From IMG/VR virus record IMGVR_UViG_3300008954_000022, positions 31,673-95,672 of that record: a stretch of 64,000 nucleotides of DNA; one strand, given 5' to 3'. The notes below the pieces were generated by a model. It ran no database searches, was not told the origin of the DNA, and worked only from the letters and a program-made list of their open reading frames with translations. The stretch comes from a virus. The first letter of the stretch is position 1, and the number at the start of each line of letters is the position of its first letter. Made by a program: the position numbers and the translations under genes. Below, in pieces: positions 1 through 64,000 of this stretch.

Positions 1-2
1 CG

Positions 3-428
3 CTGCAGGGAACATCAGGACTCACCGGAAACACAGTGGCATTTAATACAAGCACCAACTCTTCTCGTGAGGTGGTGTTTGAGCAGACAATTGAGGGTGA
101 GACTAGAATTCCTGAGGGGGTCTCCGACACCTCTTTCATTGTCATGGCACCCGATAGGTTTTTGGCTGTAGAGGGGCGATCGCCTTTCAATACTGAATCA
201 ACAACACGGATTTCATCTTACCTTGTTGAGCAGACGGGGGTTAACAACAAAAACGGGGCCCAGGTGCGGTTCAATCTAGTCCTCCAACCGGGATTGGATG
301 ACACAATTTTCACAATTTATGGAAATCTCGGGGACAAGAATACAATCACAAGCACGTGTGCTGTGATTGGTAATCAGTCCGGATATCGAAAGGACTTCAC
401 TGTGACCATCACGAGACCCACAGCGTAG
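3..428 (+). CDS. C-terminal part of a virion (tail fibre/baseplate-type) protein, 5' end outside window
   Basis: The reading frame is open from the first full codon at position 3, so the gene begins upstream of the window. A GTG at 36 lies inside the phrase GLTGNTVAF, which resembles the G-N-T beta-strand phrases of the repeats in the large protein at 1766; I therefore treat it as internal. The visible 141 residues are rich in Thr, Ser, Asn and beta-prone stretches, contain only one Cys, and have no membrane segment, as expected for an extended phage surface protein. The next gene starts 18 nt downstream, so these belong to one transcription unit. The specific role (fibre, baseplate plate, adhesin) cannot be read from this fragment. 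Confidence 0.6.
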   Translation: MQGTSGLTGNTVAFNTSTNSSREVVFEQTIEGETRIPEGVSDTSFIVMAPDRFLAVEGRSPFNTESTTRISSYLVEQTGVNNKNGAQVRFNLVLQPGLDDTIFTIYGNLGDKNTITSTCAVIGNQSGYRKDFTVTITRPTA

Positions 429-446
429 GTAGAGGTAAAATAGACA

Positions 447-1727
447 ATGCCACAATTAACCGGTGGAAGCTTTAAGAGAATACAACCTGAGGACATTAAA
501 GTCCGTCGATCGACACTAAATCAGTTGGTCGATATTATTCAGGAGGACATCTCCGGATCACAGACACGCCGTGCATATCAGGTCTTTGTTACGGGTGGTG
601 TTGGTCCGGGTGTAACTTCGTCCCTGTTCCAGACAGTAAATGATCAGGACTTCTCTCTACAGACTGCCAATCCAATCTTCGACCTAACTGTGGGACTCCA
701 TGCATCGGGAACCACAGTGACGGTTGCGTCCACCGGCCTAGACTCCGCCGGAAAACTTCTGTTCGCATCAAGTTCAGTGATGATGAGAGAGAAGGTGGAC
801 ATCTATAAGCAGTACGCTCAGGCGCTTCTAGGTAATTCAGACTCGGCATTCTACTCGCCAATTGGTTCCACAGACGTGTCTGATCGAATCGATGAGGCCA
901 TGTTTGTCTCCTTTAAACGTCTGTTCGCAAGGGACAAGATCAAGAAAGAGACCTTTGCGATGCGTTTCTATCAAACAGGAACGATGACTGCTACTGAGAC
1001 AGGCGACCATCCGCCACGGCCCACGCTGAACATTACGAGTGAGTCAGGTTCCGTGATCTTCACCGATATTGGCGCAGCGACCAACACCCGACGAATATTT
1101 GGGGGTGACGTCGCAAACGTCGTTGCAGCGTCCAATACAGCTCGACGCGTCGGCCTTATCTTCTATGATCACGGAACAGTACTCCTCGACCTCGCGAAGG
1201 TGATATCAGGGACTCAGCATGTCTCCGGTGTTATTAGGGCGATGAATCAGTACTCACCTGACGGACTCCTAGCGACGGGAACAATGGTCATTGGGCACGG
1301 TTTTGAGAGCGTTGCTGATCCTACGAGACAGATATTCTCAGGCAATCCGAATGCGAAGTACATTCCCGACCTAATGGTGTCGGCATCGATCGATGATATT
1401 GTCAACCATCTAGCAACTACTCGATTCTCCTCAGGAACACTAACAGCGATGACATTCCAGAATGTCACAATGATTAACTCGACGTTGGTCTTCTGCCGGG
1501 CTACTGCGGATGAATTCAATTTCTCCACGAATCCAACATACACAAATAATTCTGGGCGAATTCGAGTGATTGATCAGGGGCAGGAAACACAGAGATCGTT
1601 CTCCTTCCCAACAACAATTGGCCTCCACGATGATTTTGGGAACTTGCTGGCAGTTGCAAAGCTCTCCAGGCCTATTGAGAAAAACGATGAGCGGGATCTC
1701 ACCTTCCGTGTTCGTTTGGACTTCTAG
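447..1727 (+). CDS. Virion structural protein, tail/baseplate periphery candidate
   Basis: A 426-residue protein with no membrane segment or catalytic motif that I recognise. The last ~35 residues (LHDDFGNLLAVAKLSRPIE, then the ending RVRLDF) match in pattern the end of the next, much larger protein (LHDESFNVIGRANLAQPIV, then RLRIDY). The two products therefore share a C-terminal module, perhaps the part that docks them to the same virion partner. The N-terminal part (residues ~1-60) is basic and helical, the rest beta-rich. The start is ATG at 447 after a weak purine stretch (GAGGT). It sits between two other structural genes. Structural assignment is inference from context and the shared C-terminus. 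Confidence 0.6.
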   Translation: MPQLTGGSFKRIQPEDIKVRRSTLNQLVDIIQEDISGSQTRRAYQVFVTGGVGPGVTSSLFQTVNDQDFSLQTANPIFDLTVGLHASGTTVTVASTGLDSAGKLLFASSSVMMREKVDIYKQYAQALLGNSDSAFYSPIGSTDVSDRIDEAMFVSFKRLFARDKIKKETFAMRFYQTGTMTATETGDHPPRPTLNITSESGSVIFTDIGAATNTRRIFGGDVANVVAASNTARRVGLIFYDHGTVLLDLAKVISGTQHVSGVIRAMNQYSPDGLLATGTMVIGHGFESVADPTRQIFSGNPNAKYIPDLMVSASIDDIVNHLATTRFSSGTLTAMTFQNVTMINSTLVFCRATADEFNFSTNPTYTNNSGRIRVIDQGQETQRSFSFPTTIGLHDDFGNLLAVAKLSRPIEKNDERDLTFRVRLDF

Positions 1728-1765
1728 TGGATCGGTTAATTGAAGTTTCAAGATGACGGCGTTAA

Positions 1766-4700
1766 ATGGCAATTATACCAATACCAATAGAGAATCTTGA
1801 ACGATTTACCCTCACAGCCAATCCCCGCCGGACATTCACATCATCATCCTCAGGACTAACAGGGTCAGTTAAAGTCTTCTCTCGTGCTTCAACCATTGAG
1901 AAGGAGGCACAACCCCTCGAGGATTATGGTGGAGACAGCTGGGGAACAGCTGATGTTGAGGAGCTAAGGGTCCAGACTGTCAGGGACTCTAGGGGTTCAA
2001 GTGATATTTCTGGCAACATCAGTCAGTATTTAGAGACTGTTAACTCCTCTTCAGCATCACCTGCACGTCAGAAGAAGGTGGAGGTCATTCGATTCGAGCC
2101 CTCCTTCAAGCTGACCAGTGACTCCCTTCGAAAGAATGTGGTGAGAAAGGTGCTCTTTCCCACATATCGAAGCACCTACCCCACATTGCAGTGGGCGTAT
2201 CCCAACTACCACACCCTACACTTCTTTACGTCCGACACGACTCCCACGGGATCTGTCCTCATATATCCAGCTGCTACTTCTTCCGGGGAGACCAATGAGG
2301 TCGACAACTTCATGTACTCACCCCACAAGGAGTTTACGTTCGATTTCTACATCAATCCGAAGTATTCGTCTGAACCGAACGACTCGAAATTCACTTCTAC
2401 TGCAACATTCACGTTCTCAGATAAGCCTCCTGAAGAGTCCGCTATCACCCTGTTAGATAGCGATGGGACTTCGGTTGCTTTCGAAATAGATAACGAGAAT
2501 AATGGTCTTAAACCACCAGCAGCCACCTTTACGCTAACCGACAAACCTAACGAAGGCAGTACAATCAATTTGATTGATGGTGATGGAACCTCAGTTACGT
2601 TTGAAGTTGATAACGAGAACAACGGTGTCTCTGCAGGCAATGTTGCTCTCAACGGAATCTATGCTGCAGGTGGCGGCGCCACAGGAACCGCTGCAGATCT
2701 TGCTGCAAAGATTAATGCTCAGTCTGCGTTAGATATGACAGCATCAGCGTCAGGAATTGGAGTAATAACCGTAACCCAGGGTTCAACTGTCGGCCGAAGC
2801 GGCAATACTACAATCACAGTAAATGACGCCGCTCACTGGAACAGCGTGTGCAGTGTAAATGTCCCCTCAGCTTTCACTGGTGGGCGTGGAGATGTCGCTG
2901 TAAGTGGAATTGCTGCCGCCGGCGGCGGCGCCACGGGAACTGCTGCAGATCTTACTGCAAAGATTAATGCACAATCATCCCTGGATATAGTAGCTACAAA
3001 TCCCTCTGCGGGAGTAGTCTTACTCACGCAAGGTGCTGTCGAAACAAGCGCGGGTAATACTGCAATTACCCTAGACAATGCCGCTGCATGGAACGCAAGC
3101 ACTAGTGTTAACGTTCCATCTACATTTACAGGCGGCACTGAGCCTGGAAGAACAGTGTACCATCCGGGCACGGTCATTCACATGTCTTCCTCGTACGCAG
3201 TGAGCCTAATCTCGGGCTCATCGAAGGATCACAACGGCAAGACGGATGGCTTCAGGATAATGTTGCAGCTGAGCAACAGTGCTGAGACATCGCCCAGGAA
3301 TACTGTAGTAACAGCTAATAGTGCGAATCAGCCCTTCCCGCAACGAGCGGTCGGTACAGGAGAACAGATCAGTGACATGGTATTCTTCTCGAAGGACAAC
3401 GCGCTCAAGAGAAATCACTGGCATCATGTCGCTATTAGGTGGGGTTCCTCGATTAACAACGGCACAGGATCGTTCGTGATCGACGGAAAGGAGGACGCGA
3501 CATTTGTGGTAACAGCCTCCTCAGTGATGCCCCAGGCCTTTGAACCACCGTACGGTGATCCCGACGCCGTTTTTGTGGGCAACTTCTATGACGGTCCCAA
3601 CAATGGTACACTGGATGGCTCAGGTGTTGTAGCACAGTTCTTCAATGCCAATGCTGCCCACCGTGAGGGTGTTACCAGCATGTTCACGAATGACTCGTAC
3701 GACATGTCTAATGTAGATGCCACACACAATGATATAGCAGAACACAAGATAAGATTCTCACACCCATTAAGGGCGGAGATCCACGATCTCAAGATATTCA
3801 ACACTTACCACTCACTGCAACAGATAGCCTCATCCTCTCAGAAGGGACCTGATCCCCTTCCAGCTGACCTGATCTTCTATGTGCCACCTTTCTTTGTGAA
3901 GGAGACTAAGGAGCGGGAGGTGATGCAGACACCGTTCCAGACAGTTCGATCGACCACAGATGATCCCTTTAACGTTGCCCTGTCGTTCGGCGTCGGTGGC
4001 CACATGTTGAACCTTCCAAACTTTACCCGAGAGTTCGTTAACGGCCTCTATCCTCGCCTCTTCAATCTGACGGGATCGACAATTGATGTGACCACGAACA
4101 CGGCAGAGCTGTGTAACCTGTGGCTCTACCGAAATGCGTCACTGAGAAAGAGAAACCTCACAGTGCTACCGTGTGATAACGGGAGGTTCAGTCCGTCATT
4201 CAACCTCCTCAAGTCAGGAACCCGAGTCGAAGTCCCTGCATCCGGATCACTGATCGATAGGTTTGTTAATGACTCTGGAAATATTGACTACGGCCTTATC
4301 AACCTCTCGAACATGGTCAGCACCGCATCCCTACCGGAGGGGCTGATCGATATAACCAGTGAGAACCGCGGAAGGCAAGGAGTAGGAACTCAGGCTGCCT
4401 CTGCAGAGATTGTCTACACAGCAACCAAGACTGCGGATCAGACAACTATAAGCCTAACAGGATTACGCAAGAACTCGGTGACAAACTCTTATGACAGAGT
4501 GACGAAGGTCTACCGATTCGTATTCACAGGCGGTGTCAACGGAGATGTTCAGGGGGGCAAGGTTATAGTTGATGCCAGCAGCGCCGATGCCGATACTGTC
4601 TACGACAATTTTGTGTCTGCTGTCAATGGCTCCACCGGGCACGCAGGTCTAATTCTGGCCAGCAGAGATGCCAACGACACCGATGACTACGCCGGAGTGG

Positions 4701-5449
4701 TGACCCTCAATCAGCGCGCAGTGGGAACTATAGGGAACACTAATATAGGGCACAACCTCACGAACCTGTACAGGACATTGACCTCATTCACAGGCGGGAA
4801 GGACAATTCTGACTCCTCTATTTCCAACTCTCTAGAGGGCGCGCCGCCCGAGGATCCGGGTGTGGCCAAGTCCGGTATTCTGACGATTCTGAATAGGACG
4901 AAGGACCCCTCCTCGAACCAGGTTGCATTCTTTGACGTGTCGAACCTCTTCTATGGGAATCAGATTAGGCGTGGATCGTTCCAGGTGACAGACACTAGTG
5001 TAACTGGATCTGGTGGCGTTTTATCAGTTACACTCAGGGATGATGGACACGGAGGCCTCTACCGTGCCGATGCCCTATCGAAGCACGCCACGTGGAACGC
5101 TGTGGGCAATATCATCTATGAAGAGGGTATTGCTGTTGTTAAGACACCGAACATTCCTATTTTTGGGGCCGACGAGTGGACAACCAGCTTCGAGGGTGAG
5201 CACAATGTGCACGTCCTGGAGATAAACGTGCCCTGCCCCAAGGGAACCGTCAACTCCTCCTCCAATCCGACCTTCAAGGCGCTTAAGCCCACAGACTACG
5301 CCAATGAGACAGCGTCTCAATTTAGTTACATTACAAGTGTAAATCTCCACGATGAGAGTTTTAATGTAATAGGAAGGGCCAACTTGGCCCAACCCATTGT
5401 GAAGAGGGACTCCGATGGATACCTCTTCAGGTTGAGGATCGATTATTGA
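1766..5449 (+). CDS. Large virion protein with LamG-like domain and internal repeats (tail fibre/baseplate candidate)
   Basis: A 1227-residue protein. Residues ~211-290 hold two copies of a ~40-residue beta unit (FTLTDKPNEGSTINLIDGDG type). Residues ~295-455 hold two copies of a longer unit with A-A-G-G-G-A-T-G-T-A-A-D-L and ending in FTGG; a degenerate third copy lies at ~905-1010. Residues ~470-600 look like a laminin-G/concanavalin-type sandwich: WHHVAIRWG followed by FVIDGKEDATF is the usual strand pattern. The C-terminus is shared with the upstream 426-residue protein. Such modular proteins in T4-like phages are peripheral virion components, often carbohydrate binding. The ATG at 1766 is preceded by no strong ribosome site; the stop overlaps the next start (TGATG). 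Confidence 0.65.
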   Translation: MAIIPIPIENLERFTLTANPRRTFTSSSSGLTGSVKVFSRASTIEKEAQPLEDYGGDSWGTADVEELRVQTVRDSRGSSDISGNISQYLETVNSSSASPARQKKVEVIRFEPSFKLTSDSLRKNVVRKVLFPTYRSTYPTLQWAYPNYHTLHFFTSDTTPTGSVLIYPAATSSGETNEVDNFMYSPHKEFTFDFYINPKYSSEPNDSKFTSTATFTFSDKPPEESAITLLDSDGTSVAFEIDNENNGLKPPAATFTLTDKPNEGSTINLIDGDGTSVTFEVDNENNGVSAGNVALNGIYAAGGGATGTAADLAAKINAQSALDMTASASGIGVITVTQGSTVGRSGNTTITVNDAAHWNSVCSVNVPSAFTGGRGDVAVSGIAAAGGGATGTAADLTAKINAQSSLDIVATNPSAGVVLLTQGAVETSAGNTAITLDNAAAWNASTSVNVPSTFTGGTEPGRTVYHPGTVIHMSSSYAVSLISGSSKDHNGKTDGFRIMLQLSNSAETSPRNTVVTANSANQPFPQRAVGTGEQISDMVFFSKDNALKRNHWHHVAIRWGSSINNGTGSFVIDGKEDATFVVTASSVMPQAFEPPYGDPDAVFVGNFYDGPNNGTLDGSGVVAQFFNANAAHREGVTSMFTNDSYDMSNVDATHNDIAEHKIRFSHPLRAEIHDLKIFNTYHSLQQIASSSQKGPDPLPADLIFYVPPFFVKETKEREVMQTPFQTVRSTTDDPFNVALSFGVGGHMLNLPNFTREFVNGLYPRLFNLTGSTIDVTTNTAELCNLWLYRNASLRKRNLTVLPCDNGRFSPSFNLLKSGTRVEVPASGSLIDRFVNDSGNIDYGLINLSNMVSTASLPEGLIDITSENRGRQGVGTQAASAEIVYTATKTADQTTISLTGLRKNSVTNSYDRVTKVYRFVFTGGVNGDVQGGKVIVDASSADADTVYDNFVSAVNGSTGHAGLILASRDANDTDDYAGVVTLNQRAVGTIGNTNIGHNLTNLYRTLTSFTGGKDNSDSSISNSLEGAPPEDPGVAKSGILTILNRTKDPSSNQVAFFDVSNLFYGNQIRRGSFQVTDTSVTGSGGVLSVTLRDDGHGGLYRADALSKHATWNAVGNIIYEEGIAVVKTPNIPIFGADEWTTSFEGEHNVHVLEINVPCPKGTVNSSSNPTFKALKPTDYANETASQFSYITSVNLHDESFNVIGRANLAQPIVKRDSDGYLFRLRIDY
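2401..3138 (+). repeat. Tandem in-gene repeats encoding beta modules
   Basis: Two repeat types lie side by side inside the 1227-residue protein. The first type occurs at about 2401-2505 and 2520-2625, with matching phrases for TxxDKP, SxIxLxDxDGTS and VDNENNG. The second occurs at about 2626-2886 and 2887-3138; GCTGCAGATCTT is matched by GCTGCAGATCTT and AAGATTAATGC by AAGATTAATGC in the two copies, and each copy ends in codons for FTGG. Protein conservation exceeds DNA identity, so the duplications are not very recent. Confidence 0.75.
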
Positions 5450-6021
5450 TGTCATGCTGTTTGGGACTGGACATATCCACCTCTAAGACAGGTTGGTGTG
5501 TGATGTACACAGATGAACACCAGAGCTTATCCAAGGTGGAAATGGGGTGTATACACCTAAGTGACTGGAAGGATAGCTTCAGTAAAGCCCAGAGGGTCTT
5601 GGATGTTCTTCAGGAGCTGCAACGTCAGCATCCCATTGAACGGGTGTTCGTTGAGGAGAACCTACAGCGTTTTCGAAGGGGTTTTTCATCTGCCAAAACG
5701 CTGGCAGCTCTGGCCAGATTTAACGGTGTGGTCTCGTATTTGAGTGAGGCTACATTCAAGATCGGTCCCGAGTTCCTAAATGTGAACTCCGCGAGAAAGA
5801 GCGTTGGTCTTCGCCTGCAGAAGGAGGCAGTTTGTGGGAAGACGACCAAGCAGCAGGTTCTGGATTGGGTCTCCAATCGCCTCGATGATGACTATCAATG
5901 GCCAGTTAAGGTTCTCAAGAGCGGTCCGCGCCGCGGCCAGGAGATTTTAGAGCCTGGATGTTATGATATGGCAGACGCGTATGTTGTGGCTCTTGCTGGT
6001 GTGTTGAACAACAATACATAG
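5449..6021 (+). CDS. RuvC-like Holliday junction resolvase (RNase H fold)
   Basis: A 190-residue protein with the layout of RuvC-family resolvases: D8 in LGLDISTSKTGW on strand 1, an acidic pair E69/E70 in RVFVEEN, and a C-terminal MADAYVVAL helix with D173 and D176 completing the metal site. It would cut branched DNA made by recombination-dependent replication before packaging; T4 itself uses the unrelated endonuclease VII for this. The ATG at 5449 overlaps the preceding stop in TGATG, implying coupled translation; the TTG codon just before it at 5446 is an unlikely start. It is followed by primase and gp47-46, which supports a recombination role. The family call is firm; junction specificity is inferred. 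Confidence 0.75.
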   Translation: MSCCLGLDISTSKTGWCVMYTDEHQSLSKVEMGCIHLSDWKDSFSKAQRVLDVLQELQRQHPIERVFVEENLQRFRRGFSSAKTLAALARFNGVVSYLSEATFKIGPEFLNVNSARKSVGLRLQKEAVCGKTTKQQVLDWVSNRLDDDYQWPVKVLKSGPRRGQEILEPGCYDMADAYVVALAGVLNNNT

Positions 6022-6040
6022 ACACAGTATACTTCTACTG

Positions 6041-7009
6041 ATGAATTTGTTCTCGAGTAAGGCCGCGCTCCTGCGGCGCGCCTTTGGTAGTGTAGAGATT
6101 AGCAGGGATCAGGTCAATGTGGCCATCAAGTGTCCCAAGTGTGCTGATGCCCGCTCCAGCAAGAGAAAACTCGTTGTGAGGTTGGATGATGGACGCTATC
6201 ACTGTTGGGTCTGTGGTCTTAAGGGTCGAAAAGTTGTCAATCTCTTTCGAAAGTATGCACCTAGTCATGTTGAGGAACTCAAGGATTTTGGTTGGGCTAA
6301 CGGAGATCACTCAAATGATTCTCCAGTTGAGCTGGAAGAGCCTGATATCGAAATACCACAGGGCTTTGTTCTCCTGGCCGATTCCCTGAAAAGCCGGGAT
6401 CCGGATGTGAAGGAGACAGTTCGATACGTTCGAGAGCGTGGTCTGAGTATTCGGGACTTGTGGTACTATAAGATGGGGACAACAACAAAAGGAAGATTCA
6501 GACGCAGGGCTATTATACCATCTTTCGATGCAGAAGGGAATCTAAATTATTTCGCAGCACGATCAATTGACAGCACCACTCACATGAAATATCTCAATGC
6601 GAAGGTCCCAAAGAAGCAGGTGATATTCAATGAGCTCAATATCAGGTGGGATGAAGAGCTCACAATTGTTGAGGGTCCACTTGATCTGGTGAAGTGCGAC
6701 GACAATGCGACGTGTCTCCTGGGATCACACCTCGCGGAGGACTCCATCCTTTTTCGAAAGATTATTAGAAATCAGACACCCATTGTGCTAGCCCTCGACA
6801 CTGATGCGAGACTCAAGGCTCACAATTTAGCGAGATCCCTATCGTCATATGGGATTAGGGTTCGCATGGCCTCTCTTCCTTCTGAGTTGGACGTGGGAGA
6901 TCTCTCCCGTCGACAGTTCAGCAAGATGAAGCAGGAGGCGACATTGTGGCAGTCGACACACCGCTTGTGTGAAATCATTGGTGGAATCAAGACTGGCTCA
7001 ATTATTTAG
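6041..7009 (+). CDS. 61: DnaG-type DNA primase (T4 gp61-like)
   Basis: A 322-residue primase. A zinc-binding domain comes first, with C31-x2-C34 and C55-x2-C58 (CPKC and CWVC). The catalytic TOPRIM fold follows: the glutamate motif IVEGPLD has E211, and LALDTDA has D253/D255 as metal ligands. The length matches T4 gp61 (342) rather than bacterial DnaG, which has an extra helicase-binding domain. It would make RNA primers on the lagging strand together with the gp41-type helicase encoded at 55928. It sits between the resolvase and the recombination nuclease, and its stop codon forms part of the ribosome site of the next gene. Confidence 0.85.
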   Translation: MNLFSSKAALLRRAFGSVEISRDQVNVAIKCPKCADARSSKRKLVVRLDDGRYHCWVCGLKGRKVVNLFRKYAPSHVEELKDFGWANGDHSNDSPVELEEPDIEIPQGFVLLADSLKSRDPDVKETVRYVRERGLSIRDLWYYKMGTTTKGRFRRRAIIPSFDAEGNLNYFAARSIDSTTHMKYLNAKVPKKQVIFNELNIRWDEELTIVEGPLDLVKCDDNATCLLGSHLAEDSILFRKIIRNQTPIVLALDTDARLKAHNLARSLSSYGIRVRMASLPSELDVGDLSRRQFSKMKQEATLWQSTHRLCEIIGGIKTGSII

Positions 7010-7017
7010 GAGTTGCG

Positions 7018-10000
7018 GTGACATTTAGGTGTGCCCATTTAAGCGATGTGCACTGGCGGGGACTCACGAGACATGATGAGTATCGTGAAGCTTTCAGCCA
7101 GATGTTCGAGACATTCAGGGATCTGAATCTAGACGCCATTTTTGTGGGAGGGGACATTGTTCACTCCAAGACACAAGGTATATCACCGGAGCTGATAGAC
7201 TGTCTCTCATGGTGGTTTTCAGAGATGGCGGATATTGCCCCGACTCATATCATCTTGGGAAATCATGATGGTCTGATAATGAATAAGCACCGTCAGGATG
7301 CGATAACCCCCATTGTCAATGCCCTGGGTCATTCCAATCTCCACCTCTACAAGAGTTCCGGAACTTATCCTATCGGGGTGCCAGGCTATAACTGGTGTGT
7401 CTTCTCGTGCTTTGATGAGGAGTCCTGGCCAGATGTGAAACCGGTGCAGGGTGAGATTAATATAGCAACCTTCCATGGGGGTGTTCAGGGATCGACAACC
7501 GACATCAACTGGGATATTGAGGGTGACGTCGACCTGGATTTCTTTGATGACTTTGATTTTACCTTCCTGGGTGATATTCACAAGTTGCAGTATCTGGATG
7601 ATGAGAAAAGAGTAGCTTATCCCGGGTCGACAATACAACAGAATTACGGTGAGGATCCCGGGAAGGGTTTCCTCTTCTGGGAGATAGAGGATAGGGATAC
7701 GTTCACCAGCACTTTCTACGAGATTCCCCACTCTTGTCCATTTGTTACAATCGACTGGGCTGGGAATGTCAAGGACACAGTCTCTTTAGCCGCAGCCCAT
7801 CCCAATCTATCGAGGTTTAGGGTACGCACTGACAGCCCAATCTCCCAGGCTGAGATAAAGCACCTCCACAGTGCACTCAAGAATCAGAAACGCGCCACAG
7901 AAATAGTCTTTAAGCATGATCACACGATCGATGTGTCAACGATTCAGACCAGCGCAGGGGATTTTTTCACAGAGGACCTCCGTGATGTCAACACCCATGT
8001 GCGTCTAATGAGGGAGTACTACTCAGAGATAGATATTTCTGATGAGCAGTGGGAAAGGTTGGAGGGGCTCATAGCCAAGTACGTGACACCTGCTTCTAAG
8101 ACAGATGTTGTACGAAATATCAAGTGGTCAGTGCAGCGGCTGGAGTTCGATAACACCTTCTCGTACGGTAAGGGAAACATCATTAACTTTGACGCCCTGG
8201 GTGGGATTCTCGGTCTCTTCGGCAAGAACCGTGCTGGGAAATCATCGATCCCAGGCACTATGATGTATTCACTTTTTAATACTACAGATCGCGGCCCTAT
8301 CAAGAACCTTCACATCATCAACATGCGAAAGGGGTACTGTCTAGGAAAAGTGTACCTGTCAGCGAATGGAAAGAGATACCTCGTTGAGAGACAGTCTGTT
8401 CGAAAGACCTCTCGGAGGGGAGTCGAGAATGCGGTAACACACCTCAATTTGAGCGAGATTGATGAGGTAGGAAATCAGATAATTGATATGAATGGCTCCC
8501 AGAGACGGGAGACTGAGAAGTCTCTTAGACAAATTGTGGGAACTGCTGACGACTTCCTAATGACATCCCTGGCCAGCCAGGGCCAGATGAATAACTTCAT
8601 CAGACATAAGGCAACCCAGCGCAAGGCCATTCTCACCAAGTTTCTTGACCTCAACATATTCGATGACATTCTAAACCTCGCCAAGGAGGATTCCTCCGAA
8701 TTAAAAAGCATCCTGGGAAATGCCTCGGACAGGGACTGGGACACTCTAATATCTGAAAAGAACACTCTCAAGAGAAAGAAGTCGAAGGAACGACGAGAGA
8801 TAGAGGCAAGCATAGCCAGGCATCGAAAGCAGCTTCAGGAGATAACAGTTGCGATTGCCACACACTCGAATAAGGATCTGGTCACTGAGAGCGATGTGAG
8901 TCAGAAGGAAGCAGGCATCGCAGATTCCAGGCTGCAGTTAACCGGGATGACAGAACAGTCTCAAGCATCTCTGGAAAAGATAAGGGAGATAGAGGCAACT
9001 CTAAAATCGATTGATTCAGTGAAGGATCAGTTCCCAATCGAGGATCTCCGACAACGTCGGGATGCCCAACAAGACCTTGAGCGAGCGCTGGTTGAACTGG
9101 GCCACACTCACGAGAGGGAAAAGACGCTTCTCAAGAGCCAGAAGAAGTCCATTAAGCTTCTAGAGGAGGTTCCGTGTGGGGATACATTCCCCACTTGCAA
9201 GTTCATCAAGACATCCCACGAGAATAAGAAGAAACTGGATGATCAGGAACGCCTGGTTACAGAGTCATTGGACAGGGTGAAGGCATCGAAAAAGTCACTG
9301 AAGGTTCTTACGAGGGAGAATCTCTCTGAGAAGATTGAGAAGTATGACAAGATCCTGACTCGCGAGAATAATCTCAAGATAAAGCTCTCTAATCAGAAAC
9401 TCGACTTGACGAGGGTGAACAATCGAAAGAAAGTGCTTCAGGATCTGATCGATAATGCAGACAGAGAGCTCCAGGGAATGCGCCTTCGGGTCTCTACTTC
9501 CACTGAGGCCCAAAAGGTAAGTGCTGCTCGTCAGGAAATGAATACGATCAATGACAAGATCAACAACTTCGACGCTCAGCGTATTAAGCTTACCGAGTCT
9601 ATCGGTCACCTCGATGCTGAGATAACTCTCCACAAGAAGGATAAAGAGAAGTACGGCGACCTAATTGAGCAGTGGAAGATGTATGAACTCCTCCTGGGCG
9701 CTGTCTCCAAGAAGGGTATTCCTCTCCAGATAATGGCATCCCAGCTACCTGCGATCAACAAGGAGATCTCACAGATTCTCCAAGGAGTTGTTGGTTTCAC
9801 TGTGGAACTCGAGGCAGATGCTGGAACGAATGACATGGATATCTACATCAACTACGGCGACTCGCGCAGGATTATTGAGTGTGCTAGTGGCATGGAGAAG
9901 ATGATGGCATCCCTCGCAATTCGGGTAGCCCTTATCAATGTCAGCTCTCTTCCCAAGACAGATCTTCTCATTATTGATGAGGGGTTCGGCGCGCTGGATG

Positions 10001-10158
10001 ATATGAACATTGAGGCGTGCACTCGCCTACTTGATTCCCTCCGACGGTGGTTCAAACACATTCTGGTAATATCACATGTTGATGCTGTGAAGGATGCAGT
10101 GGACAATGTAATCGAGATCTCCCAGAGAGAGAAGAACGCGGTGGTCATCTGTGAGTGA
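7018..10158 (+). CDS. Fused gp47-gp46 recombination nuclease (Mre11/SbcD plus Rad50/SbcC in one chain)
   Basis: A single 1046-residue ORF joins two proteins that are separate genes 47 and 46 in T4. Residues 1-~345 are the Mre11-like phosphoesterase: D10-x-H12 in HLSDVHW, VGGDIVHS near 43-50, LGNHDG near 81-86, and LGDIHK near 191. From ~365 the Rad50-like ATPase begins: Walker A GKNRAGKSS at 402-410, long coiled coils at ~560-900, a hook region with C720 and C727, signature-like region ECASGMEK, and Walker B LLIIDEG at 983-989. It resects DNA ends for strand invasion by UvsX. Start GTG 7018 follows AGGAG at 7008-7012. No internal stop or ribosome site is seen at the junction. Confidence 0.88.
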   Translation: MTFRCAHLSDVHWRGLTRHDEYREAFSQMFETFRDLNLDAIFVGGDIVHSKTQGISPELIDCLSWWFSEMADIAPTHIILGNHDGLIMNKHRQDAITPIVNALGHSNLHLYKSSGTYPIGVPGYNWCVFSCFDEESWPDVKPVQGEINIATFHGGVQGSTTDINWDIEGDVDLDFFDDFDFTFLGDIHKLQYLDDEKRVAYPGSTIQQNYGEDPGKGFLFWEIEDRDTFTSTFYEIPHSCPFVTIDWAGNVKDTVSLAAAHPNLSRFRVRTDSPISQAEIKHLHSALKNQKRATEIVFKHDHTIDVSTIQTSAGDFFTEDLRDVNTHVRLMREYYSEIDISDEQWERLEGLIAKYVTPASKTDVVRNIKWSVQRLEFDNTFSYGKGNIINFDALGGILGLFGKNRAGKSSIPGTMMYSLFNTTDRGPIKNLHIINMRKGYCLGKVYLSANGKRYLVERQSVRKTSRRGVENAVTHLNLSEIDEVGNQIIDMNGSQRRETEKSLRQIVGTADDFLMTSLASQGQMNNFIRHKATQRKAILTKFLDLNIFDDILNLAKEDSSELKSILGNASDRDWDTLISEKNTLKRKKSKERREIEASIARHRKQLQEITVAIATHSNKDLVTESDVSQKEAGIADSRLQLTGMTEQSQASLEKIREIEATLKSIDSVKDQFPIEDLRQRRDAQQDLERALVELGHTHEREKTLLKSQKKSIKLLEEVPCGDTFPTCKFIKTSHENKKKLDDQERLVTESLDRVKASKKSLKVLTRENLSEKIEKYDKILTRENNLKIKLSNQKLDLTRVNNRKKVLQDLIDNADRELQGMRLRVSTSTEAQKVSAARQEMNTINDKINNFDAQRIKLTESIGHLDAEITLHKKDKEKYGDLIEQWKMYELLLGAVSKKGIPLQIMASQLPAINKEISQILQGVVGFTVELEADAGTNDMDIYINYGDSRRIIECASGMEKMMASLAIRVALINVSSLPKTDLLIIDEGFGALDDMNIEACTRLLDSLRRWFKHILVISHVDAVKDAVDNVIEISQREKNAVVICE

Positions 10159-10432
10159 CGTCAGGACCAGAGTACACGAACAGGGTTTTCTCATTGTTGA
10201 GACTGATACAGGTGCTGATTGTGTGCCTTTAGACTGTCCCATATGTGAGCTAGCCCTACGAGACCGAGACGACATCAGGGCTTTTTACAGGGTTGAGTGC
10301 TGCCGGACCTGTGAGATGCACTTCGTCCAGCCTAACATGGGTAAGTGGGACAGTGGTTGGCGACCCTCTGAGGAAGAAATTATCAGCAGACGACGAGATC
10401 TCAGGGATCATCCGTCATATTTAGTAAAGTGA
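10151..10432 (+). CDS. Small zinc-ribbon-like protein, unknown function
   Basis: A 93-residue protein whose GTG start overlaps the end of the gp47-46 gene by 8 nt, suggesting translational coupling. It carries two Cys pairs, C29-x2-C32 (CPIC) and C51-x2-C54 (CRTC), spaced as in a small zinc ribbon, and a charged C-terminal tail. Zinc ribbons of this size occur in phage transcription or DNA-binding accessory factors, but nothing here identifies a specific one. I do not recognise the family by name. Its position between recombination and packaging genes would fit a DNA-transaction role; this is only inference. Confidence 0.6.
   Translation: MSDVRTRVHEQGFLIVETDTGADCVPLDCPICELALRDRDDIRAFYRVECCRTCEMHFVQPNMGKWDSGWRPSEEEIISRRRDLRDHPSYLVK
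10417..10424 (+). promoter_or_regulatory. Candidate late promoter box ATATTTAG
   Basis: One of eleven matches to ATAYTTA near gene starts. It lies in the last codons of the zinc-ribbon gene and 26 nt before the ATG at 10451, immediately upstream of the terminase transcription unit. Confidence 0.4.
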
Positions 10433-10450
10433 CTAGCAACGGAGACAACT

Positions 10451-10831
10451 ATGTTAAGCGCGAAACACGTTGAAGCAATTGGAAGTGTTCTAACGAACAC
10501 ATTCGGACGCGAAGGAAGTCCATCAGGGGCTACCTCGATAACCCACAGTATGAACGGCGACGTCCTCGTCCTTAAGTTTGTGTCTGTTGTCCACTTCGCG
10601 GAGGAGCGAAGTTTGAGGCTACAGGTTGACAGAGTGACACAGGAATCTGTACAGCTTTTGGGTGACAAGCTAAAAGAGGTCAAGTCGGCCTTCAAGGATA
10701 TTACTGGAGAAGCTCTTAAGGTGAAAGAGATAAACAGTAGGGACGATGTTGAGATGGTGTCGGGAACAGCACACTCGGCCCGAAAGGTTGCCTACTACAG
10801 GCGTAATCACTGGCTACAGATTCTCAACTAG
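10451..10831 (+). CDS. Conserved-looking hypothetical protein upstream of terminase
   Basis: A 126-residue soluble protein without cysteine, membrane segment or known motif. The first ~60 residues alternate beta strands (DVLVLKFVSVVHF); the middle is a charged helix (LGDKLKEVKSAFKDITGEALK). The ATG at 10451 follows GGAGACAAC, a modest ribosome site. In T4 the small terminase gene 16 occupies the place just before gene 17, so that is one candidate, but the fold suggested here (beta-alpha, no clear coiled-coil oligomeriser) does not particularly favour it. Function unknown. Confidence 0.6.
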   Translation: MLSAKHVEAIGSVLTNTFGREGSPSGATSITHSMNGDVLVLKFVSVVHFAEERSLRLQVDRVTQESVQLLGDKLKEVKSAFKDITGEALKVKEINSRDDVEMVSGTAHSARKVAYYRRNHWLQILN

Positions 10832-10841
10832 CTCTAGGACA

Positions 10842-12437
10842 ATGGCACCGATATCAAAGCAGCGCCAGATCAAGGAAATTATCAAGTGCGGCAAGGATCC
10901 CGTTTATTTTAGCAATCGCTACCTCAAGATCCAGCACCCAACCCGAGGTCTAATAAGTTTCGACACGTATCCCTTTCAGGATGAGTGCCTTCATGACTTT
11001 GTGAATCACAGGTTCAATGTAATTCTAAAGTCTAGACAGCTGGGTATCTCAACCCTGACCGCTGCGTACGCTGTCTGGCTGGCTGCCTTCTACAAGGACA
11101 AGAATGTCCTGATTATCGCCACAAAGCTCTCTGTGGCACAGAACTTCATTCGCAAGGTCAAGGTGGCACTTCGAAGTATGCCTAAGTGGCTTCTTCTCCC
11201 AGAGATCATCGGAAACAACAAGCAGGCAGTGGAGTTCAGCAACGGTTCCATCATCAAGGCAGTTCCAACCTCCGACGATGCTGGTCGTTCCGAGGCTCTC
11301 TCCCTGTTAATTGTGGATGAGGCAGCGTTCATTCGTAACTTTGATGAGCTGTTCACAGGTCTCTACCCCACGCTGTCTACTGGTGGGCGCGCAATAATTC
11401 TATCGACACCCAACGGTGTGGGTGGTCAGTACCACGACCTCTGGGTAAATGCTGCAGGGGGCGAGAATAAGTTTCACCCCATTAGGCTACCATGGGATGT
11501 GCACCCAGAGCGAGATGATGAGTGGTTCTCGAATGAGTGTCGAAATTTAAGTAAGAAACAGATAGCGCAGGAGCTCCTGTGCGATTTTGCAGCATCCGGT
11601 GATACTGTACTCAATAATGAAGACATTGAGTGGCTAGGGTCATCGGTGCGAACTCCTATGGAACGTTGGGGCCCCAATATGGGTGTCTGGGTCTGGAAGT
11701 ACAGTCTCAGCGATCACCAGTATATTATTTCTGCAGATGTCTCCCGAGGCGACTCCGGCGACTACAGTGCATTTCACGTGATTGACACAGGAGAGTCAGA
11801 GATCGTCGCGGAGTTCAAGGGGAAGATTCCACCTGACCAGTTCGCGTCTCTCCTCGCTGAGGCCGGCAAGAGATATAACAATGCTTTGCTCTGTCCGGAG
11901 AACAACACATACGGGTATGCTGTTGTTATGAAGCTTCGAGAGCTAGATTACAGCAATCTATATTTCAAGAACGAGAAGGACAAGTTTGCTGCGATGTATG
12001 GTTTGGAAGAGCCTGACCTTCACAAGATAGGGTTCACCACTTCCGGTCACACCAGGAATCAGATCCTGACTAAACTTGAGCAGGTGGTGAGAAACAGGGA
12101 GATTCGATCGTATTCATCCAGGCTTTACGAGGAGGCCAAGACATTCATCTGGAGGGGCAACAAAGCCCAGGCCCAGAAGGGAAGAAATGACGACCTTATA
12201 ATGTCACTGGCTATCGGGATCTGGTTGTATGACACCTCCCCCGTGCACAGTAAACACGCGTACGACCTGAACAAGGCCATGCTGGATGGGTTCGATGTGA
12301 ATTCTCGGGAGATGGAACGAGACACTCCCACACCCTGGCAGGATAAGTCATACAATCCGTTCAAACCGTTCCAGATTGGCGAGATGCCGGTCTCAGGAAG
12401 TAACCATCCCATGGGCGACCTGGGATGGCTTCTGTAG
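10842..12437 (+). CDS. 17: Terminase large subunit (T4 gp17-like)
   Basis: A 531-residue DNA packaging motor. The ATPase domain has the motif SRQLGIST at residues 64-71, corresponding to T4 SRQLGKTT, followed by LLIVDEAAF (Walker B) and a STPNG coupling motif. The C-terminal nuclease domain has acidic strand DVSRGDSGDYSA and the closing RNDDLIMSLAIG. The Walker A lysine of T4 is isoleucine here; K63 just upstream could act instead, as in deviant terminase Walker A motifs. An upstream in-frame ATG at 10746 overlaps the previous gene by 86 nt, so I use ATG 10842, preceded by TCTAGGAC. Portal and head genes follow directly. Confidence 0.92.
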   Translation: MAPISKQRQIKEIIKCGKDPVYFSNRYLKIQHPTRGLISFDTYPFQDECLHDFVNHRFNVILKSRQLGISTLTAAYAVWLAAFYKDKNVLIIATKLSVAQNFIRKVKVALRSMPKWLLLPEIIGNNKQAVEFSNGSIIKAVPTSDDAGRSEALSLLIVDEAAFIRNFDELFTGLYPTLSTGGRAIILSTPNGVGGQYHDLWVNAAGGENKFHPIRLPWDVHPERDDEWFSNECRNLSKKQIAQELLCDFAASGDTVLNNEDIEWLGSSVRTPMERWGPNMGVWVWKYSLSDHQYIISADVSRGDSGDYSAFHVIDTGESEIVAEFKGKIPPDQFASLLAEAGKRYNNALLCPENNTYGYAVVMKLRELDYSNLYFKNEKDKFAAMYGLEEPDLHKIGFTTSGHTRNQILTKLEQVVRNREIRSYSSRLYEEAKTFIWRGNKAQAQKGRNDDLIMSLAIGIWLYDTSPVHSKHAYDLNKAMLDGFDVNSREMERDTPTPWQDKSYNPFKPFQIGEMPVSGSNHPMGDLGWLL

Positions 12438-12466
12438 TTTAAGGATTCTTCTCTATGAATACAATC

Positions 12467-12474
12467 CTACTTAG
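12467..12474 (+). promoter_or_regulatory. Variant late promoter box CTACTTAG before the portal gene
   Basis: One mismatch from the ATAYTTA box, in the 56-nt gap between terminase and portal, 19 nt before the portal ATG. It resembles the variant CTACTTAC before the endolysin. Confidence 0.25.
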
Positions 12475-12493
12475 GGGACAAAGGTAATAGAAG

Positions 12494-14530
12494 ATGGCTG
12501 GCAAGAATACAAATCTCTTCGTTAGACTCACAAAGCTTTTTCGATCCGGCCCGATCATCAAGCGAAGGGTTAAGGGATTCAAGCAGACGACGCCCTACAC
12601 CTCCACAGCGTTGGAGGTCTTTAAGCGTGCACACAGTGATGTCTACAACAGTACAATATCATCGTACGGCGCATTCGATAGAATGTCGAGGTACGCAGAT
12701 TTCAGCGAGATGGAATCAACACCTGAGATTGCTGCAGCTCTCGACATCTACTCTGAGGAGTCAGTTTCTCCAGACGCTAAGGGCCAGGTTCTACACATCT
12801 ACTCTGAGAACAGAAAGATTCAGGGGATTCTCGACTCTCTCTTCTATGAGACACTGAACATTGAGTTCAATCTGTCAATGTGGGTTAGAAACCTCTGTAA
12901 GTACGGGGACTTCTTTCTCTTCAATGATGTCTCACCTGAGTTCGGAGTCATTAATGCCTTTCCCATATCAATCAATGAGATTGAGCGTGAGGAGGGTTAT
13001 GACCCCAATGATCCGGCTGCTGTGCGCTTTCGGTGGATAACACAGGGAAACCAGATTCTGGAGAACTGGCAGCTTACTCACTTTCGTCTGTTGGGCAATG
13101 ACACCTTCCTACCGTATGGATCGTCGGTTCTTGAGGCTGCGAGACGAATCTGGCGTCAGCTAATTCTCATCGAGGACGCGATGCTGGTGTACAGGGTGAT
13201 TCGTGCTCCGGAGAGACGTGTCTTCTACATTGACGTGGGAAATGTTCCTCCGGAGGACGTCGCGAACTACCTCGAGCAGGCAAAGTCTGCCCTCAAGAGG
13301 AACCAGATAATTGACAAGGACACAGGTAAGGTCGATCTGAGGTACAATCCCCTTAGTGTGGATGAGGATTATTTTCTTCCCGTACGCGGTGGAGAGTCAG
13401 GAACAAAGATTGACACCCTGGCCGGTGGCTCGAACACCGCTGCAATTGAGGATGTCGAGTATATTCAGAAGAAGCTCTTCGCTGCCCTCAAGATCCCTAG
13501 AGCGTATCTCGGGTACGATGAGGATGTTGGTGCCAAAGCAACCCTAGCTCAGGAGGATATGAGATTCTCTCGTACAATTCAGAGAATACAGAAGACGATT
13601 ATATCAGAGCTCAATAAGCTGGCAGTGATTCACCTGTATGCACACGGATATGAAGGAGACGATCTCGTCGACTTTCAGATAAAGCTATCCAACCCATCAT
13701 CAGTTGCTCAGCAGCAGAAGCTAGAGCTCATTCGATCAAAGTTTGAGATCGCAGGAGCCGCGCCAGAGGGGCTGGTCAGCCGAGCGTGGATTCGTAAGAA
13801 CATCTTGGAGCTGACCCCCACAGAGATTAAATCTCTCGTTGATGAGAAGATTGCTGATGCTAAGGAAGACGCGGATGTCGAATCTGGAGGAGCAGAGGCA
13901 GCAGCGGCCGCACCGGCAGGTGGTGACGACGCCGGAGGTGACGACGCCGGAGGCGACGAGGGCGGAGGACTTTTCGCAGCAGACCAGCCCGAGGGACAGC
14001 TACTGACAGCTCTTCCCGCCCTTGACGACGACGACGATGACGATGATGAGCAAGATGAGGATGATGAGATCGATCTGAGTTTCTCCATAAAGGACCTTGA
14101 GGCTCCAGCAAAGGCCCAGAATCAGATACGCAATATCTTTAATGAGCCCATCTCTAAGAGTCGAAAGGTGACGTCAGGCCCAGGAAGTACCCACATGCCT
14201 GACTTTGGGAAGATGACATCCACTGGACGTCCAGGTCGCAGACAGGATACATCCAACAAGCCATTTGACGATGACTTTCTCAGAAATCCGTTTGGAGAGG
14301 GCCTGCTTCCAAAGAATGAGTTCATCGATGATTTTCTCGACAAGAAAATCGAGCAGCGTACTAAAATGACCCGGGAGATGGAGGGGATGCTAGGTAAGTT
14401 TCAAAGCGCAATAGGTATTGACCGCGCGGGAATACTTACAGAAGCGGAGGGCATAATGCCACACGAGGATCCTGAAGAGACTGTTGAAGTTGATATAGAG
14501 GAGCTAAGGAGTCAAGGAGACAATGAGTAA
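12494..14530 (+). CDS. 20: Portal vertex protein (T4 gp20-like)
   Basis: A 678-residue portal, longer than T4 gp20 (524). The core (residues ~20-460) shows the usual T4 portal pattern: a conserved N-terminal arm, SRYADFSEMESTPEIAAALD, the wing region, and the stem/clip part ending near residue 430. Beyond ~460 there is an extra low-complexity tail: repeated GGDDAGG units near 476-492 and a run of aspartates near 511-527, then a basic stretch. Twelve copies form the channel through which terminase pumps DNA. The acidic tail would face a partner or the interior; its role is unknown. The stop overlaps the next start by 8 nt. ATG 12494 follows GGTAATAGAAG. Confidence 0.9.
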   Translation: MAGKNTNLFVRLTKLFRSGPIIKRRVKGFKQTTPYTSTALEVFKRAHSDVYNSTISSYGAFDRMSRYADFSEMESTPEIAAALDIYSEESVSPDAKGQVLHIYSENRKIQGILDSLFYETLNIEFNLSMWVRNLCKYGDFFLFNDVSPEFGVINAFPISINEIEREEGYDPNDPAAVRFRWITQGNQILENWQLTHFRLLGNDTFLPYGSSVLEAARRIWRQLILIEDAMLVYRVIRAPERRVFYIDVGNVPPEDVANYLEQAKSALKRNQIIDKDTGKVDLRYNPLSVDEDYFLPVRGGESGTKIDTLAGGSNTAAIEDVEYIQKKLFAALKIPRAYLGYDEDVGAKATLAQEDMRFSRTIQRIQKTIISELNKLAVIHLYAHGYEGDDLVDFQIKLSNPSSVAQQQKLELIRSKFEIAGAAPEGLVSRAWIRKNILELTPTEIKSLVDEKIADAKEDADVESGGAEAAAAAPAGGDDAGGDDAGGDEGGGLFAADQPEGQLLTALPALDDDDDDDDEQDEDDEIDLSFSIKDLEAPAKAQNQIRNIFNEPISKSRKVTSGPGSTHMPDFGKMTSTGRPGRRQDTSNKPFDDDFLRNPFGEGLLPKNEFIDDFLDKKIEQRTKMTREMEGMLGKFQSAIGIDRAGILTEAEGIMPHEDPEETVEVDIEELRSQGDNE

Positions 14531-15371
14531 GACGCACAACAAAAAGAGAAATGTTGGCATCATATACGAGCAGTTGGTGCGACGTGTCTCCGAAGCGTTG
14601 GTTGAAGGAGACACCCAGACAGCTGACAAGGTGGTGGGAATTCTACGCCGACATTTCGATCGAGACAGTCAACTCTATCGTGAGTTTAGACTGTTCAACG
14701 CGCTAGTAAAGACCACTGTTCCATCTGAGTCACTGGCAACACGAATTCTCACTGAGGCGAAGGAGGCTGCTCAAGATCACAACGCAACGAAGCTTCGTCA
14801 GGAGAAGGCGGCTCTCATTCGGGATATTAATCACACACTGAATGATAGGAACTTCTACAAGACACGTGTTGAGGGGTACCGAACGTACGCAACAATCCAG
14901 ACACTTCTCAATGATTGGCGGGCTGGTAGTCGACTGGGTCGAGTGATTGATTATGAGCAAAAGATTCATGAGTGGCTACTATCAGATGCCCCCACAAGAT
15001 CAATTAATGAGCTTAAGACACCAGGGGTTAACCCCCTTACTGTGAAGATAATGACAGACAAGTTTAATCAAAAGTATGGAAGGTCATTGACCAGTGCTCA
15101 GAAGGAGATCGTCCAGGAGTATGCGTTTTCGAAGTCGCCCAAGAGGGACGATATCGTGAGGGGTATGCTAGCTCGTCAAAAGGATGAGCTTCTCAGGGGA
15201 CTCACCAGCTACGCGCGCGAGTGTAGTAATAAGATACTCCTTGAGAAGATTCCCGAGGTAAGGGAGAAGATAGACTCCCTGGATCTGAGCGAGATGTCTG
15301 ATATGGGCATCTCTCGATTTCTGGTCCTGTCCCAACTGGGGCACGAGATAATGGAGGGCGAAGATGAGTAA
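14523..15371 (+). CDS. Conserved helical protein between portal and prohead protease; prohead core candidate
   Basis: A 282-residue, strongly helical, charged protein. The N-terminus is KTHNKKRNVGIIYEQLVRR, and the rest alternates basic and acidic helices with a single Cys. In T4 the small prohead core genes 67 and 68 lie between portal gene 20 and protease gene 21; this gene occupies exactly that place and overlaps both neighbours by 8 nt each, so its synthesis is likely coupled to theirs. A role in the scaffold core or in portal-core attachment is therefore reasonable, but no residue-level similarity to gp67 or gp68 is apparent to me, and the protein is about twice their size. Confidence 0.65.
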   Translation: MSKTHNKKRNVGIIYEQLVRRVSEALVEGDTQTADKVVGILRRHFDRDSQLYREFRLFNALVKTTVPSESLATRILTEAKEAAQDHNATKLRQEKAALIRDINHTLNDRNFYKTRVEGYRTYATIQTLLNDWRAGSRLGRVIDYEQKIHEWLLSDAPTRSINELKTPGVNPLTVKIMTDKFNQKYGRSLTSAQKEIVQEYAFSKSPKRDDIVRGMLARQKDELLRGLTSYARECSNKILLEKIPEVREKIDSLDLSEMSDMGISRFLVLSQLGHEIMEGEDE

Positions 15372-15978
15372 TACGAAACTGAAACTGCTCACTGAGTGGG
15401 TACCGTTTGAGTACACCCAGGAGATGATAACAGAATCGAGGGATTCCAACGGTGGAAAGATTATCCTCAAGGGTGTGCTACAGAAGGCAGGAACTCTCAA
15501 TCAGAACGGCAGGGTTTATCCTTTGCCCATCCTAGAGCGTGAGGTTAGGAACTATCAGAAGTTCATCCAGGAAAATCGGGCCCTGGGAGAGTGCGATCAT
15601 CCAGAGTCAAGCGTTGTGGAGCTCAAGAACGCGTCCCACATCGTGCGTGAGGCCCACATGGAGGGAGATGTGGTGTTCGGAGCCGTTGAGCTCCTAGACA
15701 CCCCAAGCGGAAAAATTCTACAGAGCCTGGTGGAGTCAGGCATTACACTGGGTATCTCAAGTCGCGGCGTAGGTTCGACAAAGGCTGAGGGAGACCACGA
15801 TGTTGTTCAGGACGATTTTCAGCTAATATGCTGGGACTTTGTATCCGAGCCCTCCACGCCAGGCGCATTTATGATGAGAGAAGGACGTATCGTTAACGAG
15901 CACGATCTCAAGACTCACTTTACCAAGTCTGATAGAATTGATAGAATATTCAACGATATACTTCAGTGGGAGGAGTAG
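15364..15978 (+). CDS. 21: Prohead core protease (T4 gp21-like serine protease)
   Basis: A 204-residue herpesvirus-assemblin-type protease. The catalytic His is H79 in GECDHPESS, and the Ser is S132 or S133 in LGISSRGVGS; the spacing of ~54 residues fits T4 gp21 (H85, S140). The N-terminal phrase AGTLNQNGRVYP is typical of the family. In T4 this enzyme cleaves scaffold, capsid protein and internal head proteins after (L/I)-x-E, so its substrate rule is relevant to the leader peptides found on several proteins in this window. ATG 15364 overlaps the preceding gene by 8 nt. Identification is firm. Confidence 0.9.
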   Translation: MSNTKLKLLTEWVPFEYTQEMITESRDSNGGKIILKGVLQKAGTLNQNGRVYPLPILEREVRNYQKFIQENRALGECDHPESSVVELKNASHIVREAHMEGDVVFGAVELLDTPSGKILQSLVESGITLGISSRGVGSTKAEGDHDVVQDDFQLICWDFVSEPSTPGAFMMREGRIVNEHDLKTHFTKSDRIDRIFNDILQWEE

Positions 15979-15984
15979 GGGACA

Positions 15985-16419
15985 ATGGCAAACTATTATT
16001 CAGGTGATCGAACCAACGTCGGCGTCGGCGGATCCGGCTGGGCACCTACTCACCACGGTTCAGTCTCGGAGTACCAGGGTTCCTGTATTCCGTTTATAAC
16101 GTCGTCGTTGTGTGGCACAGGGGTGCAGCTAATCGAGTTCCCTAGGGTAACACGGTTTATTGTCCTTAGAAACAATCACGCATCAAATACTCTAAGCTTT
16201 GGCTTTACCGAGAACGGCCTAAATGGTGCAGAGACGGAGAACTTCTTCACACTCACAGGTAAGACTGAGACGGGTCGCTTGGAGATCAAGTGTGATAAGA
16301 TCTTCATTAAGGCGAGCGATGCATCAACTAATTTCTCGTTAATTGCGGGAATCACAAATATTGCGAAGGGATCGTTTCTGAACCTCACGGGTTCAGAGGG
16401 CTTCGACGGAGTTGGTTAA
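15985..16419 (+). CDS. Beta-rich virion protein candidate (head accessory/decoration), unknown
   Basis: A 144-residue, Gly/Ser/Thr/Asn-rich protein dominated by short beta strands (RFIVLRNN, TLSFGFTENG, LEIKCDKIFIKA), like a small jelly-roll or Ig-like fold. No signal peptide, membrane helix or catalytic motif. It follows the prohead protease by 6 nt, with GGAGTAGGGG before the ATG at 15985, so it is probably made in quantity with head proteins. A capsid decoration or head-fibre role is possible from context and composition. I do not recognise a named family. Confidence 0.55.
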   Translation: MANYYSGDRTNVGVGGSGWAPTHHGSVSEYQGSCIPFITSSLCGTGVQLIEFPRVTRFIVLRNNHASNTLSFGFTENGLNGAETENFFTLTGKTETGRLEIKCDKIFIKASDASTNFSLIAGITNIAKGSFLNLTGSEGFDGVG

Positions 16420-16424
16420 GATAA

Positions 16425-16895
16425 ATGGCAAAGCTTACGCGCACTAACCTAAAAATGTTAGTCAAAGAGTGCTTAGTGGAGTTACTCGCTGAAGGCCTCT
16501 CAGATAATTCTAGTGTGCTTCGTGAATCACTAGTGAGACACGAGCCTGTAGCACCACCCTCGGTTTCTGGTCGAAGTGGTCGATTCCAGTCACAGCAATC
16601 GCTTCATCCTCCGAAGAATCCTGCACTTGACGGTACGAGGTTCAATAGTGCAGTGGACACTGCGGTCCGTGAGTTAACAAGCAATCCAATGATGGCAGAT
16701 ATTTTTGCGGATACTGCCAGAACAACGCTCCAGGAGCAGAATGCAGCTGGATCACCTGGAGGTGTTGGTGGCGCCGCTGATATGACAGAAGTTTTTGATG
16801 CACCTGGTGGTGATATATCCAGCATGACAGAGTTTGCAGGCGCCTCGAAGAACTGGGAGGCTCTAGCATTCGGTGATGGCTCAAAAAAGCTCTAG
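16425..16895 (+). CDS. Head-module protein with capsid-targeting-like leader, unknown
   Basis: A 156-residue protein. The first 24 residues form a basic amphipathic helix (TNLKMLVKECLVELLAEG) ending in L21-A22-E23 followed by Gly, an excellent match to the (L/I)-x-E cleavage rule of T4 gp21. Residues ~28-75 are low complexity (SGRSGRFQSQQSLHPP), and the C-terminal half is Ala/Gly/Asp-rich with short helices. There are no enzymatic motifs. It lies 5 nt after the preceding gene, within the protease-scaffold interval. I infer an internal head or core protein processed by the protease two genes upstream; this is a hypothesis. Confidence 0.55.
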   Translation: MAKLTRTNLKMLVKECLVELLAEGLSDNSSVLRESLVRHEPVAPPSVSGRSGRFQSQQSLHPPKNPALDGTRFNSAVDTAVRELTSNPMMADIFADTARTTLQEQNAAGSPGGVGGAADMTEVFDAPGGDISSMTEFAGASKNWEALAFGDGSKKL

Positions 16896-16921
16896 GGTCA
16901 ATCTAGATCCAGAAGATTTTT

Positions 16922-16950
16922 TGCGAACTTGATATGTATGATATGCGAAC
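16922..16950 (+). promoter_or_regulatory. Direct repeats TGCGAAC and TGATATG in the gap before a basic head protein
   Basis: In an 83-nt intergenic gap, TGCGAAC occurs at 16922-16928 and 16944-16950, exactly 22 nt apart (two helical turns), and TGATATG occurs at 16930-16936 and 16939-16945 between them. This spacing is typical of a protein-binding site. A weaker late-box variant (ACGCTTAT, 16951) follows, then TAGGAG before the ATG at 16979. Confidence 0.3.
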
Positions 16951-16978
16951 ACGCTTATCATTGTAGGAGATACAACAA

Positions 16979-17293
16979 ATGGCACGAAGAGTTAGAAGGT
17001 TGACACCCACACTCCTCCGGAGAATGGTCCTCGAGGAAAAGTCTAAATTCGAAAGATCACGACGTCGACGTCGAATTCGTGAGACATCTGATCCTGTAGA
17101 GGCAGGTATTGAAGATCCCGAAAAGGTCCAGGCCGACGAGGTCGAGCCCGGCGATGAGGCTGAGTCCATTGCCAAGGATATTGACTGGATGAGAGCTCTT
17201 AAGATTCAAGAGAGAAAGCTCAGTTCAAAGTTGCGTAGAATTCAAGAGACCAAGAGGCGCCTTAGAGCACGAGTCGTGCGGCGTCTCTCGTAG
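16979..17293 (+). CDS. Small very basic head-module protein with leader-like N-terminus
   Basis: A 104-residue protein, highly basic at both ends (RSRRRRRIRE near 26-35; RRLRARVVRRLS at the end) with an acidic middle (EDPEKVQADEVEPGDEAE). The N-terminus RRLTPTLLRRMVLEEKS is a further example of the recurrent amphipathic leader, with V-L-E and L-E-E as possible protease sites. Predicted helical throughout. The ribosome site TAGGAG is well placed for ATG 16979. Size, charge pattern and position suggest a prohead core or DNA-associated internal protein, comparable in position though not in sequence with T4 gp67/gp68. Confidence 0.6.
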   Translation: MARRVRRLTPTLLRRMVLEEKSKFERSRRRRRIRETSDPVEAGIEDPEKVQADEVEPGDEAESIAKDIDWMRALKIQERKLSSKLRRIQETKRRLRARVVRRLS

Positions 17294-17313
17294 GATATTA
17301 AGGAGATCAAGAG

Positions 17314-17790
17314 ATGCCTACTCACAAGCAAATAACAGTTGAGTCCACACCCACTGAGAGGTTTATGGGACGCTCGGCCAGTAATGACCTGGGCACAGCC
17401 TATCCTGCTTCTCCCATGGTTCTGGGTGATATGACCGATGACGAGAGGCGTCAGTGGTTTCAAGACAATGTTCTGGACGCCGTTATCAATGACGGCGGTC
17501 ACACATTCGGAGAGATTGATACATCCTACACTAATGCTCCCGATCTAGCCGATGTTGAGACAGGCGGAGGTGGGCTGCCCGGAAGCGCACATGTGCCCAA
17601 CCCAGTATCTCCTGGGCCTGGAAGCCACAATCCCGCTGATATTGCTGATCCCCCCGACGGTTGGGGGCTCAAGCCTTCAGACACGTGGGGTTCAGGCGTT
17701 GGCTCTCAACTCCAGCCTAAGGCATCTTCTGAGAAGATCTCCGGACAAACCCTGGGGGCGTATATTCTGGGTAAGTCCTCGGCTGAGTAA
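17314..17790 (+). CDS. Low-complexity head-module protein, unknown
   Basis: A 158-residue protein of mostly disordered composition (Gly, Pro, Ser, Asp) with a short ordered stretch DDERRQWFQDNVLDAVI at ~43-59 and a C-terminal GQTLGAYILGKSS. No Cys, no membrane helix. ATG 17314 follows AAGGAGATCAAGAG, a good ribosome site. It belongs to a run of three extended, low-complexity proteins between protease and scaffold genes. The C-terminal L-G-K motif could be an interaction tail. Function unknown; probable virion or scaffold accessory by context. Confidence 0.5.
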   Translation: MPTHKQITVESTPTERFMGRSASNDLGTAYPASPMVLGDMTDDERRQWFQDNVLDAVINDGGHTFGEIDTSYTNAPDLADVETGGGGLPGSAHVPNPVSPGPGSHNPADIADPPDGWGLKPSDTWGSGVGSQLQPKASSEKISGQTLGAYILGKSSAE

Positions 17791-17795
17791 TACTA

Positions 17796-18395
17796 ATGGC
17801 GCAGGAACCAGCCGGTGGACAGATGAACCACGGCACGGTGGTCTTTGAGGGCCCTGCGCCAACAGCCGCATCAACAAATGTTGAGGGTGCTGGTCTAGCA
17901 AAGTCAAATAAGGATCGACTAGGCAAGGGGTTTCCCAACTCCCCTATGTTGGGCGCTGCGCCAAGCTACACCCCGGACGTAGTAAGGGGACTCCATCACA
18001 AGCTAATTACTAATAGTGTAGATGATAAATCCCGAACAGACGCCGCAGGCTACTGGGGATTTTCAGCACCTGAGTCTGATGAGGTTAACCCCTCCAGTAC
18101 TGACATGGTATTTCCTGCCCCAGATGTTAGCGCTGTTGAGGTATCGGGCCCGGACGCTACTCCTCTGGCTAGCCCGTATATTCCCAATCTCCTTCCGCCC
18201 GCTCTAGGCGATGCTAATGACAATCCGGATGGGGAAGCGACTAAAAGCTTTGCAGAATCAAAGACTTCCAGGCCGCCGTTCTCAGGACCGGGGCTTGCGT
18301 CTCCGGATGAGGATGGAATCCTCGGCCGAAATCCGAGCGCTACTTCAGCAGAGATACAGAGCCGACCCTGGCGCACAAAGCCAAGTGACAGCTAA
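17796..18395 (+). CDS. Pro/Ser/Gly-rich disordered protein, unknown
   Basis: A 199-residue protein with almost no predicted regular structure: repeated Pro-Ser-Asp-Gly phrases and few hydrophobic stretches. The start ATG at 17796 is reached through TAATACTAATGGC, and almost the same sequence recurs at its own 3' junction (18393-18406). No ribosome site is visible, so translation may be coupled to the upstream stop, 5 nt away. Context places it in the head operon between protease and scaffold. Function unknown; the high coding regularity and lack of stops support it being expressed. Confidence 0.5.
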   Translation: MAQEPAGGQMNHGTVVFEGPAPTAASTNVEGAGLAKSNKDRLGKGFPNSPMLGAAPSYTPDVVRGLHHKLITNSVDDKSRTDAAGYWGFSAPESDEVNPSSTDMVFPAPDVSAVEVSGPDATPLASPYIPNLLPPALGDANDNPDGEATKSFAESKTSRPPFSGPGLASPDEDGILGRNPSATSAEIQSRPWRTKPSDS

Positions 18396-18412
18396 ATACT
18401 AATGGCTGATCC

Positions 18413-18961
18413 ATGAGAGAATCTATTGGAGCTCTTAATCAGCATGATGCGAATACAGACTCGGGGTACGGCAGATCCAGCGATCGACTATTCAAACCGA
18501 GGCAGACTGGAAGTCACTTCCCCTATAAGACACCTGATGCGTACGAAGATGACGACGATCTAGACCTGGGTGACTCAGAGGAAGTAATTAGCAAGAAGCA
18601 TAGACCCTACAATGCCAGCGACCCGCTGGCATTCAAAGGAACAACTCCATTTTACTTCGCCGCCGGAAATACCAAACTTTCAGATTGTTTCGAAAGACCG
18701 GATGATGTTCTTCGTGAGGTGGAGAGTACAGGGAAATCAATGTCACCCAAACATAAATCTCCCGGTGTAGGGCGAGGGGCTCACCCATACATGACTGTGG
18801 GCTCAGCCAAGAGAACTGGAACGACCCGAGGTTGGGCCTCTCCTCCACCGCCTGTTAAAACTGATCGTGGCCTTGAAGAGCTCGAGACCAGTGAGGAGCA
18901 GAATCCTCTAGACTGGGTCTTTGATGATCCTCATGAGTCCTGGATCTGGGACGCGAAGTAA
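18413..18961 (+). CDS. Low-complexity head-module protein, unknown
   Basis: A 182-residue hydrophilic protein with an acidic tract EDDDDLDLGDSEE near residues 45-57, and later Pro-rich phrases (WASPPPPV) and a Trp-containing end (WVFDDPHESWIWDAK). One Cys, no membrane helix. The ATG at 18413 is used here because an earlier ATG at 18402, in the expected place after the junction repeat, is followed by a stop after four codons. A one-base change would join the two. Function unknown. It shares with the two preceding genes a composition suggesting an extended virion or scaffold-associated protein. Confidence 0.5.
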   Translation: MRESIGALNQHDANTDSGYGRSSDRLFKPRQTGSHFPYKTPDAYEDDDDLDLGDSEEVISKKHRPYNASDPLAFKGTTPFYFAAGNTKLSDCFERPDDVLREVESTGKSMSPKHKSPGVGRGAHPYMTVGSAKRTGTTRGWASPPPPVKTDRGLEELETSEEQNPLDWVFDDPHESWIWDAK

Positions 18962-18965
18962 GAAA

Positions 18966-19208
18966 GTGTCGAAGCCAGTAAATGTCTCAGTTCGCCTCGG
19001 AGGAAAGATTCGAACATCTGAGCAGTTGATAAGACTATTCATAAGGAAGTGCAAGCGAGAAAGAATAGTACAGGAATACAGGGAATCTCTGGTATACGAG
19101 ACAAAAGGTCAGAAGCGCCGCCGAAAGAAGGCGCAGGGCAAAGCTCGGCGCAAGAGAGAAGAGGACAGCAACAAGAGTGATTCTACGAAAGATAAATTGA
19201 GGCGCTGA
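18966..19208 (+). CDS. rpsU: Ribosomal protein bS21 homologue
   Basis: An 80-residue protein with the bS21 layout: an N-terminal beta strand (VNVSVRLGG), a helix (SEQLIRLFIRKCKRERIVQE), then a long, very basic helix (RRRKKAQGKARRKREE). Host bS21 is ~60-70 residues and binds the small subunit near the anti-Shine-Dalgarno region; phage copies are known in aquatic phages and are thought to exchange with the host protein and influence initiation. The GTG at 18966 follows the previous stop by 4 nt; an in-frame ATG at 18921 would overlap the upstream gene by 41 nt and add a segment absent from the family. Its place inside the head operon implies late expression. Confidence 0.72.
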   Translation: MSKPVNVSVRLGGKIRTSEQLIRLFIRKCKRERIVQEYRESLVYETKGQKRRRKKAQGKARRKREEDSNKSDSTKDKLRR

Positions 19209-19211
19209 ATC

Positions 19212-19219
19212 ATATTTAG
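19212..19219 (+). promoter_or_regulatory. Candidate late promoter box ATATTTAG before the scaffold gene
   Basis: An exact match to the recurrent box, 28 nt before the scaffold ATG at 19248 in a short intergenic gap. A 10-bp palindrome CACACGTGTG follows at 19226-19235 and could be part of the leader. Confidence 0.5.
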
Positions 19220-19247
19220 ACACAACACACGTGTGAGAGAGAGGATT

Positions 19248-21017
19248 ATGAGTCAAAATCTTTATGACGACGCGATCGCCGAAGCACTCAGACTTGCCGA
19301 TATGGCTGAGGAGAATGCTCGGAACAAGATCATTGATGCAGTAACTCCTAGAATTAGGAGCCTCATTGAGCGTCAACTCCTGGGAGAGGACGATGGTCTG
19401 GATCCCTTGGACGACGAGCTCGAGGACGATGCCCCCGCAGGTGATGAAATACCTGGCGAGGGAGGACCTGAGGTTCTCGATCTAGACGCTGCATCTGATG
19501 ATTTAGCCGTCCCCGAAGCTCCGTCTGATGACCTCGGCATGCCGCCGGCGTCGCTAGAGCCGATGGGAGCACCTGTTGATCTAGCACTTCCAGGGGATGA
19601 TGATGCTGATGCAGCATCGGTCTCTGTAACACCTGACGGTGAAGTGGAGGTATCAGTAGGCGACATCAGTATTGAGGTCGACACTTCATCGGATGAGGGG
19701 GGCTTTGAGGATGAGGACGACCTCCTTCTCGGCCAAGAGGTCGCCGAGGCCCTGGCTCGTATGGTCTCACAAAGTACAACAGGACGACAGCGACTCCAGA
19801 AGAGAATTAAACTTCTTGAGTCTAGAATCAAAGTTTTAAGAAAAGCCCTGCCAATTGCCAAGAGGGCAGGTTCGACAAATAGACAGCGTCAACGAATAGC
19901 CCAGATTTTTGAATCCCTGGCACGTGAGGCAGTCATTTTGCGACGGCAGGTAATACTTACAGAGCAGGATACAGGAGGAACACTCCTAGAAAAAGCTCGC
20001 ATCAATTCTGTGATTAAGGAGATGAAGCAAATGTCAAGGCGTAGAAACAGGAACATCTTCGATTTTCTCTTCGAACAAGAAGAGGACCTCGAACTCGCAC
20101 CCGAGGAGGGGGAAGCCGTTGAAGGCGAAGAGGCACCGTTAGAGGAGCCAGATATCGACGCAGCGGAAGACGCCCTACTCGATCTAGGTGACGCACTCGG
20201 CCTTGAGGTCGAAGTACTGCCCCCAGAGGGCGAAGAGGGTGAAGAGGGTGAAGAGGCTCCTGAAGATGAGCTCGATCTCGAAGAAACCTATGAAATCGAT
20301 GAGGCAATGCTTCGTCGGGAGCTTCGTAGAATTCGTAAGCTTAATGAGAACGATCCAGTCGACGGCTCCGGAGACTCCTCGTTTGGCGGCGGTGACGCCG
20401 AAGACGAGCCCTTCGTAGAGGTAGATGAGGACGACCTTCTCAATGCCCTGGCCGACGAGCTTGGAGATGCTCCAGTTCCTGACGCCGGCGGTGGACAGCC
20501 TCCCGGACACGACGCGATGCCAGAGTCTTATAGAAGGAGACGCGCACGCGTGCGAAGGATGCGTGAGGCAGCACGACGACGTGCCAGCGCTCGAGGACGA
20601 CGACCAGTCGCCCGACGTAGCACCGGTGGAAGACGTAGTGCCGCTGGTGGTCGACAGATCGCCGAGTATCGCAAGGTGGTGAGTGCACTCAAGGGGCAAC
20701 TTACCGAAATGAATCTTTTCAATGCGAAGCTGCTTTATGCAAACAAGCTAATCCAGAATCGCAATCTAACAGCTAAGCAGCAAAGAGCAATAGTCGAGGC
20801 CCTGGATAATGCCAAGACGCTCCGCGAGGCAAAGCTTCTTTACAAGAGCTTGACTTCTTCGCTCAAGAAGGTCTCCAGGAAGAACCTTCAAGAGGGACGT
20901 AGCTCAAGATCGCTCGGATCATCCTCCAGATCAACCCGGTCGGCTTCGCCGTCCAACAGTGGGAATGAGGTGGATCGATGGGCAGTCCTCGCCGGTATTG
21001 ACAACGGTGGGAACTAA
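19248..21017 (+). CDS. 22: Prohead core scaffolding protein (T4 gp22-like)
   Basis: A 589-residue protein immediately before the major capsid gene. It is dominated by very acidic low-complexity regions (residues ~45-170 and ~275-360), broken by basic coiled helices (~175-270) and an Arg-rich patch near 430-465 (RRRASARGRR). The C-terminal ~475-545 segment (LTEMNLFNAKLLYANKLI and TLREAKLLYKSL) is the part characteristic of myovirus scaffold proteins. T4 gp22 is 269 residues, so this one is about double, by acidic insertions. Many (L/I)-x-E sites would allow destruction by the gp21 protease. ATG 19248 is chosen over GTG 19233 because GAGAGAGG precedes it. Confidence 0.75.
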   Translation: MSQNLYDDAIAEALRLADMAEENARNKIIDAVTPRIRSLIERQLLGEDDGLDPLDDELEDDAPAGDEIPGEGGPEVLDLDAASDDLAVPEAPSDDLGMPPASLEPMGAPVDLALPGDDDADAASVSVTPDGEVEVSVGDISIEVDTSSDEGGFEDEDDLLLGQEVAEALARMVSQSTTGRQRLQKRIKLLESRIKVLRKALPIAKRAGSTNRQRQRIAQIFESLAREAVILRRQVILTEQDTGGTLLEKARINSVIKEMKQMSRRRNRNIFDFLFEQEEDLELAPEEGEAVEGEEAPLEEPDIDAAEDALLDLGDALGLEVEVLPPEGEEGEEGEEAPEDELDLEETYEIDEAMLRRELRRIRKLNENDPVDGSGDSSFGGGDAEDEPFVEVDEDDLLNALADELGDAPVPDAGGGQPPGHDAMPESYRRRRARVRRMREAARRRASARGRRPVARRSTGGRRSAAGGRQIAEYRKVVSALKGQLTEMNLFNAKLLYANKLIQNRNLTAKQQRAIVEALDNAKTLREAKLLYKSLTSSLKKVSRKNLQEGRSSRSLGSSSRSTRSASPSNSGNEVDRWAVLAGIDNGGN

Positions 21018-21053
21018 TCGAACTACTGAAATAGGACTTTTAAGGAGAAACAA

Positions 21054-22943
21054 ATGTCCAAGAATTTTACACTTGATCAACTAACAGAGGGCATCCGGCA
21101 GCGGCACCTCGGTTCTCAGAACCGTCGTCTCGTTGAGAAGTGGGCCCGCACCGGCCTCCTCCGTGGCCTTGAGGGTGTTCATCGAGAGAACATGTCCAGA
21201 ATGCTTGAAAACCAGGCTGGCCAGCTACTCCGTGAGCGTTCCACCCTGTCCACAGGAGCCAGCGCCCTAACCAACGCAAATGACATTGCGGGATTCACCA
21301 ACGTGGCATTCCCAATCGTCCGCCGCGTGTTCGGCGGCCTGGTAGCCAATGAGCTGGTTTCTATCCAGCCCATGAGCCTACCTTCCGGCCTGCTGTTCTA
21401 CCTCGACTACCAGTATGGCTCTGATGGCGGCGCTGATGCCTCCTCAACAGAGGCAGTCTACAGTCAGGGAGACTCCATCTATAACAGCCCAACCGGCAAG
21501 GGCGTACGCTCCGGTTCACTAGGAACCGGCGGCCAGTACGACCTCGCAGGCAGTGGCTTCTCGCGCGTACACAGCAATACAGACCTGGATGCTGATATTT
21601 TCCTCGCTTCCGGTTCGTATGTGGGTGCTGCTTCAGCCGGCGGAAACTGGTCTGATGGTGGCAAGCTTCACGCGACGGGATCTGATGGCAAGCTTCTCCA
21701 GTTCGATCCACAGATCGCTGCGCTGATTGAGGATGACCCCAATCGAGCGAACACTGGACAGTTCCAGGCAGTTGTCCTCAATCTGGGTAACGCCTGCTTC
21801 TCCAATGCGGACCTCACCCTGGTGAAGGACATTGCGCTTCACTTCGGTGCTGCATCACCCAGCTCTGCATCCGGTCTTCCCAAGACGGTTCAGGGCGGTG
21901 TCGGTATCGTCAATGTGCGACGCCTCAACCAGATTGGAACGTGGACGAACAACGTGTTCACTGCTGATCCTCTCGTTAATCGGGCATCCACCGGTGCAGC
22001 TCTGATGGCTGTTATCTCCGGATCGATGCTTGATGATGCAGATCGTCAGAAGCTTGAGGTCTCCGTCGTTCTGGATTCCGCATTGAACGCCTCGAACGGT
22101 GAGACCCTTGTGGTTCCCGCCTTTGAGTCGGACTTCGGTGCAACACCAACTCCGGCAATCCCAGAGATCGATATCAAGATCGAGTCGATCGCTGTGACAG
22201 CGGTAACCAGAAAGCTGCGTGCCAAGTGGTCACCAGAACTCGCTCAGGACCTGAACGCCTACCACAGCCTCGACGCTGAGGTGGAGCTAACCCAGATCCT
22301 CTCCGAGCAGATCGCCCTAGAGTTGGACCGAGAGATTCTCAACGACCTGCTCACCCAGGCGAATGGTGCAAACCTCTACTGGAGTCGTGCACCTGGTAAG
22401 TTCGTCAACAAGGAGTCTGGCGCTGAGATCAATCAGAGCTCCAGTCTCGCTCCTGGACCCTCCTTCACGGGAACCGTCCGCGAGTGGTATGAGACTCTCA
22501 TTGAGACCGTCATTGACGTGGCAAACACCATTCATCGCAAGACGCTGCGTGGTTCTGCTAACTTCGTCGTGGTCGGTCCCGATGTGGCGACTATCCTTGA
22601 GGCATCGGTCTTCTATCGTCCGTCCTACACCCTAGACGGTGAGGGACAGGTCAGTGGTCCGATCTCCCTGGGAGCCGAGAAGGTCGGTACCCTGAGCAAT
22701 CGTTTCACGGTCTACAAGGACCCCTACTTCCCACGCAACAAGATTCTTGTTGGTTACAAGGGTGGTAGCTACCTTGAGACGGGATACGTCTACGCTCCGT
22801 ACGTGCCGCTTATCGTCACCCCGACGATCTTCGCACCCGAGGACTTCACTCCTCGCAAGGGCGTGATGACCCGTTACGGCAAGAAGATGGTTCGTTCCGA
22901 TTTCTACGGAACAGTGACACTCATGGATATGAACGTCATCTAG
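21054..22943 (+). CDS. 23: Major capsid protein precursor (T4 gp23-like)
   Basis: A 629-residue capsid protein (T4 gp23 is 521) of HK97 fold. The N-terminal propeptide has the T4-like sequence NRRLVEKWARTGLL and a likely cleavage site L59-R60-E61 before RSTLSTG. The mature part begins with the conserved AFPIVRRVFGGLVANELV, and the C-terminus has APYVPLIVTPTIFAPEDFTPRKG, a hallmark of this family. An extra ~100 residues of Gly/Ser-rich sequence at ~120-230 fit an inserted surface domain. The ribosome site TAAGGAGAAACAA is the strongest type in the window. A terminator follows. High expression is expected. Confidence 0.93.
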   Translation: MSKNFTLDQLTEGIRQRHLGSQNRRLVEKWARTGLLRGLEGVHRENMSRMLENQAGQLLRERSTLSTGASALTNANDIAGFTNVAFPIVRRVFGGLVANELVSIQPMSLPSGLLFYLDYQYGSDGGADASSTEAVYSQGDSIYNSPTGKGVRSGSLGTGGQYDLAGSGFSRVHSNTDLDADIFLASGSYVGAASAGGNWSDGGKLHATGSDGKLLQFDPQIAALIEDDPNRANTGQFQAVVLNLGNACFSNADLTLVKDIALHFGAASPSSASGLPKTVQGGVGIVNVRRLNQIGTWTNNVFTADPLVNRASTGAALMAVISGSMLDDADRQKLEVSVVLDSALNASNGETLVVPAFESDFGATPTPAIPEIDIKIESIAVTAVTRKLRAKWSPELAQDLNAYHSLDAEVELTQILSEQIALELDREILNDLLTQANGANLYWSRAPGKFVNKESGAEINQSSSLAPGPSFTGTVREWYETLIETVIDVANTIHRKTLRGSANFVVVGPDVATILEASVFYRPSYTLDGEGQVSGPISLGAEKVGTLSNRFTVYKDPYFPRNKILVGYKGGSYLETGYVYAPYVPLIVTPTIFAPEDFTPRKGVMTRYGKKMVRSDFYGTVTLMDMNVI

Positions 22944-22975
22944 ACCAAGTCCAGTTGATCCTCGGATCATGATCA

Positions 22976-23010
22976 GGGGCGCTTCCTTTGGAAGCGTCCC
23001 TTTTCTTTTT
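22976..23010 (+). terminator. Rho-independent terminator after the major capsid gene
   Basis: GGGGCGCTTCC (22976-22986), a TTT loop, and GGAAGCGTCCC (22990-23000) form an 11-bp stem with one G-U pair, followed by TTTTCTTTTT. This is a textbook intrinsic terminator 33 nt after the capsid stop. Confidence 0.92.
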
Positions 23011-23023
23011 CCCTCCGAGGGCG

Positions 23024-23031
23024 ATAGTTAT
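23024..23031 (+). promoter_or_regulatory. ATAGTTAT motif after the capsid terminator
   Basis: ATAGTTAT occurs just downstream of the terminator and 5 nt before the ATG at 23037. The same octamer precedes the genes at 34539 and 63241, again without a late box, so it may be a second promoter element. Confidence 0.2.
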
Positions 23032-23036
23032 GTGGT

Positions 23037-23288
23037 ATGGATAAGTGTGACTCCAAGAAAGGCCGCGCATCACTCAAGAAGCTGAGAGAGCTCACTAGCT
23101 CCCTCAACGATAGAGATAGCCAGCTAAAGAAGAACGCGAAAACCCTCTGGGTTGTTATAGAGTCACTCAGGGAAGTCCGAAATTTACTTTCCGACGAGAG
23201 CCCCGATATTCCGTGTGTTGTTGAACGTATTGAGTCAGTTCTAGGGTTAGTTGAAACACACGGATGTAAGAGGGTTTGTGATGAGTGA
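23037..23288 (+). CDS. Small coiled-coil protein, unknown
   Basis: An 83-residue, mostly helical protein (SLKKLRELTSSLNDRDSQLK and VVERIESVLGLVET) with four Cys, two of them near the C-terminus (GCKRVCDE). It is the first gene after the capsid terminator, with little leader, and overlaps the following membrane-anchored coiled-coil gene by 8 nt. The pair may form a small operon or complex. No named family recognised. Confidence 0.45.
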   Translation: MDKCDSKKGRASLKKLRELTSSLNDRDSQLKKNAKTLWVVIESLREVRNLLSDESPDIPCVVERIESVLGLVETHGCKRVCDE

Positions 23289-23610
23289 TGATACGCAGAA
23301 TGGCTGGAATGAGTATTCGAGATTGGTGCTTAAGGAACTGGAGTCACTGGCAGAGAATATATCTGCTCTAAACAAGGAAATACAGGAGCTCAAGCAAGAG
23401 ATTGCCCAGATGAGAGCCAAGGAAGATCGCGTCGAAGATCTCAAAGCATGGAAAGAGAAGGTCGATGAGGTTGCATCGCCGACACAGCTCAAGGAGCTGA
23501 TGGACGAGGTACAATCTCTCAAGATATTCAAGACAAAGGCAATCACAGTGTTTGCAGTCATACAGTTTGGTATGGCGGCATCAATGTGGCTGCTTAAAAT
23601 AGTCTCTTAA
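23281..23610 (+). CDS. Coiled-coil protein with C-terminal membrane anchor
   Basis: A 109-residue protein: an N-terminal NGWNEYSRLVLKELESL segment, a coiled coil (residues ~20-70), then one hydrophobic helix near residues 86-108 (AITVFAVIQFGMAASMWLL) before a short tail. Small proteins of this plan, with W-N-E-(W/Y)-S near the start and a terminal membrane helix, are widespread in tailed phages. Their function is not established; holin-like or membrane-tethering roles have been considered. The ATG at 23281 overlaps the preceding stop (GTGATGAGTGATG). No lysis gene is adjacent, since the amidase lies at 60506. Confidence 0.6.
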   Translation: MSDDTQNGWNEYSRLVLKELESLAENISALNKEIQELKQEIAQMRAKEDRVEDLKAWKEKVDEVASPTQLKELMDEVQSLKIFKTKAITVFAVIQFGMAASMWLLKIVS

Positions 23611-23625
23611 GAGAGAGGAGAGAAA

Positions 23626-23868
23626 ATGCCCGCAAAGAGTTTAACACCAAAGAAGGCTGCCAAGACAAAGTCAACCCCGACTAAAAAGGCCGTCAAGACC
23701 ACTTCCGCATCGGAGGTGAAGGCACTACGCACAGAGGTTAATGATCTCAAAGCACGCCTAGATTCACTAACTCACGTGTTACACACAGAATTTAGAACCC
23801 AGATGCGACATGGCACTCGACATGTTGCTAAGCGTCTGGCCCAAGAGGGGCTGGTCGACAACGACTAG
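23626..23868 (+). CDS. Small protein with Lys/Ala-rich tail and coiled coil, possible DNA-binding
   Basis: An 80-residue protein. Residues 1-28 are a Lys/Ala/Thr/Pro-rich, histone-H1-like tail (TPKKAAKTKSTPTKKAVK); residues 30-60 form a short coiled coil (VKALRTEVNDLKARLDSL); the end is basic then acidic. GAGAGGAGAGAAA gives a strong ribosome site for ATG 23626. Lys/Ala tails of this kind bind nucleic acid non-specifically, so DNA condensation or charge neutralisation in the head is conceivable. No specific family is recognised. Confidence 0.5.
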   Translation: MPAKSLTPKKAAKTKSTPTKKAVKTTSASEVKALRTEVNDLKARLDSLTHVLHTEFRTQMRHGTRHVAKRLAQEGLVDND

Positions 23869-23883
23869 CGCGATAACCTTAAC

Positions 23884-23938
23884 ATCAGATATTTTGAGGC
23901 TAAAATCAATTGAAGAGGCTTTACCTCTTGTGTCTGAT
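23884..23938 (+). other. Nested stem-loop in a leader region
   Basis: ATCAGA (23884-23889) can pair with TCTGAT (23933-23938), enclosing a compact hairpin AAGAGG (23913-23918), CTTTA loop, CCTCTT (23924-23929). It occupies most of the 84-nt gap before ATG 23953. No T-run follows, so it is more likely a leader structure than a terminator. Confidence 0.35.
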
Positions 23939-23952
23939 AGGATTTTAAGAAA

Positions 23953-24150
23953 ATGTCAACATTCGAAAACGATCAGGTAGCTGCTCTTAATACGCTTATT
24001 GCTGTCGCACAAAGGGCCCAATCCCGCGGCGTGCTTTCGCTCGATGAGGCAGCTGCTACCCTTGCTGCAATTCGTGTCTTTGTTCCTGCTGAGGCGCCTG
24101 CTGATGGCGCCGCCGCGGATGAGACCCAAGATAATTCTTCCGAAGAGTAG
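23953..24150 (+). CDS. Small acidic protein, unknown
   Basis: A 65-residue protein: an N-terminal helical half (DQVAALNTLIAVAQRAQSRG and LDEAAATLAAIRVF) resembling a small helix-turn-helix bundle, then an acidic Ala/Asp-rich tail (ADGAAADETQDNSSEE). The ATG at 23953 follows TTTAAGAAA, a weak ribosome site, beyond a stem-loop. The next 137 nt carry no gene, only a late box. Function unknown; expression is likely from the clean coding stretch. Confidence 0.45.
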   Translation: MSTFENDQVAALNTLIAVAQRAQSRGVLSLDEAAATLAAIRVFVPAEAPADGAAADETQDNSSEE

Positions 24151-24245
24151 CAAGCTCTAGGGTTATCCCAACCATCGCCAGGCGGAGTGTCACTAAATTA
24201 CATGGCACTTTTTTCTTAGGCCTCTGACGTCACCCTCTGACTCAC

Positions 24246-24253
24246 ATATTTAG
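24246..24253 (+). promoter_or_regulatory. Candidate late promoter box ATATTTAG before the neck genes
   Basis: An exact box in a 137-nt gene-free gap, 34 nt before the ATG at 24288. A TTTTTTCTTAGGCC stretch upstream (24208-24221) is T-rich but has no convincing stem. Confidence 0.5.
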
Positions 24254-24287
24254 TGATGTTAGATGAAGGACTACGTCGGAGACTTAC

Positions 24288-25460
24288 ATGGCAACATTTG
24301 CAGATACACTGAATCCAACGCCCTTTGGGCTCTTTGATTCTGACGGTAATTTTCAGCTTGAGGCTGACGCTATGGTGACCTTTGTAAAGAGGAAGCTGGG
24401 TGATGATATTCTCAGCGTCGAGCTGACCAAGAAGCAGGTGTGGGCGTGCTTTGAGGAGTCGTTCTGTGAGTACGGCTCAATAATCAATCAGTATCAAGCT
24501 CGTTCCCAGCTGGCAAATCTCCTCGGCGCGCCTACAGGATCGTTCCTATCAGGCACGGAACAGAAGTTTCCCAGGGAAAATCTGGAGTTTATGCTCCGCC
24601 GCGGCGAGCCGTATGCCATGGAGGCCGGTCTCGGAGGCTCCTACAATACGATATCAGGTAGTATCTCTCTGGAGAAGAATAGGCAGGACTACGATATCTA
24701 CACAGAGCTCAAGGATGAGGATGGTAATCTAATCACAGCTAATGCTGCCAACAGTCCACAGACTAAGATGAAGATAATGGAGGTGTTCCACTTCTCTCCT
24801 CATGCAGCTTACAGGTTCTTTGACACATCATCAGCTATCAACTATCTCAACAATGAATTCTCATTTGAGTCGTTCACTCCGGAGACTGTTTTCTACGTCC
24901 TTCCGGTCTTTGAGGATGTGCTGAGGGGAGGGATGTTAAGCATGTCGTCCAAGGTGCGTCGTTCGAACTATTCCTACAAGATCGTGGGAACCAAGATACG
25001 TCTCTTTCCAATGCCCACGTCCTCTGATCCAAAGAAGCTGTGGATTCGTATTGCGTTCTCACCAGATCCCCTGCACCCAGGTTACACAGATGATACGATA
25101 TATGGAGTCAGCAATCTCTCCAATGTTCCCTTTGGTGATCTGCTGTACGCTAGGGTCAATAGCATTGGGAGACAGTGGGTTAGACAGTACACACTCGCAC
25201 TCTGCAAGGAGCTTCTCGGTTTAGTGAGGTCTAAGTTCTCCAGCATTCCTATCCCTGGCTCCGATCTAACACTCAATGGCACAGACCTGGTAACACAGGG
25301 CAGGGAGGAGCAGGAGAATCTCAAGACAAAATTATCTGAGATGCTCACAGAGCTGACGTATGACAAGATGCTGGAATCGGAGGCCTCGGCCGCCGAGAAC
25401 CTGCAGAGAATTCTTAGACAGATACCCATACCCAATGGTAAAGCCATCATAATGGGCTAA
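24288..25460 (+). CDS. 13: Neck protein (T4 gp13-like head completion protein)
   Basis: A 390-residue protein at the place of T4 gene 13, the first gene after the capsid block and before the gp14-like gene. The pattern SVELTKKQVWACFEESFCEY and INQYQARSQLANLLG at residues 40-85 is typical of gp13-like neck proteins of aquatic T4-like phages; T4 gp13 is 309 residues. It would seal the portal after packaging and dock the tail. The C-terminal third (LCKELLGLVRSKFSS onward) is helical. Family assignment rests on order and general pattern, not on a catalytic signature. Confidence 0.62.
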   Translation: MATFADTLNPTPFGLFDSDGNFQLEADAMVTFVKRKLGDDILSVELTKKQVWACFEESFCEYGSIINQYQARSQLANLLGAPTGSFLSGTEQKFPRENLEFMLRRGEPYAMEAGLGGSYNTISGSISLEKNRQDYDIYTELKDEDGNLITANAANSPQTKMKIMEVFHFSPHAAYRFFDTSSAINYLNNEFSFESFTPETVFYVLPVFEDVLRGGMLSMSSKVRRSNYSYKIVGTKIRLFPMPTSSDPKKLWIRIAFSPDPLHPGYTDDTIYGVSNLSNVPFGDLLYARVNSIGRQWVRQYTLALCKELLGLVRSKFSSIPIPGSDLTLNGTDLVTQGREEQENLKTKLSEMLTELTYDKMLESEASAAENLQRILRQIPIPNGKAIIMG

Positions 25461-25471
25461 GGAGCACTTAG

Positions 25472-26134
25472 GTGGCAAGACTTTTCATTACACCCCGAGA
25501 GATCGATTTTATCTCCGACATAACAAAGGAGATAACCAAGGATGTCATGGGACAGAAGATCTACTACTACCACGTGAGGGAGGACCTCACGGAGGTACAC
25601 GAGATCTACGAGGAGGCCATTGACAAGGTCTTTGATCCCCCGATTGAGATGGAGGGAATGGTAGAGTGGCAACCTGAGGAGTTCTCAACCACACGATACG
25701 GCAGTGAGGAGTCAACAAAGATAAGTGTCTACCTCCACGCGAGGGACCTTCTCGACAAGGACCTCGAGGCGAAGGAGGGAGATTATTTTAGCTATGGGAC
25801 AGTGTTCTTTGAGGTGACATCAGTGATTGCTGACAAGCAGATATTCGGTCAGGTGGAGCATCTCACAGGATTCAAGATAGCGGGTGTCCAGGCCCGTGAG
25901 GGACAGATAAATGTGAGGCCTCACGGCCCACTTTCAGAGTCACTCACTGACGAAGATGCTGTACAGACAACGTTCGCGCAGCAACGCGGGGCCCCGGAAA
26001 ACAGTCTGGGTGAGACAGGAGACGTGAGGCAGCTCCAGGCAAATGGCAAGCTAGATAAACCAATTACGGGACCAAAAGAGGTTGCAAGTAAGGGTGGAAT
26101 AGCAACCACAGATTCGTCATTCTACGGTGATTAG
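25472..26134 (+). CDS. 14: Neck protein (T4 gp14-like)
   Basis: A 220-residue protein (T4 gp14 is 256) directly after the gp13-like gene and before the gp15-like gene, reproducing the T4 order 13-14-15. The N-terminal region has INDI-type helices (IDFISDITKEITKDVMGQK) followed by YYYHVREDLTEVHEIYEE and a beta-rich middle (DYFSYGTVFFEVTSVIAD) that fit a head-closure fold. The C-terminal 60 residues are low complexity. The GTG start at 25472 follows AAGGAGCACTTAG. Assignment is mainly positional. Confidence 0.5.
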   Translation: MARLFITPREIDFISDITKEITKDVMGQKIYYYHVREDLTEVHEIYEEAIDKVFDPPIEMEGMVEWQPEEFSTTRYGSEESTKISVYLHARDLLDKDLEAKEGDYFSYGTVFFEVTSVIADKQIFGQVEHLTGFKIAGVQAREGQINVRPHGPLSESLTDEDAVQTTFAQQRGAPENSLGETGDVRQLQANGKLDKPITGPKEVASKGGIATTDSSFYGD

Positions 26135-26152
26135 TGAGAGAGGGAGGATATT

Positions 26153-27517
26153 ATGACGACTAGACACGATAAGGCCACGATGACAGGAGACTTCATCCGC
26201 AGTGGCTACGAGGGTTTTGACACTCCCGATGACTTCACCATTCCACCCTGCACAATAGAGGATGTGGATCGCGCTGTCTTTCATCTCTTCGACAAGAAAA
26301 TACCCTTTCAGTATAAACGTCGTGAGGAAGTAAAGAGTGTGCCTGTTATCTTCGCTACTGGAGAGCGTTTTGCTGTGCTCCGAAGAAAGAGGCCGCTTCG
26401 TGATAAGAATAATGCACTAATTCTCCCACTAGTGTCCATCTTAAGGTCAGGGGTGACCCAAGATTCTAACCCAGGAATGGGACCGGGCCAGGGTGGCCCG
26501 CAGATGATTAAGAAAAGAATCTCGAAAGAGTCAGATGTCTATCAGCGCCTAATGAACACACATGGTCTAGTCAATCAGGATAGTGTTGCTGCAGTAGGAC
26601 ACAGGGTCGCCACAGGTCCTGTGACAGGATCCCTACCTGGTACAGTGGCCAAGCGCGAGGGTAACACCCAGCAGTCACTGAGCAGCCGCCGTGGGCATCT
26701 TCTGACACCCTCCCTCGGGTCTGACGTCTACGAGATCTTGACGATGCCTCCTGTCAAGTACTACACTGTCACCTACGATGTGACCTTCTGGGCTCAGTAT
26801 ACCCAGGAGATGAACGACATGCTTATGACGATGATGAGTGTGTATCAGGACAATAGACGCAGAACGTTCAAACTAGTAACAGATAAAGGGTACTGGTTTG
26901 TGGCATACGTCGGTGCTGATCTCTCACCCGGCAATAACTATGATGACTTCACCGACTCAGAGCGTCTTGTGCGCTACAACTTTGAAGTTCGAGTGACAGC
27001 TTACTTGATAGCACCTGACTACTCTGGGGCCCCAGCGCCCATACGAAGGTTTATATCCGCACCATCCGTATCATTTGAGACGACGCAAGTAGCAGGACCA
27101 ACTGTGGGGATACCTATCAGCACACCTCCCTCTGGAGATCCGAGTGCTTATATTCTGGATGATCTGGCAACCACAGACGATCCCAACCCTGGCCAGGGAA
27201 TGGGAACAGACTCCAGTCAGGCAGCTGTCTCCCTTGCGGGAGGTAGATTGGCAGGATCTGCGCCATCAGCTCAGGAGGGATCTGTAGTTGGTAGCAAAGT
27301 ATCTGTTCAGCGAGGACTCACCGCTTCTGAGAAGGCTTCTGGCGCGAATCTTGGAGGCTTCAATTCCGGGCCCGCGGGAGTCAATCTCGTGAGGTCAGAG
27401 AAGGACCCATTTACGGGTAAACAGAGAAAGACAATCATTCGAATTAAGTCCCGAAATCAAAGAAAGGGAGAGACCGTTTATCGTGAAGGAATAAATATCG
27501 ATCTAGGAAAGCTCTAA
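26153..27517 (+). CDS. 15: Tail sheath stabilizer/tail completion protein (T4 gp15-like)
   Basis: A 454-residue protein (T4 gp15 is 272) lying just before the sheath genes, as gene 15 does in T4-like phages. Core features: VPVIFATGERFAVLRRKRPL and DKNNALILPLVSILRSG near residues 65-105, then YTVTYDVTFWAQYTQEMNDM and KGYWFVAYVGADLSPGNNYD at ~205-265, all typical of gp15 homologues. The C-terminal ~150 residues (P/G/S-rich, then a basic end) are an extension. It caps the tail tube and sheath and binds the neck. A good ribosome site, GAGAGGGAGG, precedes ATG 26153. Confidence 0.68.
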   Translation: MTTRHDKATMTGDFIRSGYEGFDTPDDFTIPPCTIEDVDRAVFHLFDKKIPFQYKRREEVKSVPVIFATGERFAVLRRKRPLRDKNNALILPLVSILRSGVTQDSNPGMGPGQGGPQMIKKRISKESDVYQRLMNTHGLVNQDSVAAVGHRVATGPVTGSLPGTVAKREGNTQQSLSSRRGHLLTPSLGSDVYEILTMPPVKYYTVTYDVTFWAQYTQEMNDMLMTMMSVYQDNRRRTFKLVTDKGYWFVAYVGADLSPGNNYDDFTDSERLVRYNFEVRVTAYLIAPDYSGAPAPIRRFISAPSVSFETTQVAGPTVGIPISTPPSGDPSAYILDDLATTDDPNPGQGMGTDSSQAAVSLAGGRLAGSAPSAQEGSVVGSKVSVQRGLTASEKASGANLGGFNSGPAGVNLVRSEKDPFTGKQRKTIIRIKSRNQRKGETVYREGINIDLGKL

Positions 27518-27554
27518 CTACCCCATACGAAGGGGAACTTTGGGCGCGCCCTCA

Positions 27555-27562
27555 ATACTTAT
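27555..27562 (+). promoter_or_regulatory. Candidate late promoter box ATACTTAT before sheath gene 1
   Basis: A match to ATAYTTA, 34 nt before the ATG at 27597 in a 79-nt gap. TAAGGAG follows as the ribosome site. Confidence 0.5.
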
Positions 27563-27596
27563 CCTACGATGACATGAGTCTAAGGAGATACATTCA

Positions 27597-30500
27597 ATGG
27601 CCGAGCAGACATTCAGATCACCTGGGTTTTTCGAACAGGAGATAGATCTTTCCGCAAGGCGTGCCACTCCTCTCGGAACACCAGCTGGTGTAATTGGCAC
27701 CGCTGAAAGGGGACCCGCTTTCGTCCCAGTAACGCTGGGATCTCTGGCAGACTTCGAGGCCAGATTTGGCTCACTGCACAGAAATCGATTCGGGCCGTAC
27801 GCCGTGCGCGAGTTTCTTAAGAACAAGACATCCTTAACCTATATTAGAGTTTTGGGTGCAGGTTCTAATGAGACAACCACAGATATAACAACTACAGACA
27901 ACGAGGGAACTGTAAAGCATGCAGGTTTTCGCCTGGTGTCGACAGCTTTGGGGGTAGACGACAAGATCGATGCCGGCCACAATGGTGTCGTCCAGTTCTT
28001 GTGTGCAACACATGCCCTTCGAACTCTAGACGGTGGGGAAGCCGCAGGCTATCCGATGTTCAGCGACAATGATAGCTTCGCTGAGCGAGGCGGCGACGAC
28101 AAGGTAAATCTTGTTCGTGCTGTGCTTTTCACCCCGACGGGATCTCGACTTGAGGTTTTCGACGGAGATCAGCAGTATTCGAATTACGCTGCTGATATTG
28201 ATGATGTAGCATCACCTGTTGACATTGGCTCCGGCGCAGGAGGTCACTTCAAGCTAGCAATATCCTCTTCAGTGGGCACATCTTTTGCCAATGATGAGGG
28301 GTATGCGGGTGTGAGAATCTACACAGCTTCTCTCGATCCTAACAACGGACAGTACATTGGAAAGATTCTCAACACAGACCCACACAAGTTCCAGGAGGAG
28401 CATCACCTTCTCTATCTTGATTTTGCTGTAGAGGATGAGATAGCCTCAGTTGGAACAGTGGCTAGCTCTGTTGCGATCCTGTCCGGATCTGGACATGCGA
28501 CCTCTGGAGGTGGTGATACCTCAACAGTCTTCCGCGACCTCTTTGGAAGGTTTGACACGAGGTACACAACACCGAGAACCCCATCAATAATCTCTCAGCC
28601 GTACGGATCGACTGAGTTCGATCTCTTTCACTTCGAGACAATTAGTGACGGCGCGTGGGGCAATAATAAGTTCAAGGTTTCGATTGCCAATCTCCGCGCA
28701 TCGGTAGATCCCAATAATGATTTCGGCATCTTCGAGGTCCAGGTTCGTAGTTTTGGAGACACAGATCACAACAAGGAGATCCTCGAGACATTCCCAGAGT
28801 GTAGCCTGGATCCCAATCACGAGAATTATGTCGCCCGAAAGGTTGGCGACAAGAAGGTCTACTGGAACTTCGACGCCGCGGACGAGGACGAGCAACGCTT
28901 GGTGATTAGGGGCAAGTATCCTAATCGATCATCAAGAATTCGAATCGTCATGAATTCTGCTGTTGAGGAAGAAAAGATTCCGGCTGACGCTCTGCCTTTC
29001 GGCTTCCGAGGCGTACCGGTTCTCAAGACTTCAGATTCAATGATGGATCTTCAAGAGAACATTCTAACAGATAACAAGGGCGCAAATCTTGGTGAGTCTC
29101 GAAATAGACTGGACGGTGAGTTCTCATCTCTGGCACACGAGATTCAGGCACTAAGTGGTTCAATTGTTCCACCGCTTCCCATGCGCTTTAAGTGCACTCG
29201 AGGCGCTGTGGATTCAACCCCGACAACCTACTTGGGAGAGGTGGGAACCAATGAGCGTTCTGATAGCCGCCTCTACTGGGGCGTCAAGTTTGAACGCCTC
29301 CCAGTGACGTCCTCAGCTCCGGGTGGATCTGTTACAAACTCGATCCTCAAGGCAAATCAGGGCGGTCTGGCGAACCCACTAGTATCTGCTTACGCCAAGT
29401 TCAACGGAATTCAGAAGCTAGACACTCTAGTTACTGGCTCTGGCGCAGACTACTTCAACAATAACAAGTTCACGCTCGCGCGCGTGGCCCTCTACAATCA
29501 GCTTAGCAGCGGTCACATCACGGACGTGTCAGGGACAGCTAAGGAGCACATGCTCGAGACAGTCTACGTCCGGAACGGTAACCCCAATCCCTCGACGTAC
29601 GTTGTTGATGATAGTGTGAGAAAGAATCGCATCTCTCTCGCTACGTTGGTTCACTCGTCCTCGACGGTGTTCAATCGCTTCACTGAGTATGCGAAGTTCA
29701 CGACGATGTTCTACGGTGGTTTCGACGGCCTTAACATTCTGGACAAGGACTCACACCTGATGAACGATCGGGCATCCTCCTCAGATGCCGGCGGAAAGGC
29801 ACAGGCCGCGGCCAGTGTCGACATCGGCCTCCCGGCTGTGGCAACACTCAACCAGATGGGCGAGGGTAAGAAGAACAACGTGGTGAACTCCTTCCGAGTC
29901 GCCACAAGAATTTTAACGGACCCGATGGCATCCAACATCAACATCCTGGCAATTCCAGGCATGCGGGATACGTTCATCACAGACTACGCCTTGGAGAGGG
30001 TCAAGGACTACTCTATGGCATTCTATCTGATGGATGTTCTCAAGTATGACTCTTCTGAGAATCGCCTCTTTGACGATGACAAGAATAAGGTCGACGTTCG
30101 AGAGGTTGCTGAGCAGCTAGATTCCAGAGCCTTGGATAACAACTACGCTGCAACGTACTTCCCAGATGTGTATGTGAAGGATCCCGTCAACGGTACAACG
30201 ATCAAGGTTCCGGCCTCTGTGGCAGCTTTTGGTGCCCTGGCCTTCAATGACAAGGTCTCATTCCCATGGTTCGCTCCTGCTGGTTTCAACCGAGGAGCAC
30301 TGGAAAATGTTGCTAACGTCGATGTGAGGCTAAACTCTGCGGATAGGGACACACTCTATGATGCTAGGATCAATCCTATCGCCGTGTTCCCCGCAGGAGG
30401 CTTCGTAATCTTTGGGCAGAAAACCCTGCAGATGGCCAAGTCGGCACTGGATCGAGTTAACGTCCGACGGATGCTTCTCGAGGTGAAACGCCTGGTGGTC

Positions 30501-30764
30501 CAGGTTGCCAATCGTCTGCTGTTCGAGCAGAACAACTCGTCAACCCGTTCACGATTTGTGAATCAGGTAACACCCCTGCTGGCACTGGTCCAGGCCCAAG
30601 CGGGCATCGAGAGTTTCAATGTTGTCTGTGATGACACCAACAACTCATCGGTGGACGTCGAGGCAAATAAGATGAATGGACGAATTGTTGTTGTTCCCAC
30701 ACGAGCTGTGGAGTTCATCGCGATAGACTTCATCATTACCAACAGCGGGGTTTCGTTTGAGTAA
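27597..30764 (+). CDS. 18: Tail sheath protein, paralogue 1 (T4 gp18-like)
   Basis: A 1055-residue sheath protein; T4 gp18 is 659, so ~400 residues are inserted, probably as surface domains in the middle. Sheath hallmarks at the N-terminus are PGFFEQEIDLS and AGVIGTAERGPAFVPVTLGS; at the C-terminus RVNVRRMLLEVKRLV and PTRAVEFIAIDFIITN, the conserved core that makes the contractile helix. It is followed by a second, clearly related gene. Ribosome site TAAGGAGATACATTCAATG. The product polymerises around the tail tube and contracts on infection. Confidence 0.9.
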   Translation: MAEQTFRSPGFFEQEIDLSARRATPLGTPAGVIGTAERGPAFVPVTLGSLADFEARFGSLHRNRFGPYAVREFLKNKTSLTYIRVLGAGSNETTTDITTTDNEGTVKHAGFRLVSTALGVDDKIDAGHNGVVQFLCATHALRTLDGGEAAGYPMFSDNDSFAERGGDDKVNLVRAVLFTPTGSRLEVFDGDQQYSNYAADIDDVASPVDIGSGAGGHFKLAISSSVGTSFANDEGYAGVRIYTASLDPNNGQYIGKILNTDPHKFQEEHHLLYLDFAVEDEIASVGTVASSVAILSGSGHATSGGGDTSTVFRDLFGRFDTRYTTPRTPSIISQPYGSTEFDLFHFETISDGAWGNNKFKVSIANLRASVDPNNDFGIFEVQVRSFGDTDHNKEILETFPECSLDPNHENYVARKVGDKKVYWNFDAADEDEQRLVIRGKYPNRSSRIRIVMNSAVEEEKIPADALPFGFRGVPVLKTSDSMMDLQENILTDNKGANLGESRNRLDGEFSSLAHEIQALSGSIVPPLPMRFKCTRGAVDSTPTTYLGEVGTNERSDSRLYWGVKFERLPVTSSAPGGSVTNSILKANQGGLANPLVSAYAKFNGIQKLDTLVTGSGADYFNNNKFTLARVALYNQLSSGHITDVSGTAKEHMLETVYVRNGNPNPSTYVVDDSVRKNRISLATLVHSSSTVFNRFTEYAKFTTMFYGGFDGLNILDKDSHLMNDRASSSDAGGKAQAAASVDIGLPAVATLNQMGEGKKNNVVNSFRVATRILTDPMASNINILAIPGMRDTFITDYALERVKDYSMAFYLMDVLKYDSSENRLFDDDKNKVDVREVAEQLDSRALDNNYAATYFPDVYVKDPVNGTTIKVPASVAAFGALAFNDKVSFPWFAPAGFNRGALENVANVDVRLNSADRDTLYDARINPIAVFPAGGFVIFGQKTLQMAKSALDRVNVRRMLLEVKRLVVQVANRLLFEQNNSSTRSRFVNQVTPLLALVQAQAGIESFNVVCDDTNNSSVDVEANKMNGRIVVVPTRAVEFIAIDFIITNSGVSFE

Positions 30765-30812
30765 TGAATACGTATAGTAAGACTGACAGACGTACAGTTA
30801 GGAGCATAAAGA

Positions 30813-33800
30813 ATGGCTGAACTGACCTTTAAGAGCGCCGGCGTAAGCACGAGGGAAATAGACCTCAGTGGACCCACGGCGATAAGTCCTCAGGGTGTAC
30901 CTGCAGGTGTCATCGGAACTTCGCAGAAGGGACGGGCATTTGTCCCAATCACTGTTGCGACGTACCAAGACTTTGTAGCCGAATTCGGCGCAACCGATGG
31001 AGAAAAGTTCGGCCCGCTTGCCATGAATGAGTGGATGAGAAATGCCCGAGCAGGAACCTATGTGAAGGTTCTGGGTGTGGGAAATGGCACCCAGCGACAG
31101 TCTGGCGGTGACAACTCGGGACGCGTAGTTAATGCGGGATTCATTGTGGGTAACCGACAAGTTCAGGATAACGGACTCGTTGGTAACAACGCATATGCAG
31201 GCGCTAACTCTGCTACAAATGGCATCGAGGGAAGAACATACTTCTTGGCAGCACTCTGCTCACAGAACAATGGAACAATGCTAGCTGACGCAGGGATTCA
31301 GACAGATGTAGCACATCCTATTTTGAGAGGTGTGCTTATGGCACCCTCTGGTGTGCTCTTGGCCCTATCCTCATCCTACGCGGCCGCCGCAAATCAGAAC
31401 GACCCAGCAGCTAATCAGTCTGCCATGGGTGTCTTTGGATCTGCTGCCATTAACGACGGTGGCTCGTGCCACGGAACTGTTGATGTCTCTAACGGACAGC
31501 AGAACTTTGTGCTGATCCTCAACGGGCACAAGAAGCAGGACACGTATCCTAACGTGATCACAGCTTCTTTCGACCCAGCGGCTCCACAATATATCTCAAA
31601 GGTTCTGAACACAGATCCCACCAAGATCGAACAGGCTGGGCACCTCCTCTACTCGAGCTTTGACGTCTACCCATCACACCTAACTCTGACTGGAAGTGGA
31701 GTCAACGCGGGCACAGATGTTATTGATGAGTGTGCGCTCCTATTGACAGGAACACTAGGGAGAAATGTGGGATCGGCAACGTCTCCCAACTATGAAAACT
31801 GGGAGGACAGGTTCCAGACAGCGCGCTCCCCGTGGATAATCTCTCAGAAGTTTGGCGCTAGTAATAAGAACCTCTTCCGAGTTCACGCTCTTGATGACGG
31901 AGATCGTCCAAACAGTCTCATTAAGATAACCATTGAGAACATCCAGGCAAGCAATAATGAGAACACCACTTACGGTAAATTCGATCTTCTAGTACGAGAT
32001 TACACAGACACAGATGTGAACTCTGTTGTGCTAGAGAGTTTCCGAGGCCTCTCATTGGATCCCTCCTCTGAGCGCTATGTCTCGCGCGTTGTGGGTGACA
32101 CGAAAATGTACTACGACTTCGACCAGAAGTCTGGTGCTCAGAAGCTGAGAATTGAGGGATCACACCCGAATGCCTCTGCCTATATTCGCATCGAGGTTCA
32201 TTCTGATGTCGAGAACCTCGTGGTGGATGCAACCGCTCTGCCGTGTGGATTCCGCGGTCCCCGTCACCTGGTGACTAGTGGTTCCGAGGGCGCCAGCACC
32301 GGTGGCCACCTTGAGGGCTTTGTTGCTTCCGCAGCCGCTGCGACTCAAACAGGATTTACGCCTGATGTCATGTATCGAGTGGTTCAGCCTCCCCTTCCCA
32401 TGCGTGAGCACCTCACGATCGGCGACGCTCCTAAGAAGAGGGTAAAGGCCCACTTTACCTGGGGTATCCAGTGGGAGGTCAAGGACGACCAGGCACGACC
32501 CAATGCGAGATCGAAGATCGACTCATCGCTAGTGAATCACTTCAAGTACTATCCCGGATTTGCTGACACCTGGAGAAAGGTCCTGGTGGGAGATAATGAG
32601 GGAACTGTGGACTCTGGTGGTACCGTTCTCGATGCTGACCGATTCAACAACAATTTCTTCTCCCTTGAGCGTATTCAGGTGTCGACAGGATCGAACGATC
32701 GGCCCATCAATTCGAGGTGGGGTGCCGCAGTCTATCGGAGAACCGGAGTGAAGGCAGCAACCCTGACAGACTCTGATGGAACAGTCTATCAGCGTGATGT
32801 CACGCGATTCCTTGACCCCTCTAAGGACTTCAATCACCTTCCCTCTCGGAAGTACCTGAAGTTCACGCTCCCTGTGCAGGGAGGCTTCAATGGAGTCAAT
32901 CCCTTCGACGTGGCGAAATCCAAGATGACAGACACAGCTTGTCGTCGAGAGTTTGGTGATGCTGCTAATCAGGGTGGTGTTAAGGGACCAACAATTGCCG
33001 CCTACAGAAAGGCAATTGATGTAATGGAAGAGAAGGCAGATGTTGATATTCAGCTGCTCTCCATTCCTGGAATTCGACATGAGTCAGTTACAGACTATGC
33101 CATCGACGCTGTGGAGGGTAGATTTGATGCGCTCCTGCTGATGGACATTGAGGAGAAGGACACAGTTAATGAGTTCGTGACCTCCTCTGCTGATCAGATC
33201 ACTGACGTGAGTAACACTGTTGAGAGATTCGAGGCACGTAACCTCGATTCATCCTTCGCGGCTGCATACTTCCCAGACGTAGTGATCACAGATCCGGCAA
33301 CGAGAACCAACGTTCAATGTCCACCCTCGGTCGCTGTCCTCGGGGCCTTCGCCCTGAATGATGCAGTGGCCCACCCGTGGTTCGCTCCCGCAGGTTTCAC
33401 CCGTGGTGCTCTTACCTCTGTTGTGGAGTCACAGGTGAAGCTTAATCGATCCAACCTAGATGCTCTGTACGAGGGCGATGTGAATCCTATCACATCCTTC
33501 CCACATACACCAGGTGTTGTGGTCTTCGGTCAGAAGACGCTTCAAGCAGCTCAGTCCGCTCTGGACAGAGTCAATGTGCGACGTCTCCTAATTGAGATTC
33601 GACGCAGGGTCCGACGCATTGCTAACACCCTACTTTTCGAGCCAAATCGTGAGGAGACTCTGGCGAGGTTCGCTAACGCGGTGAATCCCGTTCTGCAGAG
33701 AATCCAGGCCCAGCAGGGACTTGATCGATTCAAGGTGCAGATCGACACAACAACGACAACGCAGTCTGATGTTGAGAACAACACAATTCGCGGAAAGATC

Positions 33801-33875
33801 TTTCTCCAGCCCACACGTGCTGTTGAATTCATCTCCCTCGACTTTGTTGTAACTAACCAGGGCGCGGAGATATAA
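30813..33875 (+). CDS. 18: Tail sheath protein, paralogue 2 (T4 gp18-like)
   Basis: A 1020-residue sheath paralogue of the preceding gene. The same landmarks are present: AGVIGTSQKGRAFVPITVAT near residues 32-51, FGQKTLQAAQSALDRVNVRR near 905-925, and PTRAVEFISLDFVVTN at the end. The middle regions diverge strongly, so this is an old duplication or domain swap rather than a recent copy. Both genes keep intact N- and C-terminal cores, so both should be able to build sheath. The ribosome site TTAGGAG precedes ATG 30813; a weak late-box variant (ATACGTAT, 30768) lies 37 nt upstream. Confidence 0.9.
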   Translation: MAELTFKSAGVSTREIDLSGPTAISPQGVPAGVIGTSQKGRAFVPITVATYQDFVAEFGATDGEKFGPLAMNEWMRNARAGTYVKVLGVGNGTQRQSGGDNSGRVVNAGFIVGNRQVQDNGLVGNNAYAGANSATNGIEGRTYFLAALCSQNNGTMLADAGIQTDVAHPILRGVLMAPSGVLLALSSSYAAAANQNDPAANQSAMGVFGSAAINDGGSCHGTVDVSNGQQNFVLILNGHKKQDTYPNVITASFDPAAPQYISKVLNTDPTKIEQAGHLLYSSFDVYPSHLTLTGSGVNAGTDVIDECALLLTGTLGRNVGSATSPNYENWEDRFQTARSPWIISQKFGASNKNLFRVHALDDGDRPNSLIKITIENIQASNNENTTYGKFDLLVRDYTDTDVNSVVLESFRGLSLDPSSERYVSRVVGDTKMYYDFDQKSGAQKLRIEGSHPNASAYIRIEVHSDVENLVVDATALPCGFRGPRHLVTSGSEGASTGGHLEGFVASAAAATQTGFTPDVMYRVVQPPLPMREHLTIGDAPKKRVKAHFTWGIQWEVKDDQARPNARSKIDSSLVNHFKYYPGFADTWRKVLVGDNEGTVDSGGTVLDADRFNNNFFSLERIQVSTGSNDRPINSRWGAAVYRRTGVKAATLTDSDGTVYQRDVTRFLDPSKDFNHLPSRKYLKFTLPVQGGFNGVNPFDVAKSKMTDTACRREFGDAANQGGVKGPTIAAYRKAIDVMEEKADVDIQLLSIPGIRHESVTDYAIDAVEGRFDALLLMDIEEKDTVNEFVTSSADQITDVSNTVERFEARNLDSSFAAAYFPDVVITDPATRTNVQCPPSVAVLGAFALNDAVAHPWFAPAGFTRGALTSVVESQVKLNRSNLDALYEGDVNPITSFPHTPGVVVFGQKTLQAAQSALDRVNVRRLLIEIRRRVRRIANTLLFEPNREETLARFANAVNPVLQRIQAQQGLDRFKVQIDTTTTTQSDVENNTIRGKIFLQPTRAVEFISLDFVVTNQGAEI

Positions 33876-33891
33876 AAACTTACTGACGTTG

Positions 33892-33899
33892 ATATTTAG
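33892..33899 (+). promoter_or_regulatory. Candidate late promoter box ATATTTAG before the tail tube gene
   Basis: An exact box, 31 nt before ATG 33931, with TTTAGGAG as the ribosome site between them. Confidence 0.5.
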
Positions 33900-33930
33900 A
33901 GACGTCACAGGACTTTAGGAGACTAGGAAA

Positions 33931-34419
33931 ATGGCAGAAACACTCTCAGTCACTGATATGCTACCCAATAAGTTTGAGCCCAAGCGCAAATTTAGATGGG
34001 TATTCGCTATCGAGGGACTCGATTCATTCTTGATGAAGACAGCCGCACGGCCAACCATCAACACCGCAGAGCAGGAGGTCGCCTTCATGAACTCCACACG
34101 GTACCTCGCAGGCAAGACTAAGTTCGATGCGATCACCGTGACACTTCACGACCCAATCGCCCCCTCTGGGGCGCAGCAGGTGATGGAGTGGGTCCGCACG
34201 CACTTCGAGTCTGTCTCAGGTCGAGCAGGTTACGCTGATTTCTACAAGCGTGACTGCCAGCTCAAGCTATTGGATCCAGTGGGAACAGTGGTTGAGCTTT
34301 GGGACCTCAAGGGTTGCTTCCTCACTGCCGCAGCCTTCGGTGAGTTGGACTACGCGGGAGAGGATCCCACAGAGGTTTCCATTACCCTTCGTTTCGACAA
34401 CGCAGTCCTCCAGTACTAA
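33931..34419 (+). CDS. 19: Tail tube protein (T4 gp19-like)
   Basis: A 162-residue tube protein, nearly the length of T4 gp19 (163). It shows the family pattern KFEPKRKFRWVFAIEG (inner strand), ARPTINTAEQEV, HDPIAPSGAQQVMEWV and the closing AFGELDYAGEDPTEVSITLRFDNAVL. Hexameric rings stack to make the tube inside the sheath. Directly follows the sheath genes as in T4 (18-19), with a strong ribosome site, and is followed by an intrinsic terminator, so it is the last gene of the sheath-tube unit. Confidence 0.93.
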   Translation: MAETLSVTDMLPNKFEPKRKFRWVFAIEGLDSFLMKTAARPTINTAEQEVAFMNSTRYLAGKTKFDAITVTLHDPIAPSGAQQVMEWVRTHFESVSGRAGYADFYKRDCQLKLLDPVGTVVELWDLKGCFLTAAAFGELDYAGEDPTEVSITLRFDNAVLQY

Positions 34420-34450
34420 TAAAATAGTTCTAGATTCTCAAGCCACGAAG

Positions 34451-34480
34451 ACGCCTCCTAGATTACTAGGAGGCGTTTTT
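34451..34480 (+). terminator. Rho-independent terminator after the tail tube gene
   Basis: ACGCCTCCTAG (34451-34461) and CTAGGAGGCGT (34466-34476) form a perfect 11-bp stem with an ATTA loop, followed by TTTTT. It ends the transcript from the sheath and tube genes. Confidence 0.93.
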
Positions 34481-34510
34481 GTATCTGGGAGTTCTTTATC
34501 GTCACCTGCC

Positions 34511-34518
34511 ATAGTTAT
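34511..34518 (+). promoter_or_regulatory. ATAGTTAT motif after the tube terminator
   Basis: Second occurrence of the ATAGTTAT octamer, after a terminator and 20 nt before the GTG at 34539, where a new transcript must start. Possible promoter of a class different from the ATAYTTA box. Confidence 0.22.
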
Positions 34519-34538
34519 AGTGTGATCAGGAGGCACTG

Positions 34539-34901
34539 GTGAGAGTTAGAAGAAATCGGCTGAGGGTAATCATTCGTGAGTGCATTCTCGTCGAGAAGGG
34601 TGAGGCGTACGCCTCCGACGTCACCAAGCTTAAACCAGAGATTGAGGAGTGGGTCGGTGTACTCATTGATGAGCTCGGAAAAACCTCACCTCGTGTCTTA
34701 GAGATGGATGATAGGCGTAGAGGTGCTGTGATCCGTCGATTAACAGACGCTGTTGCGTTGGAGATGATCGACGTGTTTGGACATCCCATTGATCCCAAAA
34801 AGATAAAGAAGCGCGAGCGGGATAAGTGGAAGAAGGAGGAGCAGGAAGAGTTATCTCAACGTGCTTCTAAAGTTAACTACTACGGCCGCGGCGGCTACTA
34901 A
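34539..34901 (+). CDS. Small basic protein with capsid-targeting-like leader, unknown
   Basis: A 120-residue helical, charged protein. The first 21 residues (VRRNRLRVIIRECILVEKG) form the recurrent basic amphipathic leader, with L17-V18-E19 as the candidate protease site. The rest has a helical domain (IEEWVGVLIDELGK, RRGAVIRRLTDAVALEMIDV) and a very basic C-terminal tail ending in YYGRGGY. The GTG at 34539 follows CAGGAGGCACTG, a strong ribosome site. Located just after a terminator, at the head of the next operon. Function unknown; packaging in the head is proposed from the leader. Confidence 0.55.
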   Translation: MRVRRNRLRVIIRECILVEKGEAYASDVTKLKPEIEEWVGVLIDELGKTSPRVLEMDDRRRGAVIRRLTDAVALEMIDVFGHPIDPKKIKKRERDKWKKEEQEELSQRASKVNYYGRGGY

Positions 34902-34936
34902 TAGATCATGCAACAATCTCAACACTCGAGAAGTGA

Positions 34937-43060: not shown

Positions 43061-46000
43061 AGATGGAGGAGATGACGACAGAGGAGATCTCTCAGGAGTC
43101 AGATCAACCTGGAAGATGATACCGGATGAGGCCACCGGCGACGTAAGGGGAATGAAGCCCCGATCAAAAGGAAGGCCACCCACACTGTCAGACTATCTCG
43201 CTGACAGAACTGCCGGCGGCGCAGAGTACGGTGACAGACAGCGACCAGGCGGAAATAAGAATCGCTTTCAGGTGAAGCCTCCAGGGAGTGAGCAAGAGAC
43301 AATAAGTCATCAGAATGACGGCATGCCCTCAGAGCTCAAGCCCGCAAGTACCACCGATCCCGACAAGGCCGGTGAGGAATGGGCATCATCCGGGCACACG
43401 ATAGGCACCTACATGGACCTGGTTCGTGACGTTCAGGACCAGGGAGCAGACACTAACTTCGTTCTCTTGAGCACATCTGACTATGGTGGAGCAGAGAATC
43501 CCTTCACTGGGATTCTGGAGAAGAACTCACAGCAGCAGGGGCACACCCTCCTACCCTCCATCAAGCCTATCCTTGACGGAGGAAGACCTGGTGCACCCAA
43601 CGTGGACGGTGTGAGCCCACCTGATGATGCCCCGGAGATCCAAAAGAAGATATCGATGGTGCTCAAGAACAACAGGTTCTCGCCGGAGAAGGACACCCCG
43701 TTCATTGAGAATCACACCCAGACTCATATGGGATTCACCATACAGAACACGTTGGGCACATATACCCCGGGTCAAAGCTTTGTTAGTTCAGCGCATGGAA
43801 TCCTTGGCGGCGATGGTGAACGTGCTGAGCTTATGAATATTGGCCTGGCCCTGATGATCAATGCCACTGGTGAAGCGCCGTGGGGCGACGATGCCTTTGT
43901 TGGACACGACCCCGCAGATACGACATCAGACACAGTTCTGCTTCCAAGCTTCACACAGCTGGGAGCCAAGAAGGTGGCAACCGACAAGCTTCGGGCCCAG
44001 TACGCTTTCGGCGCCGGCGCTGTGGGAGGCGATCCGCCGGCTGACTATATCAGCTTAGACAATCAGCAGTCCTACGGACAGCTAAACTCCTACCTTGAGC
44101 CTTTCGACGGCCCCCTTCCGCTGGCAATGGTCGTGCAGTGCTTGGCGGGTGTCGCTGTGTTAGTAGGTTTTTCAGCACTGCTCTCCTTAGTCACCGGTGG
44201 ATTCAAGAACGGCGGTTCAATTGAACATGTTCCAGATCCTAAGGGCCTATCGATGGGGCACCACAAGACTCCTAATTTTGGCATGGATTTCTTGAGTCTC
44301 TTAGGAATCCCTAAGACGAACAATCACTTTATGGGTTGTATGTTTGAGGGAATTTGTGCGTTCTACGGCATCCCAATTCACCCGAAGAAGCTTGCAAATC
44401 CGGTGACTGCTATTGATATCGTGGTCAATCTCGCCATGGCACCGGGCTACTATGCCGGGGTCACGAGGGCAGTTGTCCGAGATGTGGAGCAGATAATTGA
44501 CGCCTTTAAGGGGTTCGCAAATCCGATGAGTGGTATATCAGGAGGCATAACCCAGGTGGTCAAGGTTATCGAGTCAATTGTTACCTCCACCACTTGGAAG
44601 TTTCTGATGACCATGGTGAAGCTGGGCGACATATCAATTGATGCTGTGACAGGTCACCCACGCATAGGTGGAGATATCGATTCGATCGCGGAGACGGCTG
44701 TGACTCGTGTGAGAAAGAGTAGAGTAACTGTTGGTAAGCGGTCGATGATGGCGTGGCGCCACTCCTCCAGCCCAGCTAGGTACCTCCTTCCTGCCAGCTT
44801 TTCGAAGGCAAGGCACCTCTTTGATGAAAAAATGATCCCAACATCGAACAACTCCAAGACAGTTGACATGTCTATGGGCCCGTCCACTAAGAGCTCCACG
44901 CCTGACGAGTCCGGAAACGAGACCGGCCTGGGATCGGGTAGAAAGAAGTATGATGGGGCGGCATCCGATGTAAAAGGTCGCTTGTCCGGGGAGTACGTGG
45001 AGTGGATTGAGAATCAGCTAGAGTCTGAGTACATGCCCTTTTACTTTCACGACCTCAGGACCAATGAGATTATATCGTTTCACGCTTTCATTGAGTCAAT
45101 GTCAGACGGATTCTCTGTGGATTATTCGTCCACAGCTGGCTATGGACGAGTGGACGAGGTGAAAGTGTACAACAAGACTTCCCGATCTATCTCAATGACC
45201 TTCTCCCTTATTGCGACGAGCAAGGATGATCTGAGCATAATGTACTACAACGTCAACAAGCTGGTCTCAATGTGCTACCCACAGTGGTCCCGCGGCCGGG
45301 CCCAACTAGGAAGCGATTCAGGGGGCAATGAGTTCAAGTTTATACAACCCTTCTCACAGATTCCCACCGCGTCGCCAATGATCAGGTTGAGGTTGGGTGA
45401 CTGGTTCAAGTCCAACTACTCAAAGTTTGGCCTGGCGCGCCTCTTCGGAGCCGGCGCAGATGGAATGCTCGAGACTGATCTCACAGCGGAGCAAGGAGCA
45501 GCAAACATCAAAAAGGCCAAGGAGGCCCAGGACGAGGCCGAGAAGTGGCAGGCGAAGAAGCTGATTGACCCCCTCGAGTCAGGAGACAACACTAATGGCT
45601 TCGTCAAGGGTGATAAGGTGGCGTGTCAGGTGTCAAGAGGCTACATGAATCCCAAGAATAAGGACGGCGAGCATCCCGACAAAAAGGACAAGGCACAGAA
45701 GAAGTGGCTTAGAAGAGTGAAGTGTCCGGACACTATTACTGGAGTGATCGAGGTCGGAGCCGATGGCAATCTGGAACCCCTCAAGAAGACGAGGAAAGAT
45801 AAAATTAAGGACGAGAACGGGAAGGAGGCGGACAAGGATACACCCATCGCAGTCTATCGGGTTAAGGTGGACGACGACTATTTTCCAGAGGGCTGGTCTG
45901 ATGAATTCAGGTTTGCTCACATCGATCACTCGATGAGCGGGGTACCCCACGCCGCTTTCGTAGAGTATAAGACCCAGAAGTATAATGATAAGAGCCCAGC

Positions 46001-46463
46001 TACACCGGGTGATGCGAAGCCCCTAGAAAATCGAAAGAAGTTTCTTATTGATAACCCACTGGCAAAGGCCTTTGAGTCTACTAGGGGAAGAGGCCTGGCG
46101 GGCTTTATAACACAGATGGACTTCGATCAGGCTGAGGCTCCGTGGGAAATTGAGATGGGCTTTAGGGCACCCCAGATGCTAAAGGTGTCAATTAGCTTTG
46201 CCCCGGTTCACGATCTCGCTCCAGGTCTGGATCATGACGGCATGATGACTGCTCCCGTGTACAACATTGGCACTGCTGTCGGTAGTATTGGGCGGGATCC
46301 CCACTATCATGATGGGTTCTTAGGTGATAGGGATAGCATAAATAATCCTGCTGTGAAGGACCAGGCTGAGGCCTTCGGTGCCGCTGGTGCCAGCGAGAAG
46401 GAACCCGGCTCTAATCCAAGTGACGACGACGGCAGTGGTGGTCTCCTCGGCGGCTTGATATAA
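43050..46463 (+). CDS. Large baseplate/tail structural protein
   Basis: A 1137-residue protein. Residues 1-~350 are hydrophilic and disordered; a hydrophobic helix occurs near 362-384 (LAGVAVLVGFSALLSLV). Near 650-760 a beta-rich domain appears, with YMPFYFHDLRTNEIISFHAF and VDEVKVYNKTSRSISMTFSL, followed by a charged region and the C-terminal APWEIEMGFRAPQMLKVSIS and APVHDLAPGLDHDGMM, a pattern I associate with tail or baseplate proteins of marine myoviruses. A relation to the tube-initiator fold (gp48/gp54) is possible for the beta domain but not established. ATG 43050 is preferred over 43044 because GAGAGGAG lies 6 nt before it. Confidence 0.6.
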   Translation: MASRDGGDDDRGDLSGVRSTWKMIPDEATGDVRGMKPRSKGRPPTLSDYLADRTAGGAEYGDRQRPGGNKNRFQVKPPGSEQETISHQNDGMPSELKPASTTDPDKAGEEWASSGHTIGTYMDLVRDVQDQGADTNFVLLSTSDYGGAENPFTGILEKNSQQQGHTLLPSIKPILDGGRPGAPNVDGVSPPDDAPEIQKKISMVLKNNRFSPEKDTPFIENHTQTHMGFTIQNTLGTYTPGQSFVSSAHGILGGDGERAELMNIGLALMINATGEAPWGDDAFVGHDPADTTSDTVLLPSFTQLGAKKVATDKLRAQYAFGAGAVGGDPPADYISLDNQQSYGQLNSYLEPFDGPLPLAMVVQCLAGVAVLVGFSALLSLVTGGFKNGGSIEHVPDPKGLSMGHHKTPNFGMDFLSLLGIPKTNNHFMGCMFEGICAFYGIPIHPKKLANPVTAIDIVVNLAMAPGYYAGVTRAVVRDVEQIIDAFKGFANPMSGISGGITQVVKVIESIVTSTTWKFLMTMVKLGDISIDAVTGHPRIGGDIDSIAETAVTRVRKSRVTVGKRSMMAWRHSSSPARYLLPASFSKARHLFDEKMIPTSNNSKTVDMSMGPSTKSSTPDESGNETGLGSGRKKYDGAASDVKGRLSGEYVEWIENQLESEYMPFYFHDLRTNEIISFHAFIESMSDGFSVDYSSTAGYGRVDEVKVYNKTSRSISMTFSLIATSKDDLSIMYYNVNKLVSMCYPQWSRGRAQLGSDSGGNEFKFIQPFSQIPTASPMIRLRLGDWFKSNYSKFGLARLFGAGADGMLETDLTAEQGAANIKKAKEAQDEAEKWQAKKLIDPLESGDNTNGFVKGDKVACQVSRGYMNPKNKDGEHPDKKDKAQKKWLRRVKCPDTITGVIEVGADGNLEPLKKTRKDKIKDENGKEADKDTPIAVYRVKVDDDYFPEGWSDEFRFAHIDHSMSGVPHAAFVEYKTQKYNDKSPATPGDAKPLENRKKFLIDNPLAKAFESTRGRGLAGFITQMDFDQAEAPWEIEMGFRAPQMLKVSISFAPVHDLAPGLDHDGMMTAPVYNIGTAVGSIGRDPHYHDGFLGDRDSINNPAVKDQAEAFGAAGASEKEPGSNPSDDDGSGGLLGGLI

Positions 46464-46478
46464 TGGGGTTACCAACTA

Positions 46479-46769
46479 ATGTCTAGATACAGCAGAACAG
46501 GACTCACAGCGGGAGGCAAGAAGCAGAGGACATCTAATGTCCACTGGATGATTCGTCGAGCTGCCCTTCGGGGGACGATCTCCTGCACACCCTGGATTGT
46601 CAAGGAGGGCGAGCGCCTGGACACCATAGCAGGAAGGGTCTACGGTGACGGCACACTGTGGTGGGCGATCGCTGCGGCCAGCGCTGTGGGCTGGGGCCCA
46701 CAGGTCCCGCCAGGAACCAGGCTTCTCGTGCCAGATGACATCGGAGCTGTAAGGGCTATTACCGGATGA
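46479..46769 (+). CDS. 53: LysM-domain baseplate protein (gp53-like)
   Basis: A 96-residue protein whose C-terminal half is a LysM-like fold: WIVKEGERLDTIAGRVYGDG, WWAIAAASAV and PGTRLLVPDD. Small LysM proteins in this position belong to the baseplate; T4 gp53 carries a similar element in the wedge. The basic N-terminus (MSRYSRTGLTAGGKKQR) may dock it to a neighbour. Its stop overlaps the start of the large hub-like gene (ATGA), so the two are translationally coupled. The domain is clear; the gp53 equivalence is a positional inference. Confidence 0.65.
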   Translation: MSRYSRTGLTAGGKKQRTSNVHWMIRRAALRGTISCTPWIVKEGERLDTIAGRVYGDGTLWWAIAAASAVGWGPQVPPGTRLLVPDDIGAVRAITG

Positions 46770-49700
46770 GCTCAAAATTAGACAACGCAATTGAGAAGCT
46801 GGGTGGCCTCTTTGGTGTGTGGTCCAAGGATAAGTTCATGCAGCTGTTGCTCTCCTCCGATGAGCAGCTGGCGTTGGGTGAGGCGGGATATTTTGAGATA
46901 CCCACTCCTACTGTTGACGCAAAGATTGCGACCCTCATTCTCAATGTGTCGGAGGGCGGTATGACGACATCCAAGATACTCAGCAGCATGAAGGAGTTGC
47001 TCAAGGATGCCGACGATGATACCAAGAAGCAGGTGGGCTCACTAATTGCCATTACCTACGAGCCTGACGCTGCCGGTGCGGAAGGTGGTGAGAAGCCAGG
47101 ATACAACTCCCACAAGTCGACCAAGGATTTCATGAACAATCCGATGACCCCACCCCAGGGTATCGGTCTGACCCACGAGGATATTAGCGAGGAGAAGTTC
47201 TCTATCAAAGCAGTCTTGGGTGAAGCTGCGGGAACGGAGGAGGGGTCACAGATTAATGCGAATCCGGATGCCCCTGAGAGGAACACCAATCCGTGCCTCA
47301 GTGTGATCCAGATGCTCCACCCGGCCGTTGGCCCCAGCACGCGTGACACAGGAGCCATCTCTCTTTTCCTGAACTGTATTCCCACCATTGAGATGAGTCG
47401 GTGTGTGCCCTTTCTCGACATGGTGTTTATGTTTCCCCAGCCCCCAATGGCAGCGGGAAAAGACGATGACCACTCTCGTGTGCAGGGAATGAGCTTGGGA
47501 AATTTCCTGCTGGGAGCAAAAGAGATTAAAAAAGACAGCGCTGCTCACGCGTATCTGGCTTCTGTCGATGCAGAGATCGCTGCCTCCCCGCCTGACTTCG
47601 GTGATTCCCAGCAGTCAGACTCCGGGGACAAGCCCGGATTGTCAACCTCCGGTCTCGAGATGTTCACAGCTCCGCAGACTATGGTGATGGCAGACGAGGT
47701 GTACAAGGAGTGGGGTGACCTCGGATCCGGAGGACAGGAGGATGACCCTGATGCAGGTGTACCTGCTCACCCCGGCGGCCCTCGCTCTGCCCCAGTGATC
47801 GATAGGTTCCGCCCCTTCATGTCCCTCGAGAGCTTCAGTGTGAGTGTGGTGCCCTCCGGTGGGATGATGACCTACAAGTCTGCTAAGATGAGCCTTGTCC
47901 TCCACGATAGGTCCCGTCTTGCCGAGGTCTCTCCTCTGGTTAAGCCTGACCTCTTCGGTCAGGGGCAGATTCTAATGAAGTACGGTTGGTCCCATCCGGA
48001 TAATGCCCCTCACGCTCCGTCCCGTCTGTCTAGTGAAAGCACAGCGCTCTTTGGTGTCTTCCTGGGAAGCCTTAAGTGTGAGGAGAAGTATCGGGTTGTT
48101 AACTCCTCTTTCTCCTTCGACGACGTGGGCCAGGTGAAGATTGATCTGACCCTCTCGATGATGGGAGCCACATCATTCACCACCCAAAAGATAGCGAACG
48201 GACCGGGTGTTGATGATTCTGCTAAGGAGATTCGGGCCCTCAACCAGGCAATGAGCAAAATTCGTAGAAAGATAATGAAGGACACCAAAGGCGCCGGAGA
48301 CCTCGGCGGATCGAATGTTCTCTCTGCAGCGACATCCACCAGCGCCGGCATGCGTGCGGACAAGAAGACCCTCGCGGCCATTCGAAAGTTTCTCAACGAG
48401 TCCAGACGCTCCTCGAACCCAGATGTGCAAAATCTCAGAGCAGGGCTCTCGGAGCTCTTTGGTAAGAACGCCAACGGCAAGGGGGGCAAAATTGCTGATC
48501 TCAGCAAGAGTATTGCCGCTGAAATTGCGAACAAGCTTAAGCTTCTGTCTACCGGTCCGGATCCGTGGCTGAGGCCCTTAAGTACAATAACCAGGGACAT
48601 AAAGATCGATGCAGAGAAACGAGCTTGGGTCTCGCTAGGAAAGATTGTGACGACATTCATAGGACCCTCCTTGGCAGCATCAGAGGACTTCGACGACATA
48701 CAGATAATCTTCTACACTTTTAATGATAAGGCCTCCTACATGAGAGGTCGAAACATAGCTCAGTTTCCAATAATGATCAGTGACTTTAATAGAATGTTCA
48801 CCGACCACGCGAAGATGAAGCTTAATATGACCTGTAAGAGTTTTATGAGTTTCATCAATCGATCCTTCCTAGCTGATCCAGGCCAGACTGCTTACGGCTT
48901 CAAGACGATATACGGTAAGAGGGACAAGGAGAATCTCAAGAAGCGTAAGGTCGCGAAGAAATTCAAGAAGGCCACAAAGCTCTTTGACGAAAAGCAGAGG
49001 ATTCTTAAGAATGCTTACGCGTCGGATCCTGGAGCTGACCTGTCATTTAAGCGTCCAGTGGTACAGCTTCACATTGAGTCCGTGCCTGATAAACCGGCAG
49101 ACCTGGGTGATGGGGACGACACTCTCCCCCCTGCAAAGAGCCAGACAATCCTGAGAATTCACGTGTATGACAGCCAGAACACCACATACGGCTGCGTTCA
49201 GAAGCTCCTCGAGGCCTCCAATGCTAGTCAGATGGGTCTCTTGACCAAGTCGGCCGCCGGCGGCGACGACGACTACCACAAGCGAGAGTTCAATAGAGCC
49301 CTCGAGGGAGCTGTCAGGGACGGCCTCCTGGAGAAGTACCCACCCGATCCAAGCAAGCCTAAGACTGAAGGAGGGGATCCCGTCTCAGACAGTCCCAAGC
49401 AGTACTACAGAATGAAGGGGGGCTTCGACTCCCTGAAGTCATACATCATGAAGACAGTCCCCTCTATACGATACGGATCGCAGTGCTCCGGAGTAATATC
49501 TGCAAATGTGTCCTCCCAGCAGAACGCCCAGCTAGCCTCGGTTAATATGATGAGACAGGGGTTCGGTGACGGCGCCGACGCCCAGGGCGCACGTGACAGT
49601 GGGCTGCCTCAGAAGATTACCCCGACCTCACTCTCCATCGAGACCTTCGGCTGTCCGTTGTTCAACTTTGGTCAGCAGATCTTCTTCGACTTCGGTACAG

Positions 49701-49867
49701 GCACCACCGCCGACAACATTTACGCGGTGGTAGGAATCGATCACACCATTAGCCCTGGGGAGTTCAAGACTAGCGTCAAGCTGGTTCAGCTGGACACCTG
49801 GGGTAAGTTCGAGTCCATGATTGATACAGTGGATAAAGCCCTCACAGCTACTTCACAGGATAGCTAG
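46766..49867 (+). CDS. Baseplate hub-type protein (gp27/gpD-like) candidate
   Basis: A 1033-residue protein. Phrases typical of hub proteins include SLESFSVSVVPSGGMMTYKS and SPLVKPDLFGQGQILMKYGW near 350-410. At the C-terminus there is a beta-rich ending: FGCPLFNFGQQIFFDFGTGT, then NIYAVVGIDHTISPGEFKTS, the recurring pattern of the hub barrel domains that sit under the tube and bind the spike. The N-terminal ~340 residues are helical then low complexity. No lysozyme active site is visible, unlike T4 gp5. It follows the LysM baseplate gene with an ATGA overlap. The hub call is structural-pattern inference. Confidence 0.58.
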   Translation: MSSKLDNAIEKLGGLFGVWSKDKFMQLLLSSDEQLALGEAGYFEIPTPTVDAKIATLILNVSEGGMTTSKILSSMKELLKDADDDTKKQVGSLIAITYEPDAAGAEGGEKPGYNSHKSTKDFMNNPMTPPQGIGLTHEDISEEKFSIKAVLGEAAGTEEGSQINANPDAPERNTNPCLSVIQMLHPAVGPSTRDTGAISLFLNCIPTIEMSRCVPFLDMVFMFPQPPMAAGKDDDHSRVQGMSLGNFLLGAKEIKKDSAAHAYLASVDAEIAASPPDFGDSQQSDSGDKPGLSTSGLEMFTAPQTMVMADEVYKEWGDLGSGGQEDDPDAGVPAHPGGPRSAPVIDRFRPFMSLESFSVSVVPSGGMMTYKSAKMSLVLHDRSRLAEVSPLVKPDLFGQGQILMKYGWSHPDNAPHAPSRLSSESTALFGVFLGSLKCEEKYRVVNSSFSFDDVGQVKIDLTLSMMGATSFTTQKIANGPGVDDSAKEIRALNQAMSKIRRKIMKDTKGAGDLGGSNVLSAATSTSAGMRADKKTLAAIRKFLNESRRSSNPDVQNLRAGLSELFGKNANGKGGKIADLSKSIAAEIANKLKLLSTGPDPWLRPLSTITRDIKIDAEKRAWVSLGKIVTTFIGPSLAASEDFDDIQIIFYTFNDKASYMRGRNIAQFPIMISDFNRMFTDHAKMKLNMTCKSFMSFINRSFLADPGQTAYGFKTIYGKRDKENLKKRKVAKKFKKATKLFDEKQRILKNAYASDPGADLSFKRPVVQLHIESVPDKPADLGDGDDTLPPAKSQTILRIHVYDSQNTTYGCVQKLLEASNASQMGLLTKSAAGGDDDYHKREFNRALEGAVRDGLLEKYPPDPSKPKTEGGDPVSDSPKQYYRMKGGFDSLKSYIMKTVPSIRYGSQCSGVISANVSSQQNAQLASVNMMRQGFGDGADAQGARDSGLPQKITPTSLSIETFGCPLFNFGQQIFFDFGTGTTADNIYAVVGIDHTISPGEFKTSVKLVQLDTWGKFESMIDTVDKALTATSQDS

Positions 49868-49882
49868 AAAAGTAAGTTTGCT

Positions 49883-49904
49883 GACGTGTGTACACACATC
49901 GTCA
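49883..49904 (+). promoter_or_regulatory. Palindrome at the boundary of tail and replication genes
   Basis: A perfect 12-bp palindrome GTGTGTACACAC (49886-49897) is flanked by TGAC (49882-49885) and GTCA (49901-49904). It lies in the 55-nt gap between the last baseplate gene and the polymerase gene, upstream of a TAAAATACT stretch. It could be an operator or a hairpin; no T-run follows. Confidence 0.35.
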
Positions 49905-49922
49905 CTGTGGTAAAATACTGAT

Positions 49923-51146
49923 GTGGTAATCTGCATTCTCAGCTCTGTAACCGGCGCCGGCAAGCACCTCCTCGTCAGCCCGGAAACGGGTGAGTGCCAG
50001 TGGTCAGCCCGGGTACCCGACAACTCCTGGACTGTGGGCGATCCGAACAGCCTACAATCATTGGAGGCCTACGCAGATGTGCTAGGAACGAGAATCCCAG
50101 GTATCGCGCCCAGAGCTCAGACCCGTGCTTTTGAGGTCCTCCTTGGATCCGATCACGGTGTCCGAATCCCATGGCGGATGGTTATGACAGCTGAAGACTT
50201 TCAGGTTGCGCTCCAGAATGTGCTTCAAGCAGCTCAGAGTGTTCTCTGTAGCTTAGGTCAGGACAGATATGGGCAAACATACCTTCGCGCCCGAGGAATG
50301 CTTCTGGGATTAAATCCCGCTACTGTTGATCAGGCCAAGATTAACCGCTACATCCGCGAGACAGAGGGGGGTCCCTCCGTGGCCTCTGCTCTTCGATCGT
50401 TCCTTCCGAAAGAGGGGAGCACTGCTCCACCGATAACCTACAATCAGGCAGCCACTGTCACTGGCAGATTGACTGTTAGAACCGGGCCATCGATCCTCAC
50501 TCTCCCTGCTCGATATCGTGACATTCTCTCCAGCAGGTTCAGGGGAGGTAGTGTGGTCCAGGTGGACTTCGTCTCACTGGAGCCAAGGGTTGCTCGATAC
50601 GTGGCAGGGGATGAGGCACCGACTGACATCTACACACACATGTGTGAGGCACTGTTCAACGGGGAGATGACACGTGACAAGGTAAAGTTGGCAACCATCT
50701 CTGCACTGTATGGGATGTCCAGCCGTCGTCTGTCAGACCTTCTCAGTAGTGAGTCGAGCGCCAAGTCCGCGATTCGTCAGATTCGGAGGTATTTCTCGGT
50801 GGGGCGACTCGAGAGCCAGTTACAGAACGAGCTGTCCGCGCTGGGATCCATAACCAGCGCGCTAGGGAGATCCCTTCGACCTGACACTGCCACATCTCAT
50901 GTTCTGGTGAGTCACTACATTCAGTCGACTGCTGCCGATGTGGCCCTGTTGGGATTTGCGCAACTTACTGATCGCTTGGAGGAGATGAACATAAGCGCCG
51001 TTCCCCTCTACGTGATTCATGACGCTCTTTTGCTTGATGTCCCGGCCGAGAATCTGGGACAACTTCGGGACGAGGTTGAGAGGGGAGTTGATCTCCCACT
51101 GGGCCAGTTCCCTATCGAGATGACATCCGTGTCTTCTGCGGTGTGA
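49923..51146 (+). CDS. Family A DNA polymerase, polymerase domain only
   Basis: A 407-residue protein with the fingers/palm motifs of Pol I: TVTGRLT at ~178-184; motif A VVQVDFVSLEPRVA with D215; motif B R251-x3-K255-x7-Y263-G264; the IQSTAAD motif (~334-340) equivalent to IQGTAAD; and motif C H366-D367-A368 in VIHDALLLDVP. The usual motif C is HDE, so the glutamate is missing while the metal-binding aspartate stays. There is no 3'-5' or 5'-3' exonuclease domain; a separate 5' nuclease gene lies at 54965. T4 itself uses a family B enzyme. GTG start at 49923. Whether it is the replicase or a repair enzyme cannot be told here. Confidence 0.85.
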   Translation: MVICILSSVTGAGKHLLVSPETGECQWSARVPDNSWTVGDPNSLQSLEAYADVLGTRIPGIAPRAQTRAFEVLLGSDHGVRIPWRMVMTAEDFQVALQNVLQAAQSVLCSLGQDRYGQTYLRARGMLLGLNPATVDQAKINRYIRETEGGPSVASALRSFLPKEGSTAPPITYNQAATVTGRLTVRTGPSILTLPARYRDILSSRFRGGSVVQVDFVSLEPRVARYVAGDEAPTDIYTHMCEALFNGEMTRDKVKLATISALYGMSSRRLSDLLSSESSAKSAIRQIRRYFSVGRLESQLQNELSALGSITSALGRSLRPDTATSHVLVSHYIQSTAADVALLGFAQLTDRLEEMNISAVPLYVIHDALLLDVPAENLGQLRDEVERGVDLPLGQFPIEMTSVSSAV

Positions 51147-51151
51147 GGGAG

Positions 51152-51159
51152 ATATTTAG
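51152..51159 (+). promoter_or_regulatory. Candidate late promoter box ATATTTAG
   Basis: An exact box but only 7 nt before the ATG at 51167, much closer than the others. Either this gene is translated from a very short leader, or the box is not used here. Confidence 0.3.
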
Positions 51160-51166
51160 AACTATC

Positions 51167-51751
51167 ATGAGCAGAAATAAGTCAGAAGTATTTATTAGAA
51201 GGCAGGTCCGACGGGCCCTGAGACAGATCCTCCTTGAGCAGGATGACAAGCAGGATGACAAGCAGCAACGCGCCGCCGGCAAGTTCGAAGTTATCGCCCT
51301 CAAGGGTAGTGGTGGTGATATTTCTGGAGATCTCAAGAAGATTTTTGCCGGCGAGGGTGTGGATCCTAAAGATGTCAAGGCAGATGATCTACTATCACGA
51401 AAGAATCCTAGTCAGCTAATGAAGAACCTTGGCCTCTCTACTCCTGCAGGGACAGCCAGCATCGAGAAGCTCAAGAACTTTCTGAATCAGGCAGTCTCTG
51501 TGCGGGCGGAAATGTCTAGCGTCTATGACAAACCCACCATTAAGAAAGACAGCAAGGGACGAATCGCACTTCACGTAAGGTTTAGAGATCTCACAGATCA
51601 CCAGGGTCACTTCTTCATAAAGGAAACGCTCAAGGCTGCTGAAAAATCAGGCTATGTTCAACTTTCTGAGAAGATTCTTCGTGTGGCGAAAGAATCAGGA
51701 CATGTTGTTGTCTATCCCGCGAAGGACAGAAAAGACAAGTGGGGCCAGTGA
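51167..51751 (+). CDS. Protein with capsid-targeting-like leader, unknown
   Basis: A 194-residue basic protein. Residues 9-25 (FIRRQVRRALRQILLEQ) form the recurrent amphipathic leader with L22-L23-E24 as a possible cleavage site. A short low-complexity linker (DDKQDDKQQRAAG) follows, then a helical, Lys-rich domain without cysteine or catalytic signature; the last 70 residues (RIALHVRFRDLTDHQGHFFI onward) suggest a small alpha/beta unit. I use ATG 51167 rather than GTG 51143. It lies in the replication block, away from head genes, yet has the same leader as head-module proteins. Function unknown. Confidence 0.55.
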   Translation: MSRNKSEVFIRRQVRRALRQILLEQDDKQDDKQQRAAGKFEVIALKGSGGDISGDLKKIFAGEGVDPKDVKADDLLSRKNPSQLMKNLGLSTPAGTASIEKLKNFLNQAVSVRAEMSSVYDKPTIKKDSKGRIALHVRFRDLTDHQGHFFIKETLKAAEKSGYVQLSEKILRVAKESGHVVVYPAKDRKDKWGQ

Positions 51752-51807
51752 GTCCCGAGTTATAAAGCTCCCCCTCCCGCTGTATACTAGATGTAGAGAG
51801 GTTACAC

Positions 51808-52407
51808 ATGAACACAGACTACGATTTTGACCGCGTGAGAAAGAACTGGGATCAGTATGAGAGCCTCTGTCGAAGGCTATCCGACGATGGTCTGAACACG
51901 CTGTTGGACGACCTTGGAGGTCGTCTGATCATGTGCCCGGCGTCAACCAGGACAGACCAGTACGGAGCGTATCCAGGTGGGATGGTCCAGCACGCGCTAG
52001 AAGTCACATCGACTCTCCGAACGCTGAACACCTCCCTGGAACTGGGACTCTCCACTGCTGCCATCATCAAGGTCGGCCTTCTCCACGATATTGGTAAGGT
52101 CGGAGGCCTTGAGGAGGACAACTTCTTGGAGCAGGACTCCGACTGGCACCGAGAGAAATTGGGTCAGCTCTACAAGTACAACGACGCGCTCAACAAGATG
52201 TCTACCTCTCACAGGACCCTGTTCCTCCTGCAGCACTACGGTGTGAGTCTCAGCCTCGATGAGTGGCTTGCGATTCAGCTGGCACAGGGATCCCACTTCG
52301 AGGAGAATCGATTCTACGTGGGACACGAGCCCACTCTGGCAGTTATCCTGCAGCAGGCGAAGTCCTTCACAATCCACAGGACAAAGGGCACTTCCGATAA
52401 TACTTAA
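51808..52407 (+). CDS. HD-domain phosphohydrolase
   Basis: A 199-residue protein with the HD metal site: H62 in GGMVQHALEV, and H93-D94 in GLLHDIGKVGG, both on helices. Members of this superfamily hydrolyse phosphate esters, including nucleotides, cyclic nucleotides and (p)ppGpp. A later H-rich segment (SHFEENRFYVGHEPTL) could supply the remaining ligands. Phage HD proteins are often nucleotidases that feed dNTP synthesis or counter host alarmones, and this one sits near SSB, helicase and NrdJ genes. The exact substrate is not visible. ATG 51808 follows GTAGAGAGG. Confidence 0.72.
   Translation: MNTDYDFDRVRKNWDQYESLCRRLSDDGLNTLLDDLGGRLIMCPASTRTDQYGAYPGGMVQHALEVTSTLRTLNTSLELGLSTAAIIKVGLLHDIGKVGGLEEDNFLEQDSDWHREKLGQLYKYNDALNKMSTSHRTLFLLQHYGVSLSLDEWLAIQLAQGSHFEENRFYVGHEPTLAVILQQAKSFTIHRTKGTSDNT
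52400..52407 (+). promoter_or_regulatory. Candidate late promoter box ATACTTAA
   Basis: A match to ATAYTTA overlapping the stop of the HD gene, 23 nt before the GTG at 52431. The downstream gene is one of the leader-bearing proteins. Confidence 0.4.
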
Positions 52408-52430
52408 AGAAGAGCAACGTGGGATAGATC

Positions 52431-52844
52431 GTGAGCCTTCTTCGTAAGTACATTCGACAAATTATTCTCGAGCATGAGGGGTCGCTCGACGGAAGATGGA
52501 CTTCTACCGGTGTCCCAAATTCCGCTGGTGGGACGAGGACCGTTAGTGATACAAACAGCGACAACATGTCATGGTCATCCGAGGACGACACCGACGACGG
52601 CCCACCCGATGATCTTCTGATAGAGCCTGACTTTGTCGAGGATCCGGATGAGGAGGGTAAGGACATCCGCAAGGAGATCTCAGCCATCAGCGGAGGGGGC
52701 GGAGCAATGACTTCCACCAACGCGATTGGCGGCGCCACAACTCCTCTGGGAACTGGTCCCACCTACCCATCGAAGAAGAAAAAGAAGAAGCGCAAGAAGA
52801 AGGGGAAGTACCCCACGTACGGTACCCTCTCTAGCGACGATTAA
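52431..52844 (+). CDS. Protein with capsid-targeting-like leader and poly-Lys tail, internal head protein candidate
   Basis: A 137-residue protein in three parts. Residues 1-17 (LLRKYIRQIILEHEG) are the amphipathic leader with I12-L13-E14. Residues 18-110 are disordered and acidic. Residues ~115-127 are a strong basic run (KKKKKKRKKKGK) followed by YPTYGTLSSDD. A leader plus poly-Lys segment is what one would expect of a DNA-bound internal head protein. The GTG at 52431 has little ribosome site. Function is inferred from composition only. Confidence 0.5.
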   Translation: MSLLRKYIRQIILEHEGSLDGRWTSTGVPNSAGGTRTVSDTNSDNMSWSSEDDTDDGPPDDLLIEPDFVEDPDEEGKDIRKEISAISGGGGAMTSTNAIGGATTPLGTGPTYPSKKKKKKRKKKGKYPTYGTLSSDD

Positions 52845-52850
52845 TCACTA

Positions 52851-52893
52851 TTTACTTGAACATTTGACCGCAGAGAATTAGACTTTACTTGAA
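52851..52893 (+). promoter_or_regulatory. Direct repeat TTTACTTGAA before the SSB gene
   Basis: The 10-mer TTTACTTGAA occurs at 52851-52860 and 52884-52893, 33 nt apart (three helical turns), in the 100-nt AT-rich gap before the SSB ATG. TAAGGAG follows near 52932. This is the longest gap in the replication block and the likely promoter/control region for SSB and UvsX; which repeat elements are promoter or operator is unknown. Confidence 0.4.
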
Positions 52894-52944
52894 TCTACTA
52901 ACAGACATTTGCACATTGCACAATTAACAATAAGGAGTTAAAAA

Positions 52945-53736
52945 ATGGCAATTGATTTCGAAGCAATTCGCAGGAAGCTGGGACAACTCTCAGGAACCGG
53001 CAGCCGCCGCAACTCAATGTGGCGACCCCAGGAGGGCGAGGAGACGACCATTCGTATCCTGTCCTTTCCCGACAATGATGGCCAGCCCTTCAAGGAGCGC
53101 TGGTTCTACTACAACATTGGAAACAACCCGGGTCTTCTGGCCCCCTACCAGTTCGGCAATCCGGATCCCATCCAGGAGCTGATCAACAAGCTCCGGGACG
53201 ATGGCTCCAAGGAGTCGTACGAGCTGGCAAAGAAGCTCTACCCCAAGATGCGGTGCTACGCGCCTGTCATCGTTCGTGGTGAGGAGGACAAGGGCGTACG
53301 CCTCTGGGCCTTCGGAAAGACTGTGTACCAGTCGCTTCTGAACATCATGCTTGATGAGGACTACGGTGATATCACCGACCCCGCCGACGGACGAGATGTC
53401 AAGGTCATCTGCACCAAGACTCCCGGACGCATGTGGGCTACGACTGAGGTTCGACCCCGAGGAAAGAGCTCTGCTCTCTCCCCCTCGGCTGAGACTATCT
53501 CTGAGTGGAACGCCGGAATTCCGGATTTGGATGAGCTGTACACTGCCAAGACTTACGAGGACCTCGAGAAGGTTGTGAATGATTGGCTTAATGGTGATGA
53601 CACCTCCGATGACGACGGTACTACCCGAGGTGGCACCGATCAATCGTCGTCTAGTGATACTGGGTCTTCTGGCACTTCTACTGACGGAAAGTACAAGAGC
53701 CTCGACGAAGCCTTCGCAGATCTCGAAGACATCTAG
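52945..53736 (+). CDS. 32: Single-stranded DNA-binding protein (T4 gp32-like)
   Basis: A 263-residue SSB (T4 gp32 is 301). The N-terminus has the cooperative-binding basic segment (FEAIRRKLGQLSG), the OB-fold core includes ERWFYYNIGNN and MWATTEVRPRG, and the C-terminus is a Ser/Asp/Gly-rich linker ending in the acidic tip SLDEAFADLED that recruits partners. The T4 zinc ligands are not conserved: only two Cys occur. The gene has a strong ribosome site (TAAGGAG) and its own upstream region, and UvsX follows. It coats single strands for replication and UvsX loading. Confidence 0.87.
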   Translation: MAIDFEAIRRKLGQLSGTGSRRNSMWRPQEGEETTIRILSFPDNDGQPFKERWFYYNIGNNPGLLAPYQFGNPDPIQELINKLRDDGSKESYELAKKLYPKMRCYAPVIVRGEEDKGVRLWAFGKTVYQSLLNIMLDEDYGDITDPADGRDVKVICTKTPGRMWATTEVRPRGKSSALSPSAETISEWNAGIPDLDELYTAKTYEDLEKVVNDWLNGDDTSDDDGTTRGGTDQSSSSDTGSSGTSTDGKYKSLDEAFADLEDI

Positions 53737-53787
53737 ACACCGGTCGAGAATGGTTTCGACACCTAGACACACCGGAGGAGCGTGGCA

Positions 53788-54963
53788 ATGCCCAAAAAGT
53801 CAGAAGATTTCACCTCTGAGCTGATTCATTCCCTGAATAAGGAGCACGGCTCACAGATTGCCTATAATCTGGCATTTGATGAGTCTCCAACCCATGTGAA
53901 GGGGTGGATAAGCACAGGATCCAGACAGCTGGACTACATCATCGCCAATCGCGAGGGCGGTGGTCTGCCTGCAGGAAGGATTGTGGAGATCTTTGGTCCT
54001 CCCTCCATCGGTAAGTCACACATTGCAATCCAGATTGCCAGGTCGACCCAGCAAATGGGCGGCATTGTTGTGTATATTGACACAGAGAACGCGACTTCAG
54101 TGGAGAACTTGGGTCTCCTCGGTGTGGACATCAGCAAGAGATTTGTCTATGTTGACACACACTGCACCGAGGAGGTTCTCTCTATCTCCGAGGCTACCAT
54201 TATGCGGGCCAAGGCGATGGACAAGGATGTGCCTATCACAATTATTTGGGACTCTGTTGCCGCATCGTCACCCAAGGCTGAGCTGTTGGGTGACTATGAT
54301 AAGGACTCCATCGGTCTGCAGGCCAGAGCAATCTCAAAGGGGATGAGAAAGATCACCGGAATCATTGCTAATCAGAACGTCTTGATGGTCTGTCTAAATC
54401 AGACACGGACGAAGATTGGTGTGATGTACGGTGATCCAACGACGACCCCGGGTGGAAAGGCAATTCCATTCCACTCCTCAGTTCGAATCAAGTTGGGCGC
54501 CGGTCAGAAGATTGAGAATAAGAGCAAGGAGGTCGTTGGAATCCATGTCTCCGCAAAGACGATTAAGAATAAGGTCGCCCCACCGTTTCGAACAGTGAAT
54601 TTTGAGATTCATTTCGGACATGGCATCAAGGAGCACGAGCAGACCTTCGACCTCCTCCGAAAGCACGGCACTGATACTGTTGATGGGTGTGAGGTGACAG
54701 TGGGTGGCTCCGGAACGTGGAAGAACCTCACAGTTGTCGATGAGAGTGGAAAGGAGCTTGTGAGCAAGAAGTTCTACAAGGCCGATTTCGACTCGATAAT
54801 GGAAGATCCCGAGTACGAACGATATGTTTCAGGTCTTTTGAAGAAGGCGCTAGTCCGAAAGCTGCACACCGAGAACGCCTTCGATCTCGACCCGGAGTCC
54901 TACGAGGAGATGCGAGCTGTCTCCATGGAAATCAGTGATGACATTCTAGATCCGGAGGCGTGA
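53788..54963 (+). CDS. uvsX: RecA-like recombinase (T4 UvsX-like)
   Basis: A 391-residue strand-exchange protein, close in length to T4 UvsX (391). Walker A is GPPSIGKS at residues 70-77; the Walker B strand is ITIIWDSVAA near 150; loop 2 includes TKIGVMYGDPTTTPGGKAIPF. The acidic C-terminus (ESYEEMRAVSMEIS) is usual in the family. It works with gp32, gp47-46 and the primase/helicase for recombination-dependent replication. ATG 53788 is chosen over GTG 53782 because GGAGGAG (53774-53780) has better spacing. It runs into the FEN gene with a 1-nt gap. Confidence 0.9.
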   Translation: MPKKSEDFTSELIHSLNKEHGSQIAYNLAFDESPTHVKGWISTGSRQLDYIIANREGGGLPAGRIVEIFGPPSIGKSHIAIQIARSTQQMGGIVVYIDTENATSVENLGLLGVDISKRFVYVDTHCTEEVLSISEATIMRAKAMDKDVPITIIWDSVAASSPKAELLGDYDKDSIGLQARAISKGMRKITGIIANQNVLMVCLNQTRTKIGVMYGDPTTTPGGKAIPFHSSVRIKLGAGQKIENKSKEVVGIHVSAKTIKNKVAPPFRTVNFEIHFGHGIKEHEQTFDLLRKHGTDTVDGCEVTVGGSGTWKNLTVVDESGKELVSKKFYKADFDSIMEDPEYERYVSGLLKKALVRKLHTENAFDLDPESYEEMRAVSMEISDDILDPEA

Positions 54964-54964
54964 A

Positions 54965-55915
54965 GTGGCTGACCGGCCCGTACTCATAATTGATGGTCTT
55001 AATGTCTTTACCCGACATTTCGTAGCCAATCCAGCAATGAGTGATAAGGGATATCCAATTGGAGCCCTTGTTGGCTTCCTCAAGGGTCTGAGACTCCTGA
55101 GTGAGAAGGTCCTCCCCAGCCAGGTAATTGTCGTGTGGGAGGGAGGCGGCTCAGCCAGACGACGATCGATCTTCCCAGATTACAAGCAGGGACGTCGTCC
55201 AGCTCGTCTCAATCGATTCTATGATGATATACCCGACACCTACCAGAATAGGGATGATCAGTTGCAGCTGATTATTGAGTCACTCAAGCACGTTCCTGTT
55301 GTGCAGATGTACGTTGCGGATTGCGAGGCAGATGATGTCCTGGGTTATCTGGTGAGTCACAGGCTTCGGGACCAGAGGTGTGTGATGGTTTCTTCCGACA
55401 AGGATCTGTACCAGCTGGTCGACTCTCGAACAATTCAATGGTCGCCTGGACAGAAGATTTTCGTGACCCCTGCAGTAATCCTAGAGAAGTTTGGCATTCA
55501 TCCCAACAATTTTTGTACTGCACGTTGTTTTGTAGGCGACCCATCAGATGGTCTACCCGGTGTTAAGGGTGCGGGATTCAAGACCCTCGCCAAGAGATTC
55601 GAGGAGCTCCGTGGGAGTGATAGTGTCTCTGTAGAAGACATAATTCAGCGCGCTACAGAGCTCTCTAAAGATCACAATTTGAAGGTCTACAACAATATTG
55701 TGGAGTCAGCAGACATCGCCCGGAGGAACTGGAAACTAATGTTTCTCGGGGTGAACAACCTTTCTGGCACACAAATACAAAAAATAGACGGTGTTCTCAA
55801 TACGTTCGCCCCCTCTAGAAATAAGATTGCTCTAATGAGGTTGCTCTTACGTGAGGGCGTTCAGAACTTTGATGTTGACTCTTACTATATGGCTATGAAC
55901 ACAGTTCGCAGCTAG
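54965..55915 (+). CDS. rnh: 5'-3' exonuclease/flap nuclease (T4 RNase H/FEN-like)
   Basis: A 316-residue FEN-family nuclease (T4 RNase H is 305). The metal-binding acidic motifs are visible: IIDGLNVFTR at the N-terminus, YVADCEADDVLGYL near 118-131, MVSSDKDLYQLV near 140-151, and the helix-hairpin-helix region FVGDPSDGLPGVKGAGFKTL near 189-208. It removes RNA primers and flaps, supplying the function that the short polymerase at 49923 lacks. The GTG start at 54965 follows the UvsX stop by one nucleotide, so translation is coupled. Confidence 0.88.
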   Translation: MADRPVLIIDGLNVFTRHFVANPAMSDKGYPIGALVGFLKGLRLLSEKVLPSQVIVVWEGGGSARRRSIFPDYKQGRRPARLNRFYDDIPDTYQNRDDQLQLIIESLKHVPVVQMYVADCEADDVLGYLVSHRLRDQRCVMVSSDKDLYQLVDSRTIQWSPGQKIFVTPAVILEKFGIHPNNFCTARCFVGDPSDGLPGVKGAGFKTLAKRFEELRGSDSVSVEDIIQRATELSKDHNLKVYNNIVESADIARRNWKLMFLGVNNLSGTQIQKIDGVLNTFAPSRNKIALMRLLLREGVQNFDVDSYYMAMNTVRS

Positions 55916-55927
55916 CAAGAAGGCAAG

Positions 55928-57325
55928 ATGGCTCAGGAAGATTACGCAGTAGACGCGAGATTCAGCCACTACGGTAAGGGTTTCCAGGAAAAGATCTTCC
56001 AGGGCCTTATGTCTGATCACACCTGGGCCAGCCAGATGTCAGAGGTGATGGAACCCCACTTCTTTGACCTCAAGTATCTCGTGTACTTGGCCGAGCGCTA
56101 CTTCAAATACTTTGCGAAGTATAAGTGCTTTCCCACTATGAGCCTCCTCATCTCAATCGTGAAGGATGATCTCACTGAGGGCAACGACGCTGTCCTTCGG
56201 GACCAGATTGTTGAGTTCCTCCACCGTGTAAAGACCAACCCGAATATGGGAGACCTGCAGTATGTCAAGGACAAGTCCCTGGACTTCTGTAAGCGCCAGG
56301 CCTTCAAGGAGGCGTTGGAGCAGGCGGTTGAACTAATTTCCACCGACAAGTTTGAGAGTGTTGTGGATCTCATGAAGACAGCTGTTGCAGTTGGCATGCC
56401 CAGCTCTATAGGACATGACTTTTTTGAGGATAAGGAGTCGAGATTTGTAAAGACTCTGCGACAGGTGTGCCCAACAGGCATAAAGCGGCTAGATGCGTCT
56501 GATATTCTCAGGGGAGGCCTCGGCCGCGGCGAGATTGGAGTTATAACTGCTAACACCGGTGTTGGAAAGAGTCACTTCCTGGTGCAGATGGGAGCCAACG
56601 CCATGAAAGCGGGTAAGAACGTGATTCACTACACGTTTGAGCTTTCAGAGCATGCCACCGGACTAAGGTATGATTCGAATCTGTGCAATATTCCAAGCAA
56701 TGATGTGCCAGATCATAGAGACATCGTCTTTAAGAGGTACGATAAAAAAGACCTGGGACGCCTAATCATCAAGGAGTATCCCACAGGATCTGCATCTGTG
56801 GTGACTATCAGGAATCACATCGAAAAATTGATGATGAAGGGATTCGCCCCCGGCCTCATTCTAGTTGATTATGCGGATGTTATGCGATCCACTCGAAGCT
56901 ACGACTCCCTGCGTCACGAGCTTAAGCTGATTTATGAGGAGCTGAGGAACCTTTCCATGGATATCCAGATTCCCATCTGGACTGCCAGTCAGGCGAACAG
57001 GGACTCAGCAAAATCGGACATTGTAGGCCTGGAGAATATGGCAGAGGCCTACTCGAAGGCCATGGTTGCGGATGTCGTCCTCTCGCTCTCCCGAAAGCCC
57101 CTGGAAAAATCAACGGGACAGGGACGTCTGTTCATTGCAAAGAATCGCGCGGGTCGGGATGGTCTGGTCTTTCCTATTCACATTGACACCGCACGTTCTA
57201 CAATCGAAATACTTGACGAGACACAGTTGACGCTAAATGAGGCAGTCAGGCAGGATGAGTCGACAATGAAGCAGCTGCTCAAGCAGAAGTGGACTGAAGT
57301 GAGTGAGAGATCCAGTGAAGGATAA
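55928..57325 (+). CDS. 41: Replicative DNA helicase (T4 gp41/DnaB-like)
   Basis: A 465-residue helicase (T4 gp41 is 475). A helical N-terminal domain (residues ~10-130) precedes the RecA-like motor: Walker A ANTGVGKS at 208-215, the FELSEHATGLRYD helix, Walker B LILVDYADVMR near 315-325, IWTASQANRD motif near 350, and an Arg-finger region KNRAGRDG near 407-414. Hexamers unwind the fork and bind the primase. It lies between the FEN and ribonucleotide reductase genes and follows the FEN stop by 12 nt, with AAGAAGGCAAG before ATG 55928. Confidence 0.9.
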   Translation: MAQEDYAVDARFSHYGKGFQEKIFQGLMSDHTWASQMSEVMEPHFFDLKYLVYLAERYFKYFAKYKCFPTMSLLISIVKDDLTEGNDAVLRDQIVEFLHRVKTNPNMGDLQYVKDKSLDFCKRQAFKEALEQAVELISTDKFESVVDLMKTAVAVGMPSSIGHDFFEDKESRFVKTLRQVCPTGIKRLDASDILRGGLGRGEIGVITANTGVGKSHFLVQMGANAMKAGKNVIHYTFELSEHATGLRYDSNLCNIPSNDVPDHRDIVFKRYDKKDLGRLIIKEYPTGSASVVTIRNHIEKLMMKGFAPGLILVDYADVMRSTRSYDSLRHELKLIYEELRNLSMDIQIPIWTASQANRDSAKSDIVGLENMAEAYSKAMVADVVLSLSRKPLEKSTGQGRLFIAKNRAGRDGLVFPIHIDTARSTIEILDETQLTLNEAVRQDESTMKQLLKQKWTEVSERSSEG

Positions 57326-57328
57326 GCG

Positions 57329-59839
57329 ATGACTCAGATCACGTACGATGCTGCTTATGCTGCCTGTCTGGAATATTTTGACGGAGACAACCTAGCTGCA
57401 AATGTCTTCTTGACCAAGTACGCCCTGACTGACAGGGAGGGGAACCTTCAGGAGAGCACCCCGGATGACATGCATCACCGCATGGCCAGGGAGTTCGCAA
57501 GGATTGAGAGAAAGTATCCGAATCCGATGTCTGAGGAGGAGATCTACCAACTCTTCAGAAAGTTCAAGTATGTGATACCCCAGGGCTCACCCATGTCAGG
57601 TATCGGGAATGATTATCAGGTACAGTCAATTTCTAACTGCTTTGTTATTGAGTCCCCTCATGACTCCTACGGAGGTATCTGCAAGACAGATCAGGAGCTT
57701 GTCCAGATTGCTAAGCGCCGCGGCGGGGTGGGATTTGATATTTCCACGATTCGACCCAAGGGCCAGGCGACCGGTAACTGTGCCAGAACGACTGACGGGA
57801 TTGAAGTCTTCATGGACAGATTCTCTAACTCCTGTCGGGAGGTAGCCCAGGGCGGCCGCAGAGGTGCTCTGATGATAACACTCTCTGTGCATCACCCACA
57901 GATAAGGGATTTTATCCGTATCAAGCGGGACCTCCGACGAGTGACAGGAGCGAACATCTCCGTCAGACTTACGGATGAGTTCTTGCAGGCTGTCTCTGAC
58001 GATGCCAATGTGGAGTTGAGATTTCCTATTGATGCTGCCTCTCCGGAGATTTCTAATCAGGTTAAAGCAAAGGAGCTCTGGGACGAGATTATTGAGAGCG
58101 CGCACGAGTGTGCAGAGCCAGGTCTTCTAATGTGGGACAATGCAAAGAGGCTCACTCCGTCGGATGTGTATGATGATGTGGGCTTCGGATCGACATCGAC
58201 GAACCCATGTGCGGAGATCGTGCTGTCCCCGTATGACAGCTGTCGTCTAATGATTGTCAATCTACTGAGCTTCGTTGAAGAGCCCTTTGCTGACTCCGCA
58301 AGGTTCAACTATGAGAGGTTCGATGAGGTGGTTCAGCAGGCACAGCGTCTAATGGATGACATGATCGACCTCGAGATTGAGCAGATTGAGAAGATTCTGG
58401 ACAAGATTCATAATGATCCGGAACCGGAGGCTGTGAAGGCCATTGAGCGAGAGCTCTGGCAGAACATAAGAACCCAAGCCGAGAGGGGACGACGCACCGG
58501 CCTGGGAGTTACCGCCGTCGGTGATGCTCTGGCAGCATTGAATATTCGGTACGGAAGTCGTGAGTCAATTGATACAGTCGAGAGGTTCTACCGAGCTTTG
58601 GCAACTGGAGCGTATCGCTCATCTTGTATAATGGCCCGAGACAGGGGCGCATTTCCTATTCACAGTCATCAGAAGGAGCAGGGACACGAGTTCCTGGAGC
58701 GAATCTGGGATACGGATGATGAGATTAGGCGCATGTCAGAGAAGTATGGCAGGAGAAATATTGCGCTGACGACTACTGCACCAGCAGGCTCTGTCTCTGT
58801 TCTAACACAGACGACCTCTGGTATTGAGCCGGCCTACCTTCTCAAGTACACCAGGCGAAAGAAGATCAACCAGGAAGCTGACCCACATGCTCAGGTGGAT
58901 TTTGTAGATGATGTGGGTGACTCGTGGCAGGAGTACGAAGTATATCACCATGGCTACAAGAAGTGGCTTGACAAATACAGCAATACAGTTGCCAAGGGTA
59001 TCGAAGCATCAGGGACTTCAGTGGATGAAGAGGGACTCATAGCAATGAGTCCATACTGGAAGTCGACCTCAGGAGACATTGATTGGATTGCGAAGGTCCG
59101 AATGCAGGCCGCAGCACAGAGGTGGATCTGTCACGCGATATCGAACACAACAAACGTACCTAAAGACACAGATAAGGCTACAGTCGCTGAGATTTACATG
59201 GAGGGCTGGCGCGCCGGATGCAAGGGTGTCACTGTCTACCGAGACGGCTCGAGGTCTGGTGTGCTAGTTGAGTCACGTGAAAACGAGGGGATCAGGTATC
59301 ACAGCTCTCCCAAGCGACCCTTGACGCTCCCCTGTGATATCCACCACGCCACTATCAAGGGTGAGAAGTGGACCATCCTTGTGGGTCTGCTCGACGGTCA
59401 ACCCTATGAGATTATAGGCGGATTGGCAGAGTTTGTTGAGATTCCAAAGAAGTATAACGTAGGCACAATTGCAAAGAGGCCTCGCAAGACGAGAAACTCC
59501 ATTTACGACCTCAGCTTTGGAGAGAACGGCAACGAGGTGACAATTAAGGATGTTGTGCGTGTCTTCGATAATCCCAACCACGCGGGATTCACGAGAATAA
59601 TGTCCCTAGCACTCAGGCACGGAGCTCCTCGTCAGTACATTGTCGAACAGCTCCAGAAGGACAAGGATGCTGACCTCTTCTCGTTTGCCAGAGTTACAGC
59701 GAGGGTCCTCAAGAAGTATATCAAGGATGGGACAGTCCCAGGAAAGACAACGTGTGAGAATTGTAGCTCTGAGGACACCCTAATCTATCAGGAGGGCTGT
59801 GTTACCTGCACGGCCTGTGGATTCGGAAAGTGCGGATGA
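57329..59839 (+). CDS. nrdJ: Class II (adenosylcobalamin-dependent) ribonucleotide reductase, NrdJ-like
   Basis: An 836-residue reductase in a single chain, with no NrdB-like partner. The active-site loop STNPCAEI gives N292, C294 and E296, the radical-site residues; RRGGVGFDISTIRPKG and APAGSVSVLTQTTSGIEP are the glycyl-barrel and substrate-binding phrases of the B12-dependent class. The C-terminus carries Cys pairs (TTCENC and CTACGFGKCG) that re-reduce the active site. It makes deoxynucleotides for phage DNA without needing oxygen or an iron subunit but depends on host cobalamin. It follows the helicase by 3 nt. Confidence 0.86.
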   Translation: MTQITYDAAYAACLEYFDGDNLAANVFLTKYALTDREGNLQESTPDDMHHRMAREFARIERKYPNPMSEEEIYQLFRKFKYVIPQGSPMSGIGNDYQVQSISNCFVIESPHDSYGGICKTDQELVQIAKRRGGVGFDISTIRPKGQATGNCARTTDGIEVFMDRFSNSCREVAQGGRRGALMITLSVHHPQIRDFIRIKRDLRRVTGANISVRLTDEFLQAVSDDANVELRFPIDAASPEISNQVKAKELWDEIIESAHECAEPGLLMWDNAKRLTPSDVYDDVGFGSTSTNPCAEIVLSPYDSCRLMIVNLLSFVEEPFADSARFNYERFDEVVQQAQRLMDDMIDLEIEQIEKILDKIHNDPEPEAVKAIERELWQNIRTQAERGRRTGLGVTAVGDALAALNIRYGSRESIDTVERFYRALATGAYRSSCIMARDRGAFPIHSHQKEQGHEFLERIWDTDDEIRRMSEKYGRRNIALTTTAPAGSVSVLTQTTSGIEPAYLLKYTRRKKINQEADPHAQVDFVDDVGDSWQEYEVYHHGYKKWLDKYSNTVAKGIEASGTSVDEEGLIAMSPYWKSTSGDIDWIAKVRMQAAAQRWICHAISNTTNVPKDTDKATVAEIYMEGWRAGCKGVTVYRDGSRSGVLVESRENEGIRYHSSPKRPLTLPCDIHHATIKGEKWTILVGLLDGQPYEIIGGLAEFVEIPKKYNVGTIAKRPRKTRNSIYDLSFGENGNEVTIKDVVRVFDNPNHAGFTRIMSLALRHGAPRQYIVEQLQKDKDADLFSFARVTARVLKKYIKDGTVPGKTTCENCSSEDTLIYQEGCVTCTACGFGKCG

Positions 59840-59843
59840 GATC

Positions 59844-60446
59844 ATGAAGTGGACAACAGAGATATCGCCACTCCTCAAGGAGTACGAGCTGAGGAAGAAC
59901 ATTGTGATTCCCCGGGTCAACAAGTTCGATGAGAACAGCGCGAAAAAATTTGTGGACGAGATGGCCAAGGCTCACAACTCCGGGCAGCCCGTCATTCCCG
60001 TGATAATTGACTCCTATGGAGGACAGGTCTATTCCCTGATGACGATGATAGCTGCGATTCAGGATGCTGAGATTCCTGTTGCAACAATTGTTGAGGGCAA
60101 GGCAATGTCCTGTGGAGCGATTCTCTTCTCCTTTGGAAGGGAGGATTATCGATTCATGGATCCAAACGCCACAGTGATGATTCACGATGTCTCCTCTATG
60201 GAGTACGGAAAGGTCGAGGAGATCAAGGCCTCGGCCGACGAGACAGAGAGACTGAATCAGATTGTGTATCGGATGATGGGTCGAAATTGTGGAAAGAAGG
60301 CAGATTACTTCTTAAAACTAGTTCACAAGCGCGGACACGCGGACTGGTTCCTAGATGCTGAAGAGGCGAAAAAGCACAATCTAGCCAACCACATCAGACT
60401 TCCCAAGCTGCATATTACGGTCAGTGTTGACATCGATTTTGAGTAG
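59844..60446 (+). CDS. ClpP-like serine protease
   Basis: A 200-residue ClpP/crotonase-fold protease: VIIDSYGGQVYS strand and oxyanion-type loop, nucleophile S89 in EGKAMSCGAIL, and general base H114 in TVMIHDVSS. The Asp of the triad should lie ~45-50 residues later. The C-terminal ~20 residues (LHITVSVDIDFE) are unusual. The phage already has a gp21-type head protease, so this enzyme more likely acts on host or phage regulatory proteins, alone or with host ClpX/ClpA; this is inference. ATG 59844 is preferred to an in-frame TTG at 59799 that overlaps NrdJ. Gap to NrdJ is 4 nt. Confidence 0.8.
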   Translation: MKWTTEISPLLKEYELRKNIVIPRVNKFDENSAKKFVDEMAKAHNSGQPVIPVIIDSYGGQVYSLMTMIAAIQDAEIPVATIVEGKAMSCGAILFSFGREDYRFMDPNATVMIHDVSSMEYGKVEEIKASADETERLNQIVYRMMGRNCGKKADYFLKLVHKRGHADWFLDAEEAKKHNLANHIRLPKLHITVSVDIDFE

Positions 60447-60462
60447 CACTTAGTCTCCCCTC

Positions 60463-60470
60463 CTACTTAC
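60463..60470 (+). promoter_or_regulatory. Variant late promoter box CTACTTAC before the endolysin
   Basis: One mismatch from ATAYTTA, 35 nt before ATG 60506, the same spacing as the exact boxes. A CTTACA/TGTAAG hairpin (60466-60489) overlaps it. Confidence 0.35.
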
Positions 60471-60505
60471 ACTACAACAGTACTGTAAGTCCACGGGGGT
60501 GGAGC

Positions 60506-61441
60506 ATGTCATTTGATAAGGAATTCTATAATCAGGCCAGCGCTGAGAAGCTAGGCTGGGACCCTAAGTGGTTCGGTGTAACAGAGAACGATGATCGTCT
60601 CATCGAGGCTGTCAAGAAGTGGCAACGGGCCAGAAGCCTCAAGTCAGACGGACTAGTTGGTCCCATGACATTTCGACGTGTCTGGACAGAGCGTGAGGCA
60701 CAGATCTCAAGTGCGCGTGATGCTCCAGGTTTTGGATATGAGAGCTCACCTTCTGTCTGTCATGAGCCGACGATTGTGCATAATGGGACACACTACCCAA
60801 TCAAGTGGCCGCGTGTTATTCTCTGGGATGAGCCCGACGGTCTTAAGACTGCACCAGGAAGCTACTCCTCCTATGCGGGCAAGGAGCCACGAAAGATAAA
60901 CCACTTCGTGAATCACTGGGATGTGTGTCTCTCTTCTGAGAGCTGCGCCAAAGTGTTGGCCAAACGAGGCATCTCGGTCCACTTCTGCATTGATAACGAT
61001 GGAACGATCTACCAGCTTCTCGACACGCAGCATGCGGCGTGGCAAGCGGGGGGCCGACTCTGGAACCACACAGGGATCGGTGTTGAGATAGCGAACGCGT
61101 ACTACCTGAAGTATCAGGACTGGTATGTGTCGAGAGGCTTTGGACCACGCCCAATTCAAGAACAGGGGCAGGTACACGGCAAAACCCTAAAGCCTTTCTT
61201 AGATTTTTATCCAGTCCAGCTTGAGGCTCTAAAGGCGCTGTGGGCTGCTGTGTCAGAGGCGCACAACATTCCTCTAGAGTGCCCAACAGACAATCGAGGA
61301 AAACTAGTGACAACCATCGATAATCGGTGTGTTCGAGGAGAGTTTAGTGGGTTTATCAATCACTACAATCTCACTAAGAGAAAGATTGACTGCGCTGGAC
61401 TCGATCTTGTAGACCTCCTGGACCAGGCCAAAGATCTCTAG
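60506..61441 (+). CDS. N-acetylmuramoyl-L-alanine amidase (endolysin) with N-terminal peptidoglycan-binding domain
   Basis: A 311-residue enzyme. Residues ~15-60 (DDRLIEAVKKWQRARSLKSD, GLVGPMTFRRVW) are a peptidoglycan-binding helical domain. Residues ~100-300 are Amidase_2/PGRP: Zn ligands H137 in FVNHWD, and H and C in FINHYNLTKRKIDCAG near 283-297, with substrate-side TQHAAWQAGGRLWNHTGIGV. It cuts the amide between muramic acid and the stem peptide to release progeny. No signal peptide or holin is adjacent. The GGGGGTGGAG ribosome site precedes ATG 60506. A tail-associated role is less likely given its place outside the tail block. Confidence 0.8.
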   Translation: MSFDKEFYNQASAEKLGWDPKWFGVTENDDRLIEAVKKWQRARSLKSDGLVGPMTFRRVWTEREAQISSARDAPGFGYESSPSVCHEPTIVHNGTHYPIKWPRVILWDEPDGLKTAPGSYSSYAGKEPRKINHFVNHWDVCLSSESCAKVLAKRGISVHFCIDNDGTIYQLLDTQHAAWQAGGRLWNHTGIGVEIANAYYLKYQDWYVSRGFGPRPIQEQGQVHGKTLKPFLDFYPVQLEALKALWAAVSEAHNIPLECPTDNRGKLVTTIDNRCVRGEFSGFINHYNLTKRKIDCAGLDLVDLLDQAKDL

Positions 61442-61482
61442 ACAACTGTGGCAGTGGGTAATACCTTTCAGTCGTTCGTGTA

Positions 61483-61490
61483 ATATTTAG
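61483..61490 (+). promoter_or_regulatory. Candidate late promoter box ATATTTAG before the 2H/CCA fusion gene
   Basis: An exact box in the gap after the endolysin, 34 nt before the TTG at 61525 and 16 nt before the alternative GTG at 61507. Confidence 0.45.
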
Positions 61491-61524
61491 TCTTACATAC
61501 AACGCTGTGTTCGGGGTAAGAGTA

Positions 61525-63201
61525 TTGTCCAAGAGAATCAACGAGCTTTCTTTAGGTGAACCGACAAAGAGTGTTGAGTACACTGGATTCGTACTTGACG
61601 CTGCTTCTCACCAGAAATTAGCTGCCCTCGCCCCGGAAGGCTGGAAGGTGTTCGCGCACCACATGACAGTCATTAATCCCCCAAACATGAAGAGGAGACT
61701 TCCAGCTCGATGGCTGGGAGCAGAGTTCTGTGTAAGGGTGGTTGGGGTTGCCCAGGACAGTATGGTTATGACAGCTCTTGTGGACTTGGGAGGCACACCT
61801 ATTCCAATGAAGGGCCCTGAGTATCCTCATGTGACCATCGCCACAAATCCCTCAGCCGGCGGAAAACCGGCAATGTCTAACTGGAAGTTCAAGCCGAAAA
61901 TTGACGAGTTTAATTTTCAGGAGATCACGCCCATCACGATCTGTGGAACGATTGAGGAAGTCATGCGAGAGGGAAGAAGATCGACCACACTCCGGAGACT
62001 TATTCGGGAGACCCTTCTTCGTGAAGCCCCGTCTGAAGAGCCAGTCAGGATGCCCTTGAACCTTCCAGTTCCAGCAGACATTCGTGACCTGACCAAGGAG
62101 TTTCGCGCTGCAGGGCACGAGCTCTATATTGTCGGCGGCGCAGTTCGAGATGCCCTGCTGAATAAGACACCTAAGGATTACGATCTTGCGACTAGCGCAC
62201 CGCCTGATAGAGTGATAGAAATACTCTCAGGATCGCCAGAGTTCCAGACCAAGCCCGTTGGTGAGGCGTTCGGTGTGGTGTTGGTGAAAACTCCGGATGG
62301 CAGTGAGTACGAGGTGGCAACCTTTCGAAAGGATATTGGTAAGGGTCGTCGCCCGGACTCGGTGGAGTTCACTGATATCAAGTCTGATGTTCAGCGACGC
62401 GACCTCACCATCAATGCTCTTTTCTACGACTTGGACACAGGAGAGGTGGTTGACTATGTGGGAGGTATTGAGGATCTAACCAATGGAGTAGTCCGGACTG
62501 TCGGACAACCTGAGGACAGGTTCGGTGAGGATAAGCTTCGAGTGCTTCGTGCGATTCGGTTCGCGGCGAGGTTAGGCTCGGATCTAGATCCTGACACCGC
62601 GCGCGCGATAAAGGAGGATCCCATTCTGGAGCAGGTCTCCTCCGAGAGAATACGGGATGAGTTCCTTAAGGGTATAGAGTCAGCACAGCGGGTACCTCAC
62701 TTTCTGGAGATGTTTGAGGAACTAGACCTCTTCGAGGAGGTCTTTCCTGGGCTCGAGGTTAACGCAGAGTATCACCAAGAGCGAGATCCAATAATCCAAT
62801 TGGCTCTTCTTCTTCGGGACAACGTGCCAACTGCAGTGTCACAGACACTTAAGAGTTTGAAGTATACAAACGAGGAAGTCAAGAAGATTGCCTTTCTCTT
62901 GGCATTCCAGGAGCTCCAGGAAACATCTGCACCCCAGCTTAAGAAGAGGTACAACGCATCAGGATTGAGTCCCGATCAGTTGAGTGTTTTTGCCGAGGCT
63001 GTGCAGGTGCCATCCGAAAGGCACGTTAGTGCTTTCCTTGAGTTCGCCGGGGCCCCACCATCTGCTGACCCCCGAGAGTTGATGTCACAGGGGTTGACAG
63101 GACCTGATATCGGAAAGGCGATGGAGGACGCGGAGTACGATGCTTATCGACAATTGGTGGGAGAGTCAGTACTACGAGCCTATATCAGGCTTTTCGCGTA
63201 G
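61525..63201 (+). CDS. 2H phosphoesterase fused to a CCA-adding tRNA nucleotidyltransferase
   Basis: One ORF with two enzymes. The N-terminal ~145 residues carry two H-x-T motifs, HHMTV and PHVTIA (His at DNA 61660 and 61828), the signature of 2H phosphodiesterases that act on 2',3'-cyclic phosphates and RNA ends. After a linker with RRLIRETLLREA, the C-terminal part is a class II nucleotidyltransferase: YIVGGAVRDALL, DYDLATSAPP (metal aspartates) and RRDLTINALFYD, then the helical neck/body DRFGEDKLRVLRAIRFAARL. Together they could open damaged tRNA ends and restore CCA. The start is TTG 61525 (GGGGTAAG upstream, MSKRINEL) or GTG 61507. An internal ATG at 61963 has GAGG five bases upstream. 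Confidence 0.8.
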   Translation: MSKRINELSLGEPTKSVEYTGFVLDAASHQKLAALAPEGWKVFAHHMTVINPPNMKRRLPARWLGAEFCVRVVGVAQDSMVMTALVDLGGTPIPMKGPEYPHVTIATNPSAGGKPAMSNWKFKPKIDEFNFQEITPITICGTIEEVMREGRRSTTLRRLIRETLLREAPSEEPVRMPLNLPVPADIRDLTKEFRAAGHELYIVGGAVRDALLNKTPKDYDLATSAPPDRVIEILSGSPEFQTKPVGEAFGVVLVKTPDGSEYEVATFRKDIGKGRRPDSVEFTDIKSDVQRRDLTINALFYDLDTGEVVDYVGGIEDLTNGVVRTVGQPEDRFGEDKLRVLRAIRFAARLGSDLDPDTARAIKEDPILEQVSSERIRDEFLKGIESAQRVPHFLEMFEELDLFEEVFPGLEVNAEYHQERDPIIQLALLLRDNVPTAVSQTLKSLKYTNEEVKKIAFLLAFQELQETSAPQLKKRYNASGLSPDQLSVFAEAVQVPSERHVSAFLEFAGAPPSADPRELMSQGLTGPDIGKAMEDAEYDAYRQLVGESVLRAYIRLFA

Positions 63202-63208
63202 GAGACAA

Positions 63209-63216
63209 ATAGTTAT
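63209..63216 (+). promoter_or_regulatory. ATAGTTAT motif before the ParB-like gene
   Basis: Third occurrence of the octamer, 24 nt before ATG 63241 and followed by GTGTAGGAGTGGGAG, which supplies a ribosome site. Confidence 0.22.
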
Positions 63217-63240
63217 GTTGTGTAGGAGTGGGAGACAAGT

Positions 63241-64000
63241 ATGAAACTTTCAATGAGGCAGCTGAGAAGATTGATTCTCACCGAGTCCAGAAGGACTCCA
63301 AGTCTAGTCGAACTATTGTTCGAAGAGGAGGAACTCAATTCGACCGAGCCTTCTGATTCTGGCGATGCCGGTGCAGATCTTGAGGCAGCATTCAAGGCAG
63401 GTCCCGAAGGGGTCCGGGCTTTTATGGATACCAACAAAGATGAGTCTGTAGTAGACATCTTAGCAAAAGCTGCTGAAGAATATGATGGATCCGCTGAGGA
63501 TGATGTGATTACTGTCGGTGGTGCAACGCCCACAGCTGTTAAGGATCTCGGACCTACACAACAATTCATTGATTTAATGCAGTCAGTTTCCTTTCCTCTT
63601 GGGAGTGCCAAGGTTTTGGACGGTGCAATCTCTAGCAAGACTACTGGGGCCCCAGGAGCAATTTCAGTTTCGGGTGGTGCAGTGTTAGATGGCCATCACA
63701 GGTGGTCAGGAGTTTTTGCCATCACCCCAGACGGCGCGATCAGTTCGAAGGATTTTGGGTTTCCCGGGGGTGTCACAGAGAAGCTAGCTGCGGCACAGAT
63801 GGCAGTTGCTGCTGTGAAAAAAGGAAAGGGTCAGCCCTCAAAGGGTGGCGGCGCTGCAACCGATATTATAGGTAAAGGAGCACCCGAGATTGTTGCTATG
63901 ATTGACGCAAACAAGGGTGAGCAGACAGATCCGGATGCTCCTGGACCCCTTCTCAACGACGAGATGATTCAGTCGATTGCTAATGGAGATTATCCTGGCA
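63241..64000 (+). CDS. ParB-like (Srx-type) protein with capsid-targeting-like leader, cut by the window end
   Basis: The frame is open to the end of the window, giving 253 residues of an unfinished protein. Residues 2-16 (KLSMRQLRRLILTES) are the recurrent basic amphipathic leader, with L13-T14-E15 before Ser as a protease site. An acidic linker follows. At residues 146-153 VLDGHHRW (D150-G-H-H-R-W) is the hallmark of the ParB/sulfiredoxin-type fold that binds nucleotides and, in several phage and plasmid proteins, cuts or marks DNA. A leader on such a protein suggests delivery into the host cell with the DNA. The GTGTAGGAGTGGGAG ribosome site precedes ATG 63241. The 3' end and full domain content are unseen. 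Confidence 0.6.
   Translation, partial: MKLSMRQLRRLILTESRRTPSLVELLFEEEELNSTEPSDSGDAGADLEAAFKAGPEGVRAFMDTNKDESVVDILAKAAEEYDGSAEDDVITVGGATPTAVKDLGPTQQFIDLMQSVSFPLGSAKVLDGAISSKTTGAPGAISVSGGAVLDGHHRWSGVFAITPDGAISSKDFGFPGGVTEKLAAAQMAVAAVKKGKGQPSKGGGAATDIIGKGAPEIVAMIDANKGEQTDPDAPGPLLNDEMIQSIANGDYPG

Follow-up and report, generated by a model that had tools for sequence, protein, structure and literature searches.

A short helical leader shared by unrelated proteins of uncultured T4-like viruses, a probable capsid-targeting and maturation signal

Judged from its sequence, the same short helical tag is present on many unrelated proteins across a large group of uncultured T4-like bacterial viruses, and its purpose is most likely packing into the head, trimming by the head protease and carriage to the next host cell. 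We give a probability of about 80% to the leader being a far-T4 capsid-targeting and maturation signal, which would act like the CTS of T4. The window, 64,000 nucleotides of IMGVR_UViG_3300008954_000022 (record positions 31,673 to 95,672), was said in the first-pass annotation to encode six N-terminal leaders and a further copy at 61963, and all seven peptides were found at these positions. The carriers were also described as otherwise unrelated; the six N-terminal ones fall into six different blastp clusters. The features are as follows.

12494..14530, + strand: portal protein, gp20 type (phrog_213, E 6.6e-71)
15364..15978, + strand: prohead core serine protease, gp21 type, Peptidase_S77 (phrog_207, E 2.4e-49; PF03420, E 1.1e-23)
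16425..16496, + strand: leader MAKLTRTNLKMLVKECLVELLAEG on ORF 16425-16895, a putative prohead-core protein (37/37 homologues at 10 bits or more)
16979..17044, + strand: leader MARRVRRLTPTLLRRMVLEEKS on ORF 16979-17293, a second head-module protein (24/26 homologues at 10 bits or more)
19233..21017, + strand: scaffold-like protein in the position of gp22, upstream of the capsid gene (assigned by position)
21054..22943, + strand: major capsid protein, gp23 type (phrog_138, E 4e-72)
34539..34601, + strand: leader VRVRRNRLRVIIRECILVEKG (ORF 34539-34901; 5/5 homologues at 10 bits or more)
51167..51241, + strand: leader MSRNKSEVFIRRQVRRALRQILLEQ (ORF ends at 51751; 3/5 homologues at 10 bits or more)
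52431..52481, + strand: leader VSLLRKYIRQIILEHEG (ORF 52431-52844, lysine-rich tail; 3/3 homologues at 10 bits or more)
61567..61971, + strand: 2H-type 2',3'-cyclic phosphodiesterase domain (approximately residues 21-155 of ORF 61507-63201, a fusion)
61963..62028, + strand: leader MREGRRSTTLRRLIRETLLREA linking the 2H and CCA domains (predicted helix 160-173)
62044..63201, + strand: CCA-adding enzyme domain (PF01743, E 1.7e-34; Foldseek to CCA-adding enzymes, E 6e-20)
63241..63288, + strand: leader MKLSMRQLRRLILTES (3/11 homologues at 10 bits or more)

The ORF at 51167 has an alternative start, GTG at 51143, and the ORF at 63241 is cut short where the 95,672-bp record stops.

A search of related phages with a profile of these leaders had been proposed. 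The seed profile, built from the seven window leaders only and tested on 11 other related records, matched 120/1986 N-termini vs 26/6474 internal 59-residue segments at 12 bits. The N-terminal enrichment is thus 15-fold, and it is 2-fold when the cutoff is set to 4 bits and 31-fold when it is set to 14. With the homologues of the window carriers removed, 103 of 1966 N-termini still matched at 12 bits. In the reverse direction, a profile of 118 non-homologous carriers from other records placed the six N-terminal window leaders at ranks 1-6 of 70 ORFs and, with a 12-bit cutoff, matched 7/70 ORFs and 1/415 internal segments. We regard the seventh ORF (18921, S21-like) as matching by chance. A refined profile, with a threshold that 0.2% of internal segments pass (14/6889 by construction), was reached by 163 of 2056 N-termini, a count that is partly circular because the profile was trained on N-termini, and by none of 2056 shuffled N-termini and none of 1396 ORFs from random viral contigs under identical ORF calling. 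The loci examined contain 668 carriers in 381 sequence clusters, with the highest load in a single 273-kb virus (51 of 335 ORFs). A joint alignment of 116 carrier representatives, all of which bear the leader by construction, revealed little in common besides it. Counts of the generic patterns (L/I)-x-E or h-x-x-h-(L/I)-x-E are weak evidence because random viral contigs are enriched too (2.2-fold at N-termini for the longer pattern, vs 1.8-8.5 in 20 other sets).

Homologues conserved throughout and lacking the leader would speak against the proposal. Homologues of the six N-terminal carriers were picked by their mature part alone and the leader was then scored; the ORFs screened came partly from loci fetched on account of the leader. 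Separate homologue scans for 51167 and 34539 each yielded a single locus. At 10 bits or more the leader was kept in all homologues of the 16425, 34539 and 52431 proteins and in 24 of 26 for 16979; it was kept in 3/5 for 51167 and in only 3/11 for 63241, the last of which counts against the proposal. At the stricter 14.75 bits the numbers were 35 (16425), 16 (16979), 4 (34539) and 2 each for 51167, 52431 and 63241. Most of the 12 homologues below 10 bits start with a different short h-x-E stretch, as judged by eye, though h-x-E occurs often enough to make this weak evidence.

The gp21-type protease claimed at 15364 is confirmed by family profile matches and by residues H79, S132 and D158, which are identical in 15/15 aligned proteases, including that of T4. 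The phrog_207 family was found in 14/17 capsid-selected and 19/23 leader-pattern records vs 1/12 random records, and among records of at least 100 kb in 18/20 vs 1/4 random. Of 7 records without it, 4 are also without a capsid gene and 3 have the capsid gene near a record end; neither gene was found in G053, a 102-kb record. Two proteins encoded between the protease and the capsid gene, at 16425 and 16979, carry the leader. The AlphaFold model of the 16425 product, whose input alignment had been chosen by a leader pattern, has a helix at 6-27 with block pLDDT of 89 and 93 over residues 1-20 and mostly lower values in the remainder. Judged by a ranking of capsid-protein similarity, the group may belong to the far-T4 phages, relatives of Rhodothermus phage RM378; no ORF of RM378 reached 8 bits in the 35 kb scanned.

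The (L/I)-x-E that had been noticed at or near the end of the leader is present as h-x-E, a candidate cleavage site. A second h-x-E lies 9-24 residues past the core L in 111/163 carriers vs 2941/10968 internal windows (27%), the sites at +9 and +10 being partly selected because the profile extends to +10; the residue that follows is A, S or G in 48/111. No second h-x-E was found behind the core in the other 52/163. In the capsid protein, h-x-E (h = L, I, V, M) at 12, 28, 52 and 61 is kept in 61, 56, 61 and 61 of 61 sequences, respectively, and h-x-E sites of the scaffold-like protein, for which there was no PHROG match, are common to 33 to 50 of 51 sequences. The capsid protein body also has five conserved h-x-E sites (371, 418, 477, 484 and 516), so conservation of h-x-E alone is no mark of cleavage.

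The copy at 61963 sits mid-frame in a 564-residue ORF, between two confidently modelled domains, in a region with block pLDDT of 51-62 and values under 50 at residues 156-159, 161-163 and 173-175. The match of the first domain to PF08302 is below the cutoff in the window (E 0.0027) and above it in the homologue L513 (E 2.3e-6), and Foldseek relates it to CNPase (E 3e-3). The homologue L506, with 90% identity in its best segment, conserves the leader and has TTG in place of the ATG. Translation might begin internally at 61963, since TTG is usable as a start codon and the position is closely preceded by GAGGA in the window and by GAGGAGG in L506. Leader copies between fused cargo domains were found elsewhere too, and for at least 5 of 11 fusion ORFs examined the parts occur elsewhere as separate leader-bearing genes. 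Three internal leader matches are at C-termini and count against a pure N-terminal propeptide, although T4 Alt too undergoes C-terminal cleavage (PMC5694885).

The carriers include enzymes, namely a CCA-adding enzyme, a 2',3'-cyclic phosphodiesterase, kinases and a superoxide dismutase, and one has a weak ART-PolyVal match (E 0.00094). Some are multidomain; most are small and without an assigned function. The tag itself appears to be exchangeable. A 2H and nucleotidase pair begins with MNLLREYISELLTE and ...LLREYISEVLQ in G003, the homologous pair in G053 with MKLLLENWRKYINE and MKLLLENWRKYLKE, and a pair in the 8.5-kb G056 with LILERWSRYLNE and LILESWNRFLNE. The G003 and G053 pairs have different tags, each matching the tag on other proteins of the same phage. 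The second tag, whose pattern was drawn up after its examples had been seen, is on 8/124 ORFs and 0/675 internal segments of G053 and on 1/1474 ORFs of random contigs. Searches of phage records with tblastn returned only weak Rheinheimera matches for the second leader type, only Flavobacterium immuto phages for the third and, for short leader peptides, weak matches to the 484-kb LR756508 and three Streptomyces phages.

Capsid targeting with gp21-type cleavage, the function first suggested for the leader, is thus supported by the protease family and its catalytic residues, the leaders in the head module, the h-x-E sites, the swappability of the tag and the T4-like cargo. We propose that the helix h-(R/K)-x-h-(I/V/L)-x-E on newly made proteins would bring them into the prohead core, where it would probably pack against the similar helices borne by the 16425 and 16979 products, and that the shell would then close around the docked cargo. 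The 15364 protease would cut after an h-x-E within the helix or shortly past it and remove the tag; cuts at internal tags would separate fused domains, and the N-terminus of the capsid protein would be trimmed. By analogy with T4, the freed cargo would stay alongside the DNA inside the head and enter the next host cell. The tag would thus be a module, of which each phage attaches its own version to any protein to be delivered. An extended form of this proposal, to which we give even odds, is that a label used throughout the far-T4 phages, lineage-specific in form and swappable, loads dozens of enzymes per virion, including a tRNA-mending kit (2',3'-cyclic phosphodiesterase, polynucleotide kinase and CCA-adding enzyme), ADP-ribosyltransferases and superoxide dismutase, that it delivers, together with the DNA, a ready proteome for both counter-defence and host takeover, and that fused cargo is a polyprotein cut at internal labels in the head.

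The helix might instead be retained, bringing proteins to the prohead core or other virion parts with the E belonging to the helix face and not forming a protease signal. The E at +6 does belong to the conserved core, 52 of the 163 carriers have no further h-x-E and the capsid body has conserved sites of its own; however, the excess of further h-x-E over control windows, the A, S or G that often follows, the copies in flexible linkers between domains and the conserved catalytic residues of the gp21-type protease make this improbable. Slightly less probable still is a helix for localisation or oligomerisation within the infected cell (membrane, replication compartment or hub protein) with no virion role. 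The leader is amphipathic (hydrophobic moment 0.42 vs 0.29 shuffled and 0.26 internal) and many carriers are enzymes possibly active during infection, but it is also on genes between the protease and the capsid gene, its conserved acidic residues are ill-suited to a membrane anchor, and it is associated with the gp21 protease, though shared ancestry alone could explain that association.

The absence of any functional signal, with the leader arising from duplicated N-termini, a shared translation-initiation DNA element or greedy ORF calling, has a very low probability and is already contradicted by these results. Some carriers are paralogous (10 in G002), carriers cluster (31 adjacent pairs vs 7.6 expected in G001), and same-residue codon agreement in leader pairs is slightly above that expected from codon usage (0.335-0.411 vs 0.270-0.357 in 4 records); against this stand the 381 carrier clusters, the copies between domains, the lack of matches in random contigs and codons so close to random that we count them as a sign of apparent protein-level selection on the leader. 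A shared late promoter was also considered and rejected: no enrichment of TATAAAT or similar words was seen upstream of carriers, and that of GATAAAC is confined to G001 and G002, in which it may reflect paralogy.

Ordinary annotation misses the sets of proteins that uncultured phages inject. If capsid targeting is the function of the leader, a short profile would predict the virion-borne proteins of a widespread phage group from sequence alone, most of them without known function, and would suggest candidates for early host takeover and counter-defence; T4-like capsid targeting would be a general exchangeable code and not a peculiarity of T4, and new tags would be available for filling phage heads with proteins.

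The leader was not described in the literature searched (mostly open-access, without bioRxiv), including the accessible text of the far-T4 genome paper (PMC4360716) and of a jumbo-phage overview (PMC7824862). In the phiKZ-type phage SPN3US, gp245, which is gp21-related, cuts inner-head N-terminal propeptides after A-x-E (PMC5694885, PMC10052503); the propeptides named in the text available are mostly over 100 residues, with no shared short tag described there. Polyvalent proteins are multidomain, predicted to be injected, and combine ADP-ribosyltransferase and other conflict domains (Iyer and others 2017, PMC5512222); no common targeting peptide is described in the accessible part of that paper, whereas the carriers here are mostly small, with copies of the tag between fused domains as well. 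The N-terminal 30 residues of P1 DarB are reported to send a reporter to the capsid (PMC9024508), a likeness in function; that N-terminal packaging signal was studied on one large protein. With the T4 CTS, which gp21 removes from internal proteins and Alt, the leader has in common a short N-terminal peptide on unrelated head cargo of one phage, the h-x-x-h-I-x-E spacing (internal proteins II and III of T4 begin MKTYQEFIAE) and a gp21-family protease. According to the portions of these sources available, internal proteins are a highly diverse set in which the CTS alone is conserved (PMC3012670), propeptides are 10-20 residues long and Alt is also cleaved C-terminally (PMC5694885), and the CTS is absent from other core proteins (PMC9958956). 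No leader-profile carriers were found in T4 or in cyanophage S-RSM4, and one of this leader type was found in Mel-JY01; the T4 CTS and the leader share no sequence feature beyond the spacing h-x-x-h-(I/L)-x-E. Unlike the CTS, the leader differs in sequence, has up to 51 carriers per genome and several tag types, and is present on head-module proteins and between domains as well.

The first-pass annotation described seven copies of a short basic amphipathic helix of the type L-R-x-h-I-x-E in the window (bases 31673-95672 of a virus record of 95,672 bases). All seven are present as described, six at ORF starts (16425, 16979, 34539, 51167, 52431 and 63241) and one at 61963, inside a CCA fusion ORF (61507-63201). 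The proposed search of related phages also bore the annotation out: a 14-column profile, built from the window leaders alone and applied to 11 other records, favours N-termini (120/1986) over internal segments (26/6474) at 12 bits. Without the leader-bearing proteins (carriers) homologous to those of the window, 103 of 1966 N-termini in these records still match at 12 bits. For the full set, the N-terminal to internal ratio is 2 at a threshold of 4 bits and climbs to 31 at 14 bits. Run in reverse, with 118 non-homologous carriers of other records as the source of the profile, the search places the N-terminal leaders of the window first to sixth among its 70 ORFs.

A refined profile, whose threshold lets 0.2% of internal segments pass (14/6889), matches 163 of 2056 N-termini, a count that is partly circular as the profile was trained on N-termini; none of 2056 shuffled ones matches. 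Keeping threshold and ORF calling unchanged, we obtained matches for 67 of 951 ORFs of capsid-selected relatives and for 0 of 1396 ORFs of 120 random viral contigs (1.04 Mb). The matches in loci found with two degenerate leader DNA patterns (389/1613 and 128/311 ORFs) come from sets selected for the leader itself. A scan of 84,980 genomes of bacteria and archaea with the first pattern gave 8 stretches, located on 5 contigs that belong to 4 genomes; two of these genomes have a gp21-type protease.

Related phages thus carry the leader, a modular element at the peptide level, on numerous proteins that have no relation to each other. The mature parts of the 163 carriers form 104 clusters (blastp, E 1e-3, where remote homology may unite some). 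By the same procedure, loci L004-L322, L466-L485 and L554-L563 yield 673 distinct complete carriers, of which the 668 whose mature part has 40 residues or more fall into 381 clusters, including 299 singletons. Aligned together, 116 representatives share the initial consensus MKITxxQLRxIIxEE but little beyond it. Codon agreement of identical leader residues is just slightly above the codon-usage expectation, which argues for selection on the peptide and not on a common DNA element. Carriers adjoin in 31 pairs in one related record, G001 (7.6 expected).

Few of the representatives compared with Pfam (73, one being the window fusion, and 116 more) have a match. The matches are GNAT, PolyA polymerase/CCA, Fe/Mn superoxide dismutase, PAP2, Zeta toxin/AAA_33, cytidylyltransferase-like, HAD-like, HD, exonuclease, tRNA-ligase CPD and Peptidase_M78, with weak ones to EF-hand and ART-PolyVal; PHROGs added polynucleotide kinase and 5'-3' deoxyribonucleotidase. 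Every family was found in just one to three representatives. Ten paralogous carriers in the related record G002 (e.g. 181405) combine the leader with a YHGT motif of ADP-ribosyltransferase-like appearance. The one paralogue scanned has an additional leucine-rich-repeat part (PDB match E 7e-29). Alt, an ADP-ribosyltransferase, is among the proteins that T4 packages (PMC5512222, PMC9958956). In window ORF 52431-52844, G006:100173 and G002:55731 the leader is followed by an acidic middle and a common C-terminal P(L/I)G...YP tail, then lysines, which suggests a second short signal.

The leader is linked both to head genes and to records in which a gp21-type protease is present. The T4-type head module of the window comprises:
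10746, terminase
12494, portal
15364, gp21-type protease
19233, scaffold-like protein
21054, capsid protein
ORFs 16425 and 16979 are located between the protease and capsid genes, and their clusters include carriers in 10 and 7 of 12 records, respectively. Protease residues H79, S132 and D158 are kept in all 15 aligned sequences, including that of T4. The protease family, phrog_207, is represented in 14 of the 17 capsid-selected records. Of the 23 leader-pattern records (the listed ones of at least 98 kb without an earlier search), 19 have it, including every one of at least 119 kb. The random set, 12 records measuring 40-218 kb (those of at least 40 kb among 80 listed of 120 loci), has it once. 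For records of at least 100 kb the counts are 18/20 for leader-pattern versus 1/4 for random records. Seven of the capsid-selected and leader-pattern records are without it; four of these also have no capsid gene and three have the capsid gene near a record end. The prohead protease genes G002:88442-90055 and LR756508:156480-158198 (a 484-kb phage record) share an in-frame interruption of ~1 kb at a near-identical profile position (around 90), in an open frame of ~575 codons, an intein-like pattern.

Among phage records, the nearest capsid proteins to that of the window are from an uncultured 484-kb phage, Flavobacterium phage immuto and Microcystis phage Mel-JY01, with Rhodothermus phage RM378 somewhat more distant; the group name far-T4 reflects this similarity alone, not a tree. 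The module also contains an S21-like ORF (18921-19208; PF01165 E 7.7e-6 and 26.0 bits, the cutoff being 27), and Mel-JY01 has an annotated S21 gene likewise between protease and capsid genes. A ClpP-like protease gene (59799-60446; PF00574 E 6.7e-24) adjoins an endolysin-like ORF (60506).

Conserved homologues without the leader had been named as evidence against the proposal. Among homologues picked by the mature part only, the leader is retained at 10 bits or more in 37/37 for 16425, 24/26 for 16979, 5/5 for 34539, 3/5 for 51167, 3/3 for 52431 and 3/11 for 63241 (35, 16, 4, 2, 2 and 2 at a strict 14.75 bits). Of the 12 homologues below 10 bits, two (8.1 and 8.2) resemble the same leader type, one bears a second type (KLIFENWRKFVNE) and the remainder have, by eye, mostly other short h-x-E starts. 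AlphaFold predicts an N-terminal helix at 6-27 in 16425, with residues 1-20 at high and the remainder at mostly lower confidence, from an alignment chosen by a leader pattern.

The leader is also exchangeable: a 2H-domain protein and a 5'-nucleotidase-like protein adjoin in several phages and bear different tags there.
Starts of the 2H and nucleotidase proteins in three related records
G003: MNLLREYISELLTE / ...LLREYISEVLQ
G053: MKLLLENWRKYINE / MKLLLENWRKYLKE
G056 (8.5 kb): LILERWSRYLNE / LILESWNRFLNE
G003 has the first-type leader on 20 of 290 ORFs and the second type on none; the second type is on 8 of 124 ORFs in G053, 0 of 675 internal segments there and 1 of 1474 ORFs in random contigs. 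Nucleotidase homologues of two random contigs have the domain from the very start, without a leader. In immuto, four proteins have FDLKKFLVEN-like starts and two LAGIITES; three proteins exceed the present profile's threshold, one (at residue 44) probably by chance. All these tags match h-x-x-h-(I/L/V)-x-E, the spacing of T4 MKTYQEFIAE, a generic pattern that is not evidence by itself because it is also enriched at random-contig N-termini. About ten related proteins in LR756508 (181604-335625; L475-L482) have T4-like short starts (MKFKELLKEQ, MKLQDLLLEN) and then a YRG-like motif.

In the window fusion, the copy at 61963 has a 2H phosphodiesterase domain before it and a CCA-adding enzyme after it. 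AlphaFold models this copy, at low confidence, as a helix (160-173) flanked by two confidently predicted domains. In Foldseek these domains match CCA-adding enzymes (E 6e-20) and, with a weak score, CNPase (E 3e-3). A homologue at locus L506 (best segment 90% identical) preserves the leader with ATG changed to TTG. Both have a GAGGA-like stretch immediately upstream, so this copy may mark an internal start, besides a possible role between the domains. The CCA enzyme has the leader at its own start in L507 and L322 (the latter below 12 bits, plain by eye); in G003, G000 and L506 it comes after other domains. At 10 bits, none of the remaining six that were examined (L508, L509, L514, L516, L517 and L520) has a leader. 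In our reading, the 28 internal windows above threshold include nine interdomain copies (7 ORFs), about four true starts missed by ORF calling, three C-terminal copies and at least three chance matches inside conserved proteins, such as G007 53628, whose homologues are continuous on both sides. In at least 5 of 11 internal-copy ORFs examined, a flanking part is a separate leader-bearing gene elsewhere: both parts of the window fusion, and parts of G003 232930, 234546 and 239141 and of G006 40529.

For gp21 the cleavage rule, as given in the first-pass annotation, is (L/I)-x-E. The core E (+6) completes a candidate h-x-E site in 132 of the 163 carriers, with further peaks at +10 (44), +11 (23), +14 (24) and +19 (12) against controls of ~2% per position. 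An additional site at +9 to +24 is found in 111/163 carriers versus 2941/10968 internal windows, the +9 and +10 signal being partly selected since the profile extends to +10; the next residue is A, S or G in 48 of the 111. In the capsid protein, residues 12, 52 and 61 bear h-x-E (h being L, I, V or M) in 61/61 sequences and residue 28 in 56/61, a conservation that is suggestive only because five body sites (371-516) are equally conserved. The T4 gp23 propeptide removed is 65 residues long (PMC5694885), and the gp21 relative of SPN3US uses A-x-E sites (PMC10052503).

We take the T4 capsid targeting sequence as our working model: the leader proteins would dock in the core, the leader would be cut and the cargo would be delivered. 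The leader sequence here differs from that of T4. In the literature searched, we found no description of a leader used on this scale, in several tag types or between domains.
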